From Salinimicrobium profundisediminis (lineage in GTDB: Bacteria; Bacteroidota; Bacteroidia; Flavobacteriales; Flavobacteriaceae), in contig NZ_JAPJDA010000002.1 in assembly GCF_026241755.1 (NCBI RefSeq), positions 1-64,000 of the forward strand: a DNA stretch of 64,000 nucleotides, in the 5' to 3' direction. Positions 1 through 64,000 of the stretch are shown here, piece by piece; position 1 is the stretch's first letter, and every line of letters starts with the position of its first letter. A model generated the notes under the pieces. That model searched no databases, was not told the origin of the DNA, and saw nothing but the letters and a program-made list of their open reading frames with translations. Made by a program: the position numbers and the translations under genes.

Positions 1-80
1 AATTGGAACTCAAACCAGAGGATCTGGGGTTTTCACCAACTTTAGTTCCAACCAACTAATTTGACGTTAGTCAGAATATT

Positions 81-119
81 AAAAGGCCTCACAAGTTTTG
101 AAAACCTGTGAGGCCTTTT
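81..119. terminator. Rho-independent terminator-like hairpin
   Basis: A 13-bp perfect stem (AAAAGGCCTCACA paired with its complement at 107-119) encloses a short loop and has T-rich sequence on both sides. It lies beyond the 3' end of the dipeptidase gene and is symmetrical enough to stop transcription from either side. Confidence 0.6.
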
Positions 120-130
120 GTATTGTATTC

Positions 131-163
131 AAACCTAACAGGTCTTTGAGACCTGTTAGGTTT
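131..163. repeat. 14-bp-stem intergenic hairpin
   Basis: AAACCTAACAGGTC (131-144) pairs perfectly with 150-163 around a 5-nt loop. It sits in tandem with the hairpin at 81-119, just before the dipeptidase stop codon on the minus strand. It could be a second terminator. Similar CCTAACAGG hairpins are common between genes in this group of bacteria, which is family knowledge and was not searched here. Confidence 0.55.
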
Positions 164-210
164 TATATATTCCGTTTGGTGCAGATTTGCAATCCGTCCC
201 CTGTATTCTG

Positions 211-1608
211 CTACTTCTCTGCCTGCTTCAGTTTAGTGAAGTGCTTATAGAAGTACGGAATGGTTTCAATTCCCTTAAGATAATTCCAGATTCCGAAGTG
301 TTCATTCGGGGAATGGATCGCATCGGTATCCAGTCCGAAGCCCATCAGAATAGTCTTACTTTTCAGTTCTTTCTCAAACAGGGCAACTATGGGAATACTT
401 CCACCGCTGTGCTGCGGGATTGGATCTTTTCCGAAGACTTCGGCATAAGCATCATTGGCAGCCTGATATTCGAGTGTGTCTATTGGAGTAACATAGGCCT
501 GCCCGCCGTGATGAGTAGTCACTTTTACCTTTACACTTTTTGGCGCGAGGCTCTCAAAATGTTTGGTAAACAATTGACTTATATTTTTCCAGTCCTGATC
601 ACTTACCAGACGCATAGAAATTTTAGCATAGGCTTTTGATGGCAATACTGTTTTTGCACCTTCACCGGTGTAGCCTCCCCAAATTCCGTTCACATCTAGT
701 GTAGGTCGAATAGAAGCCCGTTCCAGGGTGCTGAAACCTTCTTCTCCATGAACATCTTCAATATTGAGTTTCTTCTTGTAAGCTTCAAGATCAAAAGGAG
801 CCTCGGCCATTTTTCCCCTTTCAGCTTCGCTGTACTCCTTTACATTGTCATAAAATCCCGGAACGGTGATCCTGTTGTTCTCATCCTGTAGAGAAGCGAT
901 CATTTTTGAAAGCACATTAATGGGGTTTGCTACCGCTCCCCCGTATAGTCCGCTGTGAAGGTCGCGGTTGGGCCCGGTCACTTCCACTTCCATATAGCTG
1001 AGGCCGCGGAGGCCTGTGGTGATAGATGGTACATCTTTGGCAATCATCCCGGTATCACTGATAAGGATCACATCGTTCTGCAGTTTTTCCCTGTTCTTCT
1101 CAATGAACCAGCCAAGGTTTTCACTACCCACTTCTTCTTCCCCTTCAATCATGAACTTCACATTGCAGGGAAGTTTATCATTTTTGGTCATGTATTCCAA
1201 TGCCTTTACGTGCATGTACATCTGGCCTTTATCGTCACATGCTCCCCTGGCAAAAATGGCACCTTCGGGATGAATTTCTGTGTTTTTTATCACCGGCTCA
1301 AACGGCGGACTCTCCCATAGTTCAACAGGATCTGGCGGCTGGACGTCGTAATGACCATACACGAGCACTGTGGGCAGGTTCTTATCAATGATCTTTTCTC
1401 CAAAAACAACGGGATGACCGGGAGTTTCATGGATTTCGGCCACATCGCAACCAGCGTCTAGCAGGCTTTGTTTAACAGCTTCGGCAGTTTTTAGTAGATC
1501 TTTCTTGTATTTGGAATCGGCACTAATGGAAGGGATTTTTAGCAGCTCCACGAGTTCGTCAATGAACCGCTGTTTATTCGCTTCCACATATTTTTTAATG
1601 TCTTGCAT
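211..1608 (-). CDS. M20 family dipeptidase (zinc metallopeptidase)
   Basis: A 465-residue cytosolic peptidase of the M20/M28 co-catalytic zinc superfamily, expected to hydrolyse dipeptides. The metal ligands are visible in order: H86 and D88 in YGHYDVQ, D125/D126 in ACDDKG, and the catalytic/ligand glutamates E157-E159 in EGEEEVGS. The dimerisation (lid) domain lies in the middle and a late His (GGSIPIV...HSPNEH) completes the site. The open frame extends 27 codons upstream, but that part is hydrophobic filler that reads through an inverted repeat, so the ATG at 1608 (MQDIKKYVEA) is preferred. There is no signal peptide. It stands alone, with no operon partner. Confidence 0.93.
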   Translation of the reverse strand: MQDIKKYVEANKQRFIDELVELLKIPSISADSKYKKDLLKTAEAVKQSLLDAGCDVAEIHETPGHPVVFGEKIIDKNLPTVLVYGHYDVQPPDPVELWESPPFEPVIKNTEIHPEGAIFARGACDDKGQMYMHVKALEYMTKNDKLPCNVKFMIEGEEEVGSENLGWFIEKNREKLQNDVILISDTGMIAKDVPSITTGLRGLSYMEVEVTGPNRDLHSGLYGGAVANPINVLSKMIASLQDENNRITVPGFYDNVKEYSEAERGKMAEAPFDLEAYKKKLNIEDVHGEEGFSTLERASIRPTLDVNGIWGGYTGEGAKTVLPSKAYAKISMRLVSDQDWKNISQLFTKHFESLAPKSVKVKVTTHHGGQAYVTPIDTLEYQAANDAYAEVFGKDPIPQHSGGSIPIVALFEKELKSKTILMGFGLDTDAIHSPNEHFGIWNYLKGIETIPYFYKHFTKLKQAEK

Positions 1609-1642
1609 GTGTATAATTTTGGTAAAGAGTAAAGGTAAAAAA

Positions 1643-1715
1643 TAGTATTGAGTAATTAGTACTGAGTAGTTAGCGGGAAGACATCTCAATACTCAGTACT
1701 AATTACTCAATACTA
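1643..1715. repeat. 26-bp perfect inverted repeat
   Basis: Positions 1643-1668 are the exact reverse complement of 1690-1715, with a 21-nt spacer. The arms are built from near-repeats of AGTATTGAGTA / AGTACTGAGTA. The structure lies immediately upstream of the dipeptidase start on the minus strand, so it would fall in that gene's leader or promoter region. Confidence 0.8.
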
Positions 1716-1720
1716 AATAA

Positions 1721-1749
1721 AAAAAATTCTCCCTAACGGAGAATTTTTT
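1721..1749. terminator. Bidirectional terminator-like hairpin
   Basis: AAAAAATTCTCC pairs with GGAGAATTTTTT around CTAAC, giving a T-run on either strand. It separates the dipeptidase leader from the tRNA-Leu promoter. Confidence 0.6.
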
Positions 1750-1792
1750 TTATTTTTCCATTTGCAGATTCAAACTTATGCTTATATTTGCA

Positions 1793-1800
1793 TCCGCTTA
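1793..1800 (+). promoter_or_regulatory. Bacteroidota-type -7 promoter element for tRNA-Leu
   Basis: TATATTTG matches TAnnTTTG, the -7 motif of the Bacteroidota primary sigma factor. It lies about 30 bp upstream of the tRNA 5' end. Confidence 0.55.
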
Positions 1801-1829
1801 CAACAAGCAATCTTATTGAAATTACCAAC

Positions 1830-1911
1830 GCGGGCGTGGTGGAATTGGTAGACACGCTAGACTTAGGATCTAGTGCCGCAAGGTGTGAAGGTTCGAGTCC
1901 TTTCGCCCGCA
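1830..1911 (+). tRNA. tRNA-Leu (anticodon UAG)
   Basis: Acceptor arms GCGGGCG (1830-1836) and CGCCCGC (1904-1910) pair perfectly, with discriminator A at 1911. The D-arm, an anticodon loop CTTAGGA giving anticodon UAG, a long class II variable arm and GGTTCGAGTCC in the T-arm are all present. CCA is not encoded. Confidence 0.96.
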
Positions 1912-1920
1912 CAGACTGAG

Positions 1921-1950
1921 AAAAGCCGACTTTAACGAGTCGGCTTTTTT
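1921..1950 (+). terminator. Terminator after tRNA-Leu
   Basis: AAAAGCCGACT pairs with AGTCGGCTTTT around a short loop and ends in a T6 run, 10 nt after the tRNA. Confidence 0.8.
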
Positions 1951-2094
1951 ATTGCATTGATATTTCGGTAATTGAAAAATACCCAGCTAAACAAGGTTGA
2001 TGTCAACCTCTCTTCTGTCAGCAAATTCTTTTCAGCAAAAAAAAGCTCCGGAAAATTCCGAAGCTAAATTCATAAACCGCATTTCAACATTTCA

Positions 2095-2439
2095 CTAAGC
2101 AACCTGGGAAAGTGCTTTCGGGGTATGGTTGTAGTAGTTTAATGAGCTCTGATAAAAATTCAGGCTTCTTTTGTCATTTTTGAGGCAGGAAGAAAGGAAC
2201 CTGTCCAGGTCCTGGCACTCAAAATTTACTGTAGTGTATTGATGCGGAGCCATAGGAATCTCAGCTTTAATAAGTTGTTGCTTATAATCTATCTCTACAC
2301 GACGGGCCCCAAAATACATTTTAATGATCCCCTTGTGAAGAGAGCTGTATTTATCCATTTCAGTTTCACAAGTAGCACAACTATCGTGTATAAAATTCTT
2401 GAATTGTTCTATGATTTGAGAGGGTTGAAATGATGTCAT
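2095..2439 (-). CDS. Hypothetical protein, 114 aa
   Basis: Not recognised. A soluble, mixed-charge protein with no signal peptide or membrane segment. Cysteines occur at C21 and C24 (DSCATCE, a CxxC), C75 and C85. The centre (IKMYFGARRVEIDYKQQLIKAE) looks like a pair of beta strands. The gene is monocistronic, with about 280 bp of AT-rich non-coding DNA up to the next gene, which is divergent. It is believed to be real because it is isolated, has an ATG start and has no better overlapping frame. Confidence 0.6.
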   Translation of the reverse strand: MTSFQPSQIIEQFKNFIHDSCATCETEMDKYSSLHKGIIKMYFGARRVEIDYKQQLIKAEIPMAPHQYTTVNFECQDLDRFLSSCLKNDKRSLNFYQSSLNYYNHTPKALSQVA

Positions 2440-2718
2440 ATGGCTGATTATATTTTAGTTAGTTTTCTTCTTACAGGGCCTAAATTAAGACTTGAAGTGT
2501 TAAAAATGTTCTAATAAAATGTTGATTAATAAAGAATTAACAGCGAAGTAACATTCCCGAACCAAAGTTGTGAAGAATTAAGAAAATGTAAGTGGAATCT
2601 TACAGCAAAATCTTAACAATTGTACCCGCTTTTTAAGATGGTAAAACATAGTCTGTTTTCTCCTGAAGTAGTGTTAACAGGTGTTTGAAGGAAAAATACT
2701 ATCTTAAACAAAAAAAGC

Positions 2719-4188
2719 GTGAGCAAGAAAAAAACAATTATCTGGATCGGTGCGGGTGTGGCAGGGATTATTCTTCTGCTGTTTCTGGCAAATCTATACG
2801 TAAAGAACAGCATTGAGCAGCAGCTTGATGAGAAACTGCAGGCTTCGGGTTACAACGATCTTTCAGTAAATATCTTTCTTAATAGGTTCAGCGTAGAGAA
2901 CCTGAAGCTGGATGAACGCAGGTTTGCGGGGAGCATTGATAAAGTTAAAGTAAACGGACTTTCGTACACCGAATATTTATTCAATAACAATATCGAGGTA
3001 GATGAATTTGAGATCATCTCCCCCTCGCTTACCTTCTTTCCTAAAGATACTTCTGCAAAGAAATCTTCGGCGCAACAGCAGGTACATGTAAAGAATCTAC
3101 GGGTCAAAAATGGCAGTTTTAGTAAACAACCTTCCGATACTGCTGCGGCTACTATGTATGCTCATATCCCAACTGCCCGGGTTGAAGATATTAAATCGGG
3201 AATGCAGCTCTCGGGTCTCAAAAATTATCAGCTTGAACTCGATACACTTTATCTGAGGATGAATCCAGAGCACTACATTGATGTGGGAAGTGTTTCAGCA
3301 CAGAATGGGCAGATAGATATTTCCGATTTTAAGATCCGTTCCCTCTTTACCCGCGAAGAATTTGTGCAAAGGATCCCTTACGAAAAAGACTACGTGAGGC
3401 TTGATGTAGAAAAGATCACGCTCGACAGTCTTAATTTTGAGATGCGGAATGACTCTTTGTACCTTCGAAATCCAAAAATGACCGTGGCCCGGGCTCAGCT
3501 TGATATTTACAGGAACAAACTGGTAGCCGATTATCCAAATGAGAAGCCGCTTTACAGTAAGATGTTGCGGGAGGCACCTATTTTTCTCAATTTTGAGAAG
3601 GTAGAGGTGAAAAACAGCGAAATTGTGTATGAAGAGCAGGTAGAGGGCGCAGAGAAGCCCGCTATAGTCCGCTTTGCTGCTGTTAATGGCGAAATAAATG
3701 ATCTCCACAACCTAAAGGAGCTCGATACTCAACCCAAAATAACTGCCAATGCCGATTTTATGCAAGGCACCCCTGTCAGTATTGACTGGACCTTCCCTGT
3801 TTTTAATCCTCAGGACAAATTTCAGATCTCAGGCAACTTTGGCACCCTCGAAGGTGAGGCCCTGGACCCTTTTCTTATTCCTTCCCTCAATGCCCGTGCC
3901 CGTGGAACGGTAAATAGCGTCTACTTTAATTTCTACGGAAATGACGATGTGCTGCAAGGCGATTTCAGAATGGAATATGACGAATTTAAAGTGGAACTGG
4001 TTAATAAAGAGAAGGAGAAAAAAGGCTTTTTAAGTGCTATTGCCAACCTCTTTGTAGATAACGAACAGGAACCCGATGAAGGCGGCGGCCAGGATGTGCG
4101 GGTAGAGCGTACCAAAAACAAGTCTTTCTGGAACTACGCCTGGAAAGGCCTGCGTGAAGGCTTGCTCGATGCCGTGGGACAACTTTAA
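2719..4188 (+). CDS. Membrane-anchored AsmA/DUF748-like protein
   Basis: A 489-residue protein with a GTG start. Residues 6-27 form one N-terminal membrane anchor and the rest would be periplasmic. The anchor followed by 'NSIEQQLDEKL...' and repeated beta-rich segments resembles the AsmA/DUF748/TamB superfamily, whose members form long hydrophobic grooves between the inner and outer membranes; this is family knowledge. The C-terminal part (from about residue 420) is lysine/glutamate rich and ends in an amphipathic WNYAWKGLREGLLDAV helix. No enzyme motif is visible. The gene stands alone. Confidence 0.6.
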   Translation: MSKKKTIIWIGAGVAGIILLLFLANLYVKNSIEQQLDEKLQASGYNDLSVNIFLNRFSVENLKLDERRFAGSIDKVKVNGLSYTEYLFNNNIEVDEFEIISPSLTFFPKDTSAKKSSAQQQVHVKNLRVKNGSFSKQPSDTAAATMYAHIPTARVEDIKSGMQLSGLKNYQLELDTLYLRMNPEHYIDVGSVSAQNGQIDISDFKIRSLFTREEFVQRIPYEKDYVRLDVEKITLDSLNFEMRNDSLYLRNPKMTVARAQLDIYRNKLVADYPNEKPLYSKMLREAPIFLNFEKVEVKNSEIVYEEQVEGAEKPAIVRFAAVNGEINDLHNLKELDTQPKITANADFMQGTPVSIDWTFPVFNPQDKFQISGNFGTLEGEALDPFLIPSLNARARGTVNSVYFNFYGNDDVLQGDFRMEYDEFKVELVNKEKEKKGFLSAIANLFVDNEQEPDEGGGQDVRVERTKNKSFWNYAWKGLREGLLDAVGQL

Positions 4189-4251
4189 AAGGTTTAAGGT
4201 CTAAGGTTTAATGTTCAAGGTTTAAGCGGAATTTCTTTCAGAAAAAAGCTT

Positions 4252-4270
4252 TTAGAAATGCCATTTTTGA
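4252..4270 (+). repeat. 19-bp dispersed palindrome, copy 1 (imperfect)
   Basis: TTAGAAATG-C-CATTTTTGA, 63 bp after the upstream stop codon. The left arm has two mismatches to the consensus TCAAAAATG. It is followed by GAGGTAAG, an extension shared with copies 2 and 3. Confidence 0.7.
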
Positions 4271-4360
4271 GAGGTAAGTTGCATTAATCCTTATTCTGAA
4301 GTTGTTTGAGTGAATGATCAATGAATAATAAACAGATCTACAATTTGCAGTTCCCCGTCA

Positions 4361-4412
4361 GTTCGAGTGTTTTTCGCCATGCGGGAGCATGGTGAAAAAT
4401 GTATCGAGAACC
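4361..4412. repeat. Intergenic inverted repeat
   Basis: TTTTTCGCCATGC pairs with GCATGGTGAAAAA (one mismatch) around GGGA, with GTTCGAG and CGAGAAC at the outer ends. The shape is that of a dispersed non-coding hairpin repeat. No further copy was seen in this window. Confidence 0.55.
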
Positions 4413-4522
4413 GGGTAAATCTTTGACTGCAATAGCAAGGGTAGATTTGTATCAAGAACAGTGGCTAAGTGGACGGCTTTCTTCCCGATACGATTTCCCG
4501 TCGCTCCAGCTCATAAAAATCA

Positions 4523-4541
4523 CCTGCCTGTATCAGGCAGG
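4523..4541. repeat. Perfect hairpin CCTGCCTG-TAT-CAGGCAGG
   Basis: An 8-bp perfect stem with a 3-nt loop in non-coding DNA. It lacks the T-run of a terminator. Confidence 0.6.
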
Positions 4542-4682
4542 CTCGAAGTCACGCCCATGAGAAAAACATGGTTAGGCAATTTAAAAAAGGTGGTGGTGGA
4601 TTTTCATCTCAAACTCAAGCCCTGGTTCCAAATTCTTGCAGCGAAGCGATCCAATTTTTTAATTACGCGGAATAATTCCTAT

Positions 4683-4706
4683 AAATAGGATATTTTCCTA
4701 TTTTTG
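4683..4706 (+). promoter_or_regulatory. LexA-like operator overlapping the -7 element
   Basis: AAATAGGA-N5-TCCTATTT (4683-4703) is a perfect 8+8 dyad. Its right arm overlaps TATTTTTG (4699-4706), a perfect TAnnTTTG -7 element 16 nt before the ATG. The core TAGGA-N5-TCCTA is the same as the dyad upstream of the XRE/S24 repressor gene (16623-16637). A bound repressor would therefore block this promoter; this is inference from the two sites. Confidence 0.6.
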
Positions 4707-4721
4707 CTGAAAGTCTTCAGC

Positions 4722-5981
4722 ATGGATTATGAGAGAATAAAAGAGAAGCTAAGTATCCTGGCCGATGCAGCAAAATACGATGTGTCCTGTTCTTCCAGCG
4801 GAAGCAAACGCAAAAACACCACCAATGGCCTGGGAGATTCCTCGGGCATGGGCATTTGCCATTCCTACACCGAAGATGGCCGCTGCGTTTCCCTGCTCAA
4901 GATCCTGCTCACCAACCACTGTATTTTTGACTGCGCCTACTGCGTGACCCGCAAGAGTAATGAGGTAAAACGCGCTGCTTTTAAGGTGCAGGAAGTGGTT
5001 GATCTTACCATTCACTTTTACCGACGCAATTATATTGAAGGTCTTTTCCTGAGTTCCGGAATCTTTAAAGATGCCGATTATACTATGGAACGCCTTATCC
5101 AGGTGGCGAAAAAGCTGCGACTGGAAGAGAATTTCAATGGCTATATCCACCTGAAGTCGATTCCCGGTGGCAGCGACGAACTCATGCGCGAAGCCGGACT
5201 CTATGCCGATCGGCTGAGCGTCAACATCGAGATCCCCACCAAAAGCGGACTCAAGCTCCTGGCACCCGACAAAAAGCATGAAGATTTCATGAAGCCGATG
5301 GAAAAGGTGAAAAATGAGATCATCCAGTACAAACAGGAAAGCCGGCTTATAAAAAGCACCCCAAAATATGCCCCGGCGGGACAAAGCACGCAGATGATCA
5401 TAGGCGCCTCGGGCGAAAGCGATCGCGACATCATGTATTCGGCCAACTTTTTTTATAAGAAGTACAACATGAAGCGGGTTTATTATTCGGGATACGTGCC
5501 GGTGGCTGAAGATCCGCGGTTGCCGGCTTTGAATTCTCAGGTGCCGCTGTTGCGGGAGAACCGGCTGTACCAGACCGACTGGCTGCTGCGCTTCTACGGC
5601 TTTGATATTCGGGAGCTGCTGAATGAGCAGCACCTCAATCTCGACCTCGAAGTAGATCCAAAACTCAGTTGGGCGCTGCGAAACCGGCATTTGTTTCCGG
5701 TGAATATCAATCGGGTAGAAAAGCAATTGCTTTTGCGCATTCCCGGTATCGGATTAAAATCGGTCAACAAGATCCTGCAGGCGAGGAAATTCCGGAAACT
5801 CAATTGGGAACACTTGAAGAATATCGGGATCGCCATGAACCGGGCGAAACATTTCATCACCTGCGACTCCCGCGAATTTGAAGTGAAAGAACCTTCCAGC
5901 GAGTATCTCAAAAATGTCATTTTAAAAACCTCTTCCGGAAAGTTCAGGAAGGAGATCGGAACCCAGTTAAGCCTTTTTTAG
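4722..5981 (+). CDS. Putative DNA modification/repair radical SAM protein (TIGR03916 type)
   Basis: A 419-residue protein. C67, C71 and C74 form the radical-SAM CxxxCxxC motif in NHCIFDCAYC. A C-terminal helix-hairpin-helix DNA-binding motif (PGIG at 341-344) follows. This architecture, directly linked to the next gene, is the radical SAM member of the poorly characterised DNA-repair pair TIGR03916/TIGR03915. The ATG at 4722 is chosen over an in-frame TTG at 4704, which lies inside the -7 element. The next gene starts at the base after the stop codon, so the two are probably translationally coupled. The operator suggests LexA-type, damage-responsive control (inference). Confidence 0.85.
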   Translation: MDYERIKEKLSILADAAKYDVSCSSSGSKRKNTTNGLGDSSGMGICHSYTEDGRCVSLLKILLTNHCIFDCAYCVTRKSNEVKRAAFKVQEVVDLTIHFYRRNYIEGLFLSSGIFKDADYTMERLIQVAKKLRLEENFNGYIHLKSIPGGSDELMREAGLYADRLSVNIEIPTKSGLKLLAPDKKHEDFMKPMEKVKNEIIQYKQESRLIKSTPKYAPAGQSTQMIIGASGESDRDIMYSANFFYKKYNMKRVYYSGYVPVAEDPRLPALNSQVPLLRENRLYQTDWLLRFYGFDIRELLNEQHLNLDLEVDPKLSWALRNRHLFPVNINRVEKQLLLRIPGIGLKSVNKILQARKFRKLNWEHLKNIGIAMNRAKHFITCDSREFEVKEPSSEYLKNVILKTSSGKFRKEIGTQLSLF

Positions 5982-6764
5982 ATGGAACAGCAGGCAGTAC
6001 TTACTTATGACGGCACGCTGGAAGGTTTTCTTTGCTGCGTGTTCACCGCCTACGAAGAAAAGCTGAAAGTTGTGGATGTAAAACCGCCGGGAGCGCAGCC
6101 GGGCCAACAACTATTTTCAGAATCAAAGGAGGTGATCACAGAGCCTGAAAAGGCCAAACGCGTATGGAGGTCCATGAAGAAAAAAGCTTCTCCCGCCGGG
6201 CTTCGGGACCTAAAATGGGCTTTTCTGAGTGAAATTTCAGGGATGGAAATGCACATGTTCAGTATGATTCGCTATATCCTGGCTGAAAATGTGCCTGTAG
6301 ACCGGGATTTTTCCCATCCTGCAGTGCTGAAAGTGGCGCAGGCAGCTAAGAAAGTCGGCCGGGAGAAACATCGCATGGAAGCTTTTGTGCGATTCAGGCT
6401 GACCAAAGAGCAGGTGTATTTTGCGGCAATAGAACCCGATTTCAACGTGTTGCCGCTAATAAAAAGCCATTTTAAGAACCGGTATGCAGATCAAAAGTGG
6501 ATCATCTATGATCTAAAACGGAATTTCGGCATCGCGTGGGATCTTTCAGAAATAAATTATATCACCCTGGATCTCGATCCCGCCATAGGAATTTCAGGCT
6601 CACCCGAGGCTTTTTTTCACACTTCAGAAATAGCCTTTCAGCAGTTATGGGATCAGTATTTTACCAGCACAAACATCAAAAGCAGGGCAAACTCTAAGTT
6701 GCATGTGCAACACCTCCCAAAGCGGTACTGGAAATACCTCACCGAAAAGAACCTTCAGAAATGA
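5982..6764 (+). CDS. Putative DNA metabolism/repair protein, TIGR03915/DUF4130 family
   Basis: A 260-residue partner of the radical SAM gene. Visible family features are the N-terminal YDGTLEGFLCCVFTAYE segment and the conserved region MEAFVRFRLTKEQVYFAAIEPDFNVLPLIKSHF-like (residues about 128-165), followed by RYADQKWIIYDLKRNFGI. The domain is also found fused to uracil-DNA-glycosylase-like proteins, hence the repair assignment; its reaction is unknown. ATG follows the upstream TAG directly. Its TGA stop lies inside a copy of the dispersed palindrome. Confidence 0.82.
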   Translation: MEQQAVLTYDGTLEGFLCCVFTAYEEKLKVVDVKPPGAQPGQQLFSESKEVITEPEKAKRVWRSMKKKASPAGLRDLKWAFLSEISGMEMHMFSMIRYILAENVPVDRDFSHPAVLKVAQAAKKVGREKHRMEAFVRFRLTKEQVYFAAIEPDFNVLPLIKSHFKNRYADQKWIIYDLKRNFGIAWDLSEINYITLDLDPAIGISGSPEAFFHTSEIAFQQLWDQYFTSTNIKSRANSKLHVQHLPKRYWKYLTEKNLQK

Positions 6765-6773
6765 CATTTTAGA
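6755..6773 (+). repeat. 19-bp dispersed palindrome, copy 2 (degenerate)
   Basis: TCAGAAATG-A-CATTTTAGA spans the stop codon of the preceding gene. GAGGTAAG follows it, as in copy 1. Confidence 0.5.
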
Positions 6774-6891
6774 GAGGTAAGTTTCTTTCTCTGATCATGT
6801 TTATCAATCTGAACAGGTCTTTGTGAATTATTTGCAATTAAGAAGTTTCCCTTCGGTCATTAAGATTTCGATTTTATTCATGTTTGTTCAT

Positions 6892-7283
6892 TTTTTTGCT
6901 TGTCCAAAAAAACGAACCAAAAAAAGGACACTTTTTTGATAGGTGTTTCCAATTTTGCTCCCGCAAAACTAGAACCGTGCTCCCCCGGCTAAATTTTTTC
7001 CAAGGCTTCAAAAATTTTTAACGCCGGGGGAGCACTACACTTACAAAAAAGAATCTCCCCGAGAATAATTGTGGAAAACATGTTACCGGCCTATCGAAAA
7101 TTGATCATGAAATTTGAAGAGAGATGACGTTTAAATCTTATGCTGTTTGAGCGTTCTTTATTATTCTCGTTCTACAATTTCTCCCGCGAGTTCAGAAAAT
7201 TTAGACATCGACCGAAAAATTTAGATCAATTTACGTAAGCCTAGCGTTTTTTGGTTCTTTTTTGGGCAATGCAAAAAAGAACA
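6892..7283. repeat. MITE-like element with inverted ends
   Basis: The left end (6892-6930; GCTTGTCC then A-runs around CGAACC) and the reverse complement of the right end (7244-7283; GCATTGCCC then A-runs around GAACC) align over about 38 bp with few differences. About 390 bp in all, no ORF. Inside is a second hairpin, GTGCTCCCCCGGC (6977-6989) paired perfectly with 7023-7035 across an AT-rich 33-nt loop. No clear target-site duplication was recognised. Transposition by a transposase in trans is possible but not shown. Confidence 0.55.
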
Positions 7284-7521
7284 GAACAATATTCAATTGG
7301 AAAAATTCTTATCCTTTTTTTTCAAAATAACCCGCTGACAATGGTATTTTAGATATGTAGGTCACGAGGTGATTTCTTGTTTAAAATAGAACCTAAAATA
7401 GACGTCATTCTGAATTTATTTCAGAATCACTTAGATCTGGTCTTTGGAAAAAACGTGAACCTGAAACTCCCGAAGCATCGGGACAGGTTGATGCCTGACA
7501 AATCCTTCAGAAAAAATCCTT

Positions 7522-7540
7522 CAGAAAATGCCATTTTAAA
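7522..7540 (+). repeat. 19-bp dispersed palindrome, copy 3 (degenerate)
   Basis: CAGAAAATG-C-CATTTTAAA followed by GAGGTATG, of the same subfamily as copies 1 and 2. It is 29 bp upstream of the hemN Crp/Fnr dyad. Confidence 0.5.
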
Positions 7541-7568
7541 GAGGTATGTAATTCAGACATTTATGACC

Positions 7569-7611
7569 TGATTAAAATCATGTTATAATCAGAGCCAGCC
7601 TTATACTTTTG
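7569..7611 (+). promoter_or_regulatory. hemN promoter with Crp/Fnr dyad
   Basis: The dyad TGA-TTAAAA-TCA (7569-7580) is centred 29.5 bp upstream of the first base of TACTTTTG (7604-7611), a perfect TAnnTTTG -7 element. That places the dyad near -41.5, the class II activator position. Confidence 0.7.
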
Positions 7612-7628
7612 CAACTAAATTAAAAGGT

Positions 7629-8993
7629 ATGAGCACTTCTTTAATTCAGAAATACAACGTTCCCGGCCCCAGGTATACCAGTTATCCCACGGTGCCCTAC
7701 TGGAACGAAGCTGCATTTACGGTAGCACAATATAAAGAGCGGTTAAAAAAGTCATTTTTGGAGAGCAACAGCGAAGAGGGGATAAGTATCTACATCCACC
7801 TGCCTTTTTGCGAGAGCCTGTGTACTTTTTGCGGCTGCAACAAACGCATTACCAAACGTCATGAAGTGGAGTCGCCGTACATCGCTGCAGTGCTTGAGGA
7901 GTGGGACATGTACGTGAACCTGCTGGAGGAAAACCCGGTGATTAAGGAGATTCACCTGGGTGGAGGAACACCCACCTTCTTTTCTCCGGAAAACCTTAGG
8001 ATCCTTCTCGACGGACTTTTTGAAAAAGCTGATCGGGCAGAGGAAACCGATTTCAGCTTTGAAGGCCACCCCAACAACACCAAACAGGAACACCTGCAGT
8101 TACTTTACGACCTGGGCTTTGACCGGGTGAGCTACGGGGTGCAGGATTATAATTTTGAGGTGCAACGGGCTATTCACAGGTTTCAGCCCTTTGTGAATGT
8201 GAAAAATGCTACTGAAGGCGCCCGCGAAATTGGTTACACCTCTGTGGGTCATGACTTGATTTTTGGTCTGCCGTTTCAGACTGTAGACCACGTGAGGGAA
8301 ACCATAGAGAAAACCAGAGAATTGATGCCCGACAGGATTGCTTTTTACAGCTATGCGCACGTGCCGTGGATAAAAGGGAACGGGCAGCGTGGTTTTAAGG
8401 ATGAAGATCTGCCAACAGCCGCTGTGAAACGCGAAATGTACGAGGTGGGAAAACAGTTACTTGCCGAAGCCGGATATGTAGAAGTGGGTATGGATCATTT
8501 TGCTCTAAAGACCGATACGCTGTACAAGGCGATGGAAAGCAACAAGCTGCACCGCAACTTTATGGGCTACACCTCTTCAAAGACCAAAGTGATGATTGGC
8601 CTGGGAGTTTCGGCTATTAGTGACAGCTGGAGCGGTTTCGCCCAGAATGTCAAGACCATTGAAGAATATTACGGGATCCTTGAAAAAGGCGATCTGCCCC
8701 TTTACCGCGGACATATACTCACTGCGGAAGATGAAAAAATGCGACAGCACATTCTGAATCTTATGTGCAACCTGGAAACATCATGGAAAGACGACGTTAT
8801 GAAATTTCCGGAACTTCCTGAAGTCCTCATCAGCCTGAAAGAAATGGAAGCCGACGGCCTCCTGGAATTCGGGGATGAAAAACTCATCATCAAAGAAACA
8901 GGACGTCCTTTTGTAAGGAACATCTGCATGGCATTTGACCTGCTGCTGCAAAGAAATAAACCGGAAACGAGGTTGTTTTCTATGACGGTTTAG
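7629..8993 (+). CDS. hemN: Oxygen-independent coproporphyrinogen III oxidase
   Basis: A 454-residue radical SAM enzyme that decarboxylates coproporphyrinogen III to protoporphyrinogen IX without oxygen. C61, C65, C68 and C70 form the CxxxCxxCxC motif of true HemN. GGGTP (SAM binding), YGVQD and the C-terminal HemN domain (KMRQHILNLMCNLE) are present, and length matches the family. It supplies heme under low oxygen, consistent with its Crp/Fnr promoter and the cbb3 oxidase and heme-containing NirK genes in the same regulon. Monocistronic. Confidence 0.95.
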   Translation: MSTSLIQKYNVPGPRYTSYPTVPYWNEAAFTVAQYKERLKKSFLESNSEEGISIYIHLPFCESLCTFCGCNKRITKRHEVESPYIAAVLEEWDMYVNLLEENPVIKEIHLGGGTPTFFSPENLRILLDGLFEKADRAEETDFSFEGHPNNTKQEHLQLLYDLGFDRVSYGVQDYNFEVQRAIHRFQPFVNVKNATEGAREIGYTSVGHDLIFGLPFQTVDHVRETIEKTRELMPDRIAFYSYAHVPWIKGNGQRGFKDEDLPTAAVKREMYEVGKQLLAEAGYVEVGMDHFALKTDTLYKAMESNKLHRNFMGYTSSKTKVMIGLGVSAISDSWSGFAQNVKTIEEYYGILEKGDLPLYRGHILTAEDEKMRQHILNLMCNLETSWKDDVMKFPELPEVLISLKEMEADGLLEFGDEKLIIKETGRPFVRNICMAFDLLLQRNKPETRLFSMTV

Positions 8994-9250
8994 GAAAGGG
9001 GTTTAAGGTTCAAAATTCAAAGTTCCTACGTCTTTCCAAAGAACATTTTTAGCGACTGCGGCAATTTCCTTCTTTTGGAGTTCTGCTCTCGCTTTTTACT
9101 TCGGATGAAGATGTTCATTTTTATTGCCCGACTTTTTCGTATTTCCTCCGATCGATAGAGAATTCACTTTGAGTCTTACGCATATCATTCGGAAATAAAA
9201 TAGGAATTGAAGGATTATTTGAATTCATTATCTTTATTAAAAATGATGAG

Positions 9251-9502
9251 ATGGAAGCTATAGAATTAAGGCGCAGGTTAGTGGATTACATCAATAAAGC
9301 TGACGAAACGGTACTAAAAGAAGTTCAGGCCCTGGTGGAGAATTATGAAAATGATTCCATAGTGGCTTATACTGTAAAGGGAAAGCCTTTAAATAGAGAA
9401 GAGTTTCAAAAGGAAAATTCTGAGGCTGAGGCTGAATATAAAAAGGGTAATTTTAGTACACAGGATCAACTAGAGGAAGAAGTCAGGAATTGGAGAAAAT
9501 AA
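9251..9502 (+). CDS. Antitoxin-like protein of a ParE/RelE-type module
   Basis: An 83-residue, highly charged, helical protein (MEAIELRRRLVDYINKAD...). It has the small size and composition of antitoxin-like components found in front of ParE/RelE toxins in Bacteroidota. The PLNREEFQKENSEAEAEYKKGN segment is typical of the toxin-binding tail. It overlaps the next frame by 13 nt, the usual toxin-antitoxin arrangement. Because the toxin is broken, this is probably an orphan antitoxin. Confidence 0.65.
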   Translation: MEAIELRRRLVDYINKADETVLKEVQALVENYENDSIVAYTVKGKPLNREEFQKENSEAEAEYKKGNFSTQDQLEEEVRNWRK

Positions 9503-9693
9503 TTTGGACTAACCCCGCTAAAACTTCCCTTCGCCATATATGGCAGTTCTATGTAAATCACAAACTTGATGTTGGTGTCGATTGCCTTTCACCTTTTAAA
9601 TATTCGTTCCGGCTAAGCTCCAGTTCCTGCTCCCAAGGTTTTTTGCTCAATTTGCAGAAGAAGTTGGTGGAGGGGAGTCATTCAGAAAACTGA
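9490..9693 (+). pseudogene. Truncated ParE/RelE-family toxin
   Basis: The first 24 or so codons (MEKIIWTNPAKTSLRHIWQFY) match the N-terminus of RelE/ParE toxins, which are usually about 95-100 residues. After NHK the frame becomes unrelated serine/leucine-rich sequence and stops at 67 codons. The catalytic and antitoxin-binding C-terminal strands are missing. A deletion or replacement rather than a simple frameshift is suspected, because no other frame resumes a toxin-like sequence. Confidence 0.6.
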
Positions 9694-9983
9694 GATAAAA
9701 AAGTACTTAAACTCCTTGGATCGGTAGGCTTCTCATTGGTCCGGGAAAATTTCTGGAACTCGTACCAATCGGAGAAGTAGATATAACCTGTATGTTCCTG
9801 AAAAAGGGGAATCCCATTTGGCAAAGGATAAAAGTATGTAGTATCTATGAGTTTCTTACGTAGAGTCTCCTCTGCTTTTTCCGGACTCAAATCTTCATCA
9901 TTCCCAAAGATTATTTCTCCAAAAGTTTTGTAGTTTCCCTCATCGCGATGTAAATACTGAAATGAAATAGATTTCTTTTGCAT
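9678..9983 (-). CDS. Small unknown protein next to a nuclease-helicase
   Basis: A 101-residue soluble protein, not assigned to a named family. It begins MQKKSISFQYLHRDEGNYKTFG and contains FGNDEDLSPEKAEETLRKKLIDTTYFYP and an aromatic W/F-rich tail. Its layout (a short strand, RDEGNYK, then a helix and ID..YFYP) resembles small proteins often seen in accessory and defence-type islands, but no function is established. It is 33 bp downstream of the DUF2075 gene on the same strand, so it is probably co-transcribed. Confidence 0.6.
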   Translation of the reverse strand: MQKKSISFQYLHRDEGNYKTFGEIIFGNDEDLSPEKAEETLRKKLIDTTYFYPLPNGIPLFQEHTGYIYFSDWYEFQKFSRTNEKPTDPRSLSTFLSQFSE

Positions 9984-10016
9984 CTCTAATTTTTAACTGA
10001 AGATACCAGGAAAAAA

Positions 10017-11993
10017 TTAAATTTCTGAGAATCCTATTGATTTCAGATAATTAAAAGTTGAATTATAAAATTCTGGTTTTCTTGTATGGTCTTCATTACT
10101 TCCCTCTGGAACTACTATTACCATACCTTGTCGGGCTCGGGTTAACAATACGCGGTAAGCATTAATTAAATATTTTTGTCGCTCTTCCTTATGTATATGC
10201 TGCCATTTCTTTCCAACAAAAGAAAAACTTTTCCACCCTTCTTTAGAATATCGTAGATCACCGTCCCAGGTTACACAAGCCCAATCGAGCTCAAGACCTT
10301 GCACATGAAATTCTGTTGCTACATCTTCTAAAAAATAGGAAGAACGAACATCGTCTCTATCATTCAAAAACCAATGAACAGGATTCATTGGACTTTTCAC
10401 ATCAATAGCGTAAGGTTTTAATCGCTGGGCTTGTGAGGAAACAATGATTCCATACCGTTCACTTCCTCTTGCTTTTTCTTTAAGCCACTTCTTAGCTTTA
10501 TGCACATTGCGTGTGAGAACAATTGGATAATTAGTCGATAAATTAGAATAAGTTTTAATTGCCGAACTGTAATCGAGGTCGAGAATATTCTTTACAAGTA
10601 GAGATAAATTTTCTGCTCTAAAAGAACGCATAGAAACCTTTAAATGTAAAGAAGGATTCAACTTTACTGAAGTTTTCTCTTTAAGATTAGTTATGGCTTC
10701 TTCAGCTTGATATTCAGAATCCACTAAGTTTGGAGAAATATAGACCTCCCAATTTGAAAATCTATTTTTTATTGCCTCTAACCATTCAGAAATTCCAGCT
10801 TCACCGGTATTTATTTCTTGTCCTCCACCTACTAAACAGATAATAACAGACCAATCTTTATGACGGTCCAAACATGATATCAAAAATTCAGGTTCTGAAA
10901 AATCAAAATCATGCTGACCTTTTTTCTGCTTCATGAATTTGACTGTTTGCTCCTTATTCCACGCCCGTTGTGCTTCATCAAAAATGGCGACGTGATCGTA
11001 TGGTGGTTTTGGATCGACTAGATATGCATCTCTATAATGGTGAATATTTTGAATAAAGGTTTTGACACTTGCCCTCGCTTTCCCCTTGGTCAGTTTTCTT
11101 CCATTCTCTTTTTCATTTTTAATTTTATCTCTTGCTAAAGCTTCTTGAAGAATTGAAACTAAAGGCCCGTTTCCTGAAAGATATACGCTGGTATTTCCGT
11201 TTTCTTCATCAAGATGAGAAGTTGCGACTTTTAGACCAACTAAAGTTTTTCCGGCACCAGGCACACCGGTGACAAAGCATATAATTTTTTTCTTTTCTAT
11301 TTGGGCTTTTTTAATGACTTGCGAAATTAGAGAAGTCGTTTCGGTAAGGTTTTTAGCCTCTGCATCGCTACGTGTAATTTCGTCGACGGTATGAGTCCGG
11401 TAAAGATTTAATGCAGCTTCGACAATGGTGGGAGTAGGAGAATAACTTCCAGCAGCATATTCTGCTGATATATCTTGTTCTTTATCAGTGTAAAAACTTA
11501 GAGTCGTAGAAATTGCATCCTGAAGATCCTGTTGATTTACTTTAATAGGAAGCAACAATTTATCATTATGGGATGTGGTAGCAATTTCAATAATAGAGTT
11601 TTCTGCTTCTGTTGCAACCAAGATTGGAACTAGAAGAGCCTTGTGACTTGGCTTGTGAAAGTTTTTTAAATCTAATGCATAATCCCAAACTTGTTCAATG
11701 TTGATGTTATGATATTTACTTTCTCCAACTTTAAACTCTATTACAAAAACAGTGTTTTGAATAATTACCAAAGCATCTACTCTTTTCCCCATTCTCGGAA
11801 TAGAAAATTCAAAAAATATCGTGCCACTATAAGATTTTAAGACCTTTTGAAGAATGTATATTTGGAGTTCCCAAGATTTGTTTTGTTTTCTATTTGAGTC
11901 GAATTGATTAGAAAGGGTTATTTCCCCAATTATTTCCTCTCTACTTTTATTTATAAAAGTTTGAATGTCGTCCTTATAGTAGGAATTTAGCAT
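10017..11993 (-). CDS. PD-(D/E)xK nuclease-like + DUF2075 (Schlafen-type) helicase
   Basis: A 658-residue two-part protein. The N-terminal region (to about residue 110) has D73 and E86-F-K88 in RVDALVIIQNTVFVIEFK, matching a PD-(D/E)xK nuclease core. The C-terminal region is a DUF2075 P-loop ATPase: Walker A GVPGAGKT near residue 240, Walker B IFDEAQRAW near 336, and a motif VI-like AYRVLLTRARQG near 625. DUF2075 proteins are superfamily 1-like helicases related to the Schlafen group 3 domain, and nuclease+helicase fusions of this kind are frequent in anti-phage islands. The region is AT-richer than its surroundings and adjoins a decayed toxin module. A role in defence is inference. Confidence 0.78.
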   Translation of the reverse strand: MLNSYYKDDIQTFINKSREEIIGEITLSNQFDSNRKQNKSWELQIYILQKVLKSYSGTIFFEFSIPRMGKRVDALVIIQNTVFVIEFKVGESKYHNINIEQVWDYALDLKNFHKPSHKALLVPILVATEAENSIIEIATTSHNDKLLLPIKVNQQDLQDAISTTLSFYTDKEQDISAEYAAGSYSPTPTIVEAALNLYRTHTVDEITRSDAEAKNLTETTSLISQVIKKAQIEKKKIICFVTGVPGAGKTLVGLKVATSHLDEENGNTSVYLSGNGPLVSILQEALARDKIKNEKENGRKLTKGKARASVKTFIQNIHHYRDAYLVDPKPPYDHVAIFDEAQRAWNKEQTVKFMKQKKGQHDFDFSEPEFLISCLDRHKDWSVIICLVGGGQEINTGEAGISEWLEAIKNRFSNWEVYISPNLVDSEYQAEEAITNLKEKTSVKLNPSLHLKVSMRSFRAENLSLLVKNILDLDYSSAIKTYSNLSTNYPIVLTRNVHKAKKWLKEKARGSERYGIIVSSQAQRLKPYAIDVKSPMNPVHWFLNDRDDVRSSYFLEDVATEFHVQGLELDWACVTWDGDLRYSKEGWKSFSFVGKKWQHIHKEERQKYLINAYRVLLTRARQGMVIVVPEGSNEDHTRKPEFYNSTFNYLKSIGFSEI

Positions 11994-12323
11994 ACCTTTT
12001 TGGTTGGGCTATGGAATTACTTTAGTCATGTAGCGTAGGGAAAGATACCTTCAGCCTTAGCTTTAGATAAAATAAATGTAGGAAAATAAACTCAATCCCC
12101 TCTCAAAAATGCTATTATCAAAAATGGAAATTATGGGTCGGTCTTCGGTTTTGAGGCTTCAAGCGGACTAAATAATCCACCCTGAACTGCCTTGATTTGA
12201 GTGGGGGATCTTAGGAACTTACCAAAAAGACTATCTATCAGCCATGACTAAAGCCGAAGTTTGGGCTTCGGCTTTAGTGGAAAGGATTATAATAATGAGG
12301 AATAAAATCTTAAACTTCATCAA
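11994..12323. other. Intergenic stretch at the edge of the accessory patch
   Basis: 330 bp without a gene. A perfect 13-bp-arm hairpin, ACTAAAGCCGAAG with a 6-nt loop (12247-12278), lies 45 bp beyond the M56 stop codon. It may mark the 3' end of the M56/BlaI transcript, although no T-run follows on the minus strand. A degenerate half of the dispersed palindrome is at 12103. Confidence 0.6.
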
Positions 12324-13697
12324 CTAGTTTTCAGAAGATTTTTTGTCTTCAGAAGTAGCTTCGGGAACCATAAAGCTAATTGGCAGGGAATACAGCACTC
12401 CTACTTCTTCTCCTCTTTGCTTACCCGGGGTCATTTTTGGGAGAAGATTCACTACCCGCCTTGCTTCTTCCTCAAGTGCAGGGTGTGGCGCCCTTGCTCC
12501 CAATACTTCCACAACTCCATTTTTGGCAATCTTAAACTGCACATAGATCCTGTTTAGGCCTGTTAATCCTAATTCTTTACCCAGAGAGGTATTGAAGTTA
12601 GTGTTTACGAACTGGTTTATTTTTTGGGTGATACATTCGGCCTTTTCCTCTCTGGTTTCAAAACTTTCACAGCCCGGAAAAACAGGCAACTCTTCAACAA
12701 CGGCAAATGGAATATCAAGCGTTTCCTGCCCTGCTTTGGGTACAGAAGTTGAAGGTTCAGGGGCTGGAGGCGGAGGCGGCGGGGGCGGCACTTGTTGAGT
12801 TGAAACTTGTTCATTTCCTGTTTTGGAAGAGCTACAGGCCACATAGGTCAACATGGCGGCCATGAGCGGCAGAATGATTAAAAATTTGAACTTTGAAACT
12901 GACTTTGATTTGGTTTTTTGCAACATAACTATTCGTTTTTTGATGATTGAATGATTAAAAAATTGATTTATAAATGAAATGTCTTCAGTATTAAAAGCTG
13001 AATTGAGCAGCTGCTGGAAGTAGTCCTGTTTTTTGACATTTTTGACTACCCCGGCATCGGCCATAAATTCATGCAGCGCCGAAATCCTGGACTGGTAGAT
13101 GTAAATAAGCGGATTAAACCAGAAAATGATCCTCAACAGCTCAAAGAACAACAGGTCTAGCGTATGTCTCTGCCTCACATGTACCATTTCGTGCGACAGT
13201 ATTTGCTCCCGCTCTTTTTCTGAAAGCCCGGCACCAAGAAATATGGTTTTGTAAAAGGTGCAGGCAATATTGGAATCCGGCACCTCCACAACTTTCATTT
13301 CTGAAGTGTTCACCACCGGTTTAAAATCAAAGAGCTGCCTAATGATCCTAAGCTTATTAAAGAAAAACCCCAGACTAAAGAGAAGCCCTCCAAAATAAAT
13401 AAGCTGCCACCAATGATCAAAAAGCACATTTTTGGCAGCTATAGTACTTCCTGCATTACCTAAACCGGCTTTGGGCGCTTCTCCTAAAAACACTTCGGGA
13501 AGCATGACAAAATTTTCAGCAGGAATGGCATTTTGCAGCGCAGAGATCTTCAGCAGAGGAAGTATAAGCGCCAGTATTGGGGTAACAAGCAGATAAATAC
13601 GGTTATAGCTGAAAAAAGTTTCTCTTTTTAACAACAGCTCGTACACCACAAGGAAAATGAGCTGAAAAACAATGGCTTGTAGAATGTAATGCAACAT
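12324..13697 (-). CDS. BlaR1/MecR1-type M56 metallopeptidase with TonB C-terminal domain
   Basis: A 457-residue integral membrane zinc peptidase. Membrane segments lie near residues 3-20, 33-50, 90-108 and around 270-288 (FKFLIILPLMAAMLTYVAC). The zinc motif HEMVH is in the cytoplasmic loop. A proline run (PPPPPPPPAPEP) leads to a C-terminal TonB-like domain (residues about 335-445: IYVQFKIAKNGVVEVLGA...). There is no penicillin-binding sensor domain as in BlaR1, so the signal is unknown. It follows the BlaI-type gene by 6 bp. By analogy, it would cleave that repressor, directly or indirectly. Confidence 0.87.
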   Translation of the reverse strand: MLHYILQAIVFQLIFLVVYELLLKRETFFSYNRIYLLVTPILALILPLLKISALQNAIPAENFVMLPEVFLGEAPKAGLGNAGSTIAAKNVLFDHWWQLIYFGGLLFSLGFFFNKLRIIRQLFDFKPVVNTSEMKVVEVPDSNIACTFYKTIFLGAGLSEKEREQILSHEMVHVRQRHTLDLLFFELLRIIFWFNPLIYIYQSRISALHEFMADAGVVKNVKKQDYFQQLLNSAFNTEDISFINQFFNHSIIKKRIVMLQKTKSKSVSKFKFLIILPLMAAMLTYVACSSSKTGNEQVSTQQVPPPPPPPPAPEPSTSVPKAGQETLDIPFAVVEELPVFPGCESFETREEKAECITQKINQFVNTNFNTSLGKELGLTGLNRIYVQFKIAKNGVVEVLGARAPHPALEEEARRVVNLLPKMTPGKQRGEEVGVLYSLPISFMVPEATSEDKKSSEN

Positions 13698-13703
13698 AGT
13701 TCT

Positions 13704-14060
13704 CTATTTTTTATTGATCTCCTTCAGGATAGCTTCAAGATCGGCAGTATCCATCTTGTTCTTTTTCATGAAAAAAGACACCATACTTTTAAATGACCCA
13801 TTAAAATATCCGTCTACGAGTTTGTTCATGCTTTGATCTGTATAGGTTTCTTTCTCCAGGGTAGGGAAATAGATATAGCCTTTACCCTGCTTGCGGTGGT
13901 TAACGAACTCTTTGCTTTCCAAAATACGCACAATGGTAGAAACCGTATTATATGCAGGTTTGGGTTCGGGCATTTCTTCAATTATTGTAGCCACGTTAGC
14001 TTCTTTTAGATCCCAGAGGATCTGCATGATCTCCTCTTCGGCTTTAGTCAATTGCTTCAT
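13704..14060 (-). CDS. BlaI/MecI/CopY family transcriptional repressor
   Basis: A 118-residue winged-helix repressor. The N-terminal DNA-binding domain (LTKAEEEIMQILWDLKEANVATI...PAYNTVSTIVRILESKEFVNHRKQGKGYIYFP) is nearly textbook for the family. The C-terminal dimerisation helices end in MDTADLEAILKEINKK. First gene of the operon with the M56 peptidase. Two AACTAA-N4-TTAGTT dyads lie 27-60 bp upstream and are the likely auto-regulatory operators. Confidence 0.92.
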   Translation of the reverse strand: MKQLTKAEEEIMQILWDLKEANVATIIEEMPEPKPAYNTVSTIVRILESKEFVNHRKQGKGYIYFPTLEKETYTDQSMNKLVDGYFNGSFKSMVSFFMKKNKMDTADLEAILKEINKK

Positions 14061-14086
14061 AACATCTTAATGTTTGAGCTAATATA

Positions 14087-14120
14087 AACTAAATATTTAG
14101 TTTAAACTAATGCTTTAGTT
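14087..14120. promoter_or_regulatory. Twin BlaI-type operators between divergent genes
   Basis: AACTAA-ATAT-TTAGTT (14087-14102) and AACTAA-TGCT-TTAGTT (14105-14120) are two dyads with identical arms, centres 18 bp apart. The first extends to an 18-bp perfect palindrome (14086-14103). They lie between the repressor gene (minus) and DUF456 gene (plus). Confidence 0.65.
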
Positions 14121-14158
14121 CTTAATTGTTCAGCTTCTTTCTCTATCTTAGCCCTAAA

Positions 14159-14665
14159 ATGTTATTTATGGACCTTATTCTGGTAGCACTGGCGGCCATT
14201 CTCATGCTCGTAGGAATCCTTGGAAGTTTTTTACCCATGTTACCCGGAATACCTGTAAGTTGGGCAGGCCTGCTGTTACTGCACCTCACTTCGGCCATTC
14301 CCATGAATTACACCTATCTTGGTGTTACCTTACTCATCACCATAGTCATTTTTGCGCTTCAATATACTATCCCGGCGCTGGGCACCAAATATCTTGGTGG
14401 TAGTAAAAAAGGTATGTTTGGAGCAACTATAGGCCTCTTCGCCGGAATCTTTATCCCTATCCCCTTTGCAATTTTAATAGCTCCCTTTGTTGGGGCTTAT
14501 TTGGGAGAGATCATCAATAAGGCCGACTCCCATACTGCACTTAAAGCGGCAACGGGCTCCTTTATTGGGTTACTGGCTTCTACTTTTATGGAGTTTATAG
14601 TAACTGCCATTTTTCTCCTGCTCTTTATTTACAAGCTATGGGAGTTTAGAGCTCTCCTTTTTTAA
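14159..14665 (+). CDS. DUF456 membrane protein
   Basis: A 168-residue hydrophobic protein with about four to five membrane segments. The pattern GILGSFLPMLPGIPVSWAGLLLLH and the glycine-rich GMFGATIGLFAGIFIPIPFAILIAPFVGAYLGE are characteristic of DUF456. Function unknown. The ATG at 14159 is preferred to an upstream ATG at 14126, which would sit almost on the operators; a third ATG at 14168 is possible. It is divergent from the BlaI operon and may share its operator region. Confidence 0.85.
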   Translation: MLFMDLILVALAAILMLVGILGSFLPMLPGIPVSWAGLLLLHLTSAIPMNYTYLGVTLLITIVIFALQYTIPALGTKYLGGSKKGMFGATIGLFAGIFIPIPFAILIAPFVGAYLGEIINKADSHTALKAATGSFIGLLASTFMEFIVTAIFLLLFIYKLWEFRALLF

Positions 14666-15063
14666 ATATCCTTTAGGCCCCAAACTTCAATCCCACTTTG
14701 ACCTCATTAGAGAGATGTAGAAAAATGCCATTTTTGAATATCCAATAGATGCTCTGATTTTGGTGATCTTCCTGTTGTGGGTCTAGACTTAAGTACCACT
14801 TCAGCAGTAAAGGTTTTCAATAATGATATCAGCAGAACTGTAACTTCAAAATTAACTTCAGGATTGGGTAATATAAACCCAGAACCGTTTCATACTGAAG
14901 GAAGAAAGCAATTAAAGCAAGTCTTCTTTACATCCTATTTAATCCTTTATTTTTTAAGATGTTTTTGTATATTATCTAATTTTTTTATTAAATAATTGCT
15001 AATTGATTAAGCCCAGGAGCAGCAGTTTACTACTTTGGTGGTCTCAAATGAAAATTAAAAACT
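14666..15063. other. Intergenic stretch
   Basis: About 400 bp with one palindrome copy (14719). A 72-codon GTG-start frame here has no family resemblance and is not considered a gene. Otherwise nothing recognisable. Confidence 0.5.
14719..14737 (+). repeat. 19-bp dispersed palindrome, copy 4
   Basis: AGAAAAATG-C-CATTTTTGA, 53 bp after the DUF456 stop codon. Two differences in the left arm. Confidence 0.7.
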
Positions 15064-15300
15064 ATGAGAATCACAAATTTATTTGCCGTTCTGGCGCTTG
15101 GAAGTTCGTTACTGGTCTCCTGTCGCGAGACTGTTACAGAAAGAGAAGTGATACGTGAAAAAGAAGTTGAGGTTGAACAAAAAGAACCTCTCGAAGATGA
15201 AGATAATGAAGGGATCATAGAACGCACTGGTAGGAAAATAGACCAGGAAGTCAATAAGGAAATTGATGAGGAAATAGACAAAATAGGAGATGACAATTAA
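15064..15300 (+). CDS. Small acidic lipoprotein 1
   Basis: 78 residues. The N-terminal signal ends in a lipobox LLVSC (C20), followed by RETVTEREVIREKEVEVEQKE and a very acidic helical tail rich in EIDEEIDK. Expected to be a lipid-anchored periplasmic or outer-membrane protein; no enzyme motif. It is the first of three consecutive genes sharing the same layout and an SCR(E/D)T motif after the lipidated cysteine. Confidence 0.75.
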   Translation: MRITNLFAVLALGSSLLVSCRETVTEREVIREKEVEVEQKEPLEDEDNEGIIERTGRKIDQEVNKEIDEEIDKIGDDN

Positions 15301-15398
15301 TTTCCCTCATATCCAGGATTGTCTAAAATGTCAAAAAAAAAGACATCTTTTCCAGGAAGGGAAATCACAAAAAATAATTAACCACAAATACATAAAAT

Positions 15399-15551
15399 AT
15401 GAAACGTATTGCGCTATTATTTGTACTGCTGTTCACGATGAGTTCAGGATTTATTTCCTGTCGTGACACCGGGAGAGAAGCCGATGATGTAGAAGAGGTA
15501 GGTGAAGAGATTGAAGAAGCCGGTGATGAACTGGAAGATGAACTTGATTAA
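15399..15551 (+). CDS. Small acidic lipoprotein 2
   Basis: 50 residues. The signal sequence MKRIALLFVLLFTMSSGF ends at a lipobox FISC (C21), followed by RDTGREADDVEEVGEEIEEA and more acidic residues. The ATG at 15399 is in frame to the TAA ending at 15551. Same design as its two neighbours. About 100 bp separate it from lipoprotein 1; that gap holds a small ATGTC/GACAT hairpin (15328-15349). Confidence 0.7.
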   Translation: MKRIALLFVLLFTMSSGFISCRDTGREADDVEEVGEEIEEAGDELEDELD

Positions 15552-15572
15552 TTTTTAACTAAACCATTCATT

Positions 15573-15737
15573 ATGAAAAAGTACGCTCTGTTATTGTTCT
15601 TCTCTTTTGCATTGTCAACTTCCCTTGTTTCGTGCAGGGAGACAAAAGATGCTGCCGAAGCAACCGGCGAAGCTGTAGAAGAAGGAGTAAATGAAACCAG
15701 AGAGAACACAGGGCTCGGAGGCCAGGATGATCTCTAA
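15573..15737 (+). CDS. Small lipoprotein 3
   Basis: 54 residues. The signal MKKYALLLFFSFALSTS ends at lipobox LVSC (C21), then RETKDAAEATGEAVEEGVNET, an alanine/glutamate-rich helix, and a short GLGGQDDL tail. It starts 21 bp after lipoprotein 2 and is followed by a strong terminator, so lipoproteins 2 and 3 are probably one transcript. The Ala/Glu repeats resemble entericidin-like small lipoproteins, but this is a resemblance only. Confidence 0.7.
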   Translation: MKKYALLLFFSFALSTSLVSCRETKDAAEATGEAVEEGVNETRENTGLGGQDDL

Positions 15738-15780
15738 TAACAACCATTAACCAACTTTAACCGGGGATTAAAATATCCCG

Positions 15781-15812
15781 AAAAACGGCCTGATTTATTT
15801 CAGGCCGTTTTT
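15781..15812. terminator. Bidirectional terminator
   Basis: AAAAACGGCCTG pairs with CAGGCCGTTTTT around ATTTATTT. It lies between the convergent lipoprotein genes (plus) and the XRE gene (minus), with T-runs on both strands. Confidence 0.85.
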
Positions 15813-16579
15813 TAATGTTTTAATGTTTTGAATTCATTCTTAAGATCTTCCATCGACTGTTGTAACTGCTTCAGCAAGCTACTTTCGGAAGGGGCATCAA
15901 GGTTAAAAGTGAGTTTGGAATTTACCTGCCACAACTCCTGAATATCATTTACCCTCACTTCAATAGGCAAATATTCTTCATTTAAAGAAATGAGCAATAG
16001 TTTTGAAGGATCGGGTAATTTCTGAAGCTTTTTTACCAGAACTGAGTCGTAAAGTACTACCACATAGATCCTGTTATTACTGGCTTCCTCTATTGTAGGA
16101 ACAGCTTTTCCAAGAACCCACTCCCCCGGCCTGAAGTTGGGCAGCATACTGTCTCCCTCAACCTGAAAGCCCCTGTGTGTGGCGTTTCGGTACTCGGGCA
16201 GCGGAATATCAAATGCCGGTAATTGTTGATACCATTCCACATCCTGCACATTATGTGGATAACCCGCAGCGGCCTTTACATTAACCAGCACAATGTTTTC
16301 TTCCTCTGCACTGTTAAGGCTCACCACTTTGGGACTTATATCGCCTTTGGTCACCTGCAGGTATTTTTGGTTACTTTCTCCAAACAACCACATGGGATTA
16401 ATAGCGAATTGACGCAGCAACTCGGCCACCACTTTTCCCGATAGTTTGGTACGCCCCCTCTCAATGTCGGCCGTAGAATTCTTGATGCCCAGTAAATTGG
16501 CAAATTCGGTTTGCGTAAAGTTATTTTCATCCCTTACCTCTTTAAACCGCTTAATTTCTTGTGATACATCTGTTCCCAT
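15812..16579 (-). CDS. LexA-like XRE repressor with S24 peptidase domain
   Basis: A 255-residue regulator. An N-terminal helix-turn-helix (residues 20-45, FTQTEFANLLGIKNSTADIERG) is joined to an S24 domain. S144 (EGDSM) and K183 or K184 (LVKKL) are the catalytic pair, and A105-G106 in KAAAGY looks like the self-cleavage site, so RecA-stimulated autocleavage is plausible. The -7 element TAAATTTG (rc of 16585-16592) lies almost at the start codon, implying a very short leader. TAGGA-N5-TCC dyads just upstream suggest auto-repression, and the same dyad precedes the radical-SAM repair pair at 4.7 kb. Confidence 0.88.
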   Translation of the reverse strand: MGTDVSQEIKRFKEVRDENNFTQTEFANLLGIKNSTADIERGRTKLSGKVVAELLRQFAINPMWLFGESNQKYLQVTKGDISPKVVSLNSAEEENIVLVNVKAAAGYPHNVQDVEWYQQLPAFDIPLPEYRNATHRGFQVEGDSMLPNFRPGEWVLGKAVPTIEEASNNRIYVVVLYDSVLVKKLQKLPDPSKLLLISLNEEYLPIEVRVNDIQELWQVNSKLTFNLDAPSESSLLKQLQQSMEDLKNEFKTLKH

Positions 16580-16584
16580 ACAAA

Positions 16585-16639
16585 CAAATTTAGCTATTTT
16601 AGGAAAATATCCAATTTATTTTTAGGACACTTTCCTAAA
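16585..16639 (-). promoter_or_regulatory. XRE/S24 promoter and operators
   Basis: TTTAGGA-CACTT-TCCTAAA (16621-16639) is a perfect dyad. TTTAGGA-AAATA-TCCAATT (16598-16616) is a second, weaker copy with the same spacing. The minus-strand -7 element TAAATTTG is at 16592-16585. Further TAGGA/TCCTA half-sites occur at 16683 and 16704 near the antiporter start, so that gene may also be affected. Confidence 0.6.
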
Positions 16640-16720
16640 TTTTTCTGTTTTTTCAACTGTAACTAAAGAAGTAACATTCCTTTAGGAAGAAAAAGGGAGA
16701 ATAAATCCTATTTTTCAACA

Positions 16721-17986
16721 ATGGAAAAACATTACCTGATCCTTGCAGGCCTCGGTTTCGCTACCATCATTATGGCGTGGCTGCCGTCGTTTTCTGAAAA
16801 AATGAAGATAAGCTCCCCCATTCTATTGTTGCTTATCGGGTTTGGCCTTTATGCAGTGGGGTTGCCCCTGGGTTGGCCAGATCCTTTGTGGGATGATCAA
16901 AGCCTTATGTATTTTTCTGAAGCTTTGGTCATTATTTCACTCATGGGCGCCGGTTTAAAAATTGGCGCAAACTACAGCCTTAAAGCCTGGCGCAAACCCC
17001 TGCTACTGGTGTTCATTACCATGCCCATTTGCATGGTTTCGGCATTCCTGCTGGGGCAGTATTTCCTGCTGCTCAGTTTACCATCCAGTCTTTTACTGGC
17101 AGCCGTTCTCGCCCCCACCGATCCCGTTCTTGCCGCCGAGGTACAACTTGATGACCCTCTCGAAGAAGAAGAACATGCCAACGATATACGGTTTACACTT
17201 ACTGCCGAAGCCGGACTCAATGATGGGATCGCCTATCCCTTCTCCTATCTTGCTGTACTCGTGGCGCAGGCCGGGAGCTGGGCCGCATTCAGTTTTACAG
17301 ACTGGCTTTGGGATAAATTACTTCTGAAAGTAGTTATTGGGGTTATTTGCGGGCTGTTCATTGGATGGCTTATTGGCCATTTGATGGACCGTATCCATAA
17401 ATACGCCGGTGTAAAAACCTTTGTGGGGTTCCTTGCCCTCTCCCTTACTTTTATGACCTACGGCGTGACCGAATTACTTCACGGCTACGGCTTTCTCGCA
17501 GTTTTCTTTGCCGGCTTCAGCCTTAGGTATTACGAAAAGGTAGATCAGGATTACAAGAAGAAACTGCACGACTTTGTCCAGGAGATGGAGCACCTTTTTA
17601 TGGTGATCTATATCCTGCTTTTTGGAGGATCAATAATGAACGGCATGCTTACGCTAACCGATTGGAAAGGGGTGGTTTTCGCCTTTCTGTTTGTTCTTGT
17701 CGTTAGACCGGTCGCGGGACTCATCGGGTTATGGGGCGTAGAGAAGGACTTCAAAAGTAAACTTGCCATTAGTTTCTTCGGAATTAGGGGAATTGGCTCT
17801 ATTTTCTACCTCTCCTGGGCTTTTGTGACTTTCGACTATTTTAGCCATAAGAATGAATTATACGCCATTACCGCCTACATCATTCTCATCTCTATTGTGA
17901 TTCACGGCTTCACCGCACCTTCGGTGATTGGTCACTTTAAAAAGCGCGGAAAGTTTGAAAAGAAAGGCTCTACCCTTGAGGATTAA
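16721..17986 (+). CDS. CPA1-type cation:proton antiporter
   Basis: A 421-residue polytopic inner-membrane protein with about 12-13 hydrophobic segments. The CPA1 signature LAPTDPVLAAEVQ (near residue 130) and the ion-binding ND in AEAGLNDGIAYPF (near residue 167) are present. It should exchange Na+ or K+ for protons. The length is normal and there is no C-terminal regulatory domain; the short tail is lysine-rich (KKRGKFEKKGSTLED). It is divergent from the XRE/S24 repressor and shares its upstream region. Confidence 0.9.
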   Translation: MEKHYLILAGLGFATIIMAWLPSFSEKMKISSPILLLLIGFGLYAVGLPLGWPDPLWDDQSLMYFSEALVIISLMGAGLKIGANYSLKAWRKPLLLVFITMPICMVSAFLLGQYFLLLSLPSSLLLAAVLAPTDPVLAAEVQLDDPLEEEEHANDIRFTLTAEAGLNDGIAYPFSYLAVLVAQAGSWAAFSFTDWLWDKLLLKVVIGVICGLFIGWLIGHLMDRIHKYAGVKTFVGFLALSLTFMTYGVTELLHGYGFLAVFFAGFSLRYYEKVDQDYKKKLHDFVQEMEHLFMVIYILLFGGSIMNGMLTLTDWKGVVFAFLFVLVVRPVAGLIGLWGVEKDFKSKLAISFFGIRGIGSIFYLSWAFVTFDYFSHKNELYAITAYIILISIVIHGFTAPSVIGHFKKRGKFEKKGSTLED

Positions 17987-18065
17987 CAAATGTTTATAGC
18001 AAATATTTGAACTTCTGCTGAATGAATTTCTTATTTTAAAAGGAAAATTCAGAAAAACAAGAAAA

Positions 18066-18950
18066 ATGAGCAAAGGCTACCATTCTTCCCAAACCGTAGA
18101 AAAACCATCTGAAATCTCCTCCTCTGGCTGGAAATCTATTGGGATTGCAGTTAAAGATCAAATTGGAGAAGACAATGTTTCCATCGTTTCGGCAGGAGTC
18201 GCCTTTTATGCGTTTTTAGCGGTGTTCCCGGCTATAGGGGCACTGGTTTCTATTTACGGCCTTGCGATGGATCCGCAGAGCCTTCAGGGCCAATTGCAAA
18301 AAATTTCACAGGTCATGCCACAACAGGCCTTTGAGATTATTCAGACCCAATTAAAAGATCTTGTTTCCACACCTCAAAGTGCCCTTAGCTGGAGCCTGGC
18401 CATTGGGATCCTTCTGAGTTTATGGAGTTCCAATAAAGGCATGAAATCGCTCTTCACAGGTATTGATATTGCTTATGGCACCAACAATGAAAGGGGCTTC
18501 ATCAAGCAAAACGCCCTCACCTTACTTTTTACTTTTGGTGCTATTCTCCTGGTGATCTTAAGCCTGGGAATCATTGTGATTTGGCCCGTGATCATAGACG
18601 AAATCTCATTGCCATCTACAGTGACCGCATTGATAACCTGGCTGCGATGGCTTATTCTTGCTGCCCTGGTGGTATATTTTATAGGATTGATCTATCGCTA
18701 TGCACCTGCAAAACCCACTTCTGCTTTTAAATGGGTGCTGCCGGGAGCACTTATTGCCACCTTGCTTTGGCTAATCGCCTCCTGGGGATTTTCATTCTAC
18801 GTGAAAAACTTCGGAAGTTACGGCGAGGTGTATGGTTCTATTTCAGCAGTAGTAGTTATGCTGCTATGGCTCTTCCTTACCAGTATTATTATTCTTATTG
18901 GCGCTGAAATCAATTCAGAAATAGAAAAATATTCCCGCACCAAACCATAA
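18066..18950 (+). CDS. YihY/BrkB family inner-membrane protein
   Basis: 294 residues with about six membrane segments. Family features include the segment DNVSIVSAGVAFYAFLAVFPAIGALVSIYG, the TLLWLIASWGFSFYVKNFGSYGEVYGSISAVVVMLLWLFLTSIIILIGAEINSEIE-type C-terminal half, and the invariant G..YG. The molecular role of the family is unresolved. About 80 bp after the antiporter on the same strand, possibly co-transcribed. Confidence 0.9.
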   Translation: MSKGYHSSQTVEKPSEISSSGWKSIGIAVKDQIGEDNVSIVSAGVAFYAFLAVFPAIGALVSIYGLAMDPQSLQGQLQKISQVMPQQAFEIIQTQLKDLVSTPQSALSWSLAIGILLSLWSSNKGMKSLFTGIDIAYGTNNERGFIKQNALTLLFTFGAILLVILSLGIIVIWPVIIDEISLPSTVTALITWLRWLILAALVVYFIGLIYRYAPAKPTSAFKWVLPGALIATLLWLIASWGFSFYVKNFGSYGEVYGSISAVVVMLLWLFLTSIIILIGAEINSEIEKYSRTKP

Positions 18951-18980
18951 ATTCACAGCGGTGGCCTCATAAAATACGCT

Positions 18981-18999
18981 TCAAAAATGCCATTTTTGA
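18981..18999 (+). repeat. 19-bp dispersed palindrome, copy 5 (perfect)
   Basis: TCAAAAATG-C-CATTTTTGA, 30 bp after the YihY stop codon and 16 bp before the ccoI Crp/Fnr dyad. Confidence 0.85.
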
Positions 19000-19015
19000 A
19001 AGGCATTTAAAAACA

Positions 19016-19058
19016 TGACCGGTATCATATTTTCCAACCCGCTCATTTTCAACCTTTG
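19016..19058 (+). promoter_or_regulatory. ccoI promoter with Crp/Fnr dyad
   Basis: TGA-CCGGTA-TCA (19016-19027). Exactly 29.5 bp from its centre starts AACCTTTG (19051-19058), a one-mismatch version of TAnnTTTG. The geometry is the same as at hemN. Confidence 0.65.
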
Positions 19059-19084
19059 TACCCGGTACGAAACGAGCAATTTTT

Positions 19085-21454
19085 ATGGAAGAACTTTCTT
19101 GCTATCACTGCGGTGATACGATTAAGTCATGCATCAGCTTTGATGATAAGTCTTTTTGCTGCAATGGCTGCAAAACTGTTTATGAGATCTTCTCAGAGAA
19201 CGGCCTTACTTCCTATTATGAAATGGAGACGGCTCCCGGCGCCGCGCCTGCCAAACTCGAGGGGAAATACGACTTTTTGAGCAATGAAAAGATCGTTGAC
19301 AAACTCCTGGAATTCAATGATGGCAACGTGCAGGTTATTTCGCTGTACATCCCACATATTCACTGTAGTTCCTGCATCTGGATCCTTGAAAACCTGAGCA
19401 AACTGAAGTCCGGGATCACTGCCTCACAAGTTGATTTTCCTAAAAAGAGCCTGCGCATTACCTATAATTCTGAAAAACTCACCTTAAAAGACCTCGTCCT
19501 GTTTCTTAGCAGCATTGGCTATGAACCCTACATAAGTCTTGATGACAGTGAAACCGGAAAGAAAAAGATAAACCGCAGCATAATCTATAAACTCGGGGTT
19601 GCCGGTTTTGCTTTTGGGAACGTCATGTTCCTCTCTTTTCCCGAATATTTTGAAGTTAATGAATACTGGCTAGACCAGTATAAAGGCCTTTTTAGATGGC
19701 TCATGTTTGCCTTTTCCCTGCCGGTGGTTTTTTATGCCGCACAGGATTATTTTGTATCGGCTTATAAAGGTCTGCGGGCCAACATCCTTAATATCGATGT
19801 ACCTCTTGCCCTGGGCGTGCTCGTCCTGTTTGTGCGCAGTACGCTTGAAATCATTTTTGACTGGGGCTCCGGATTCTTCGATAGCCTCACCGGACTCGTT
19901 TTTTTCCTTACCCTCGGAAAATTCTTTCAGCAGAAGACTTACAATTTCCTCTCTTTTGAGAGAGATTACAAATCGTATTTTCCTATCGGCATCACCCGCA
20001 TAAATCCTGATGGGAAAGAAGAAAGCATTCACGTTCATGACATTGAGAAGGGCGACCGCATTTTGATAAGAAATGAAGAGCTCATTCCCGTAGACGGGAT
20101 TCTTATCAACGGCAAAGCACGTATAGATTACAGTTTTGTAACGGGAGAATCGGAGGCCGTAGAAAAGGAGTCGGGAGATAAGTTATTTGCCGGTGGGCGA
20201 CAGGTTTCGGGGATGATAGAGATGGAAGCCCTTAAATCGGTTTCTCAAAGTTACCTTACAAAGTTGTGGAGCAACGACGTTTTCCAGGTGAAAAAGGAAG
20301 ATTCGTTTACCTCTTTCATCAACCACATCAGCAAATATTTTACCTCGGTACTGCTGTTAATCGCCTTTTCGGCCACTGCATTCTGGCTTTTTATAGACGT
20401 GACAACAGCCATTAACGTCTTTACGGCTGTGCTCATTATTGCCTGCCCCTGCGCCCTGGCTATGTCTACACCATTCACCCTGGGCAACCTGCTCCGCATT
20501 TTTGGGAACAAGAAATTTTACCTCAAAAACGCCGGAGTCATTGAGCAACTTGCCAAAGCCGATACCCTGATCTTTGACAAAACGGGAACTATTACTTCAA
20601 ACAAGAAAAGCAACATTAGCTATGAAGGCGTCACTTTAACTTCGGAAGAAGAATTTCTTCTGAAGAATACCCTGCGCGCTTCAAACCACCCGTTAAGCCG
20701 AAGCCTTTACGATATGCTGGCCGAATATGATATCGTTGCGCCTGAAGAATTCCGTGAAATTACCGGAAAGGGAATCGAGTCTGTTTACCACAAACAGGCC
20801 ATGAAAGTGGGATCGGCAGATTTTGTTGGAAGCACAACAGCCGGCACCTCCCTCAACACCTCGGTACATATTAGTGCAAATAATGAATATAAGGGCCGGT
20901 ATGTCTTTTTCAACGAATATCGTGAAGGAGTGCAGGAGCTTTTTACTCAACTGGCACCACAATACCACCTCTCCATTCTCTCTGGTGATAATGAAGGAGA
21001 AAAATCAAGGCTTACAGAACTTTTACCTGCCAGTACCCAGATGCTCTTTAACCAGAAACCGGAAGACAAGCTCGATTATATTGCTTCTCTTCAAAAAGAG
21101 GGAAAAAAGACCATTATGGTAGGCGACGGACTCAATGATGCAGGGGCCCTGGCTAAAAGTGAAGTGGGAATTGCCATTTCTGAAAACGTAAACGTCTTCT
21201 CTCCCGCCTGCGATGCCATTTTAGACGCCAGCAGCTTTGAAAGTCTGCCAAAATTCATCACGGCATCTAAAAAGGCCATGAGCGTCATCAAAGTGAGCAT
21301 GGTTTTATCTTTTCTCTACAATGTGGTAGGGCTGTATTTTGCAGTGACAGGACAGTTATCTCCCATCATTGCTGCTATTTTGATGCCGTTTAGTTCTATA
21401 AGTATCATTGCCTTCACCACAATATGCACCAACATAATTGGCCGTAAAATTTAG
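19085..21454 (+). CDS. ccoI: CcoI-type copper-transporting P1B ATPase
   Basis: 789 residues. The N-terminal cysteine-rich zinc-ribbon-like region (CYHCG...SFCCNGC) is followed by a heavy-metal-associated domain with HCSSCIW, about eight membrane helices, the TGES actuator loop, the CPC motif (IIACPCALAMSTPF), the DKTGT phosphorylation site and GDGLNDAGAL. This domain order is that of CcoI/FixI, which delivers copper for assembly of the cbb3 oxidase. Here it is separated from the cco operon by about 4.5 kb but shares the same Crp/Fnr-type promoter. Confidence 0.92.
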   Translation: MEELSCYHCGDTIKSCISFDDKSFCCNGCKTVYEIFSENGLTSYYEMETAPGAAPAKLEGKYDFLSNEKIVDKLLEFNDGNVQVISLYIPHIHCSSCIWILENLSKLKSGITASQVDFPKKSLRITYNSEKLTLKDLVLFLSSIGYEPYISLDDSETGKKKINRSIIYKLGVAGFAFGNVMFLSFPEYFEVNEYWLDQYKGLFRWLMFAFSLPVVFYAAQDYFVSAYKGLRANILNIDVPLALGVLVLFVRSTLEIIFDWGSGFFDSLTGLVFFLTLGKFFQQKTYNFLSFERDYKSYFPIGITRINPDGKEESIHVHDIEKGDRILIRNEELIPVDGILINGKARIDYSFVTGESEAVEKESGDKLFAGGRQVSGMIEMEALKSVSQSYLTKLWSNDVFQVKKEDSFTSFINHISKYFTSVLLLIAFSATAFWLFIDVTTAINVFTAVLIIACPCALAMSTPFTLGNLLRIFGNKKFYLKNAGVIEQLAKADTLIFDKTGTITSNKKSNISYEGVTLTSEEEFLLKNTLRASNHPLSRSLYDMLAEYDIVAPEEFREITGKGIESVYHKQAMKVGSADFVGSTTAGTSLNTSVHISANNEYKGRYVFFNEYREGVQELFTQLAPQYHLSILSGDNEGEKSRLTELLPASTQMLFNQKPEDKLDYIASLQKEGKKTIMVGDGLNDAGALAKSEVGIAISENVNVFSPACDAILDASSFESLPKFITASKKAMSVIKVSMVLSFLYNVVGLYFAVTGQLSPIIAAILMPFSSISIIAFTTICTNIIGRKI

Positions 21455-21875
21455 CCCTCAGTAGCCTTGCTGTGGCAAAATATTCTGAACCTGTTTTTTT
21501 CTGAAAAAAAGTTGGGATTTAGAGCCAAAAACTTATACTTTAGGAAGGTGATTATTTGTTTTCCTGCCTCATGGCGGGAAAGCGACGAGAAAGCAAACCC
21601 CTACTTGCTTCTTGTTGCTTTAAAGCACCCTCCCAAACGCCCTTTTTGACACAGCAGAAAAAAAAACCTTTCCCGGTAATCTTATTATATTTAGTTTCTG
21701 AAGAACTGGTTTCCCTTAACTCAAGATCTCTTGTAATAAAATGAGATCGAAAAATACGGGGATCCAAAAATGCCATTTTTGACACCTCTCTATTTTTAAG
21801 TATGGATATTTTGAGCTCCATGTGCTATCAGGTTAAGAAGAAAAGTTTAATGATTTCCACTTACTTTCAAGAGTT
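21455..21875. other. Intergenic stretch
   Basis: 420 bp, with one palindrome copy (21764) and no credible gene. Short frames here read through A- and T-runs. Confidence 0.5.
21764..21782 (+). repeat. 19-bp dispersed palindrome, copy 6
   Basis: CCAAAAATG-C-CATTTTTGA, one mismatch, followed by CACCTC. Confidence 0.8.
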
Positions 21876-22829
21876 ATGATTCCACCCCCTTATTCAGAGT
21901 TTCCTGAAATTGCTTCTGAAGATATCCTGCTTCGGAAAATTAGACCCGAAGATGTTCCGGTGCTGGTGAGTATTTCCTACTACGACGGAAAAAAGGCTAC
22001 AAATGAAGCTGAAGCTGCCATGATGCTGAAAAATATCGAGCAGGATTATATTTCTGGAAACAGCATTCACTGGGGTATAGAAGAAAAGAGCACGGGAAAG
22101 ATTGCAGGCACCTGCGGCTATTACCGTGGCTTCAAAAATGATTCGGGAGAGCTTGGTTGCATCCTGCTCGAGAAGTACAGGGGCAAAGGCTTTATGAGCC
22201 GGGCAATGCGACTGGCAATAGCTGTGGGGTTTAAGAAAGGCCTTAAAAAGATATTTGCTGTGACTTCTAACGGGAATAATTCCGCCATTAAACTCCTGGA
22301 GCGGTTAAACTTCAGAAGGACCGGAGAAGAAGATCATGAAATACATTACGCGATCTCCCGGGAAGAACTTTTCAGCATAAGAGCCTTCAGAAATGATGAA
22401 AAAGAAGAAATTTTAAAGCTGCTGCGATTAAATACTCCCAAAAGCTTTCACCCTTCCGAAGAAAAAGATTTGCGAGAATACCTGGAAAATGAGGCTGAAA
22501 ATTATTTTGTTGTAAACGGCCCCGGCGGCATTGTGGCTGCAGGAGGTTTTAATACCGGTTTTGATAAAGGCCGGGCGGCAAGGATCTCATGGGATTTGGT
22601 GCACCCGGAATTTCAGGGTTTGGGAATTGGGAAAAAGTTGACGCTCTACCGCATTGAGCAAATCAAAAAACTACCTGGCATTGAAAAAATTGTTGTGAGG
22701 ACTACCGGGCAGGCCGAAAAATTCTATGAAAACATGGGGTTCCAAAAAAGGCATTTTGAGAAGGACTTTTGGGCGCCGGGTTTTGATCTTTACCAAATGG
22801 AGATGAGGATTAAAAAAAGGACTGCCTGA
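21876..22829 (+). CDS. Double GNAT-domain acetyltransferase
   Basis: A 317-residue fusion of two GNAT N-acetyltransferase domains. The first (residues about 10-170) is RimJ-like: LRKIRPEDVPVL, then ELGCILLEKYRGKGFMSRAMRLAI as acetyl-CoA motif A, and NGNNSAIKLLERLNFRRTG. The second (about 172-310) has WDLVHPEFQGLGIGKKLTLYRIEQIK and TTGQAEKFYENMGF. Both acetyl-CoA loops look intact. Substrates unknown. Monocistronic. Confidence 0.85.
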   Translation: MIPPPYSEFPEIASEDILLRKIRPEDVPVLVSISYYDGKKATNEAEAAMMLKNIEQDYISGNSIHWGIEEKSTGKIAGTCGYYRGFKNDSGELGCILLEKYRGKGFMSRAMRLAIAVGFKKGLKKIFAVTSNGNNSAIKLLERLNFRRTGEEDHEIHYAISREELFSIRAFRNDEKEEILKLLRLNTPKSFHPSEEKDLREYLENEAENYFVVNGPGGIVAAGGFNTGFDKGRAARISWDLVHPEFQGLGIGKKLTLYRIEQIKKLPGIEKIVVRTTGQAEKFYENMGFQKRHFEKDFWAPGFDLYQMEMRIKKRTA

Positions 22830-22949
22830 GAGAAGAGAGCACCGCCAGTCTGGATTTTACTTCAGAATTTCTGGAGAACCCGAAATGAATTTCAGGTTAA
22901 CGGTACAGTACTTTTCTCAGACAGCCCCGACTATCTGATCTGATCTTAC

Positions 22950-23573
22950 TTAATTTGAAACTTCAGTTTTAATAGCTTCTACGGTTTCGGTATTGTCTAC
23001 CCCAAGGCCTTCCTGTTGGTGAACCAGCACCCCTTCTTCGTCAAAAACGCTGATGATGTTGGAGTGTGAAAAATCTATTGGCGAGATCTTTTTATAGCTC
23101 ACGGCCAGCACGGTCGCAAACTCACGGGTATCTTCTAGCGTACCGCGAAGAAAAAGCCAGTGGTCGTCTTCCATTTCATTTTCTTTGGCAAAGGCATTAA
23201 GCCGATCGGGCGTATCGGTTTCAGGATCAATACTCACCATGATGAATTTGGTCTTGTCAAGATACTCTTCGGGCACCTGCTTTTCGATGTTGCGCATATC
23301 GGCGATCAATCTCGGGCAGGCAGCTTTGCAGGAAGTATAGATCATTACCATGACCAGCACATTGCCGCGAAGATCTTCAAGCTGAATGTCCTCATAGTTT
23401 TGGGTAGTCCACGTAGCAGGAAGATTATAGATAGACAATTCGGGCAGTTCCCCTTTTATCTCTGTATTGTTCACTGCGACTTCTTCAACCTTTGCTTCCT
23501 TCTTCTGGCCATCGTTACAAGCTGCTAAAAGAACCATAGAAAGCATTATAAAAGCTATTTTTTTCATGATCAT
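22950..23573 (-). CDS. SCO1/SenC family copper chaperone (lipoprotein)
   Basis: 207 residues with a lipoprotein signal (lipobox LLAAC, C19) and a thioredoxin-like SCO fold. The copper ligands C82 and C86 (TSCKAACP) and the distal His in DFSHSN are present. SCO proteins deliver copper to oxidases and to copper reductases. It is the last gene of the nirK operon, where metalation of NirK or of the cbb3 oxidase is the likely job. The ATG overlaps the preceding TGA (ATGA), showing translational coupling. Confidence 0.9.
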   Translation of the reverse strand: MIMKKIAFIMLSMVLLAACNDGQKKEAKVEEVAVNNTEIKGELPELSIYNLPATWTTQNYEDIQLEDLRGNVLVMVMIYTSCKAACPRLIADMRNIEKQVPEEYLDKTKFIMVSIDPETDTPDRLNAFAKENEMEDDHWLFLRGTLEDTREFATVLAVSYKKISPIDFSHSNIISVFDEEGVLVHQQEGLGVDNTETVEAIKTEVSN

Positions 23574-24349
23574 AAATTTGTTTTTTCAATATCCCGGACG
23601 CATCTAAAGCCGAGGTTCTTTACAGCATATCTTGCTTTTACGCTTCCGCGGAAGGCATAGCGCATAAAGGCTGCATAGTTCATAAGATCTGTGGCGCCAA
23701 CTGCAGCCGCCCCGCAAAAGAGGTTATTATCACCTGTGCTGTCTTGCCGGGATTCCCCTCCAATCATCACCGAATTAAAATCGGAAGTCCATTCCCAAAC
23801 CAGGCCGTGAAGATCATACACTCCCCAATAGTTCTTAAAGGTATTGCCAACTGTATTTTTAAAAGTGGTGGGCGTTTCATACCAGCTTAAGATGTATTGG
23901 TTATAAGATTTCTCGGAACGGGCATCGGGGCTGGTCTCGTTTGCCATGGCCACATATTCCCACTCATCTACTGTAGGCAACCTTTTGCCCTGGCACTCGC
24001 AATAATTCTTTGCGGCAAACCAGGAGACATTTGTCACCGGGGAATTGGGCAGGTCTTCACTGCCAAAAGCCAAATCATTTTTCCAGCTGCGCAGGTAGTT
24101 CTCATCGGCAAACAGTTGTTTTACCTGAGACTTCCTCCAACGCGGATTTTGCTCTACAAACTCTAAGAATTCGGCATTGGTCACGGGATAGACATCCATC
24201 AGGAAATCGCCAACAGGAACTTCGGTTTTTGTTCCGTAGAGAGGAATAAACTCTCCCCCGCGGATTTCGACCATTGAACCAGACTGGCTATAGGCATGGC
24301 CCTGGATCATTATCGCGATGCATATTGCCAATCTGGTTAAGGTTTTCAT
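23570..24349 (-). CDS. SUMF1/formylglycine-generating-enzyme-like protein in nirK operon
   Basis: 259 residues with a signal peptide ending near QGHAYS. The FGE-sulfatase fold is recognised from MVEIRGGEFIPLYG, DVYPVTNAEFLEFV, NVSWFAAKNYCECQGKRLPTVDEWEYVA, GLVWEWTSDF and the C-terminal FRCVRD. Family members include true formylglycine enzymes and many exported accessory proteins. Being between nirK and an SCO chaperone, a role in NirK maturation or nitrite/NO reduction is inferred. It is 28 bp downstream of nirK and overlaps the SCO gene by 4 bp. Confidence 0.85.
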   Translation of the reverse strand: MKTLTRLAICIAIMIQGHAYSQSGSMVEIRGGEFIPLYGTKTEVPVGDFLMDVYPVTNAEFLEFVEQNPRWRKSQVKQLFADENYLRSWKNDLAFGSEDLPNSPVTNVSWFAAKNYCECQGKRLPTVDEWEYVAMANETSPDARSEKSYNQYILSWYETPTTFKNTVGNTFKNYWGVYDLHGLVWEWTSDFNSVMIGGESRQDSTGDNNLFCGAAAVGATDLMNYAAFMRYAFRGSVKARYAVKNLGFRCVRDIEKTNL

Positions 24350-24377
24350 TTCTTTAAATTTTATAGTTAGCTGCTAA

Positions 24378-25829
24378 TTACTTCGCTTTCTTCACCATCT
24401 CGGCAGTCACTTCAGTTTTGTTGTTGCCCCAGTTATTATAAACATAAGTCAGCACATTTGCAACATCCTCATCTGAAATGTTTTGCTTTGGCATTGCACT
24501 ATTATACACATTGCCATTCACTTCAATTTCACCGGTAAGACCAAACTTCACTACTTCAATGGCACGATGAACATCGGCATTAAGATAATCTGAACCTGCA
24601 AGGGGAGGGAAAGCATTTGGGATCCCGTTACCGGTAGCCTGGTGGCAGGCAAGGCAGTTTTGGGTGTAGATTTGTTTTCCCCTTTCCATTTTTTCGGCTA
24701 AAGAAGTATTGGCTACAGGTGCATCTTCAGTTTCTTCTTCGGTAACTTCGGCAGCAGAAACTCCGGGGTTGTAAACTTTCTCTTCGATTTTACCACCATA
24801 GACTTTTTTATTCTCTTCTCCTTCAACTTTAAGGATACCCAGGGCTCCTTTGTTGAAAGCACGAAATATAGAGTGATCAACCAATACAAGGTTTCCGGGT
24901 ACCTCAACTTTGAATTCTACAATAGCGGCACCACCGGCAGGGATAAGAGTAGTTTGAATATTCTCGTTGATCAAAGATCCACCTTCAACATAAACTTTGT
25001 CGAAGATCTCTCCAATCACGTGGAAGGAAGATACCAGGTTAGGGCCACCGTTACCTACAAAGAGACGTACGGTTTCACCAACTTTTGCAGTTAAGGCGTT
25101 GTCACCTGTAAGACCACCAACTTTACCATTGAATACTACATAATCTGCATCTTCATCAACTGCTTTCTGCATGCTGAAAGCCTGTAAACCTCTTTCGCCA
25201 TTCTCACCTTCGGTGTAGAAATCACCCTGCATAACGTAATATTCTTTATCAACCGGCTCAAGACCACCTTCTGGTTCAACAAGAATAAGACCGTACATAC
25301 CATTAGCGATGTGCATCCCAACAGGAGCAGTAGCACAGTGGTATACATATAAACCAGGATTCATGGTTTTAAAAGTAAATACAGCTTCGTGGCCTGGAGC
25401 TACGAAAGAAGATTCGGCACCACCACCAGGTCCTGTTACTGCGTGTAGATCTATGTTGTGTGGCAATTTACTGTCGGGGTGGTTTTTTAAGTGGAATTCA
25501 ACTTCATCTCCAACGCGGGTACGAATAAAGCTTCCGGGAACTGTACCGTCAAAAGTCCAGTACACATAACTTACTCCGTCGCTCATCTCCATTTCTTTTT
25601 CTACTACTTCCATATTAACTATGAGTTTGGTAGCAGCTCTTTTTCCAACAGGTCTTGGCACCATTGGAGGAGCAGTCATTTCGGCTTCGCTCTCTCCATA
25701 TACTTTCATTAGTTCTGGGTTTTCTTTAGCTGCAACTGCTTTATCGCAGGAAGTGAACACCCCTACTACAAGGGCTGCAAGAAAGAAAACGTATACAAGT
25801 TTCTTTTTTGAATGTTTGAAATTTTTCAT
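24378..25829 (-). CDS. nirK: Copper nitrite reductase with C-terminal cytochrome c domain
   Basis: A 483-residue lipoprotein (lipobox VFTSC, C28) that reduces nitrite to nitric oxide. The two cupredoxin domains carry type 1 and type 2 copper ligands in [13 protein letters not shown] and [18 protein letters not shown], and DHSIFRAF in domain 2. A c-type heme domain is fused at the C-terminus (CLACH at 392-396, axial Met about 446 in NSAMPKQ), giving a built-in electron entry. First gene of an operon with the SUMF1-like and SCO genes. A Crp/Fnr dyad precedes it. Confidence 0.95.
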
Positions 25830-25860
25830 GATCAGATGTGTTTAATATTAATTTCAGATA

Positions 25861-25903
25861 CAAATGTCCGATTTAAGCTCTCTCTTTTATATGAGCCTAA
25901 TCA
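25861..25903 (-). promoter_or_regulatory. nirK: nirK promoter with Crp/Fnr dyad
   Basis: ATATGA-GCCTAA-TCATAT (25889-25906; core 25892-25903) is a perfect 6+6 dyad. On the minus strand GACATTTG (25868-25861), a near match to TAnnTTTG, begins exactly 29.5 bp from the dyad centre. Confidence 0.7.
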
Positions 25904-25944
25904 TATATGCCTGAATTTTTTACAAATATATTTCTGATGAAACC

Positions 25945-25987
25945 TGACCGAAATCATATTTACAAGCCAACAATGCCTGTAGTTTTG
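25945..25987 (+). promoter_or_regulatory. cco operon promoter with Crp/Fnr dyad
   Basis: TGA-CCGAAA-TCA (25945-25956), with TAGTTTTG (25980-25987), a perfect TAnnTTTG, starting 29.5 bp from the dyad centre and 19 bp before ccoS. Confidence 0.75.
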
Positions 25988-26005
25988 CCTGATATATAAA
26001 TAGGT

Positions 26006-26194
26006 ATGAGCGTCATCTATTTACTCCTTACAATAAGCATTATTGTGGCGGTATTGTTTTTCGTTGTTTTTATAGTGGCTGTGCGTAACGGCCAGTTTGA
26101 CGATGATTATACCCCATCGGTGCGTATTCTTTTTGAGGATGAGCTTGTAAAAGAGAAATCAACAAAATCGAGTAAAATTAATCAAGACAATTAA
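26006..26194 (+). CDS. ccoS: cbb3 oxidase assembly protein CcoS
   Basis: 62 residues with a single N-terminal membrane helix (IYLLLTISIIVAVLFFVVFIVAV) followed by the conserved NGQFDD motif. CcoS is needed to insert cofactors into the cbb3 oxidase. It leads the operon and is 4 bp from ccoNO. Confidence 0.92.
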   Translation: MSVIYLLLTISIIVAVLFFVVFIVAVRNGQFDDDYTPSVRILFEDELVKEKSTKSSKINQDN

Positions 26195-26198
26195 AAGA

Positions 26199-28391
26199 AT
26201 GGAATTGCAACAGTTCTACTACGACAACAAAATCGTAAAAAAGTTCCTTTATGCTACCCTTTTTTGGGGCGTCATAGGAATGTCAGTCGGGCTTCTTTTG
26301 GCCTTTTTATTCCTTTTCCCCAATTTAACCGATGGCATCTCCTGGTTGAGTTTTGGACGCCTGCGCCCACTGCACACCAACGCGGTGATCTTCGCATTTG
26401 TGGGGAACGCTATTTTTGCCGGGGTATACTACTCTACCCAGCGGCTGCTCAAAGCCCGGATGTATAGTGACATCTTAAGCAGTATCAACTTTTGGGGCTG
26501 GCAATTAATCATTGTTGGCGCTGCCATTACATTGCCCCTGGGCTTTACAAGTTCTAAGGAATACGCCGAACTGGAATGGCCTTTTGACATTGCTATTGCT
26601 GTTGTATGGGTTGTTTTTGGATGGAACCTTATTGCCACGATCTTCAAGAGAAGACAAAGGCATTTATATGTAGCCATCTGGTTCTACATCGCAACCTTTG
26701 TTACCGTAGCAGTACTTCATATTTTCAACAGCCTTGCAATTCCTGTTGGCCTGTTTAAAAGCTACTCGGTATATGCAGGAGTACAGGATGCACTGGTACA
26801 ATGGTGGTACGGTCACAATGCGGTTGCATTTTTCCTTACTACACCATTCCTTGGGCTCATGTACTACTTTGTACCCAAAGCTGCAAACCGCCCGGTGTAC
26901 TCCTATAAATTATCTATAATCCACTTCTGGTCCTTAATATTTATTTACATCTGGGCCGGGCCACATCACTTATTATATTCATCACTACCCGACTGGGCTC
27001 AAAACCTTGGTGTTGCTTTTTCTGTTATGCTGTTGATGCCATCATGGGGTGGTATGATCAACGGACTTTTAACCCTGCGTGGTGCCTGGGACAAAGTTAA
27101 GACAGACCCTGTTTTAAAGTTTTTGGTAGTAGCGATCACCGGATATGGGATGGCCACTTTTGAAGGCCCAATGCTCTCTCTTAAGAACGTAAATGCCATT
27201 GCTCACTTTAGCGACTGGGTAATTGCACACGTACACGTGGGGGCTCTTGCATGGAACGGCTTCTTAACCTTTGGTATGGTGTACTGGCTGGTTCCAAGAA
27301 TGTTCAAGACCAAATTACACTCTATTAAGCTTGCCAACGCCCACTTCTGGACAGGTACTTTGGGTATTATCCTTTACGCACTGCCAATGTATGTTGCAGG
27401 TTTTGTACAGGCTTCAATGTGGAAACAATTTAACCCCGATGGCACCCTTGTCTACGGAAACTTCCTCGAAACCGTGACCGAAATCATGCCTATGTACTGG
27501 TTTAGGGCCATTGGTGGTAGTATGTACATCTTCGGAATGTTCATCCTGTTGTACAATGTTTACAAAACCATTAGAAGCGGTAGTGAAGTAACCGATGAGC
27601 TGGCTGAAGCAGCACCACTACAAAAAATTAGCAATAGAAGACTTGTGGGAGAAGGCTTCCACACCTGGTTGGAGCGCAAGCCGGTGCAACTTACAGTTTT
27701 AGCTACTATCGCGATTCTTATAGGAGGTATTATTCAAATTGTACCAACCCTGCTTGTAAAGTCAAATATTCCCACTATTACCAGTGTTAAGCCTTACACG
27801 CCACTAGAGCTTGAAGGAAGGGATATTTATATAAGAGAAGGTTGTGTATCATGCCACTCACAAATGATTCGCCCTTTTAGGAGTGAAGTAGAACGCTACG
27901 GCGAATTCTCAAAGGCCGGGGAATATGTTTATGACCACCCGTTCTTATGGGGAAGTAAACGTACAGGCCCAGATCTTATGAGAGTTGGAGGCAAGTATTC
28001 AGATAACTGGCACTTTAACCACATGTATGACCCTCAAAGTACCTCATCTGGTTCTATCATGCCCGGTTACAAATGGTTGATCACCAGCAAACATAACCGC
28101 TCTGAAACCGAAGCTAAAATGGAAGCAATGGTACAACTTGGAGTTCCTTATACCGAAGCCGAGATAGCAAACGCCCAGGCTCATATGGAAGAGCAGGCTA
28201 CCAGCATTCAGCAAAACCTTTACAGCGATCCCGATTTTGTTGCCACATATGAGGCAGATAAAAAATATGCTGAAGAGAACGGACTGGAATTTATTGAGAT
28301 GAAAGATAGAGAGATCGTTGCCCTTATCGCCTATATACAGCGATTGGGAACAGATATTAAAGTAGTGAATTCAACAACTTCAACAAACTAA
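26199..28391 (+). CDS. ccoNO: cbb3 cytochrome c oxidase subunits I and II, fused (CcoN-CcoO)
   Basis: 730 residues. The N-terminal part (to about 480) is the heme-copper oxidase catalytic subunit with about 12-13 helices and conserved histidines (LHTNAVIF, WWYGHNAVAFFLTTPFLG, AGPHHLLY, HVHVGALAWNG). The C-terminal part (from about 500) is the CcoO monoheme cytochrome c with one membrane anchor (LTVLATIAILIGGIIQIVP) and CVSCH at 549-553. The fusion is characteristic of Bacteroidota. High-affinity oxygen reduction at the inner membrane. Confidence 0.96.
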   Translation: MELQQFYYDNKIVKKFLYATLFWGVIGMSVGLLLAFLFLFPNLTDGISWLSFGRLRPLHTNAVIFAFVGNAIFAGVYYSTQRLLKARMYSDILSSINFWGWQLIIVGAAITLPLGFTSSKEYAELEWPFDIAIAVVWVVFGWNLIATIFKRRQRHLYVAIWFYIATFVTVAVLHIFNSLAIPVGLFKSYSVYAGVQDALVQWWYGHNAVAFFLTTPFLGLMYYFVPKAANRPVYSYKLSIIHFWSLIFIYIWAGPHHLLYSSLPDWAQNLGVAFSVMLLMPSWGGMINGLLTLRGAWDKVKTDPVLKFLVVAITGYGMATFEGPMLSLKNVNAIAHFSDWVIAHVHVGALAWNGFLTFGMVYWLVPRMFKTKLHSIKLANAHFWTGTLGIILYALPMYVAGFVQASMWKQFNPDGTLVYGNFLETVTEIMPMYWFRAIGGSMYIFGMFILLYNVYKTIRSGSEVTDELAEAAPLQKISNRRLVGEGFHTWLERKPVQLTVLATIAILIGGIIQIVPTLLVKSNIPTITSVKPYTPLELEGRDIYIREGCVSCHSQMIRPFRSEVERYGEFSKAGEYVYDHPFLWGSKRTGPDLMRVGGKYSDNWHFNHMYDPQSTSSGSIMPGYKWLITSKHNRSETEAKMEAMVQLGVPYTEAEIANAQAHMEEQATSIQQNLYSDPDFVATYEADKKYAEENGLEFIEMKDREIVALIAYIQRLGTDIKVVNSTTSTN

Positions 28392-28396
28392 CTGTC

Positions 28397-28582
28397 ATGT
28401 TAAAATTTATAAAAGGACATATGGAGAGCATAGCAGGGATAGAGATCTATCCAATTATTTCCCTACTTATTTTCTTCATCTTTTTTGTAGCACTTTTTTG
28501 GTGGGTCTTCACCGCAAAAAAAGACTACATCCATACTGTAGAACAAATACCATTAGAAACAGATAACGACCAGAACCTATGA
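28397..28582 (+). CDS. ccoQ: cbb3 oxidase CcoQ-like subunit
   Basis: 61 residues with one membrane helix (IYPIISLLIFFIFFVALFWWVFTA) followed by a short cytoplasmic tail. Position between ccoNO and ccoP and the size identify it as CcoQ, which stabilises the complex. It overlaps ccoP by 4 bp. Confidence 0.85.
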   Translation: MLKFIKGHMESIAGIEIYPIISLLIFFIFFVALFWWVFTAKKDYIHTVEQIPLETDNDQNL

Positions 28583-29451
28583 GACAATCCATCCCAGCCT
28601 GGATAAGAATCCCCGTTTTCTTTCTCCTCATTGTAGGAGTTCTAGAATACTTTATAGACTCAGGTGATAATTATGCTTTTATTGAATTTCCACTGCTATC
28701 GGCCGTGCTGGTGGTTATCCTGTTATTCCTTATTGCTGCGGAAGCCATTCTTAATGCAATTGAAAATGTCATGTTTCAGGCGCTTACCCCTGAAGCTAAA
28801 GAGCGATACATGAGAGCTCAACAGGAGCGAATCAAAAAGTATGACTTAAAAAGGATCTACCGTAAACTTGCCGGTACACGCCCAATTTCTGAAGAAAAGG
28901 AGCTGGAGCTGGACCACAACTACGACGGAATTAAAGAACTGGACAATAAGCTCCCGCCATGGTGGCTCTACTCCTTTTACGCCTCTATAGTTTTTGCTGC
29001 AGGTTATCTCGCATATTACCACCTGTGGGATGGAGAAAACCAGGTAGCCGAATTTGAAAAGGAAATGCTGGCTGCTAAAATTCAGGTTGAAGAATACAAA
29101 AAGACAGCCCCCGATCTTGTTAATGCCGAAAACGTGGTTCTCCTAACCGAAGCTGCCGAATTAAAAAAGGGCGAGACAATTTACCAAACCAACTGTATGG
29201 CCTGCCACGCTCCCGACGGAGGTGGTGGAATAGGACCTAACCTTACCGACGAACACTGGATTCTTGGCGGAGGTATCAAAAACGTCTTCCACACAGTTAG
29301 TGAAGGTGGACGTGCAGGTAAAGGAATGATTGCGTGGAAATCTTCACTCAAACCGGCAGAGATCCAACAGGTAGCAAGTTATGTACTTAGCCTCCAGGGA
29401 ACTTCTCCAGCAAATCCAAAAGACGCTGAAGGAGATATCTGGACAGAATAA
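28579..29451 (+). CDS. ccoP: cbb3 oxidase subunit III, CcoP
   Basis: 290 residues. Two N-terminal helices and a further membrane segment (WWLYSFYASIVFAAGYLAYY) precede a periplasmic cytochrome c domain with CMACH at 206-210. Only one heme-binding motif is present, whereas proteobacterial CcoP has two; a single heme is usual in this phylum. It transfers electrons to the CcoO heme. Confidence 0.93.
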   Translation: MRQSIPAWIRIPVFFLLIVGVLEYFIDSGDNYAFIEFPLLSAVLVVILLFLIAAEAILNAIENVMFQALTPEAKERYMRAQQERIKKYDLKRIYRKLAGTRPISEEKELELDHNYDGIKELDNKLPPWWLYSFYASIVFAAGYLAYYHLWDGENQVAEFEKEMLAAKIQVEEYKKTAPDLVNAENVVLLTEAAELKKGETIYQTNCMACHAPDGGGGIGPNLTDEHWILGGGIKNVFHTVSEGGRAGKGMIAWKSSLKPAEIQQVASYVLSLQGTSPANPKDAEGDIWTE

Positions 29452-29478
29452 AATTGAATTAAGAAAAGGAAGCAGGAA

Positions 29479-30897
29479 GTGGAAAGAGAAGAAAATAACT
29501 TTAGGGACAGAATAGGCACAATGAATGCCGAAGGTAAGCGCTCCTGGGTTTACCCCAAGAAACCTGAAGGGAGATTCTATAAGTACCGTACACACTTAAC
29601 CTGGTTCCTGCTCCTTTTTCTTATTGCTTCGCCATTTATACATATAAATGGCCACCAGTTCATGATGTTCAATGTGCTGGAAAGGGAATTTTTCATTTTT
29701 GGGCAGCCATTCTGGCCCCAGGATTTTTATCTTGGGGTTACTGCAATGATCATTGCAGTATTGTTCATCACGCTTTTTACTTCGGCATTTGGGAGGATCT
29801 TTTGCGGCTGGATTTGCCCCCAGACGATATTCATGGAAATGGTATTCCGAAAAATCGAGTACTGGATAGAAGGAGACCGCGGTGCCCAGATGAGGCTGGA
29901 TAAGCAGGAATGGAATGCAGATAAAATAAGAAAGAAAGGCTTTAAATGGTTCCTGTTCTTCCTCATATCATTTGGCATTGCCAATGTTTTCCTGGCATAC
30001 CTCGTGGGAAGCGAAAGGCTGCTTAGATATATTACAGAAGGGCCATTCCAGAACCTGAGCACCTTTATAGCTCTTTTGATCTTCACCGGGGTTTTCTACT
30101 TTATCTTTTCATGGTTTAGAGAACAGGTGTGCACCATTGCGTGCCCTTATGGAAGATTACAGAGTGTACTGCTAGATAAGAAATCTGTAGTTGTTGCTTA
30201 CGATCATAAAAGAGGGGAACGTTCTAAAGGTCGGTCAAAATTCAGAAAAAATGAAGATCGGGCCCAGCTGGGAAAGGGTGATTGTATTGACTGTTCCCAA
30301 TGTGTACATGTTTGCCCTACGGGAATAGATATAAGAAATGGCACACAGCTGGAATGCATCAACTGTACCGCCTGTATTGATGCCTGTGATGCCATGATGG
30401 ATAAAGTAGACCTTCCAAGAGGATTGATAGGTTTTTATTCTGAAGAGAATATTGAGAAAGAGGAAAAATTCAGGTTTAACCCCAGGATGAAAGGTTATGC
30501 TGCCATTCTGTTTGTATTGGTAGGGATTCTCTCGGGCATGTTGTTCTTAAGGACAGATGTTGAAGCCACAGTTTTAAGATTGCCGGGACAATTGTACGAG
30601 ACTCACGATAATAATATTATCAGTAATGTTTACACCTTTAAACTTATCAATAAAACTACAGGCAGTTTTGAAGATGTACATTTTAAACTGATGTCACACA
30701 GGGGAAGTATTGAATCTGTAACCCATGAAAGGATTATAGTTCCTGAAAACGGACTTGCACAGGGAACCTTGTTTATAGAGATCCCGAAGGCTCTTTTAAA
30801 AGATGAAAAAAATAAGGTGGAAATAGGGGTTTACAGCGGGGAGAAATTGATAGAAACCACCAGCACCAATTTTATGGGGCCAAGAAGCTTCAGGTAA
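29479..30897 (+). CDS. ccoG: Cytochrome c oxidase accessory protein CcoG (4Fe-4S)
   Basis: 472 residues with about five to six membrane segments and a ferredoxin-like region with two 4Fe-4S motifs (CIDCSQCVHVCPTG, CINCTACIDACDAMM). A third cysteine set is in CGWICPQTIFME and ACPYGR. Family members reduce copper for cbb3 assembly. The GTG start at 29479 is chosen because MEREENNFRDRIGT resembles the family N-terminus; the alternative is ATG at 29521. A C-terminal Ig-like FixG domain covers residues about 355-470. Confidence 0.93.
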   Translation: MEREENNFRDRIGTMNAEGKRSWVYPKKPEGRFYKYRTHLTWFLLLFLIASPFIHINGHQFMMFNVLEREFFIFGQPFWPQDFYLGVTAMIIAVLFITLFTSAFGRIFCGWICPQTIFMEMVFRKIEYWIEGDRGAQMRLDKQEWNADKIRKKGFKWFLFFLISFGIANVFLAYLVGSERLLRYITEGPFQNLSTFIALLIFTGVFYFIFSWFREQVCTIACPYGRLQSVLLDKKSVVVAYDHKRGERSKGRSKFRKNEDRAQLGKGDCIDCSQCVHVCPTGIDIRNGTQLECINCTACIDACDAMMDKVDLPRGLIGFYSEENIEKEEKFRFNPRMKGYAAILFVLVGILSGMLFLRTDVEATVLRLPGQLYETHDNNIISNVYTFKLINKTTGSFEDVHFKLMSHRGSIESVTHERIIVPENGLAQGTLFIEIPKALLKDEKNKVEIGVYSGEKLIETTSTNFMGPRSFR

Positions 30898-30979
30898 ATA
30901 CGGAATCAATAAAACTGATACTTTAAAATTGAAGTGGCAATAAATGCTTCCGAAGAAAAAGACCTGAAAAAAATACCTG

Positions 30980-30998
30980 TCAAAAATGCCATTTTTGA
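30980..30998 (+). repeat. 19-bp dispersed palindrome, copy 7 (perfect)
   Basis: TCAAAAATG-C-CATTTTTGA, 82 bp after ccoG, inside the cco gene series between ccoG and ccoH. Confidence 0.85.
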
Positions 30999-31166
30999 AG
31001 CGTATACAAGGGCATTATAACGGGGGCAGCAATGAAAAAAGAAACCATTGCTCACTTAACAGAAGAAAAAACAGAGTTACCTGATTTAAATAAAAATCAT
31101 TAAACAGGTAAAAAATAATAGAACCACAGAGAGACGATGTCTCACTGGCAATAACAAATTAAGATC

Positions 31167-31613
31167 ATGAAAATATCCTGGGGCACATCACTGGTACTGG
31201 CTATATTTAGTTTTATAGCGTTTATAATGTTTTTTGTGATTACTATGATCACTGATAAAGCTTACAGCCATGATTTGGTTGTAGAAGAATACTACAAAAA
31301 TGAACTCACATTCCAGGAACAGTTGGATAAGACAAAAAATGCCAGCCTGCTCTCAGAAAATATACAGCTCGAACAAACTTCGGAAGGTCTTGTGATAAAC
31401 TTTCCCCAGGAACTTGAGTTTGCATCCATAAAAGGAAATGTGTTCCTGTACCGGCCGTCAAACAAGCAGCTGGACTCTGAAATTCCTCTTTCATTGTCCT
31501 CACATCAATTGCTCGTACCTGATAGTCGCTTTATAGACGGCCGCTGGAACATCATTATTGACTGGGAATACAAGGGTGAAAAATTCTATTTTAAAGAGGA
31601 TATTCTATATTAA
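31167..31613 (+). CDS. ccoH: FixH/CcoH family protein
   Basis: 148 residues with one N-terminal membrane helix (SLVLAIFSFIAFIMFFVITMIT) and a periplasmic FixH domain. VVEEYYKNELTFQEQLDKTKNA is the typical conserved segment. Involved in assembly of the cbb3 oxidase. Its TAA overlaps the next ATG by one base (TAATG), so the two genes are coupled. Confidence 0.9.
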   Translation: MKISWGTSLVLAIFSFIAFIMFFVITMITDKAYSHDLVVEEYYKNELTFQEQLDKTKNASLLSENIQLEQTSEGLVINFPQELEFASIKGNVFLYRPSNKQLDSEIPLSLSSHQLLVPDSRFIDGRWNIIIDWEYKGEKFYFKEDILY

Positions 31614-32314
31614 TGCTCTACTCTGCCTTTATACTGGGTATTCTTGGTAGTTTCCATTGTATTGGGATGTGTGGGCCTATTGCTTTTATGCTTCCGCTGT
31701 CTCGCGACAATAAGATCCTCAAGCTACTCCAGATTTTTCTTTACCACTTTGGGCGTCTGCTGTCCTATGCTCTTATAGGACTGGTGTTTGGGTTACTGGG
31801 CAAGAGTTTTGACCTTTTTGGAATGCAGCAGCAACTGTCTATTGGTATAGGCGTGCTTATGATCCTGGCTATCCTTCTTCCGTCGGGTATATTAAAAAAG
31901 GTAAATTTCTCCCAGCCGTTGTTCCGGTTTGTAGGCAGGATCAAATCTTCATTGGGTATCGCTCTTAAAAAAAGAACACCCGATACTTTTTTCACCATTG
32001 GGTTTCTTAATGGTCTTCTACCCTGCGGCCTGGTTTACGTGGCTGTCTTTGCTGCACTGGCTGGCGGTGAGATGCTTACAGGAAGCCTTTATATGCTGCT
32101 GTTTGGGCTTGGCACCATCCCGCTAATGACAACAGCAGTATACTTTGGTGGACTTTTGGGAGGAGGGATGAGAAAGAAGGTGCAAAAACTCATTCCGGTT
32201 TTTGTAGTTCTCATGGGCGTACTATTTATTATTAGAGGTATGGGGCTTGGCATTCCTTATTTATCTCCTGCGCCACAAACAGCTGTGGTCAATGCTGCAG
32301 CCAGCTGCCACTAA
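31613..32314 (+). CDS. Sulfite exporter TauE/SafE-like membrane protein (cco-linked)
   Basis: 233 residues with about six membrane segments. LGSFHCIGMCGPIAFMLPL and FLNGLLPCGLVYVAVFAALAGG are the two copies of the family motif with conserved Cys/His, and a late HxC pair ends the protein (AASCH). Members encoded next to ccoH are thought to act in copper handling for the cbb3 oxidase rather than in sulfite export. Last gene of the cco transcript. Confidence 0.88.
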   Translation: MLYSAFILGILGSFHCIGMCGPIAFMLPLSRDNKILKLLQIFLYHFGRLLSYALIGLVFGLLGKSFDLFGMQQQLSIGIGVLMILAILLPSGILKKVNFSQPLFRFVGRIKSSLGIALKKRTPDTFFTIGFLNGLLPCGLVYVAVFAALAGGEMLTGSLYMLLFGLGTIPLMTTAVYFGGLLGGGMRKKVQKLIPVFVVLMGVLFIIRGMGLGIPYLSPAPQTAVVNAAASCH

Positions 32315-32691
32315 AATCTGTTAAGAATTTGTTATTTTCTATTCTTTCGTGGCAATCCATTTTTTAATAAATAGGACATATTCATCCCTGTTTTGATTCC
32401 AAATTCCTAAAATTCTGGTTAAAATTTCTTAATCCCTTGCCAACACATGGCATCTTTTGGAACTTTGGGGGCACATTTTATCGGTGAATATATGAGCATT
32501 ATCAGCTTTTAGACGAGTGCCTGACTTATGCTCAAGATTAACCAGCTCATTAAAAGGTAATTAGGCAAAAGTGAAGGAGAATATAAAAATTTAGAATCAG
32601 GCATTATAAGAATCTTGCTGAAAGCTGACCCACGTCATACTCTACCGCTCATATCTGTGCCATCTTTGTACCATAATTAAAAACAAAAATC
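32315..32691. other. Intergenic stretch with yceI promoter
   Basis: 377 bp without a gene. The right end holds a Crp/Fnr-type promoter; the remainder shows nothing recognisable. Confidence 0.55.
32626..32668 (+). promoter_or_regulatory. yceI/porin promoter with Crp/Fnr dyad
   Basis: TGA-CCCACG-TCA (32626-32637), and 29.5 bp from its centre starts CATCTTTG (32661-32668), a one-mismatch form of TAnnTTTG. Confidence 0.62.
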
Positions 32692-33282
32692 ATGAACACA
32701 AAAAAGAACCTTTGGTTAGTAATTGGAAGCTTTCTGGTAATGGTCTTTTCTGCCAATACAATGGTAGGACAAACCTTTAATGTAAATAGCGGAGCCTCCA
32801 GTTTAAAAGTGGAAGGAACCTCAAACATACATGATTGGGAGTTAAGTGCAAAAGAACTCCAGGGAAGTATAAAGGTTCAAATGGAAGACGGACAACTAGT
32901 GAAACTTGATCAATTACAGTTTGCAGTAGTTGCCGAAAGCCTGAAGAGTGGAAAAGGAGGAATGGACAAAAACACCTATAAGGCTCTTGACACTGATAAA
33001 CACAGAAGAATTACCTACGAATTATCAAGCGTTAAAAACCTTGATTGCACTTCAAAAACCTCATGCAAAGTAACTACTAATGGTGTACTTACCATTGCAG
33101 GAACCAAGAAGAATGTAGAATTGATCTTCGATGCTAAAGTTGCCGGTGATAAAATCACTCTTAGCGGAGACAAAAAGATAAAAATGACCGATTTCAAAGT
33201 GGATCCCCCTACAGCCATGTTTGGAACTATCACCACTGGAGATGAAGTGAACATTAAATTCCAGACCGTTTTTACTAAATAA
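32692..33282 (+). CDS. YceI family periplasmic lipid-binding-like protein
   Basis: 196 residues with a signal peptide cleaved near MVGQT. The YceI beta-barrel is recognised from LKVEGTSNIHDWELSAKELQGS, KNTYKALDTDKHRRITYELSSV and the C-terminal DFKVDPPTAMFGTITTGDEVNIKFQ. The family binds polyisoprenoid-type hydrophobic molecules. A second, more divergent YceI gene follows the porin. The Crp/Fnr-type promoter ties it to the respiration genes. Confidence 0.92.
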   Translation: MNTKKNLWLVIGSFLVMVFSANTMVGQTFNVNSGASSLKVEGTSNIHDWELSAKELQGSIKVQMEDGQLVKLDQLQFAVVAESLKSGKGGMDKNTYKALDTDKHRRITYELSSVKNLDCTSKTSCKVTTNGVLTIAGTKKNVELIFDAKVAGDKITLSGDKKIKMTDFKVDPPTAMFGTITTGDEVNIKFQTVFTK

Positions 33283-33339
33283 CCCTAATTCAACAACAAA
33301 TATTAAAATTCAACTATCAACTTTTTTAATGTATCAAAA

Positions 33340-34659
33340 ATGAAAAATCTAATTAAATATTCCGGTATTGCTCTCTTGATGGCCATGGGCTTTCAGGCAC
33401 AGGCACAAGATGTAGATGTTCTTGTTGTAGAAGACAATGAAAACACTACCCTTTGGGACAGAAGTCTACCTAACTTTAGATATCCAGATCAACGCGGTAT
33501 AAGCACATTTGAGCCTACAAAAGACAACAACTACGGTGAATTCGAAGGAGTACAGGTAAGACTTGGTGGTGCTTTTGCACTTCAATTCCAGGCATTAGAA
33601 CAGGAAAATGCTTCAGGCGCTCCTGAATTATATGAACTTGGAAAAGACTTTAACCTTGCTACTGCAAACATGACTTTTGACATTTTGCTTGCAAAAGGAG
33701 TTAGAGTACACCTTAACACTTACCTTTCTTCTCAAAACCACCCTGATACTTACGTAAAAGGAGGATACCTACAAGTAGATAACCTTGACTTCATCAGTGA
33801 AGGGTTAGCTTCTGGTCTTATGGAGCACTTAAGGATCAGGTTTGGTCACATGGAGAACAACTATGGTGATGCTCACTTCAGAAGAACTGACAACGCAATG
33901 GCTCTTTACAACCCATTCGTAGGAAACTACCTAATGGACAGCTTTACTACTGAGGTAGGTGGTGAGATCTACTACTTCAACGGACCATGGTTAGGTATGG
34001 TTGGATTTACCAACGGTAAATTAAACCAGTCTACTTCTAGTGAAGGTCACACAAGCCCTTCTCTTCTTGCAAAAATTGGTTATGACAACCAAATCTCTGA
34101 AGATTTCAGATTTAGATTAACAGGATCGGTTTACCACACAAACCAAACTAAAAGTGCTTATTTATACAGTGGTGACCGTGCAGGTTCAAGATACTACAAC
34201 GTAATGTCTGGCCCAGATGCAAACAACCCTGGAGATGGCTTTAGATCTGGTAGAATTAACCCAGACCTTAAAAATGAATTGACCTCTTTCATGATCAACC
34301 CTTTCATCAAAGCAGGTGGACTTGAATTCTTCGGAATCTATGAAAGAGCTAGCGGTAAATACGCTTCTGAAACTGACGAAAGAAGCTGGAACCAATATGC
34401 AGGTGAACTTATCTACAGATTTGGTAACAACGAGAACTTCTACGTAGGTGGACGTTACAATACTGTAAATGGTGAACTTAAATCTGGAGAAGATGTAACC
34501 GTTAACCGCTTCAACATTGGAGGTGGATGGTTTATGACCAAAAACATCCTTACTAAAGTTGAGTATGTTAACCAGGATTACAATGACTACCCTACAGGTG
34601 ATATTCACAACGACGGACAATTCAACGGCTTTAACATTGAAGCGGTAATTAGCTTCTAA
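33340..34659 (+). CDS. Outer-membrane porin-like beta-barrel
   Basis: 439 residues with a clear signal peptide (cleavage near QAQAQD). The rest is rich in alternating aromatic/polar strands (GGAFALQFQALEQ, MTFDILLAKGVRVHLNTYL, NFYVGGRYNTVNG) and ends with an aromatic residue (EAVISF), as outer-membrane barrels do. The substrate is unknown. It is 57 bp after the YceI gene, probably in the same transcript, and is followed by a strong terminator. The codon choice looks highly biased, suggesting strong expression. Confidence 0.85.
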   Translation: MKNLIKYSGIALLMAMGFQAQAQDVDVLVVEDNENTTLWDRSLPNFRYPDQRGISTFEPTKDNNYGEFEGVQVRLGGAFALQFQALEQENASGAPELYELGKDFNLATANMTFDILLAKGVRVHLNTYLSSQNHPDTYVKGGYLQVDNLDFISEGLASGLMEHLRIRFGHMENNYGDAHFRRTDNAMALYNPFVGNYLMDSFTTEVGGEIYYFNGPWLGMVGFTNGKLNQSTSSEGHTSPSLLAKIGYDNQISEDFRFRLTGSVYHTNQTKSAYLYSGDRAGSRYYNVMSGPDANNPGDGFRSGRINPDLKNELTSFMINPFIKAGGLEFFGIYERASGKYASETDERSWNQYAGELIYRFGNNENFYVGGRYNTVNGELKSGEDVTVNRFNIGGGWFMTKNILTKVEYVNQDYNDYPTGDIHNDGQFNGFNIEAVISF

Positions 34660-34687
34660 GAATAAAAGATTCGTTTGAACTAGCCAG

Positions 34688-34720
34688 AAAATGGGGGAAT
34701 TAAATTCCCCCATTTTTTTT
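34688..34720 (+). terminator. Terminator after the porin gene
   Basis: AAAATGGGGG pairs with CCCCCATTTT around an AT loop and is followed by a T8 run, 29 bp after the porin stop codon. Confidence 0.85.
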
Positions 34721-34732
34721 AACTTTAAAAAA

Positions 34733-35305
34733 ATGAAAAAAATTGCGTTTGTCTTATTGGTACTTTTCTGTAGTGCGGTAACACGCGCACAGGATTTTCA
34801 GAAAAGATACATCACAGTGCTCCCCAGCAGTGAGCTCACTATCATTGGGGACTCTAATATTGCTGCATTCCAGTGTGAGTTTGATAACTCGTATTTAGAA
34901 GATTCTCAAAATATCACCTTCACCCAAAATGGCAGTAAAATAGAATTTACAGGAGCTGTTCTCATCCTTAACAACAAAGGCTTTGACTGCGGAAGCAAAG
35001 GTATTAACCGCGACTTCCACGACCTCCTGCAAACAGATAAACATCCCAGGATACTTCTCGAGTTAAACGAGGTGAGCATGTCTTCCCCTACAAAAGCAGT
35101 AGCAAAAGTTGGCATCACCATAGCAGGTAAAGAAAGATTTTACGAGCTGCCTGTAGCCATAAAAAATGCTGCAATAGCTGAATTTAAAGGAAAGCTGCAC
35201 CTCAACATAAAAGACTACGGACTTGAGGCTCCAAAAAAGCTGTTTGGAATGATCGTCGTTAAAGACGAAATCGACATTCAATTTAATCTACAGGTAAAAA
35301 AATAA
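34733..35305 (+). CDS. Divergent YceI-like protein
   Basis: 190 residues with a signal peptide (MKKIAFVLLVLFCSAVTRAQ). The YceI fold is inferred from SSELTIIGDSNIAAFQCEF, LLQTDKHPRILLELNEV and the DYGLEAPKKLFGMIVVKDEIDIQF tail, which align with the first YceI gene. The ATG at 34733 is chosen; upstream in-frame codons belong to the terminator hairpin. The next gene follows by 5 bp. Its relation to the CoA-transferase downstream is unclear. Confidence 0.8.
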   Translation: MKKIAFVLLVLFCSAVTRAQDFQKRYITVLPSSELTIIGDSNIAAFQCEFDNSYLEDSQNITFTQNGSKIEFTGAVLILNNKGFDCGSKGINRDFHDLLQTDKHPRILLELNEVSMSSPTKAVAKVGITIAGKERFYELPVAIKNAAIAEFKGKLHLNIKDYGLEAPKKLFGMIVVKDEIDIQFNLQVKK

Positions 35306-35310
35306 GCAAT

Positions 35311-36585
35311 ATGAAGTTAGTAAGTGCTGCCCAGGCCGTGTCTTATGTAAAATCGGGTAACAGGATATTTTTCCAGGGAGCGGCGATGACACCAAATATT
35401 CTTATTGAGGCCCTGGTAGAGCGCCATAAAGAATTAAAGAACGTGGAGATCTTCCACATACATACCGAAGGCCCTGCGCGTTATACACAGCCGCCGTACA
35501 GGGAATCATTTTCTCTGAACAGCTGTTTTGCTGCCGGTAATGTTCGCAATGCGATAAATTCGGAATACGGGGCTTATATTCCTATTTTTCTAAGTGAGAT
35601 CCACCTGTTATTTAGAAAGAACATCTTACCCCTTGATGTAGCTTTTATTCAGGTTTCCCCTCCCGATAAACACGGATTCTGTTCGCTGGGCCTTTCAATA
35701 GATATTACCCTTCCGGCTATACAAACCGCTAAAACAGTTATTGCGCAAATAAATCCGCAGGTTCCAAGAACCCATGGTGACGGGATTATTCATGTAAGCC
35801 AGATCACAGCCGCAGTAGAGGCCAGTTTACCTTTACATGCCCATATGCCTGTTGAAGCTTCAGAAATTGAGAAGCAAATAGGAAAAAACGTAGCCGAACT
35901 TATTGAAGATGGAGCCACCCTTCAAATGGGAATTGGCGCCATTCCAAATGTGGTGCTCAACAACCTCATGAACCACAAACGCCTTGGAATTCATACTGAA
36001 ATGTTTTCTGACGGGGTTTTGCCACTCATAGAAAAAGGCATCATCACCGGGGAAGAAAAAGAGGTAAAAACCGGAAAGATCGTTACCTGCTTTGCCCTTG
36101 GCTCCTCAAAATTATACGACTTCATAGATGACAATCCCGTGATCCATTTTAAGGAAGCAGCCTACACCAACGATACGGCGATTATTAGAAGAAATCCGAA
36201 GGTGACAGCCATTAACAGCGCAATAGAAATAGACCTTACCGGGCAGGTTTGCGCCGATACCATTGGCACCTACCAGTATTCGGGCGTAGGCGGACAAATG
36301 GATTTTATTCGCGGCGCTTCCCTTTCTGAAGGTGGCAAAGCAATTATTGCCATGCCTTCAACCACTTTAAAAGGTATCTCCAAGATAGTTCCTAATTTAA
36401 AAGAAGGTGCAGGCGTTACCACCACCAGGGCTCACGTACACTACATTGCTACCGAGTATGGTGTAGTAAATCTCTACGGAAAAAACCTGAAACAAAGAGC
36501 CAAAGCCCTCATCTCTATCGCTCACCCCAACCATAGGGCAGCCCTGGAAGAGGAAGCTCATAAAAGGCTCTGCGGAATAAGGTAG
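35311..36585 (+). CDS. Acetyl-CoA hydrolase/CoA-transferase family protein
   Basis: 424 residues of the class I CoA-transferase superfamily (acetyl-CoA hydrolase / 4-hydroxybutyrate CoA-transferase type). Visible: the N-terminal SGNRIFFQGAAMTPNILIEALV, the oxyanion-hole GIGAIPNVVL, the catalytic glutamate in AINSAIEIDLTGQV and the GVGGQMDFIRGA loop. It would transfer or release CoA between acyl-CoA and carboxylates; substrate not predictable. Cytosolic, full length. Confidence 0.9.
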   Translation: MKLVSAAQAVSYVKSGNRIFFQGAAMTPNILIEALVERHKELKNVEIFHIHTEGPARYTQPPYRESFSLNSCFAAGNVRNAINSEYGAYIPIFLSEIHLLFRKNILPLDVAFIQVSPPDKHGFCSLGLSIDITLPAIQTAKTVIAQINPQVPRTHGDGIIHVSQITAAVEASLPLHAHMPVEASEIEKQIGKNVAELIEDGATLQMGIGAIPNVVLNNLMNHKRLGIHTEMFSDGVLPLIEKGIITGEEKEVKTGKIVTCFALGSSKLYDFIDDNPVIHFKEAAYTNDTAIIRRNPKVTAINSAIEIDLTGQVCADTIGTYQYSGVGGQMDFIRGASLSEGGKAIIAMPSTTLKGISKIVPNLKEGAGVTTTRAHVHYIATEYGVVNLYGKNLKQRAKALISIAHPNHRAALEEEAHKRLCGIR

Positions 36586-36600
36586 ACCTGAAAATACTTT

Positions 36601-36619
36601 CCAAAAATGCCATTTTTGA
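36601..36619 (+). repeat. 19-bp dispersed palindrome, copy 8
   Basis: CCAAAAATG-C-CATTTTTGA, 15 bp after the CoA-transferase stop codon and 30 bp before the thioredoxin start codon. Confidence 0.82.
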
Positions 36620-36649
36620 GTACCTTTAAAGAGCTTAAAAAAGAAAAAT

Positions 36650-36949
36650 ATGAAAAGTAAATTCAGCGAGATCATCCAGGATGACAAGCCCGTTCTTGTA
36701 GATTTTTTTGCCGACTGGTGCGGCCCCTGCAAAACATTGGCTCCTATTTTGAAAGAAGCCAAAGCCGATCTTGGAGACAAGGTTAAAATTGTGAAGATAG
36801 ATGTAGACAGAAATCAGGCGCTGGCCGAAAAATTCCAGGTGCGCGGCGTGCCCACACTTATCCTGTTTAAAAAAGGAGAACAATTATGGCGACAGTCGGG
36901 CGTGGTACCAAAAGCTAACCTGGTTGAGCTTATAAATTCCCACCAGTAG
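36650..36949 (+). CDS. Thioredoxin
   Basis: 99 residues, cytosolic, with the active site WCGPC (C24 and C27), the cis-proline segment RGVPTLILF, and normal thioredoxin length. It reduces protein disulfides. Only 4 bp separate it from the Crp/Fnr gene, so the two are co-transcribed. Confidence 0.93.
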
Positions 36950-36953
36950 ATCT

Positions 36954-37547
36954 ATGATAGACGAAAACCTGTTGCTTAATTACGGCGCCAAGAGGGTGCC
37001 TTTTTCTAAAGGAGATCAATTGTTTCGGGAAGGAGAATCGGCTCTCAACTTCTACCAGGTAGCTTCAGGAGAGATCAAGATGAACAATTACAACGAAGAT
37101 GGTAAAGAGTTCATCCAGGGTATTTTTTCTATCGGGCAGAGTTTTGGGGAACCGCCATTGCTGGCAAACGTGAAATATCCGGCAAATGCCGAAGCCATTT
37201 CAGATGCCGAAGTTTTTCAGCTTTCAAAAGAACAATTTTTAGAACTGCTTTCGTCAAACCCAAAAGTCCACCTCAAGATCACCGAAACCCTTGCAAAAAG
37301 GCTTTACTACAAAGCCATCATGGTTTCAGAAATATCGAGCCAGGAACCCGAGCACAGGATTCTTCGTATCATAGATTACCTAAAGCAGGTAGATAAGGTA
37401 GATGGAAAGTTCACATACCGGCTTAACCTTACTAGGCAACAACTCGCCGATCTTACTGGGCTGCGCGTGGAGACAGTAATACGTGCCACCAAATCTCTTG
37501 AAAAGAAAGGCGAACTTCAAATAAAAAAGCGAAAAGTGTACCGGTAA
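36954..37547 (+). CDS. Crp/Fnr family regulator (probable regulator of the block)
   Basis: 197 residues. A cyclic-nucleotide-binding-like beta-barrel occupies residues about 10-110, followed by a dimerisation helix and a winged helix (160-195). In the recognition helix GLRVETVIRATKSL, E173 and R177 match the FNR residues that read TGA..TCA, in agreement with the dyads found upstream of six operons here. The protein contains no cysteine, so it cannot hold an FNR-type 4Fe-4S cluster. The signal (NO, heme, redox partner or other) is unknown. No such dyad was seen upstream of its own operon. Confidence 0.9.
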   Translation: MIDENLLLNYGAKRVPFSKGDQLFREGESALNFYQVASGEIKMNNYNEDGKEFIQGIFSIGQSFGEPPLLANVKYPANAEAISDAEVFQLSKEQFLELLSSNPKVHLKITETLAKRLYYKAIMVSEISSQEPEHRILRIIDYLKQVDKVDGKFTYRLNLTRQQLADLTGLRVETVIRATKSLEKKGELQIKKRKVYR

Positions 37548-37602
37548 AAGTTCATTATCAGCTTCTTATGATTTGGACCTGAGACATAAATGTCCTGTTT
37601 TA

Positions 37603-37645
37603 TGATCCCAATCATATTCTCTCCTTCGCTATCCTCTTAATTTTA
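37603..37645 (+). promoter_or_regulatory. Truncated-globin operon promoter with Crp/Fnr dyad
   Basis: TTATGA-TCCCAA-TCATAT (core TGA-N6-TCA 37603-37614). 29.5 bp from its centre starts TAATTTTA (37638-37645), a one-mismatch TAnnTTTG. Confidence 0.68.
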
Positions 37646-37670
37646 CAGCATAATTAAAAACGACTATGCT

Positions 37671-37961
37671 ATGAAACTTTACAACACACTTTACAAAGAT
37701 TTTGAAGACCTTTATGTAGGATATTCGGCAGTAGCCATCATCCTTTCAACCTGTTTGGGTGCTGCAGCGGCTATGGTGATCTTAATGAACGGGCATGATT
37801 TTATTCAAATGTTCCAGTTATTCCTGGTTGTTGCAGTGTGTATGACATATATGGTAACAGTTTTAGCCCAGTTAAAGCCTAAGTTTGTTTTTAATACCTT
37901 AATTTTCAGCCTTCTGCTAAGCACGATCCTGCTAATAATCAACGTGTTTATGCGCTATTAG
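37671..37961 (+). CDS. Small three-helix membrane protein
   Basis: 96 residues, not assigned to a named family. Three hydrophobic segments (about 17-38, 43-65, 70-93). It is 15 bp upstream of the truncated hemoglobin gene and behind a Crp/Fnr dyad, so it is expected to function in micro-oxic or nitric-oxide physiology. No cofactor motif is evident. Confidence 0.75.
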   Translation: MKLYNTLYKDFEDLYVGYSAVAIILSTCLGAAAAMVILMNGHDFIQMFQLFLVVAVCMTYMVTVLAQLKPKFVFNTLIFSLLLSTILLIINVFMRY

Positions 37962-37976
37962 AAAGCAGATTTTCTT

Positions 37977-38363
37977 ATGAAAAACGATATACAAAACCGG
38001 GAGGATGTCTTTCTCCTGGTTTCTACATTTTATACCAAAGTACGCGCCAACAAAAAGATTGGCCACTTCTTTAATGACACTATTAATGACTGGCCGGCCC
38101 ACCTTGAGAAGCTTACCGATTTCTGGGAAACCAACCTGTTTATGGTGAGCAAATTTCGTGGTAACCCCATGCGGGCACACAAAGAAGTAGACCGGGATTT
38201 TGATCATTCTATTGAACAGGCACATTTCGGCGAATGGCTCAACATGTGGTATGAAACCCTTGATGAACTTTTTGAAGGCGACAGAGCCAACATTGCGAAG
38301 AACAGAGCCAGGAATATGGCACATAATCTCTTTATGAATATGTACCTGAGTCGGCAGCAATAA
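37977..38363 (+). CDS. Group III truncated hemoglobin
   Basis: 128 residues with the 2-on-2 globin pattern: VFLLVSTFYTKVRANKKIGHFFNDTI, WPAHLEKLTDFWETNLF and NPMRAHKEV, with the probable proximal histidine in QAHFGEWLNMWYETLDELFEG. The family binds oxygen and nitric oxide; in this setting it probably detoxifies NO formed by NirK. Co-transcribed with the small membrane protein. Confidence 0.9.
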   Translation: MKNDIQNREDVFLLVSTFYTKVRANKKIGHFFNDTINDWPAHLEKLTDFWETNLFMVSKFRGNPMRAHKEVDRDFDHSIEQAHFGEWLNMWYETLDELFEGDRANIAKNRARNMAHNLFMNMYLSRQQ

Positions 38364-38548
38364 ATCTCCTTCGGAAAAGCTATTTTCTCATCTTAATCTT
38401 CTGTGTTTCCTGACTCCTTCTGAAGTATTCCCGAAGCATACATTATAAAACCCCTTCCTTCAGAAATATTAGACAGAGACGTTAAATTCCTGTTATTCAC
38501 CCCCTACACCTTCAGCACAAATCTTATCTTTTAAAGAAAAACTGAAAG

Positions 38549-39280
38549 ATGGAATTACAGGACAAGGTGGCCATAGTGACCGGAGCCAGCAGCGGAATTG
38601 GAAGAGCAATTGCAAAAGCCCTTTCTGGGGCCGGATGTAAAGTGGCATTGGCCAGCCGAAATATTCAAAAATTAAACGACCTCCAGGACGAATTAAAAAA
38701 TAAGAGCCTGGTGGTGCGAATGGATGTCACAGATTCTGAAAGTGTAGAAGGTGCTTTTAAAGATATCTGGGACGAATTTGGGGAAGTGCACATTCTTGTG
38801 AACTGTGCCGGCGTAATGCCGCTTACTTACCTCAAAAATCAACATCTCGAAGAGTGGCTTGAGACCATTGAAGTGAACGTAAAAGGGACTTTGCGTTGCA
38901 TCAATGCGGTGTTACCGGCCATGAAGAACCAAATGAACGGGCACATTATAAATATTGCTTCTGTAGACGGTATAGAGGTATTTAAAGGCGGTGCGGTTTA
39001 CGGCGCTTCAAAAGCAGCAGTCATTGCCCTCTCCCGTGCCATGAGAATGGAACTCTCTCCCGAGTTTAACATCCGCGTTACCTCTATTGAACCCGGAACT
39101 GTTGCCACTAACCTAAGGGATGATATTACCGACAAGGAATTACTGGAAGAAAAAGACTATTCTGGCAACGAACCCAAACTGGAACCTCAAAACATTGCCG
39201 ATGCTGTGTTGTATGCAGTGTCACAGCCTAACAGCGTAAATGTTAACGAATTAATGATTAAGCCCACAGGAAAGGCTTAA
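38549..39280 (+). CDS. SDR family NAD(P)-dependent oxidoreductase
   Basis: 243 residues with a Rossmann fold. The TGASSGIG cofactor loop is at residues 11-18, followed by NCAG, the catalytic Ser (NIASVDG) and YxxxK (YGASKAAVI). After R in ASRN the specificity is more likely NADP(H). The product is probably a short-chain alcohol or ketone oxidoreductase; substrate unknown. About 185 bp from the globin gene, with its own promoter. Confidence 0.92.
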   Translation: MELQDKVAIVTGASSGIGRAIAKALSGAGCKVALASRNIQKLNDLQDELKNKSLVVRMDVTDSESVEGAFKDIWDEFGEVHILVNCAGVMPLTYLKNQHLEEWLETIEVNVKGTLRCINAVLPAMKNQMNGHIINIASVDGIEVFKGGAVYGASKAAVIALSRAMRMELSPEFNIRVTSIEPGTVATNLRDDITDKELLEEKDYSGNEPKLEPQNIADAVLYAVSQPNSVNVNELMIKPTGKA

Positions 39281-39369
39281 GGGTTAAAAAAGTGTTATTT
39301 GGAAAGCCTTTAACGCAAGATAACCCATTACTTCACGATCTTGAAAAAGAACCTTAAAAACCAACAAAA

Positions 39370-39549
39370 ATGGACTTGAAGAAAAATGCAAAAGATGCAG
39401 GTGAAAAAGTAGTAAAACTTTGGGCTGCCAAAAAAGGACTTCAGTGGACAGGTAGTCTCCTTAAATGGGGAGCTGTTGCAGGAGCCGGATATTATGCCTA
39501 CACCCTTGTGAGAGATAATAAAGACCAGATCAAGGCCAAATTATCTTAA
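39370..39549 (+). CDS. Small protein with one membrane segment, 59 aa
   Basis: Starts MDLKKNAKDAGEKVVKLWAAKKGLQ and has a hydrophobic stretch (LLKWGAVAGAGYYAYTLV) followed by a charged tail. ATG at 39370, TAA at 39547-39549, about 90 bp after the SDR gene. The amphipathic lysine-rich helix plus short hydrophobic segment suggests a membrane-associated peptide. Not recognised. Confidence 0.6.
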   Translation: MDLKKNAKDAGEKVVKLWAAKKGLQWTGSLLKWGAVAGAGYYAYTLVRDNKDQIKAKLS

Positions 39550-39623
39550 GTAGTAAGAACTTTTGACAAAAATACTACAGGAACAGTAAATTAGTACTAT
39601 TCCTCAAAGTATCCACTTACAGA

Positions 39624-39744
39624 GGCTGTCTTAAAAGCTCTTTTCCCGTCACCCTGAATTTATTTCAGCGGTTTTGACACGGAATCATTTAAATAATGAT
39701 GTTCTGGTGTTAAAAATGACGTGTGAAGTTTTTTTAAGATAGCC
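39624..39744. repeat. Short inverted-repeat (MITE-like) element
   Basis: GGCTGTCTTAAAA (39624-39636) is matched in inverse by TTTTTTTAAGATAGCC (39729-39744) with one mismatch. The enclosed DNA includes CCCTGAATTTATTTCAG, a word also seen in variant form at 7409. About 121 bp, non-coding. Confidence 0.5.
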
Positions 39745-39856
39745 TTTTTTCTTTTTTTATTATTCCGAAAGATTACTTCTGAAGGATTTGCTGCACCTAA
39801 ACTTTAGTGAATTCTTACTATGATATTCCCTGCAGAAGACTTCTAAAAATAGACCT

Positions 39857-39875
39857 CCAAAAATGCCATTTTTGA
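39857..39875 (+). repeat. 19-bp dispersed palindrome, copy 9
   Basis: CCAAAAATG-C-CATTTTTGA, preceded by ACCT. Confidence 0.8.
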
Positions 39876-40021
39876 CACTGATGTTTCTTCCTTAGCTTCT
39901 TCAGACATTAATGACGAAGACTTACGGAATCCCTTCTGATGAAAATATCCTGAATAATGGAATAAAGCTGAAGATAAACCTCAGCAGCAAGTATTATTCA
40001 CATAATTCCGGAAATGGAGTC

Positions 40022-40040
40022 CCAAAAATGCCATTTTTGA
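40022..40040 (+). repeat. 19-bp dispersed palindrome, copy 10
   Basis: CCAAAAATG-C-CATTTTTGA, followed by GACCTC, 52 bp beyond the stop codon of the convergent methyltransferase gene. Confidence 0.8.
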
Positions 40041-40092
40041 GACCTCATGTTTTATCTCTCGTGGTCTACCAGAATTAAGTAAGGCTTCAGCT

Positions 40093-40734
40093 TTACTTTC
40101 GTTCCCCAAGCAGCAGGGTGTTACTTCCGTAGACATTTTCCTTCTGCTGAAAATGTATGCCTAAAGTGTCATTTTTGAGCAGGTAGTCGATATGTTCCTG
40201 GTGCGCCTCATTTATTCCGGCATTGAAAAGCACTTTCCCATCTGCCGTTAATAATGCTGCAACATTCTTCCAGAAAGCATCGGTAAAGAACTGCGCCGGC
40301 ACCTTGAGATCCAGGAAGAGGTCGATAATTATAAACCCGAACTGCTGTTGCGAAGAGGCAACAAATGCTTCAGCATCGGTACACAGCAACTCGAGGGGTT
40401 GATGTGCTTCAATATTAAACTCATTTTTGGCAATTTCTATAACTGCAGCATCAAGTTCTACGGCAGTGATCTTTCCGTAGTAGCCATATTTGTTCCGAAG
40501 CAGGGGAATTGCACTACCGCCTCCCAGGCCCAGAAGCAGCACCGGGGCAGCACGATCTGCACGCACTTCTGCAAAACCATGGTCAAGCACTTCCTGAAGG
40601 GCACCGTAAGAATAATTGGCGTTACTGCTGTCAAGCACCTTGCGCCCGTTGATCCAGGTGACTTCCAGTTTCCCATTGTAATTGGAGTTGTACTTTTTGG
40701 TGAGCGGCCACAGGTAGCTGAAGGTCTTTTTCAT
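40093..40734 (-). CDS. Spermidine-synthase-like methyltransferase-fold protein
   Basis: 213 residues with a Rossmann-type class I fold. LLLGLGGGSAIPLL is the nucleotide/aminopropyl-donor loop, VELDAAVIEIAKNEF the acidic strand 2, and IIIDLFLDLKVPAQFFTDAFW the post-motif region. It is shorter than canonical SpeE (about 280) and lacks a clear N-terminal beta domain, so a true polyamine role is uncertain. Monocistronic. Confidence 0.8.
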   Translation of the reverse strand: MKKTFSYLWPLTKKYNSNYNGKLEVTWINGRKVLDSSNANYSYGALQEVLDHGFAEVRADRAAPVLLLGLGGGSAIPLLRNKYGYYGKITAVELDAAVIEIAKNEFNIEAHQPLELLCTDAEAFVASSQQQFGFIIIDLFLDLKVPAQFFTDAFWKNVAALLTADGKVLFNAGINEAHQEHIDYLLKNDTLGIHFQQKENVYGSNTLLLGERK

Positions 40735-40929
40735 AGCCCTGTAAAAGTACGATTTTAGAAGTTAGAAGGGCGAAAATAGAAGTGTCCAGTGCTCCGTGGT
40801 CAGTGGGCAGAAATATGCGGTGCGGGAGTTAATAGAATCATCCAACTTCTAAAAATGGTCAACTCTAATCAGGACTCCACAAACGCGCAACCCGCAACTG
40901 ACAACTGGCAACCCGAAACCCGCAAAAAT

Positions 40930-42102
40930 TTATTCCGTAACAGTCTTGACTCTTTCCTCTTGTTTCCTGGCTCTATTCTTCGGTTTCTTCTTTTTCATCT
41001 TGTTAAGCCATATCAGCGTACCGGTAACAGGCAAAGTAGTCGCGATGAGACATGCCAGGAAATAGATAATCTTGGAAAAAGTTCCGAAGATCTCTCCTGT
41101 ATGGATAGGTTTGATGAGGGAAGCCACCTGTACATTAAGTGGTTTTTCACTAAAGATCTCTTTGTTCAAAACTGTACCATCGCGATCTATCACCAATTGA
41201 TCTGAAGTCACAGGAGACCAGCCGTTGTCGTTGGTCTTTCTTATTTTGTACACCTGCTCCCTTTCGGAAGGGAATGAAATTGTGGTGGTGCCTTCATAGT
41301 TGAGTTCTTCCGAAGAAATGTTGTAGATAGAGGCTATTGAGGCTAAATCGGCTTCAGTTATATTTTCATTGGAAGTAAAGGAAGGTCCTCCACCCCTGTT
41401 AAAGACTTTTGTACCCAAAACTGCACTCCCTGCTTCGCGGTACCACTCAAAACTCCAGAAGAGTCCGGTGAGGGTCATGATGACCAATACAATACAGGCG
41501 TAAAATCCGAGTGTATTGTGAAGGTCGTGATTGATGCGTTTCCAGTTGGCCGAGGTTTTGATTTTAAAGCCGCTCTTCATGTTTTTCCACTTCAGCTTTT
41601 TTGGGAACCAAAGTACAACGCCACTCAGGGAAAGAATAAAGAAGATAATTGTGGCTATTCCTACAATGGGACGACCTATAGCCGAATCTAAAAGCAGCCA
41701 TCTGTGCATCCTGAAATTCCACATAAAAAAATCGTCGAGCGAAGACTTTTTGGTCTGCATGTAATCACCGGTGTAGGGATCTACGTAGAAGGTGGTGCCG
41801 CGACGATCTTCGGGAGATGTCTTTACCCGGAATTCGTAAGGTTTCCCGGCTTCAGCAGGAATACTTACCGAAGAGACCTCTCCTTCCTGCTGCAATACTT
41901 CAGTGAGTGCTTCAATTTCCATAGCCTGCGTACCCGAGACCTTGAAATCTTCAGCAAAAACATTTTTAATTTCCTTCTCAAAAGTGAGTACAGTTCCGCT
42001 GAAACAAACCAGGAAAAGGATGATCCCACTGGCAAGGCCAAGCCATAGATGAACGTCATTGAGGAACTTTCTAATGCCGTATTTTTTCTTTTTATTCTTC
42101 AT
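40930..42102 (-). CDS. xusC: PepSY-domain inner-membrane protein, XusC-like
   Basis: 390 residues with four membrane helices (first LWLGLASGIILFLVCFSGTVLTFE, last FSKIIYFLACLIATTLPVTGTLIWLNKMKKKK) and a PepSY domain between. Conserved histidines in NDVHLW, HRWLLL and HDLHNTLG fit a diheme siderophore/iron reductase. The ATG at 42102 (MKNKKKKYG) is chosen over an upstream frame. It is the third gene after a TonB receptor and DUF4374 lipoprotein, the same order as the XusABC xenosiderophore system of Bacteroides. Confidence 0.85.
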   Translation of the reverse strand: MKNKKKKYGIRKFLNDVHLWLGLASGIILFLVCFSGTVLTFEKEIKNVFAEDFKVSGTQAMEIEALTEVLQQEGEVSSVSIPAEAGKPYEFRVKTSPEDRRGTTFYVDPYTGDYMQTKKSSLDDFFMWNFRMHRWLLLDSAIGRPIVGIATIIFFILSLSGVVLWFPKKLKWKNMKSGFKIKTSANWKRINHDLHNTLGFYACIVLVIMTLTGLFWSFEWYREAGSAVLGTKVFNRGGGPSFTSNENITEADLASIASIYNISSEELNYEGTTTISFPSEREQVYKIRKTNDNGWSPVTSDQLVIDRDGTVLNKEIFSEKPLNVQVASLIKPIHTGEIFGTFSKIIYFLACLIATTLPVTGTLIWLNKMKKKKPKNRARKQEERVKTVTE

Positions 42103-42178
42103 TGAAAGAAATTTAAAGTTCCGGCACAAAAAGCTGTAGCCGGAACTGTGGAGTAAGATATGATAAGCTAATTCAAAA

Positions 42179-43528
42179 TTAAAACACTCCGATGAAATGG
42201 TTTCCTGGTTCGTTAAGCAGTTGCGCCCCTTTGGTCACTTCACCTGTTACACTGTTAATAACATAGATATTCCCGTCTTTCCCAACCGGGGAAACAGTAA
42301 CATAAACATTATCTCCATCTACCACAAAGCCCTGGTACTGGAAGAAGTACATATCTGGCTCATAAGGCAGGTCTACTTTTTGTGCAGTTTTGGCATTAAG
42401 ATCTACTCTTGCAAGGAAGCTTTGTTGAGTGCGGTCACTAAAACTTGTATACGCTGCATCGTCGTGGGTGTACATTACATAAGCAATACCATTTTTCACA
42501 TATCTCCAGCTCTGGATGTATGAACCTGTAACGTTAAGGGCTTCATCAAGGCTAAAATCATAGCTGTTATCATATTCATTATCTGTATTGATCTTTAGAA
42601 TATGAGAACCACCCGGATCTCTTTGAGTAGCCTGGTAAATATTACCGTCTTCGGCTAAAAAGCTGTTAAAGCTACGGTAACCGCTGGTGTCACCAAATCC
42701 TACAGTAGAAGTAATGATCTTAGGATTTTCTAATGATGGGTAATCTACAACCACCGCTTTTGATCCCAGTCTTTCATAGGCGTTCGCGTCGCGTTCTCCT
42801 GTAGCAGGGTCTGTTTTCCCCATCCAGGTACCAATGATCAATTTATCTCCTGCAGCGTTAAGTACAGGCGTATCTAACCTAAAAATGTGGTGCCCTGCTG
42901 CCTCTTCTTCTGCAGGCAGTGGGAGTTCAAAAGAAATGTTATTCGAGATCTCAACGTTCTCCATATCTATGGTAACGATGGTTGCTGTACCTCTTGTGTA
43001 CTCGTAAGTGTCCCCATCATTTACCATAGGGCTGGTTACACTAACGGCTACCCCGGTTTTGTCTCCGTCAAAAAGTTTTACCCATCTTGGAGAAGTCCCT
43101 GCATATTGTGAGATATTTACCAGGCCTCCTGTTGGTTCAAAATTGTCACCTCCATTAACGATGTACTTTGAAAATTCACCTCCATTGTCACCCCCGTAAG
43201 CAATGTTGAACATAGTAGAACCATCTACCGAAGATTGTAATCTCGCTGTTCTTTGAGATCTCACCTGGAAACCGTTATCAAAAACATTGATCGCATAGTT
43301 GGGATCTTCAGCATTTTCTTTTGAAATAGAATAAAGCACGGTTCCGCCGTTACCGTTACCCGGAGTTTCGTCCATCACGGCTCCAGCGATGGTAATCCAT
43401 CTGCTTTCTGTGGGATTTGGCTCGGGATCTGGTGAATTGATGTCATCATCGCTGCTACATGCCGTAGACAGGCTTAATAGTCCAACTACAGCGGTATAAC
43501 CAAATAGTCTTGTAAATCTATTTTTCAT
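42179..43528 (-). CDS. xusB: DUF4374 lipoprotein, XusB-like siderophore-binding protein
   Basis: 449 residues with lipobox LSTAC (C24) followed by the acidic SSDDDINSPDPEPNP spacer, the export signal for surface lipoproteins in Bacteroidota. The rest is a beta-propeller-like DUF4374 domain. Its Bacteroides homolog XusB is a surface protein that binds ferric enterobactin. It lies between the TonB receptor (10 bp downstream of it) and the PepSY gene. Specific siderophore unknown. Confidence 0.85.
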   Translation of the reverse strand: MKNRFTRLFGYTAVVGLLSLSTACSSDDDINSPDPEPNPTESRWITIAGAVMDETPGNGNGGTVLYSISKENAEDPNYAINVFDNGFQVRSQRTARLQSSVDGSTMFNIAYGGDNGGEFSKYIVNGGDNFEPTGGLVNISQYAGTSPRWVKLFDGDKTGVAVSVTSPMVNDGDTYEYTRGTATIVTIDMENVEISNNISFELPLPAEEEAAGHHIFRLDTPVLNAAGDKLIIGTWMGKTDPATGERDANAYERLGSKAVVVDYPSLENPKIITSTVGFGDTSGYRSFNSFLAEDGNIYQATQRDPGGSHILKINTDNEYDNSYDFSLDEALNVTGSYIQSWRYVKNGIAYVMYTHDDAAYTSFSDRTQQSFLARVDLNAKTAQKVDLPYEPDMYFFQYQGFVVDGDNVYVTVSPVGKDGNIYVINSVTGEVTKGAQLLNEPGNHFIGVF

Positions 43529-43538
43529 GTTTAATAAT

Positions 43539-46022
43539 TTAGAATTTATTGATTGAATAATTGAGTTTTAAATAGAAGGCTCTTCCCGGCTTCTGCACGG
43601 CAAAATTGTCATAAGCCTGTTTGTTGAATATGTTGTTGGCATCAAAGCTCACAATGAGATTCTTTTTTGGAAAAACGTAGCTCAAGCCAACATCCCGTAT
43701 ATGTTGTTCGGGGACCATCGAGTTTTCAAGTCCGCTCCTTTTATTCACCACCCATACATTGTAAAAGGAGTCAACAAAAGCATAGTTATAATAGATGTTT
43801 AGTAAAGATTCCTTCTGAAACACATTTTTGAAGGAATACCGGGCCGAAGCATTGGCAGTAAAGAACGGTTCACTTGGTATTTGCACGTTGTAGTTAAACA
43901 GAACTTTACCATTAGAATCATACTTTGTACTCATCCTGGTATTGAATTTGGACAGGTTGACCAGCAGGTTGAGGTTATCTTTAAAAATATAATTTAATTC
44001 TGCATCAAAGCCTTTAGACTCTGTTCCTCTCAGGTTTACAAAAGGAGCAGTTTGTTGTGCATCATTCAAGGTCATTTGGGGTTCCCTTACAATCATGCCG
44101 CGTGTGTCCCTTAAAAACCCAGAAGCGTAGAGAGAGACGCTGTGTTCACCAATTTTGTACGGGCCGATCTTGAATCCGAGGTTATAATTATTGCTTTGTT
44201 CGGGTTCCAGTCCTGAATTTTCGGCAACATTTTCTCCTACATCCCCAAAGATCTCGTTATCAGTAGGAAGCCTGAGGGCTTTTTCTGCGGAACCTAAAAT
44301 AGCAATGCCCGAGTTCACCAGGTAAGAAAGGGCCATCCCGTATCCCGTATAATCGAAATTATTGCTGAAGTATTCTTCTACCCGCACCTCTTCCCCGTCA
44401 ATGGTTTCTACACCTGGGTCCATTTGCCTGGTTTTTTGCTGGTAGTACTTTCCGAAGACATTGGCCTTTAATTTATCATTGAACCATCTCGACTCATAAG
44501 AAAAAGAGGAAATATTCTTTTCAAGCTCACGGGTTTCAATGAAGTTCTTTCTTATCCCGTTCCAAAGCTCATCATTCTGCTCTCTCGAAATATTGTAAAG
44601 TACGTGGTGCAGGCCAATCTTGTGATTGTTGTTAAAGGAGTAAGTAAGTCCTCCCCTAAAAGAGTAAATATCCCGGTAAATATTTGCAATGGTAGGCGCT
44701 CCCTGCTGTGCTCCCCGCTGCGACGGTATAGGATCTCCTTTTCGGTCGCGGCTAAGTTCACCAGACCAGTTGTAGGTCCAGGTCACCGTATCATTTATAG
44801 TTCTTTTGCGCTCGTTGTATAAACCGTGAAAATTGAAGTCTAGACCTTTAATAAAAAGATCAGATTTTTCGTATGTGAGATTCACAATACCCGCCTCGGC
44901 TTCCATGAACCTTCCTTTATATGGGATGGTCATGTACGCACCATGCTGAATTTCGTTGTAAGAATCTGAAGCCGTATATCCCACAGAAAATTTATCGGCC
45001 CAATTGACCTTTTTGAAACCTGCTTCTAGAATTCCGCCACGGGAAGAGTATTCATCATTGAACCTCTTCACCTTTACATAATCATATTTCCCATTGGGCA
45101 GAATGTTGTAAACATTCCTTCCCCAAACCTCGTAATCATTATCGGAATGGTTATAAAATCCTGAAGCTTTCACAAAAAATCCGGAGTTCTCTGCCTGGTA
45201 AACTGCATTGAAATTGGACTGGAAAGTATTGAAGGAGCCATAAGAAACCGAAGCATTGATCTGGGTTCTAAAATCATCTCTCAAAATGACATTTATGGCA
45301 CCTCCCAAAGCATCAAAAGCAAGTTCGGCAGGAACCACACCTTTGTAGACATCAATACGTTCTATCATGCTGGGGCTAATGCTGCTAAGGTCGAAGGAAG
45401 AACCGTAAGACGAAAGTGGAATTCCGTCAATAAAAATCTGGATGGAGTTACCAGACATCCCGTTGAGGTTATAGTCTACAGAAGAGCCCAAACCACCACC
45501 CTGTCTTATTTTCACTCCCACACTTCTGTTCAGGAGTTCGTTGGTTTGAATATTTCTTACCGCAGCTTCTTCTGTTTCAATGACATTTACCGCGAAACCT
45601 TTCTTTTCAATTTCAGATTTTACAGATTCTACATTCAGAAGTACCTCACTCAGTTCATAATCTCCTTTATTTTTAATCTGAAAGTTCTGCACCACGTCTT
45701 CCCCGTTAATGATCACTTCGCCATATTCAACGTGGTTCTCCTTCCGAAGTTCAATTATATATGACCCTGAAGGCACCCCGGAAATTTCATAATAACCTGA
45801 ATAATTTGATGTGGCCTTGAATTCTTCCGAAGTATTTGAGAGAACAACTTCAACATTGGCTGAAGAATATCCATTATGATCTTTTAAATAACCGGAAACG
45901 GTATATGTAGCACTAATCGCCTGCCCGGCCTTTTCCCCGGAATTGTTAGCTGTTTGCCCAAACACAACCACCGAAAAAAAGCAGAAGAGAACGGACCAGA
46001 TATATGAAGATGCAGATTTCAA
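43539..46022 (-). CDS. xusA: TonB-dependent siderophore receptor, XusA-like
   Basis: 827 residues with a signal peptide (cleavage near VVFGQ). Domains in order: carboxypeptidase-regulatory-like beta-sandwich (about 35-115; VSGYLKDHNGYSSANVEVVL), plug (about 145-255; VKIRQGGGLGSSVDYNLNGMSGNSIQIFIDG), and a 22-strand barrel ending in an aromatic-basic tail (YLKLNYSINKF). Imports iron-siderophore with XusB. Likely controlled by the divergent AraC gene. Confidence 0.9.
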   Translation of the reverse strand: MKSASSYIWSVLFCFFSVVVFGQTANNSGEKAGQAISATYTVSGYLKDHNGYSSANVEVVLSNTSEEFKATSNYSGYYEISGVPSGSYIIELRKENHVEYGEVIINGEDVVQNFQIKNKGDYELSEVLLNVESVKSEIEKKGFAVNVIETEEAAVRNIQTNELLNRSVGVKIRQGGGLGSSVDYNLNGMSGNSIQIFIDGIPLSSYGSSFDLSSISPSMIERIDVYKGVVPAELAFDALGGAINVILRDDFRTQINASVSYGSFNTFQSNFNAVYQAENSGFFVKASGFYNHSDNDYEVWGRNVYNILPNGKYDYVKVKRFNDEYSSRGGILEAGFKKVNWADKFSVGYTASDSYNEIQHGAYMTIPYKGRFMEAEAGIVNLTYEKSDLFIKGLDFNFHGLYNERKRTINDTVTWTYNWSGELSRDRKGDPIPSQRGAQQGAPTIANIYRDIYSFRGGLTYSFNNNHKIGLHHVLYNISREQNDELWNGIRKNFIETRELEKNISSFSYESRWFNDKLKANVFGKYYQQKTRQMDPGVETIDGEEVRVEEYFSNNFDYTGYGMALSYLVNSGIAILGSAEKALRLPTDNEIFGDVGENVAENSGLEPEQSNNYNLGFKIGPYKIGEHSVSLYASGFLRDTRGMIVREPQMTLNDAQQTAPFVNLRGTESKGFDAELNYIFKDNLNLLVNLSKFNTRMSTKYDSNGKVLFNYNVQIPSEPFFTANASARYSFKNVFQKESLLNIYYNYAFVDSFYNVWVVNKRSGLENSMVPEQHIRDVGLSYVFPKKNLIVSFDANNIFNKQAYDNFAVQKPGRAFYLKLNYSINKF

Positions 46023-46065
46023 AAGAATGGGCTTATTTAGATTTAATAAAAATAATTACCTTTGG

Positions 46066-46073
46066 CAAAAGTA
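46066..46073 (-). promoter_or_regulatory. -7 promoter element of the xus-like operon
   Basis: On the minus strand TACTTTTG is a perfect TAnnTTTG, 43 bp before the receptor start codon. A plus-strand TACCTTTG directly abuts it (46057-46064), so the two divergent promoters may overlap. Confidence 0.5.
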
Positions 46074-46191
46074 AAGGGGGAGGCTTGCCATTGGGTAACG
46101 CAAAAGGAATTTTTACTTACGTGAAAAGAATAATGTGCCCACCCCGACCCTTTAGCGATGTTATTTAAAAGGAAGTCAGGCGACAATACAA

Positions 46192-47172
46192 ATGAAATTC
46201 AGGTTAGAAAGTTCTTTTTTTGAAGAAAATGCTGTAGTAAAGACTTTCAGCAAAGATTTTTGCGCCGAGGCCTTCAGTGAAGAAACCTTCATTATTGACA
46301 AGGAGGTTGTTAAAGGCAGTATGCACGAGCTGCACCTGGATCATTTCTGTTTAATTACCCAGAACCTGGAAGCTTCGGCAGGTTATTCGATAAACATTTC
46401 GGGAAATTCGCCTCTTTTTAAACTGCATTTTGAACTGGAGGGAGATTATAATTTTTGCCCAGTAGATCCTTCTGTACCTGCGATCTCTATACCTGCCGGC
46501 CATTTCAATATCTTTTACCTCCCCAGGCCCGAAGGGTGTTTGAACTTCAAATCTTCTTCCCGGAAAACCCTGGAAGTGCTGTTTACTGAAAAATTACTTC
46601 GGAAGATCATGGGCCCCGATTACAGCGGATTATCTTCATTGAAGGACGGAATTAAAGAGGACCACCCGTTCCTGTTGTGGGAGGAAAGCCGAATCATTCC
46701 GGTAGAATTGCAGCAACACATACGGGAAATTATTAGTTGCCGTTACTGCGGACATATCAAAAAGATCTACCTCGAAGCCCGAATTACCGCTATGTTACTG
46801 AGTTTCCTGGTAGACGATGACGCGAAAAATAGTGTTTCACAGGAAGATCACCTTCCAAAAAAGGAGTACACAGGGATTCTACGGGTGGAGGAGCACATTA
46901 AGAAGAACTTCAGAAAAAACCTCACCATAAACGAACTTGCTCCCATAGCAGGTCTCAACACCTCAAAACTCAAACAGAGTTTCAAAAAGGTGCATTCTAC
47001 CACAATTTTCAAGTACATCACCGGGCTGCGTATGGAAAAAGCGAAAGAGCTTATCACCCATGAAAAATTGTCGGTGTCTGAAGCCTCTTATGAAGTAGGT
47101 TATAAGAATCCGCAGCACTTTACGGTGGCCTTCAAAAAGTATTACGGATTTTTACCCAGCTCCCTCAATTAG
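46192..47172 (+). CDS. AraC family transcriptional regulator (PchR-type)
   Basis: 326 residues. The C-terminal AraC DNA-binding domain (about 225-325) has both helix-turn-helix motifs: LTINELAPIAGLNTSKLKQSFKKV and SVSEASYEVGYKNPQHFTVAFKKYYGFLPSSL. The N-terminal ligand domain is not recognised but resembles PchR-type regulators, which sense siderophore. It is divergent from the TonB receptor operon, so siderophore-responsive activation of that operon is inferred. Confidence 0.88.
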   Translation: MKFRLESSFFEENAVVKTFSKDFCAEAFSEETFIIDKEVVKGSMHELHLDHFCLITQNLEASAGYSINISGNSPLFKLHFELEGDYNFCPVDPSVPAISIPAGHFNIFYLPRPEGCLNFKSSSRKTLEVLFTEKLLRKIMGPDYSGLSSLKDGIKEDHPFLLWEESRIIPVELQQHIREIISCRYCGHIKKIYLEARITAMLLSFLVDDDAKNSVSQEDHLPKKEYTGILRVEEHIKKNFRKNLTINELAPIAGLNTSKLKQSFKKVHSTTIFKYITGLRMEKAKELITHEKLSVSEASYEVGYKNPQHFTVAFKKYYGFLPSSLN

Positions 47173-47282
47173 TTATTGGTTATTGGTGATTAAGGGTTAG
47201 GGATTGGTGAAATTTACTCACACAAGTCTTGCCTCTTGCCATCTTTGGTAATTTGAAACAGGAAGGGGAAAAAGCCGTAGGT

Positions 47283-47372
47283 CTACTTGCTGTTCCTGTT
47301 AATAAGGATCCAGTACAGGGCCACAACGAGAATTGTCACAATTCCTCCTGCTATGTAGATTTTATATTCCAT
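47283..47372 (-). CDS. Possible 29-aa single-helix membrane protein
   Basis: ATG at 47372-47370 and TAG at 47285-47283. The predicted peptide has a short charged N-terminus, a 19-residue hydrophobic segment (YIAGGIVTILVVALYWILI) and an NRNSK tail, i.e. a positive-inside C-terminal end. The clean membrane helix in an otherwise non-coding gap argues for a real gene; the small size and lack of a clear ribosome-binding site argue against. Confidence 0.35.
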   Translation of the reverse strand: MEYKIYIAGGIVTILVVALYWILINRNSK

Positions 47373-47470
47373 CAAAAAATGCTGGATGACCGGGAAAGAC
47401 TGAAAGTCGGAAAAACATTAGGCTAAAACCATGATATTTATCAGGTTAGGTCTCTTACAAAAAATACCAG

Positions 47471-47489
47471 TCAAAAATGCCATTTTTGG
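47471..47489 (+). repeat. 19-bp dispersed palindrome, copy 11
   Basis: TCAAAAATG-C-CATTTTTGG, one mismatch, about 300 bp after the AraC gene. Confidence 0.8.
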
Positions 47490-47759
47490 ACATCTGTTAA
47501 TTTCGGTTTGCGATGCGTTCTCTTTCAGTTTTACCCGTATTATTTCTTTGCAATTCCCCAGCCTTCCGCAGAAAAATCTCATCCATTTTGAATTGCATAA
47601 TTCTTAATATGATTCCACTATATTCCTAATTTATCATTTTAATTGATTTATATTCTCAAATCACTATTTAATGTATTAAAATAGAAATTTCGTTATTCTA
47701 TTATTACAGAAATGGCTATTTTGCTGGATATTCAGTAATTTTTTTCCAAGGAGATCTAT

Positions 47760-50700
47760 ATGAGAATGAAGCAACAGGGACTCTACTCCCCCGAATTTGA
47801 ACACGACAATTGTGGCGCAGGATTTATTTGCAACTTAAAGGGCAAAAGGACTAACGATATTATTCATAAAGCACTTAACATCCTGGTGAGACTGGAGCAT
47901 CGCGGTGCTGTGAGTGCAGATGGCAGAACCGGAGACGGTGCGGGTATTTTGATAGAAATCCCACACGCCTACTTTAAAAAAGTATGCGATTTTGAGATCC
48001 CCAACCCCAAAGAATATGCAGTAGGAATGGTCTTTTTACCACCTGCGGCCAACCAGCGTAAAATTGTAAAGGAGATCTTTGAAAAAGAGATAAACAGGCA
48101 GCATTTAAAAATGCTGGGCTGGCGGGAAGTGCCGGTAGACAAATCCTGCCTTGGAAGCGTTGCCGCCCTTAGTGAACCCAATGTGCAGCAAATCTTTATT
48201 GGCAAGGATGAGGAGATTTCAGAAAAAGAATTTAACGCCCGACTTTTCACGGCGCGTAAAATAGCTGAACACAAAGTAGAGGAATCTTCTCTTTCTGATT
48301 CCTTTCACTTCTATGTAGCCAGCCTTTCTACAACAACCATTATTTACAAAGGGCTGCTTATGCCCGAAGATATTAATATTTACTATACCGATCTTAATGA
48401 CCATGACCTGGTAACCAAGCTCGCCCTGGTACACCAGCGATTCTCTACCAATACCTTCCCTAGCTGGGATCTCGCACAACCTTTTAGATATATGTGCCAC
48501 AATGGAGAGATCAACACGCTGCGGGGTAACTTAAGCCGAATGAAAGACCGGGAAGAGCTCTTTAAAAGTGACCTTTTAGGAGAGTATATTAAGGAGATAC
48601 TTCCTGTTACTACTGAAGGAAAGTCAGATTCTGCCTCTATGGATACGGTGCTGGAACTTCTTTTACACACCGGCCGCTCGCTGCCCGAAGCCATTATGAT
48701 GATGGTTCCTGAAGCATGGGAAAAAAATCCTGTGATGAACCCCGCAAAAAAGGCATTCTACGAATACAATTCGTGTATCATGGAACCCTGGGATGGGCCC
48801 GCTTCTATTCCCTTTACAGATGGCAACTACATTGGAGCCCTTTTGGACAGGAATGGATTACGCCCTTCGCGCTATACCGTAACCAAAGATGGGTACGTGG
48901 TAATGGCTTCGGAAACAGGAGTCATTGAAATAGCCCCCGAAAATGTGGCACGGCATGGACGTCTTGAACCGGGCCGAATGTTCCTTGTAGATATGAATGA
49001 AGGAAGGATCATTGAAGATGAAGAAGTTAAGAGCAATATTGTTGCTGAAAGACCATACCAGCAGTGGCTTGATGAAAATTTACTACCGCTTTCTAATGTT
49101 CCCTACACCGGAAATAAAACTCCTGTAGAAAAAACCGATTTCAAGACAAGACAAAAACTTTTTGGTTATACCCAGGAAGATATCAATACCATCATTGCGC
49201 CCATGGCAAATTTGTCAAAGGAAGCAATAGGTTCTATGGGGTCTGACACTCCGCTTGCAGTACTTTCAGACAAGCCGCAGCTTTTGTTCAATTACTTTAA
49301 GCAGCTATTTGCACAGGTGACCAATCCGCCCCTTGACGGGATAAGGGAAGAAATTGTTACAGACATCAGCCTTTCTTTAGGAGAAGACAGGAACCTTTTT
49401 GAGATAACGCCTGAACATGCTAAAAAACTCCGCATCCAGAATCCCGTTATCTCTAATGAAGACCTTGATAAGATCAGATATATAGACATCCCCGGATTTA
49501 AAGCTGTTTCTATCCCCATCCTATACCAGGCTGATAAAGGGCTTAACGGTATGGAAGAGCGACTGGATGAGATCATCATTGAGATCACCGCAGCGGTTGA
49601 CAATGGATGTAACATCATCATACTTTCAGACCGCAATACCAATAAAGACCTGGCCCCCATTCCATCGCTGCTGGCTTGTTCATACGTGCATCACACCGTA
49701 AAAAAACATCATAAAAGATCCGGCTTTGAGATCGTAATAGAGTCTGCCGAACCGCGTGAACCTCATCATTTTGCTTTGTTGTTTGGCTATGGTGCCAGTG
49801 CGATCAATCCGTTCATGGTAAATGAGATCATTTATGACCTGGTAGAAAAGAAAGAGCTGGATGTGACAGACCCCGAAGTTGCCGTTCAAAACTTCAATAC
49901 TGCAGTGGGAAAAGGAATCATCAAGATCATGAATAAGATTGGGATCTCTACCCTGCACTCCTACCGCGGGGCACAGATCTTTGAGATCCTGGGGCTCAAC
50001 AAAAAATTTGTAAACAAATATTTCTGCAGTACGCCTACCCGTATAGAAGGAATAGGCCTGTATGAAGTAGAAAAAGAAATTCAGAAGCGGTACCGCAAAG
50101 CTTTTAATCCGGCAGAGGATCAAAAGGGTATGGATCTCGAAATAGGTGGAGATTACAGATGGAGGAGAAACGGGGAAAGACATATGTTTAACCCCGCCAC
50201 TGTTGCAAAGCTCCAGCAGGCAGTGAAACAAAATAACCCAAAAAGCTATGAGGAATATTCGAGGCTGGTGAATGAACAAACCCGCAACCTCATGACCATA
50301 CGGGGAATGTTTAAGTTCAAAGATCTCAACCCGGTACCTATAGAAGAAGTAGAACCGTGGACAGAGATTGTAAAAAGGTTTAAGACAGGAGCGATGTCTT
50401 TTGGTTCCATCAGCAAAGAAGCTCACGAGAATTTATCAATCGCCATGAACCGGATGAAAGGAAAAAGTAATTCGGGTGAAGGAGGAGAAGATGAAAGCCG
50501 TTTTCACAAAAGCCCCGATGGGGACTGGAGAAATTCGGCCATTAAGCAGGTAGCTTCAGGAAGGTTTGGTGTTTCTATCAATTACCTCACCAATGCACAG
50601 GAGATCCAGATCAAGATGGCCCAGGGTGCAAAACCGGGAGAAGGCGGGCATTTACCTGGCCCAAAGGTAAATCAGGAGATCGCAAAGACGAGAAATTCCA

Positions 50701-52283
50701 CCCCTTATGTGGGGCTTATCTCACCGCCGCCACACCACGACATCTATTCTATTGAAGATCTTGCCCAGCTTATTTTTGATCTTAAAAACGCAAACCGGGA
50801 AGCGCGAATCAACGTTAAGCTCGTTTCTAAAGTTGGCGTAGGTACAATTGCAGCCGGGGTAGCAAAAGCCAAAGCAGATGTGGTCCTGGTTTCGGGTTAT
50901 GACGGTGGTACGGGAGCCGCTCCCCTTACATCTTTGCGCCATGCCGGCCTCCCATGGGAACTGGGAATAGCCGAGGTGCAGCAAACCCTGCTCCTCAATG
51001 ACCTGCGAAGCCGAATTGTAGTGGAATGTGACGGACAATTAAAAACAGGGAGAGACGTAGCCATAGCATGCCTGCTGGGAGCCGAAGAATTTGGTTTTTC
51101 TACAGCACCACTGGTAGCTTCTGGTTGTATCATGATGCGTGCCTGCCACTTAAATACCTGCCCCGTGGGAATCGCCACTCAGGATCCTGAGCTGCGAAAG
51201 AACTTTAAAGGTACCCCCGAGCATGTGATCAACTTCATGTATTTTGTTGCACAGGAGCTACGGCAAATCATGGCCGATCTGGGTTACAGAACCATTAATG
51301 AAATGGTGGGGCAAAGCCAGAAACTGGATATGAACAAAGCCATAGAGCACTACAAAGCCCAGGGAATTGATCTTTCTAACATCCTGTACAAGCCGGATAT
51401 TGATGAAAGCATGACTTTATACAATTCAAAGCAGCAGGACCATCGCCTTGATAATGTTTTAGATTTTGAGATCCTGAGACAGGCACATCCGGCCATATAC
51501 AGGAAAGAAAAGATGAAGCTGGATTTTCCTATTACAAATATCAACAGGACTACAGGCGCTATAATCAGCAACGAGATTTCAAAAATTCACGGGGCCAAAG
51601 GTTTACCAAAAAACACCCTTACCCTTAATTTTACGGGAGCTGCAGGCCAGAGTTTTGGCGCATTTGCCACCAGGGGCCTTACACTTAATGTAGAAGGAAA
51701 TACCAATGATTACTTCGGAAAAGGCTTAAGTGGCGCCACATTATCGGTTAAAAAACCTTCAACCGCAACTTTCAAATCAAATGAAAATGTCATTATTGGG
51801 AACGTTGCACTTTATGGTGCCACAAACGGCGAGGCTTACATCAACGGAATTGGAGGAGAGCGCTTTTGCGTCCGAAATTCGGGTGCCAGGGCAGTTATCG
51901 AGGGAATTGGCGACCATGGTTGTGAATATATGACCGGAGGCGTTGCAGTGATACTTGGGAACATCGGAAGGAATTTCGCTGCCGGAATGAGCGGCGGAGT
52001 AGCCTATATCTACGACCCTCACAATAAAGTAGACAGCCATAACTTTAATATGGAAATGATCGATTTGGAGAAACCTTCCGAAGAAAACCTGGAAGAATTA
52101 AAAACGCTCATCCAGAATCACTACAGTTATACCCAAAGTGATGTAGCCAAAGAAATACTGGAAGCCTGGGAAACTGCTGCTACTGGCTTTATAAAAGTTA
52201 TGCCTGTGGAATACAAAAAAGCCCTGAAGATTTTGGAAGAAGAAAAGTTGAGAAATGCCCAGACGGAATTAAAAACAGCCTGA
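47760..52283 (+). CDS. gltB: Glutamate synthase (NADPH) large subunit
   Basis: 1507 residues. Class II glutamine amidotransferase domain begins at C18 (DNCGAGF) after a 17-residue propeptide. Then the central domain, FMN-binding synthase domain (about 850-1230) with the 3Fe-4S ligands C1123, C1129 and C1134 (CIMMRACHLNTC), and a C-terminal GXGXG beta-helix. It transfers the glutamine amide to 2-oxoglutarate to give glutamate. A GGAG lies 6-9 bp before the ATG, one of the few clear Shine-Dalgarno sites. gltD starts 1 bp after its stop. Confidence 0.97.
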   Translation: MRMKQQGLYSPEFEHDNCGAGFICNLKGKRTNDIIHKALNILVRLEHRGAVSADGRTGDGAGILIEIPHAYFKKVCDFEIPNPKEYAVGMVFLPPAANQRKIVKEIFEKEINRQHLKMLGWREVPVDKSCLGSVAALSEPNVQQIFIGKDEEISEKEFNARLFTARKIAEHKVEESSLSDSFHFYVASLSTTTIIYKGLLMPEDINIYYTDLNDHDLVTKLALVHQRFSTNTFPSWDLAQPFRYMCHNGEINTLRGNLSRMKDREELFKSDLLGEYIKEILPVTTEGKSDSASMDTVLELLLHTGRSLPEAIMMMVPEAWEKNPVMNPAKKAFYEYNSCIMEPWDGPASIPFTDGNYIGALLDRNGLRPSRYTVTKDGYVVMASETGVIEIAPENVARHGRLEPGRMFLVDMNEGRIIEDEEVKSNIVAERPYQQWLDENLLPLSNVPYTGNKTPVEKTDFKTRQKLFGYTQEDINTIIAPMANLSKEAIGSMGSDTPLAVLSDKPQLLFNYFKQLFAQVTNPPLDGIREEIVTDISLSLGEDRNLFEITPEHAKKLRIQNPVISNEDLDKIRYIDIPGFKAVSIPILYQADKGLNGMEERLDEIIIEITAAVDNGCNIIILSDRNTNKDLAPIPSLLACSYVHHTVKKHHKRSGFEIVIESAEPREPHHFALLFGYGASAINPFMVNEIIYDLVEKKELDVTDPEVAVQNFNTAVGKGIIKIMNKIGISTLHSYRGAQIFEILGLNKKFVNKYFCSTPTRIEGIGLYEVEKEIQKRYRKAFNPAEDQKGMDLEIGGDYRWRRNGERHMFNPATVAKLQQAVKQNNPKSYEEYSRLVNEQTRNLMTIRGMFKFKDLNPVPIEEVEPWTEIVKRFKTGAMSFGSISKEAHENLSIAMNRMKGKSNSGEGGEDESRFHKSPDGDWRNSAIKQVASGRFGVSINYLTNAQEIQIKMAQGAKPGEGGHLPGPKVNQEIAKTRNSTPYVGLISPPPHHDIYSIEDLAQLIFDLKNANREARINVKLVSKVGVGTIAAGVAKAKADVVLVSGYDGGTGAAPLTSLRHAGLPWELGIAEVQQTLLLNDLRSRIVVECDGQLKTGRDVAIACLLGAEEFGFSTAPLVASGCIMMRACHLNTCPVGIATQDPELRKNFKGTPEHVINFMYFVAQELRQIMADLGYRTINEMVGQSQKLDMNKAIEHYKAQGIDLSNILYKPDIDESMTLYNSKQQDHRLDNVLDFEILRQAHPAIYRKEKMKLDFPITNINRTTGAIISNEISKIHGAKGLPKNTLTLNFTGAAGQSFGAFATRGLTLNVEGNTNDYFGKGLSGATLSVKKPSTATFKSNENVIIGNVALYGATNGEAYINGIGGERFCVRNSGARAVIEGIGDHGCEYMTGGVAVILGNIGRNFAAGMSGGVAYIYDPHNKVDSHNFNMEMIDLEKPSEENLEELKTLIQNHYSYTQSDVAKEILEAWETAATGFIKVMPVEYKKALKILEEEKLRNAQTELKTA

Positions 52284-52284
52284 A

Positions 52285-53745
52285 ATGAATAAATTAAGAG
52301 GATTTTTAGAATACAATAGAAGAGAAGAAGAAACCCTTGCCGTTAAAGACAGGGTTAAGAACTATAAAGAATTCACTCAGGAAATGAACAATGAGGAGCT
52401 CCAGGAACAGGGCGCCCGTTGCATGGATTGCGGAATTCCATTTTGTCACAGCGGCTGTCCCGTTGGTAATCTCATCCCCGATTTTAATAATGCAGTGTAT
52501 AAGAATGACTGGAAACGGGCTTCAGAAATTCTGCACTCCACCAACAACTTTCCCGAATTTACAGGCAGGCTTTGCCCCGCACCCTGTGAATCGGCTTGTG
52601 TTTTGGGGATTATAAAATCGCCCGTAGCCATAGAATTGATGGAAAAGTACATTCCTGAACGTGCTTTTAAAGAGGGATGGATACAACCTGCACCTCCAAA
52701 AGTACGCACAGGGAAAAAAGTGGCGGTGGTAGGATCTGGACCGGCAGGTTTGGCAGCAGCACAACAACTAAACAGGGCAGGACATTGGGTGACAGTCTTT
52801 GAAAGAGATAAAAAACCAGGAGGATTACTGCGATATGGCATACCCGATTTTAAGATGGAAAAATGGGTGATAGATCGCAGGTTGAATGTTTTGGAAGAGG
52901 AAGGCATCACCTTTAAAACAGGAACCAATATTGGAGTAAATTATGATGTGGAAAAGCTGAAGGAGTTTGACGCTGTAATTCTTTGCGGCGGTGCCACTCA
53001 GCGCAGACCTCTACCCATTGAGGGAGCAGATGCACAGGGAGTGGTACAGGCTATGGAGTTCCTTAAAAGAAACAATGAAGTAGTTGACGGGCAGGCCGCA
53101 CCAGCAGAAGCCCTCAACGCCCGTGATAAACATGTAATTGTAATTGGCGGGGGAGACACAGGATCAGATTGTGTGGGGACTTCTAACAGGCACGGTGCAA
53201 AATCTGTAACAAATTTTGAGATCATGCCTATGCCGGCAGAGACCCGTACAGATGCCAGCCCATGGCCCTACTGGCCTTTTACCCTGAAGACTACTTCTTC
53301 TCATGAAGAAGGTGTTGAAAGAAACTGGAGCATTGCCACCAGGGAGTTTATAAAGGATAGGAACGGAAAGCTGAAGGCCCTTAAAACCATAGAAGTGGAA
53401 TGGGTAAATACCGGAACCGGCAGACCTCAGCTAAGGGAAATTCCCGGAAGCGAGAAAGAATGGCCGTGTGACCTGGCCCTGTTAGCCCTGGGATTCACCG
53501 GGCCAGAAAAGACCCTGAGTGAGAAACTAGGTTTGGAGGTAGATGAAAGAACCAACATAAAAGCCGAAAATAACTACCAAACCAATATTCCAAATATATT
53601 TACGGCAGGAGATATGCGCCGCGGGCAATCTTTAATTGTCTGGGCAATTTCTGAAGGCAGGGAAGCAGCAAGAAGTGTTGATATGTTCCTGATGGGAACC
53701 ACACAACTTCCAACCAAAGGCCCGGGAGATTTACCGGCGGCTTAA
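52285..53745 (+). CDS. gltD: Glutamate synthase small subunit
   Basis: 486 residues. An N-terminal cysteine-rich ferredoxin-like region (CMDCGIPFCHSGCPVGN, CPAPCESACVLG) binds two 4Fe-4S clusters. It is followed by FAD-binding GSGPAGLAAA (about residue 155) and NADPH-binding IGGGDTGSDC (about 290), and a final GDMRRGQSLIVWAI. It passes electrons from NADPH to GltB. A strong terminator follows. Confidence 0.96.
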   Translation: MNKLRGFLEYNRREEETLAVKDRVKNYKEFTQEMNNEELQEQGARCMDCGIPFCHSGCPVGNLIPDFNNAVYKNDWKRASEILHSTNNFPEFTGRLCPAPCESACVLGIIKSPVAIELMEKYIPERAFKEGWIQPAPPKVRTGKKVAVVGSGPAGLAAAQQLNRAGHWVTVFERDKKPGGLLRYGIPDFKMEKWVIDRRLNVLEEEGITFKTGTNIGVNYDVEKLKEFDAVILCGGATQRRPLPIEGADAQGVVQAMEFLKRNNEVVDGQAAPAEALNARDKHVIVIGGGDTGSDCVGTSNRHGAKSVTNFEIMPMPAETRTDASPWPYWPFTLKTTSSHEEGVERNWSIATREFIKDRNGKLKALKTIEVEWVNTGTGRPQLREIPGSEKEWPCDLALLALGFTGPEKTLSEKLGLEVDERTNIKAENNYQTNIPNIFTAGDMRRGQSLIVWAISEGREAARSVDMFLMGTTQLPTKGPGDLPAA

Positions 53746-53760
53746 CCGTTATAACAAAAC

Positions 53761-53789
53761 AAAAAAGCAGCTATCAAGGCTGCTTTTTT
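53761..53789 (+). terminator. Terminator of gltBD
   Basis: AAAAAAGCAGC pairs with GCTGCTTTTTT. It also lies at the end of the convergent HAD gene and works in both directions. Confidence 0.88.
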
Positions 53790-53802
53790 GTTTTCATTGT
53801 TT

Positions 53803-54597
53803 CTAAGCAAACGACTTATTGTGCAGGTTAAATACCTCCTCAAGATCCAGGTCTTTTACTGAATCTACAATAATGTCGGGTTTAAAGGCATAGTCATTCA
53901 GGCTCTCTCTGGTAGAAATACCCGAGAGCGTAAGTATGGTGGTGTAACCCAACTGCACGCCGCCTAAAATATCTGTATCCATAGTATCTCCAATGATCAC
54001 AGTTTCCTTTGCTTCAAGTCCGAGATATTTGCGGGCAGAACGCATCATTACCGGGCTGGGTTTACCTACCGAAAATGCCTTTTTTCCTGTGGCTTCTTCA
54101 ATCATAGCCACTACGGCACGAATCCCCAGGTTGGTCCAGCCTGTTTTTTTAGGGGACGGGTCAAGGTTTGTGGCTATAAGCCGCGATCCCGAAAGGATCA
54201 TATCTACTGCCGAATTCACCATTTCAAGAGTGAAATTGCGGCCCTCTCCCACCACTACAAAATCTGGACGTTGATTTACAAGATTATATCCTTCCCTAGC
54301 GAGGCTGGTGATCAACCCGCCTTCGCCCAGGACGTAAGCACTGCCGCTGGGCTTCATAAAGGAGAGGAAAGAAGCTGTTGCCATGGCACTCGTGTATACA
54401 TTCTGCTCAGTAATATGAATTCCCATTTTTGCAACTTTATTCACCGCATCTAATGGGGTACGCTGGCTATTATTGGTCATAAACAGGAATGGAATATCCA
54501 TTTCCTGAAGTTTTTCAATAAACTTATCGGCTCCGGGGATCAAAGTGTCATTTCCATAGATCACTCCATCCATATCTATTAAAAATCCCTTTTTCAT
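53803..54597 (-). CDS. HAD-IIA family hydrolase (NagD-like phosphatase)
   Basis: 264 residues. HAD motif I D8-M-D10 (LIDMDGVIYG), motif II TNN(S) (FMTNNSQRT), the type IIA cap domain in the middle, motif III K (GKPSPVMM) and motif IV GDTMDTDI. Members remove phosphate from nucleotides or sugar phosphates. Full length, monocistronic. Confidence 0.92.
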   Translation of the reverse strand: MKKGFLIDMDGVIYGNDTLIPGADKFIEKLQEMDIPFLFMTNNSQRTPLDAVNKVAKMGIHITEQNVYTSAMATASFLSFMKPSGSAYVLGEGGLITSLAREGYNLVNQRPDFVVVGEGRNFTLEMVNSAVDMILSGSRLIATNLDPSPKKTGWTNLGIRAVVAMIEEATGKKAFSVGKPSPVMMRSARKYLGLEAKETVIIGDTMDTDILGGVQLGYTTILTLSGISTRESLNDYAFKPDIIVDSVKDLDLEEVFNLHNKSFA

Positions 54598-54692
54598 AGG
54601 CTTTAAATATTGATTGGCTAAAAGGTTCTCACAGCACCAGAATTTGGTGCAGTATTACGTCCTGAAGTTACGCAATCTTTTAAAACCAGTGG

Positions 54693-55052
54693 TTAGAGCA
54701 AAAAGATATTATCATTAAACTCTTTCCCTTTGAAGACCCGTGCGTAGAACTCCAAATCTCCTCGTGTAGTTTGAAAGGAAGCTGTTAATTTATCCTCCAG
54801 TTCATCAAGCGGAAATTGATACACCGTGATCTCGGGATAAGATGCAGCTCTCTGCTTCGACTCATTCACCCCAATCTCAATCTTCTCAAGATGCGCGTTG
54901 TAGGAGGCGTATTTTGCAAATAGATTGTGCTTGATAAGTTCCACTAAACCTCCAGGCAGGCTCTTATTTACCCTGCAGCTTTCAATCATTTTTCCCAGCG
55001 AGATCTTCCAGAGCGACCTCATCTCATTTTGGGTTACGTAAGTTGTGGTCAT
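54693..55052 (-). CDS. Hypothetical protein, 119 aa
   Basis: Not recognised. Soluble, with no signal peptide. Starts MTTTYVTQNEMRSLWKISLGKMIES and has a beta-rich centre (YPEITVYQFPLDELEDKLTASFQTT). Not part of a clear operon: the HAD gene starts about 95 bp downstream on the same strand. Believed coding because the frame is uninterrupted and has no overlapping competitor. Confidence 0.55.
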   Translation of the reverse strand: MTTTYVTQNEMRSLWKISLGKMIESCRVNKSLPGGLVELIKHNLFAKYASYNAHLEKIEIGVNESKQRAASYPEITVYQFPLDELEDKLTASFQTTRGDLEFYARVFKGKEFNDNIFLL

Positions 55053-55528
55053 ATTTTCTAAGTTTTATGCCGAAACAATTTCTTCTTTTCTGAAATTTTC
55101 TTCAGAATGACCCTTCAAAAATGTCATTTTTGAACAGCCTTTTTGAAGGGAATGGATATTTAAGTAAAATCCGAAAATCACTTTTCAAATAACAACATTG
55201 TTACTTCAATTTATTAGCAACAAAATTTAAAATTGAGATTAAATTTATATAAAAAAAGACACAACCCCCTATAAATCACTGTGATAAATTATATTTTTAT
55301 GATAAAATGAAATCCTACCCCCAAATTTTATGAGGTTAATATTTATAAATGACATTTTTATTAAATTGATTATATGGAAATCCACACAAAGTCATTTGCG
55401 GGTAGAAAAATGAGCTTTCCCTTCCAAAAATCATAGTCTATTCTACCCTTTTTGAAGGCTAATCTACTTCCAGAGAAGGGGAAAATTATTTTTTAACCTG
55501 TCATCACCTGAAAATTTCAGAAAAAAAT
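55053..55528. other. AT-rich intergenic stretch
   Basis: About 475 bp of AT-rich DNA with palindrome copy 12 and a GGGTAGAA...TTCTACCC pair (55400-55407 and 55441-55448). No gene seen. Confidence 0.55.
55115..55133 (+). repeat. 19-bp dispersed palindrome, copy 12 (perfect arms)
   Basis: TCAAAAATG-T-CATTTTTGA, 63 bp upstream of the start of the 119-aa gene (minus strand). Confidence 0.85.
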
Positions 55529-58702
<3,174 letters not shown>

Positions 58703-58964
58703 TTAAAAAAAATTACATTTTAGGACAAAGAAGACTCCTGGTCTTTTATTTATTCCTCACCATTGCTGGTTGTAGGAATAATCTGATCTAAAAGTATTAA
58801 AATATTACCTCTTAACATTTTGTATAGGAAGAAAAAAAAGGGAGGAATTAATTTTTCATAAGAATATGATGAAGCTTAAATATATTTTTAGCTTGTCCGT
58901 CTTTAGATTGAAGAAAAAGCCTTAAACCCACTATAGAATCCTCAAGGGGTTCTGCGTTCCGGCT

Positions 58965-59079
58965 GCGATTAACGCCAGTATGCGGAATTTAGCACGCGGA
59001 GTAGTCGGCCTGTTGTTTTGTTGTTTGGTGTTCTAATTTATTGTTTTCCTTGAATGCCGCATATTGGCTTCGTTAACGC
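58965..59079. other. Imperfect long hairpin resembling an attC-type site
   Basis: The left arm GCGATTAACGCCAGTATGCGG (58965-58985, 21 nt) and the right arm at 59057-59079 pair over about 20 bp (GCG, TTAACG, CCA.TATGCGG in common), with a single-base and a two-base bulge. The 71-nt spacer is GT-rich. Imperfect pairing with unpaired bases is what integron attC sites show. No integrase gene is in the window, so the identity is only a resemblance. Confidence 0.4.
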
Positions 59080-59080
59080 T

Positions 59081-59099
59081 GTTGTAGCTAGTTTTTATT
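59081..59099 (+). repeat. Left 19-bp inverted repeat of orphan gene unit
   Basis: GTTGTAGCTAGTTTTTATT. Matches the reverse complement of 59975-59993 at 18 of 19 positions. It directly follows the attC-like hairpin. Confidence 0.7.
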
Positions 59100-59234
59100 A
59101 ATCGAATCTCATTAAAAACCTATAAAGTTAAGGTATCATTGACATTTGCTATATTTGAGTGGAATTCTGGTAATATAGTTCCCTACATTTTTACGAGACA
59201 GTTTAGTAAGAAATTGGAATAAATTTTTGAACGG

Positions 59235-59897
59235 ATGAAAAAATGGTTTAAAAAGCATTATCAATGGGTAATTGGTGTAGTTCTCATTCCCATATTTATT
59301 GCTTTTCTTTCGTTAATAAATCTATCTCCTTCTAATCAAAATGTTCAGAATATTTCGACTGATGAGATTTCTGGTGGTGTTATTGGAAATAATAATACCT
59401 TCAATGTAATGAAACAGAAATTCTCAGAAGAGCACATTAAATTAATAAAGAGAAGACGAGATTATATAAATGAAAATATTGATAGGTGGTATAAATATGA
59501 AGACGGTAAGAAATACTTATACCACTTTAATATCTTAGTTGATGATCTGTTATCAGCTGCAAAAGATGGAAATAGTATCTTGTTTCAAGAAATATTGCGT
59601 GAAATACATTTTTTGTCATTCCGTCTTGAAAGAAATAATGAAATTAAAAAAATAGTTACTGAAGAGCCTGGTATGCAATTCTATCCTAATACTAATACTG
59701 GGATGTTTTTAGATTATGAAAAGAGGGGATTTATAGGGGGGAAGATAATGAACTTACTTACCCGAGGTGTTGATGCAATGATTTATTTACCAAATGATTC
59801 AGTAAGTCAATTACACTTAGACTCTCTATATGAAGTTCCGGAAAATAAAAAAATGAATGTTCTGAAATTTGATACAATTTTCAATTATACTCATTGA
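59235..59897 (+). CDS. Orphan membrane-anchored protein in an inverted-repeat unit
   Basis: 220 residues, family not recognised. Residues 12-30 form one membrane segment (WVIGVVLIPIFIAFLSLIN). Next comes a polar stretch with GGVIGNNNTFNVMKQK and then a helical, lysine-rich soluble domain. The sequence is visibly AT-richer than its neighbours. The gene is bounded by the inverted repeats at 59081 and 59975 and preceded by a large hairpin, which suggests it came in as a unit. A GGNNNTFN pattern is also seen in short beta-helical or effector-type proteins, but this is too weak to name a function. Confidence 0.65.
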   Translation: MKKWFKKHYQWVIGVVLIPIFIAFLSLINLSPSNQNVQNISTDEISGGVIGNNNTFNVMKQKFSEEHIKLIKRRRDYINENIDRWYKYEDGKKYLYHFNILVDDLLSAAKDGNSILFQEILREIHFLSFRLERNNEIKKIVTEEPGMQFYPNTNTGMFLDYEKRGFIGGKIMNLLTRGVDAMIYLPNDSVSQLHLDSLYEVPENKKMNVLKFDTIFNYTH

Positions 59898-59974
59898 TTT
59901 TTCAATAATTTTAAATAACCAGACCCAATTTTAAATTCTTATAAGTACTAAAAGGTATTATCTTCTTTCAATCA

Positions 59975-59993
59975 AATAAAAATTAGCTACAAC
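59975..59993 (-). repeat. Right 19-bp inverted repeat of orphan gene unit
   Basis: Top strand AATAAAAATTAGCTACAAC, reverse complement GTTGTAGCTAATTTTTATT. One mismatch to the left repeat. The unit between the outer ends is about 913 bp. Confidence 0.7.
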
Positions 59994-60216
59994 TACTAAT
60001 AAGGAGAAAGTTCAGCCTCAATTACTTGAGATCAGGGATTCAGATCGAAAAAATAAAAAAGAGATATTGAAATTACCGCTCTCTCCCCGCCATTCGGAAT
60101 GGAAGAGCTCTCTGTGCAGCCTTACGGCTACTGCCCAGAACACACTTAAGGACGTATTTAACCTTCCCTCAACTACGCTCGACACAGGCTTTTCACCCAT
60201 ACCTCTAAAAACAAAA

Positions 60217-60244
60217 AAACCGAACTGTTTTCACAATTCGGTTT
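60217..60244 (-). terminator. Terminator of tRNA-Gln
   Basis: On the minus strand AAACCGAA pairs with TTCGGTTT around a loop and is followed by T7. Confidence 0.75.
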
Positions 60245-60257
60245 AACATTAACTTTG

Positions 60258-60330
60258 TTGGCCTACTAGGGCTCGAACCTAGACTCTTCTGGACCAAAAC
60301 CAGACGTGTTGCCAGTTACACCATAGGCCA
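60258..60330 (-). tRNA. tRNA-Gln (anticodon UUG)
   Basis: On the minus strand, acceptor TGGCCTA pairs with TAGGCCA. The anticodon stem-loop TCTGG-TTTTGGT-CCAGA gives anticodon UUG, and the T-arm is CTAGGTTCGAGCCCTAG. CCA is not encoded. Confidence 0.96.
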
Positions 60331-60420
60331 CTGCTGTAATGCGGATGCAAATTTAAAACAAACTTTTACTTCTACAAATATTTTTTTGAAATTCTTTTTG
60401 CGCCTCCAAATCACGCCCCT

Positions 60421-60439
60421 TCAAAAATGGCATTTTTGA
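60421..60439 (+). repeat. 19-bp dispersed palindrome, copy 13 (perfect arms)
   Basis: TCAAAAATG-G-CATTTTTGA followed by CACCT, about 90 bp upstream of tRNA-Gln and 150 bp upstream of the GT117 gene. The centre base is G, i.e. the reverse orientation of most copies. Confidence 0.85.
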
Positions 60440-60587
60440 CACCTTTCCTGGAAAATTTTTGGGTTCCATAAGCAATAGCGGGGAAGTTAAAACCATGTGC
60501 TGCACCAAAATATCTTCTTTTAAAATGCGTTCTTCCCACAATAGCTTAATTATTCTTAAATTCGCCACTGTTCTCAAACTCACTAAA

Positions 60588-63500
60588 ATGACAGACTTTA
60601 ACTTTACCCGGTGGAACAAAATTCTTGGCTGGGTGGTTTTTCTCATAGCACTTACTACCTTTTGGTTAACTGTTGAGCCCACGCTTAGTTTCTGGGATGC
60701 AGGAGAATACATTGCCACCTCTTCAAACCTCGAGGTGGGTCACCCTCCCGGGGCACCGCTCTATCAAATGATGGGTGCGTTTTTCTCCATTTTTGCCAGT
60801 GAACCTTCACAGGTAGCCTACATGGTGAATTTAATGTCGGTTTTTGCCAGCGCATTCACCATTCTGTTCATGTTCTGGTCTATTGTTCTTTTAGTGCTCA
60901 AGATAAGCGGACCTGTCTCTGAGATCTCTGCGGCCAAAAAAGCTGCCGTTCTTGGAAGTGCCGCTGTAGGTTCTCTTGCCTTTACTTTTACCGATAGCTT
61001 CTGGTTCAACGCCGGGGAAGCCGAAGTTTACGCCATGGCAACCTTCCTCATGTCTATCCTGTTTTATTTGGGATTGCTGTGGGAACGCGATATGTTCGCA
61101 CCTCGCGGCAACCGCTGGGTTATCCTCATTAGTTTTATCATAGGGCTTTCTTTTGGGGTGCACTTTATGGGGCTACTCACCCTGCCCGCCATAGGTTTTC
61201 TTTACTATTTCAAGAACTTTTCAAAGATCACCGTCAAGAATTTTATCGTTGCCAATTTGGTAGTGGTCGCCGTGCTTATGTTCATCTTTAAGCTGCTGCT
61301 GCCCTATTCTCTTGACTTATTTTCATCTACAGAGATCTTCTTTGTCAATACCCTGGGGCTTCCGTTCAATTCGGGAACTATTTTTACAGCCCTTGTGCTT
61401 ATTGCTGCTTTTTACTTCGGAATAAAATACACCAGGCAAAAACAATACTTTCAGCTAAATACCTTACTGCTTTGCATCCTGTTCATCTTTATTGGTTTCT
61501 CCTCCTGGCTGATGCTGCCTATTAGGGCGAACGCCAATACGGTGATCAACGAAAATAACCCAAACAACGCCCGCGAACTGCTGGCTTATTACAACCGGGA
61601 ACAGTACCCCGAAACGCATTTATTCTACGGCCCACAATTCACAGAGATCTACAGCGGGCTGGATGAGAACAACCCTTATATTGACGATAAGCCGAAATAC
61701 GAAAAAGACGAGGCTGCCGGAAAATACGTGATTGTAAACGACTACAAAAACGCGAAACAGAATACAGATGATGATCACAAAGCCATACTGCCGCGTATGT
61801 GGAGTACAGAACATGCTTCAAATTACATGGAATTCACCGGCCCTTTAGAATTCACCATCAAACCCGAATATCAGCAAGAAGAGCAGCTTATTGCCGCTGT
61901 GAATGAATTTAAACGGAACTTTAATCAGGGGAACGTAGATTACGAGCAATACAACAGTTTTTTACGCCGCTTCAGGGAATATCTTGATGTTGAAAAACCT
62001 TCGTTTGGCTCCAACCTCAATTACCTTTTTGAGTACCAGATGGGTTACATGTACTGGCGCTATTTTATGTGGAATTTTGTAGGCCGACAAAACGACGTTC
62101 AGGGAAAATATACCGACCAGAATGGAAACTGGATAAGCGGGATCGACTTTATTGACGAGGCCCGCCTGGGGAATCAGGATCAGCTTCCTTCAGACGCACT
62201 GAATAATCCTGCAAGAAATACTTATTACTTCCTCCCGCTGATTTTAGGAGTGCTGGGGCTCGTTTTTCAGTATACAAAAGACAAGAAGAATTTTTGGGTG
62301 CTGCTCGTTTTCTTCCTCTTTACGGGTATTGCGCTAAAAATTTATCTCAACGAACGGCCTTTTGAGCCACGGGAAAGAGATTATGCACTGGTAGGATCTT
62401 TCTACGTATTTGCTATTTGGATAGGCTTTGGGGTTTATGCCCTTTTTGACATCCTTAAAGATTACCTGAAACCAAAGATCGCAGTACCCATTGTGGTCAC
62501 GGCTTCCCTGCTCGCAGTACCTGCAGTACTTGCAAGCGAAAACTGGGACGATCATAACAGGGCTAACCGTTATACAGCGCTGGCCATGGCAAAAATGTAC
62601 CTTGACAGCCTTGACGAGGATGCCATACTCTTCACTATTGGAGACAACGATACTTTTGCCCTATGGTATGCCCAGCAGGTAGAAGGCTACCGTACCGATG
62701 TACGTATAGTGAATACCAGCCTGTTTATGACCGATTGGTATATTGACCAAATGAAACGGCAGGCATGGGAAAGCGAGCCCATACCGGGGCAGCTTGTTCA
62801 CGAGCAGTACACTTATGGAACAAGAGATGCAGTGTGGTTTCAACCTGTAACCCAGGACACCATGAACATTCAAACCTGGATGAACTGGATTGCGAGCGAT
62901 GACCCCCGCACCAAAGCAGATCTTATGAGCGGCCAAAGTGTGAGCACCTTCCCTACCAAACATGTGAGAATTCCTGTGAACAGGGAAAATGTGCTGGAAT
63001 ACGGTATTGTAAAACCGCAAAATGCTGATGAGATCGTAGATGAGATCGTGATTGAGCTCAACGAAGATATCTTATACAAAAACCGTTTGTTGATGCTTGA
63101 TATTGTAGCCAACAACGACTGGAAACGCCCAATATACTTTACCGGCGGAAGCTTTGGAGATGATGATTACCTGTGGATGAAAGATTACCTGCAACTGGAT
63201 GGCGTGGCCTACAAACTGGTTCCTATTAAGACTCCGGTGAATCCGCGGAACCCGTTTGATATGGGACGTTTAGATGCCGATAAGATGTACGACATCGTGA
63301 TGAACTGGTACTGGGGTAATTCGGGAGACCCGGGCTTATATTATGATCCTGAAACCCGCAAAAATGCCATTACATACCGCAGCAACCTAGCACGTCTTGC
63401 CGAAGCATTGATGAATGAAGGAAAGATGCAAAGGGCAGAAGAGGTTATGGATCTTGCGATGGAAAAAATGCCTGTAGCACATTTTGAATACTACACCCTA

Positions 63501-63854
63501 CTTGAACCTTTTATACAGGGTTATTATGAAGTAGGCCAAAAGGAAAAAGCAAGGGAGTTGTGGCAACAGGTAGCGAAAAAGTACCAGGAGAACCTCACCT
63601 ATTTTAGTTCCCTTGAACTGGACAGGCAATTCTCACGCGGCAATGAAATAGTTACAGACATTGAGCGGTACCGAAGCCTTGTAGATGTGTTGATTATTAA
63701 TGATACTGAAGAAATAGCCCGGGAAGAGGCCGATAAATTCAACCAGTACCTAATGCTGTTCCAGCACTTCTACGCAAGGCCTGAAGAGACGCCCGAAGAA
63801 ATCCCTGCCAGGGAAGCAGAGCTGCTTCAGCAAGAGATCAGGGATTCGCTGTAA
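60588..63854 (+). CDS. GT117/DUF2723 family membrane glycosyltransferase-like protein
   Basis: 1088 residues. The N-terminal half has about 10-12 membrane helices with the DUF2723 hallmark TLSFWDAGEYIATSSNLEVGHPPGAPLYQM (acidic D/E in the first loop, as in PMT-type O-mannosyltransferases) and NAGEAEVYAMATF. The C-terminal soluble half (from about residue 700) starts near ENWDDHNRANRYTALAMAKMYLDSLDEDAILFTIGDNDTFALWYAQ. A role in lipid-linked-sugar-dependent protein glycosylation is family inference. The ATG at 60588 is chosen (MTDFNFTRWNKILGW); the 43 codons before it are not conserved-looking. Confidence 0.9.
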   Translation: MTDFNFTRWNKILGWVVFLIALTTFWLTVEPTLSFWDAGEYIATSSNLEVGHPPGAPLYQMMGAFFSIFASEPSQVAYMVNLMSVFASAFTILFMFWSIVLLVLKISGPVSEISAAKKAAVLGSAAVGSLAFTFTDSFWFNAGEAEVYAMATFLMSILFYLGLLWERDMFAPRGNRWVILISFIIGLSFGVHFMGLLTLPAIGFLYYFKNFSKITVKNFIVANLVVVAVLMFIFKLLLPYSLDLFSSTEIFFVNTLGLPFNSGTIFTALVLIAAFYFGIKYTRQKQYFQLNTLLLCILFIFIGFSSWLMLPIRANANTVINENNPNNARELLAYYNREQYPETHLFYGPQFTEIYSGLDENNPYIDDKPKYEKDEAAGKYVIVNDYKNAKQNTDDDHKAILPRMWSTEHASNYMEFTGPLEFTIKPEYQQEEQLIAAVNEFKRNFNQGNVDYEQYNSFLRRFREYLDVEKPSFGSNLNYLFEYQMGYMYWRYFMWNFVGRQNDVQGKYTDQNGNWISGIDFIDEARLGNQDQLPSDALNNPARNTYYFLPLILGVLGLVFQYTKDKKNFWVLLVFFLFTGIALKIYLNERPFEPRERDYALVGSFYVFAIWIGFGVYALFDILKDYLKPKIAVPIVVTASLLAVPAVLASENWDDHNRANRYTALAMAKMYLDSLDEDAILFTIGDNDTFALWYAQQVEGYRTDVRIVNTSLFMTDWYIDQMKRQAWESEPIPGQLVHEQYTYGTRDAVWFQPVTQDTMNIQTWMNWIASDDPRTKADLMSGQSVSTFPTKHVRIPVNRENVLEYGIVKPQNADEIVDEIVIELNEDILYKNRLLMLDIVANNDWKRPIYFTGGSFGDDDYLWMKDYLQLDGVAYKLVPIKTPVNPRNPFDMGRLDADKMYDIVMNWYWGNSGDPGLYYDPETRKNAITYRSNLARLAEALMNEGKMQRAEEVMDLAMEKMPVAHFEYYTLLEPFIQGYYEVGQKEKARELWQQVAKKYQENLTYFSSLELDRQFSRGNEIVTDIERYRSLVDVLIINDTEEIAREEADKFNQYLMLFQHFYARPEETPEEIPAREAELLQQEIRDSL

Positions 63855-63872
63855 AGCCGTTAAAAGAGCAGA

Positions 63873-64000
63873 ATGAGGGAGCGTATACCCCGGGTGATAA
63901 AACTTCTGTATCCAAAAAGGATATGGGATGTTGCCACCTGGGAGAAAAGCCTTTACCTCAGCTTTGATGACGGCCCTATTCCTGAAATTACGCCCTGGGT
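63873..64000 (+). CDS. Polysaccharide deacetylase (5' end only)
   Basis: The window ends inside this gene. The first 42 codons (ATG at 63873) contain YLSFDDGPIPEITPW, the NodB-domain motif 1 with its metal-binding Asp. It follows the GT117 gene by 18 bp, so the two are probably one transcript. Partial; the rest lies beyond the window. Confidence 0.85.
   Translation, partial: MRERIPRVIKLLYPKRIWDVATWEKSLYLSFDDGPIPEITPW

Follow-up and report, generated by a model that had tools for sequence, protein, structure and literature searches.

A genus-specific 19-bp palindrome in Salinimicrobium as a candidate signal for DNA uptake

Copies of the palindrome in the window

The window analyzed here is a stretch of 64,000 nucleotides from Salinimicrobium profundisediminis (contig NZ_JAPJDA010000002.1, positions 1 to 64,000), in which the palindrome TCAAAAATG-N-CATTTTTGA, 19 bp long with a one-base centre, is dispersed. 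Sites were scored with a symmetric 39-bp matrix, which gave samples of 244 sites from the own genome and 388 from a second species. Genes are the calls of a simple predictor written for the analysis, so small open reading frames may be miscalled. All 13 copies listed in a preliminary description of this DNA were recovered, 10 of them with C at the centre. Two intergenic copies are perfect with a C centre: one at 18981..18999 (45.3 bits, 0 mismatches), 31 bp past a BrkB-family gene, and one at 30980..30998 (41.9 bits, 0 mismatches), between the FixG and FixH genes. Two more intergenic copies have perfect arms (0 mismatches), with T at the centre at 55115..55133 (40.4 bits) and G at 60421..60439 (37.1 bits), the latter upstream of a TMEM260-like gene. 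A single mismatch is present in the intergenic copies at 21764..21782 (37.8 bits), 36601..36619 (38.9 bits, 16 bp past a stop codon) and 47471..47489 (35.6 bits), as well as in two copies that share one convergent intergenic region, 39857..39875 (37.5 bits) and 40022..40040 (41.7 bits). The intergenic copies at 4252..4270 (36.2 bits, 64 bp past a stop codon) and 14719..14737 (20.0 bits) have 2 mismatches, and a further intergenic copy at 7522..7540 scores 22.8 bits.

According to the preliminary description, the palindrome lay only in non-coding DNA. This is correct for 12 of the 13 listed copies, while the remaining one at 6755..6773 (32.0 bits, 2 mismatches) overlaps the stop codon of the DUF4130 gene at 5982-6764, an overlap that the preliminary description had noted. 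It does not extend to the window as a whole, where seven more sites of at least 14 bits fall within predicted genes. Two of these are in radical-SAM genes, at 5908..5926 (26.2 bits, 2 mismatches) and 7743..7761 (24.7 bits, 3 mismatches); others are in the acetyltransferase gene at 21876-22829 (22742..22760, 25.5 bits), the predicted gene at 40093-40734 (40160..40178, 20.8 bits, 3 mismatches) and a beta-galactosidase gene (56365..56383, 20.8 bits). Weak copies were observed at 3104..3122 (16.9 bits, 3 mismatches), in a predicted gene that is DUF748-like below the Pfam cut-off, and at 45280..45298 (14.5 bits), in the TonB-receptor-like gene at 43539-46022.

Abundance, form and conservation of the motif

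The window contains 18 sites with at most 3 mismatches, compared to a mean of 0.21 and a largest count of 2 in 100 shuffles, and the whole genome contains 459 sites with at most 2 mismatches, compared to 1 for the reversed pattern. For sites scoring at least 14 bits, the density is 282/Mb in the own genome and 243/Mb in G009 of the same genus, versus 1.2 and 1.9/Mb in reversed sequence and 1.9/Mb in 80 loci of other organisms. Chance or base composition as the source is ruled out by the shuffles, the reversed pattern and these densities, as the preliminary description had supposed. Extrapolation from the samples gives about 1000 sites per chromosome. The sites are clustered approximately 2-3 fold at distances of 100-500 bp, partly owing to repeats within genes. 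Additionally, two viral contigs carry one exact site each.

The geometry of the palindrome is rigid. When spacers of up to 30 were allowed, the spacer was 1 in 48/48 and 63/65 exact inward pairs. Lone strong half sites whose partner is random occur at 47.5 and 70.1/Mb versus 16.3/Mb in other organisms (about 3-4 fold); the fixed spacer speaks against two separate half sites, though lone ones are mildly enriched. On both sides, the core is followed by G/C-rich shoulders and, about 12 bp further out, by A-rich tracts, with A-rich positions peaking at distances from the centre of about 5 bp (within the core), 17 bp and, weakly, 30 bp. Helical spacing of these tracts was rejected, as the peaks lie nearer 12 than 10.5 bp apart. 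Read on the sense strand, the centre of 147 co-directional intergenic sites is C in 64, G in 42, T in 24 and A in 17 (C versus G, p=0.04), and 327 coding sites have C in 112 and G in 109, which were taken as equal. The C-centre bias is mostly a preference for C or G.

The palindrome is confined to one genus. Among 299 family genomes scanned with at most 1 mismatch, more than one site was found only in the three genomes drawn from the own genus (255, 208 and 21 sites), and no count above chance was seen in those outside it. The literature searched contained no match to the C- or G-centred palindrome or to its C- or G-centred 15-base core, and no such motif appeared in the portions covered of the literature on DNA uptake sequences in Bacteroidetes and flavobacteria. 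Between species, coding cores are more alike than their flanks, with an identity of 0.94 versus 0.85 in 49 alignments and 0.92 versus 0.85 in 55 alignments of the reverse direction; the core-flank difference was 0.006 in an AT-rich control whose matching covered GC and gene phase but not amino acids. The ortholog alignments contained no indel in any of the 49 and 55 coding cores, which indicates that coding copies arise by substitution and not by insertion.

Distribution of sites and DNA-import genes

The genome-wide comparison of coding and intergenic DNA, which the preliminary description had proposed together with a matrix scan, showed a palindrome approximately 6 times denser between genes than within them; yet coding copies are also far above chance. 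Wholly coding sites account for 133/244 of the own sample and 196/388 of the second species. With at most 2 mismatches, 864 kb of the own genome contain 120 sites (56 wholly coding, 55 wholly intergenic, 9 partial) and 1.6 Mb of G009 contain 166 (71 wholly coding, 92 wholly intergenic, 3 partial). A purely intergenic element is ruled out by the coding copies. Intergenic copies are concentrated at gene 3' ends, often just past stop codons, and the sites per kb of convergent, co-directional and divergent regions are 2.29, 1.06 and 0.24 in the own genome and 1.43, 0.87 and 0.50 in the second species. Along the G009 chromosome, the density is even from origin to terminus (4.90, 4.95, 4.50 and 5.05 sites per 20 kb with distance from the skew minimum), which excludes an origin- or terminus-linked site. 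G009 segments below 41% GC contain 2.0 sites per 20 kb versus 5.3 elsewhere (p=0.00015), low GC serving as a proxy for foreign or recently gained DNA. The opposite is seen in G002, whose low-GC cassette arrays are rich in sites: 22 of its 54 sites fall in 25.3 kb of gene-cassette-like arrays. Copies in attC-like repeats are seen in these arrays, but none is present among 36 own-genome contexts examined, and such repeats were rejected as the source of the copies.

Full-length ComEC is present in 10/10 genus genomes with 54-459 sites, including G002 despite its low count, and DprA is also present in 10/10 genomes with at least 54 sites. The link between ComEC and the motif rests on one near-complete genome, G003, the only one of its kind with few sites (12), which carries a broken ComEC remnant. 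It retains a DprA domain in an open frame of 281 aa versus 339-393. The protein tree places G003 outside the ten motif genomes and the DNA tree gives it no clear placement, so the motif may never have been present there. A strong match to gltB was obtained in only 5/12 genomes. G001, whose genome is only 74% complete, has 0 sites, no ComEC over the cut-off and no DprA. ComEC was found in 193/199 family genomes at least 95% complete (G003 not being among the 199), and both ComEC and DprA are common in genomes without the motif. ComEC alone therefore does not explain the motif, since it is near universal in the family and the motif is found in one genus.

In the own genome, a DUF5689/DUF5017 lipoprotein gene adjoins a gene for a CarboxypepD_reg outer-membrane protein. 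A lipoprotein/outer-membrane pair with the same domains and adjacency is described as essential for transformation in Riemerella anatipestifer (PMC8459023). Homologs of type IV pilus parts are reported for F. johnsoniae (PMC7965970), and a type IV pilus is thus possible in the own genus as well.

Possible roles and comparison with known systems

The palindrome is probably a motif, specific to the genus, that serves the self-recognition of DNA in natural transformation, a role absent from those listed in the preliminary description. Both the reading of the motif during DNA uptake and the identity of its reader are what we infer from the observations above. Counted in favor of uptake were the density, evenness, coding copies, order of regions, arm pairing and core conservation, and further the scarcity in low-GC segments, the ComEC pattern, the DUF5689/DUF5017 pair and the G002 cassette arrays. 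Counted against it were the rigid palindrome, the single genome behind the ComEC link, the position of G003 in the trees and its DprA, the incompleteness of G001, the 54 sites of G002, the near universality of ComEC in the family, the clustering of sites and the limited matching of the conservation control.

The main rival, also proposed in the preliminary description, is a binding site for a nucleoid-organizing or chromosome-segregation dimer in the manner of Noc, SlmA and MatP, with about 1000 sites, and this appears rather unlikely. The dyad symmetry, the fixed one-base spacer, the regularly spaced A-rich tracts, the location in both coding and intergenic DNA and the conservation all fit such a protein. 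Sites of Noc, SlmA and MatP are likewise palindromic and scattered along the chromosome, including within genes. However, those sites are far fewer and regionally biased relative to the origin or terminus, whereas the density of the palindrome is unchanged between the two. Moreover, the concentration at 3' ends, the G002 cassette arrays and the low-GC scarcity would not be predicted by a chromosome-organizing protein, and no reason is given for the broken ComEC in G003.

Intrinsic transcription termination, by hairpins whose tip is conserved, is an improbable explanation for the copies. Arms of intergenic copies do pair more often than expected and have A and T runs, and long perfect stems are seen at some copies (L013, L009, L015). 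At least four arm pairs are formed at only 0.30 of convergent sites (null 0.07) and 0.16 of co-directional sites (null 0.06), compared to 0.04 of coding sites (null 0.04), with 586 of 632 sites classed and 46 left out because of partial overlap with a gene, proximity to an end or lack of a neighbor. A minority of intergenic copies show a T run after paired arms, and coding copies do not exceed the null. Half of the sites lie in genes and carry the same flanking letters, somewhat weaker, with no arm pairing above the null; this rules out termination as the sole role and indicates that the motif is read as double-stranded DNA. In addition, intrinsic termination does not need a conserved hairpin tip. 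The RNA hairpin at mRNA 3' ends suggested in the preliminary description is thus not the primary role, but some intergenic copies can be terminator hairpins in a secondary, predicted role.

The suggestion that a global transcription regulator uses the palindrome as its operator is very doubtful. The 9-1-9 inverted repeat resembles the geometry of Fur-family operators, but divergent regions, which bear promoters, are the poorest in sites, and half of the sites lie inside genes. Finally, an origin as REP-like elements mobilized by a RAYT (Y1) transposase, or as some other short transposable repeat, is scarcely credible. It would fit the dispersal of the palindromes and their preference for intergenic DNA, the Y1_Tnp matches in 9/12 genus genomes and the indel in 2/22 and 2/21 aligned intergenic cores. 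However, G004 has 223 sites with no Y1_Tnp match and the coding cores are free of indels, and this origin was rejected.

Under the uptake reading, the double-stranded motif would be bound by a symmetric reader, located on the cell surface or in the periplasm, that favors the import of motif-bearing DNA through ComEC. With successive rounds of uptake and recombination, point mutations that bring a sequence closer to the motif would spread across the shared genome, including its genes, and some copies near gene ends would secondarily become terminator hairpins by pairing of their outer arms. More tentatively, this may be a palindromic uptake signal in Bacteroidota whose two-fold symmetric reader, perhaps a component of the DUF5689 outer-membrane system and not of a type IV pilus, recognizes the dyad and bends or kinks the DNA at the centre to start import; the cassettes of one species, which carry the tag in repeats, would travel the same route. 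The best-known cases of self-recognition during DNA uptake come from two proteobacterial families, which use type IV pili. If the uptake reading is true, a further independent case in Bacteroidota would imply that such signals evolve repeatedly. A palindromic signal, perhaps with another import machine, would also offer a direct test system in which the motif predicts the DNA taken up, and the reader could be sought by its two-fold symmetry.

To our knowledge, known uptake sequences are not palindromic, and a single copy of an asymmetric word has an orientation. The palindrome lacks the asymmetry of the DUS and USS and is rigid with a spacer of 1. Like the DUS of Neisseriaceae, it is present in very many copies, is lineage-specific, lies in both coding and intergenic DNA and is densest between convergent genes; its order of density by region is that of the N. 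meningitidis uptake sequences, convergent over co-directional over divergent (PMC1852404, Table 4). In the same table, DUS terminator hairpins lie between genes and hardly ever inside, with 3 hairpins among 635 intragenic copies. The asymmetric DUS needs two facing copies to form a hairpin, whereas a single copy of the palindrome is symmetric by itself, with a fixed one-base centre. The USS of Pasteurellaceae, up to 32 nt in all, also combines a core with A/T-rich regions (PMC12616744), a high copy number and co-option as terminators. Its A/T regions are downstream only (PMC12616744), whereas the A-rich tracts of the palindrome lie on both sides, and the core word differs from AAGTGCGGT. In Riemerella, placed in Flavobacteriaceae in PMC7965970 and PMC8459023, transformation of R. 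anatipestifer requires ComEC, DprA and the DUF5689 lipoprotein/outer-membrane pair (PMC8459023), and domain counterparts of all of these are present in the own genome. The candidate uptake words given for Riemerella differ from the palindrome in being A-rich k-mers, and their role is unproven (PMC7965970). If the uptake reading is true, the preference of R. columbina for its own DNA, reported in the same source, might be a further example of such self-recognition.

Abundance and taxonomic range of the palindrome

All 13 intergenic copies named in the preliminary description were present at their positions, and its view that chance was an unlikely origin was borne out. The window contains 18 sites with up to 3 mismatches, where 0.21 are expected, and the whole genome (GCF_026241755.1, 4.04 Mb) contains 459 with up to 2, compared with 1 for the reversed pattern. 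A symmetric 39-bp matrix (32.6 bits), built on the full set of 286 sites having at most 2 mismatches, was used with a cut-off of 14 bits on two samples: 864 kb of this genome (the window and 800 kb beside it) and 1.6 Mb out of one 3.5-Mb contig of the same-genus genome G009. The sites numbered 244 (282 per Mb) and 388 (243 per Mb), respectively; the same sequences reversed gave 1.2 and 1.9 per Mb, and a set of 80 loci from other organisms gave 1.9 per Mb. Two other words were over-represented in the 864-kb sample, CTTCCGAAG/CTTCGGAAG (130 vs 38 expected) and TTCCGCAGA/TCTGCGGAA (53 vs 10.5 expected), and their excess may reflect codon usage or a second motif.

The motif was surveyed in 40 genomes, comprising this one and 39 relatives (11 of the same genus, 28 others). 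Among the former, 10 of 11 carry 12 to 413 sites, and G001 (74% complete) carries none; the 28 relatives outside the genus have 0 to 5, close to control counts. Across 299 family genomes, more than one site with up to 1 mismatch was found only in the three genomes drawn from this genus (255, 208 and 21). Near-motifs with up to 3 mismatches are in excess in G003, the genome with 12 sites (71 vs 16), and number 9-39 vs 1-27 in ten other genera. This excess would fit relics of the motif; the trees are compatible both with loss in G003 and with its never having had the motif. Two IMG/VR contigs of 114 kb and 390 kb have one exact site apiece in the stretch returned (L155:4840-4858; L156:443-461).

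In a further same-genus genome, G002, 22 of the 54 sites with up to 2 mismatches lie in two short contigs (L096:1-15124 and L097:1-10187; 25.3 kb, GC 33%) made of small co-directional genes with repeats between them. Many repeats are about 130 bp long, attC-like, with inverted ends (CGGTTAACG...CGTTAACCG), and many sites lie in the middle of these elements, the remainder in other repeats. The genes include a HigB toxin/HTH pair, and an IS110-type transposase stands at one end of L096. These arrays look like putative integron gene cassettes in a flavobacterium.

Form and placement of the sites

The claim that the copies avoid genes proved wrong. According to a simple hexamer-model gene predictor, 133 of 244 sites in the own sample lie wholly in genes and 14 partially; in G009 the numbers are 196 of 388 and 24. 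Sites per kb (own, G009) are 2.29 and 1.43 in convergent, 1.06 and 0.87 in co-directional and 0.24 and 0.50 in divergent intergenic DNA, and 0.172 and 0.140 within genes. At C5:3282-13787 of the own genome, a predicted 3502-aa protein has three palindromes at 11935, 12481 and 13027 (546-bp spacing), probably one in each repeat.

Alignment between the two samples covered 49 coding and 22 intergenic own sites, and 55 and 21 in the reverse direction. Identity was 0.94 in coding cores, 0.91 in intergenic cores and 0.85 in flanks (reverse: 0.92, 0.91 and 0.85), and control AT-rich 19-mers in genes (295 of 721 aligned) differed from their flanks by 0.006. Two intergenic cores in each direction (of 22 and of 21) contain an indel; the 49 and 55 coding cores contain none, so the copies in genes come about by substitution.

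Flank letters, read in sites picked by the core alone, follow a trend common to intergenic and coding copies, somewhat weaker in the latter. Counted from the core edge, -5 is a purine, -4 and -3 are G or C, -2 is mostly T, A is very rare at -1, and -7 to -10 are A-rich; a third, weak A-rich spot lies about 30 bp off the motif centre. A one-base spacer separates 48 of 48 and 63 of 65 pairs of exact, mutually facing half words at most 30 bp apart in the two genomes. Strong half sites whose partner is random show moderate enrichment (47.5 and 70.1 per Mb vs 16.3 in other organisms). Pairing of at least 4 arm pairs, with G-T allowed, was seen in 0.30 of convergent sites (n=82, null 0.07), 0.16 of co-directional (n=147, null 0.06) and 0.10 of divergent sites (n=30, null 0.07), and coding sites showed no excess (0.04, n=327, null 0.04). 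Since pairing exceeds expectation only between genes, double-stranded DNA is what the copies share, and hairpin formation is an additional use.

DNA-import genes and candidate roles

The motif is probably a DNA-uptake signal. That it is the site of a chromosome-organising protein seems unlikely; site density in G009 is constant with distance from the skew minimum. The 20-kb segments of G009 below 41% GC average 2.0 sites (n=11) vs 5.3 in the others (n=69), despite the AT-rich core, and among 5-kb bins ranked by GC the bottom fifth has the fewest sites in both samples. Other roles take up the remaining probability.

Each of the 10 genomes with 54 to 459 sites has a ComEC (PF03772) that matches almost the full profile, in an open frame of 648-690 aa. 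G003 retains a comEC remnant at L241:3634-4565 (G003:C11:32633-33564), whose pieces, spread over three frames, cover about 286 of 671 residues. Its position is syntenic, large parts are missing and the frame changes within it; the neighbours are still present, with SurE, LpxB and NlpC genes (the last 49% identical) to one side of it and thioredoxin-like and POT genes to the other. No ComEC above the cut-off was found in the 74% complete G001. Since ComEC occurs in 193 of 199 family genomes at least 95% complete, G003 not being among those drawn, a broken ComEC is unusual, yet G003 is a single case. DprA is present in 11 of 12 genus genomes, and its open frame in G003 is shorter (281 aa vs 339-393).

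On the window's contig, a DUF5689/DUF5017 lipoprotein adjoins a CarboxypepD_reg outer-membrane protein (C24:152091-156281). Beside this pair, which is 87-90% identical to its G009 counterparts, stand two enzymes predicted to act on DNA, one an Exo_endo_phos_3 protein, the other an endonuclease I that also carries fn3 and lamin-tail domains; C24:152091-159809 (L104:8091-15809) is a possible DNA-processing and uptake cluster. The lipoprotein scored 190.7 bits with the NCBIfam M949_1556 family, below the 475-bit cut-off. The text cited from PMC8459023 describes two adjacent proteins with these domains as essential for transformation in Riemerella anatipestifer, and states that pilus homologs were not detected there; the present pair has these domains and the same adjacency. 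The cited portion of PMC7965970 describes a preference of R. columbina for its own DNA and lists candidate uptake words. In its distribution, though not in its palindromic form, the motif matches the uptake sequences of Neisseria, for which the cited part of PMC1852404 gives the same order of gene contexts, hairpins almost absent in genes, and co-option as terminators.
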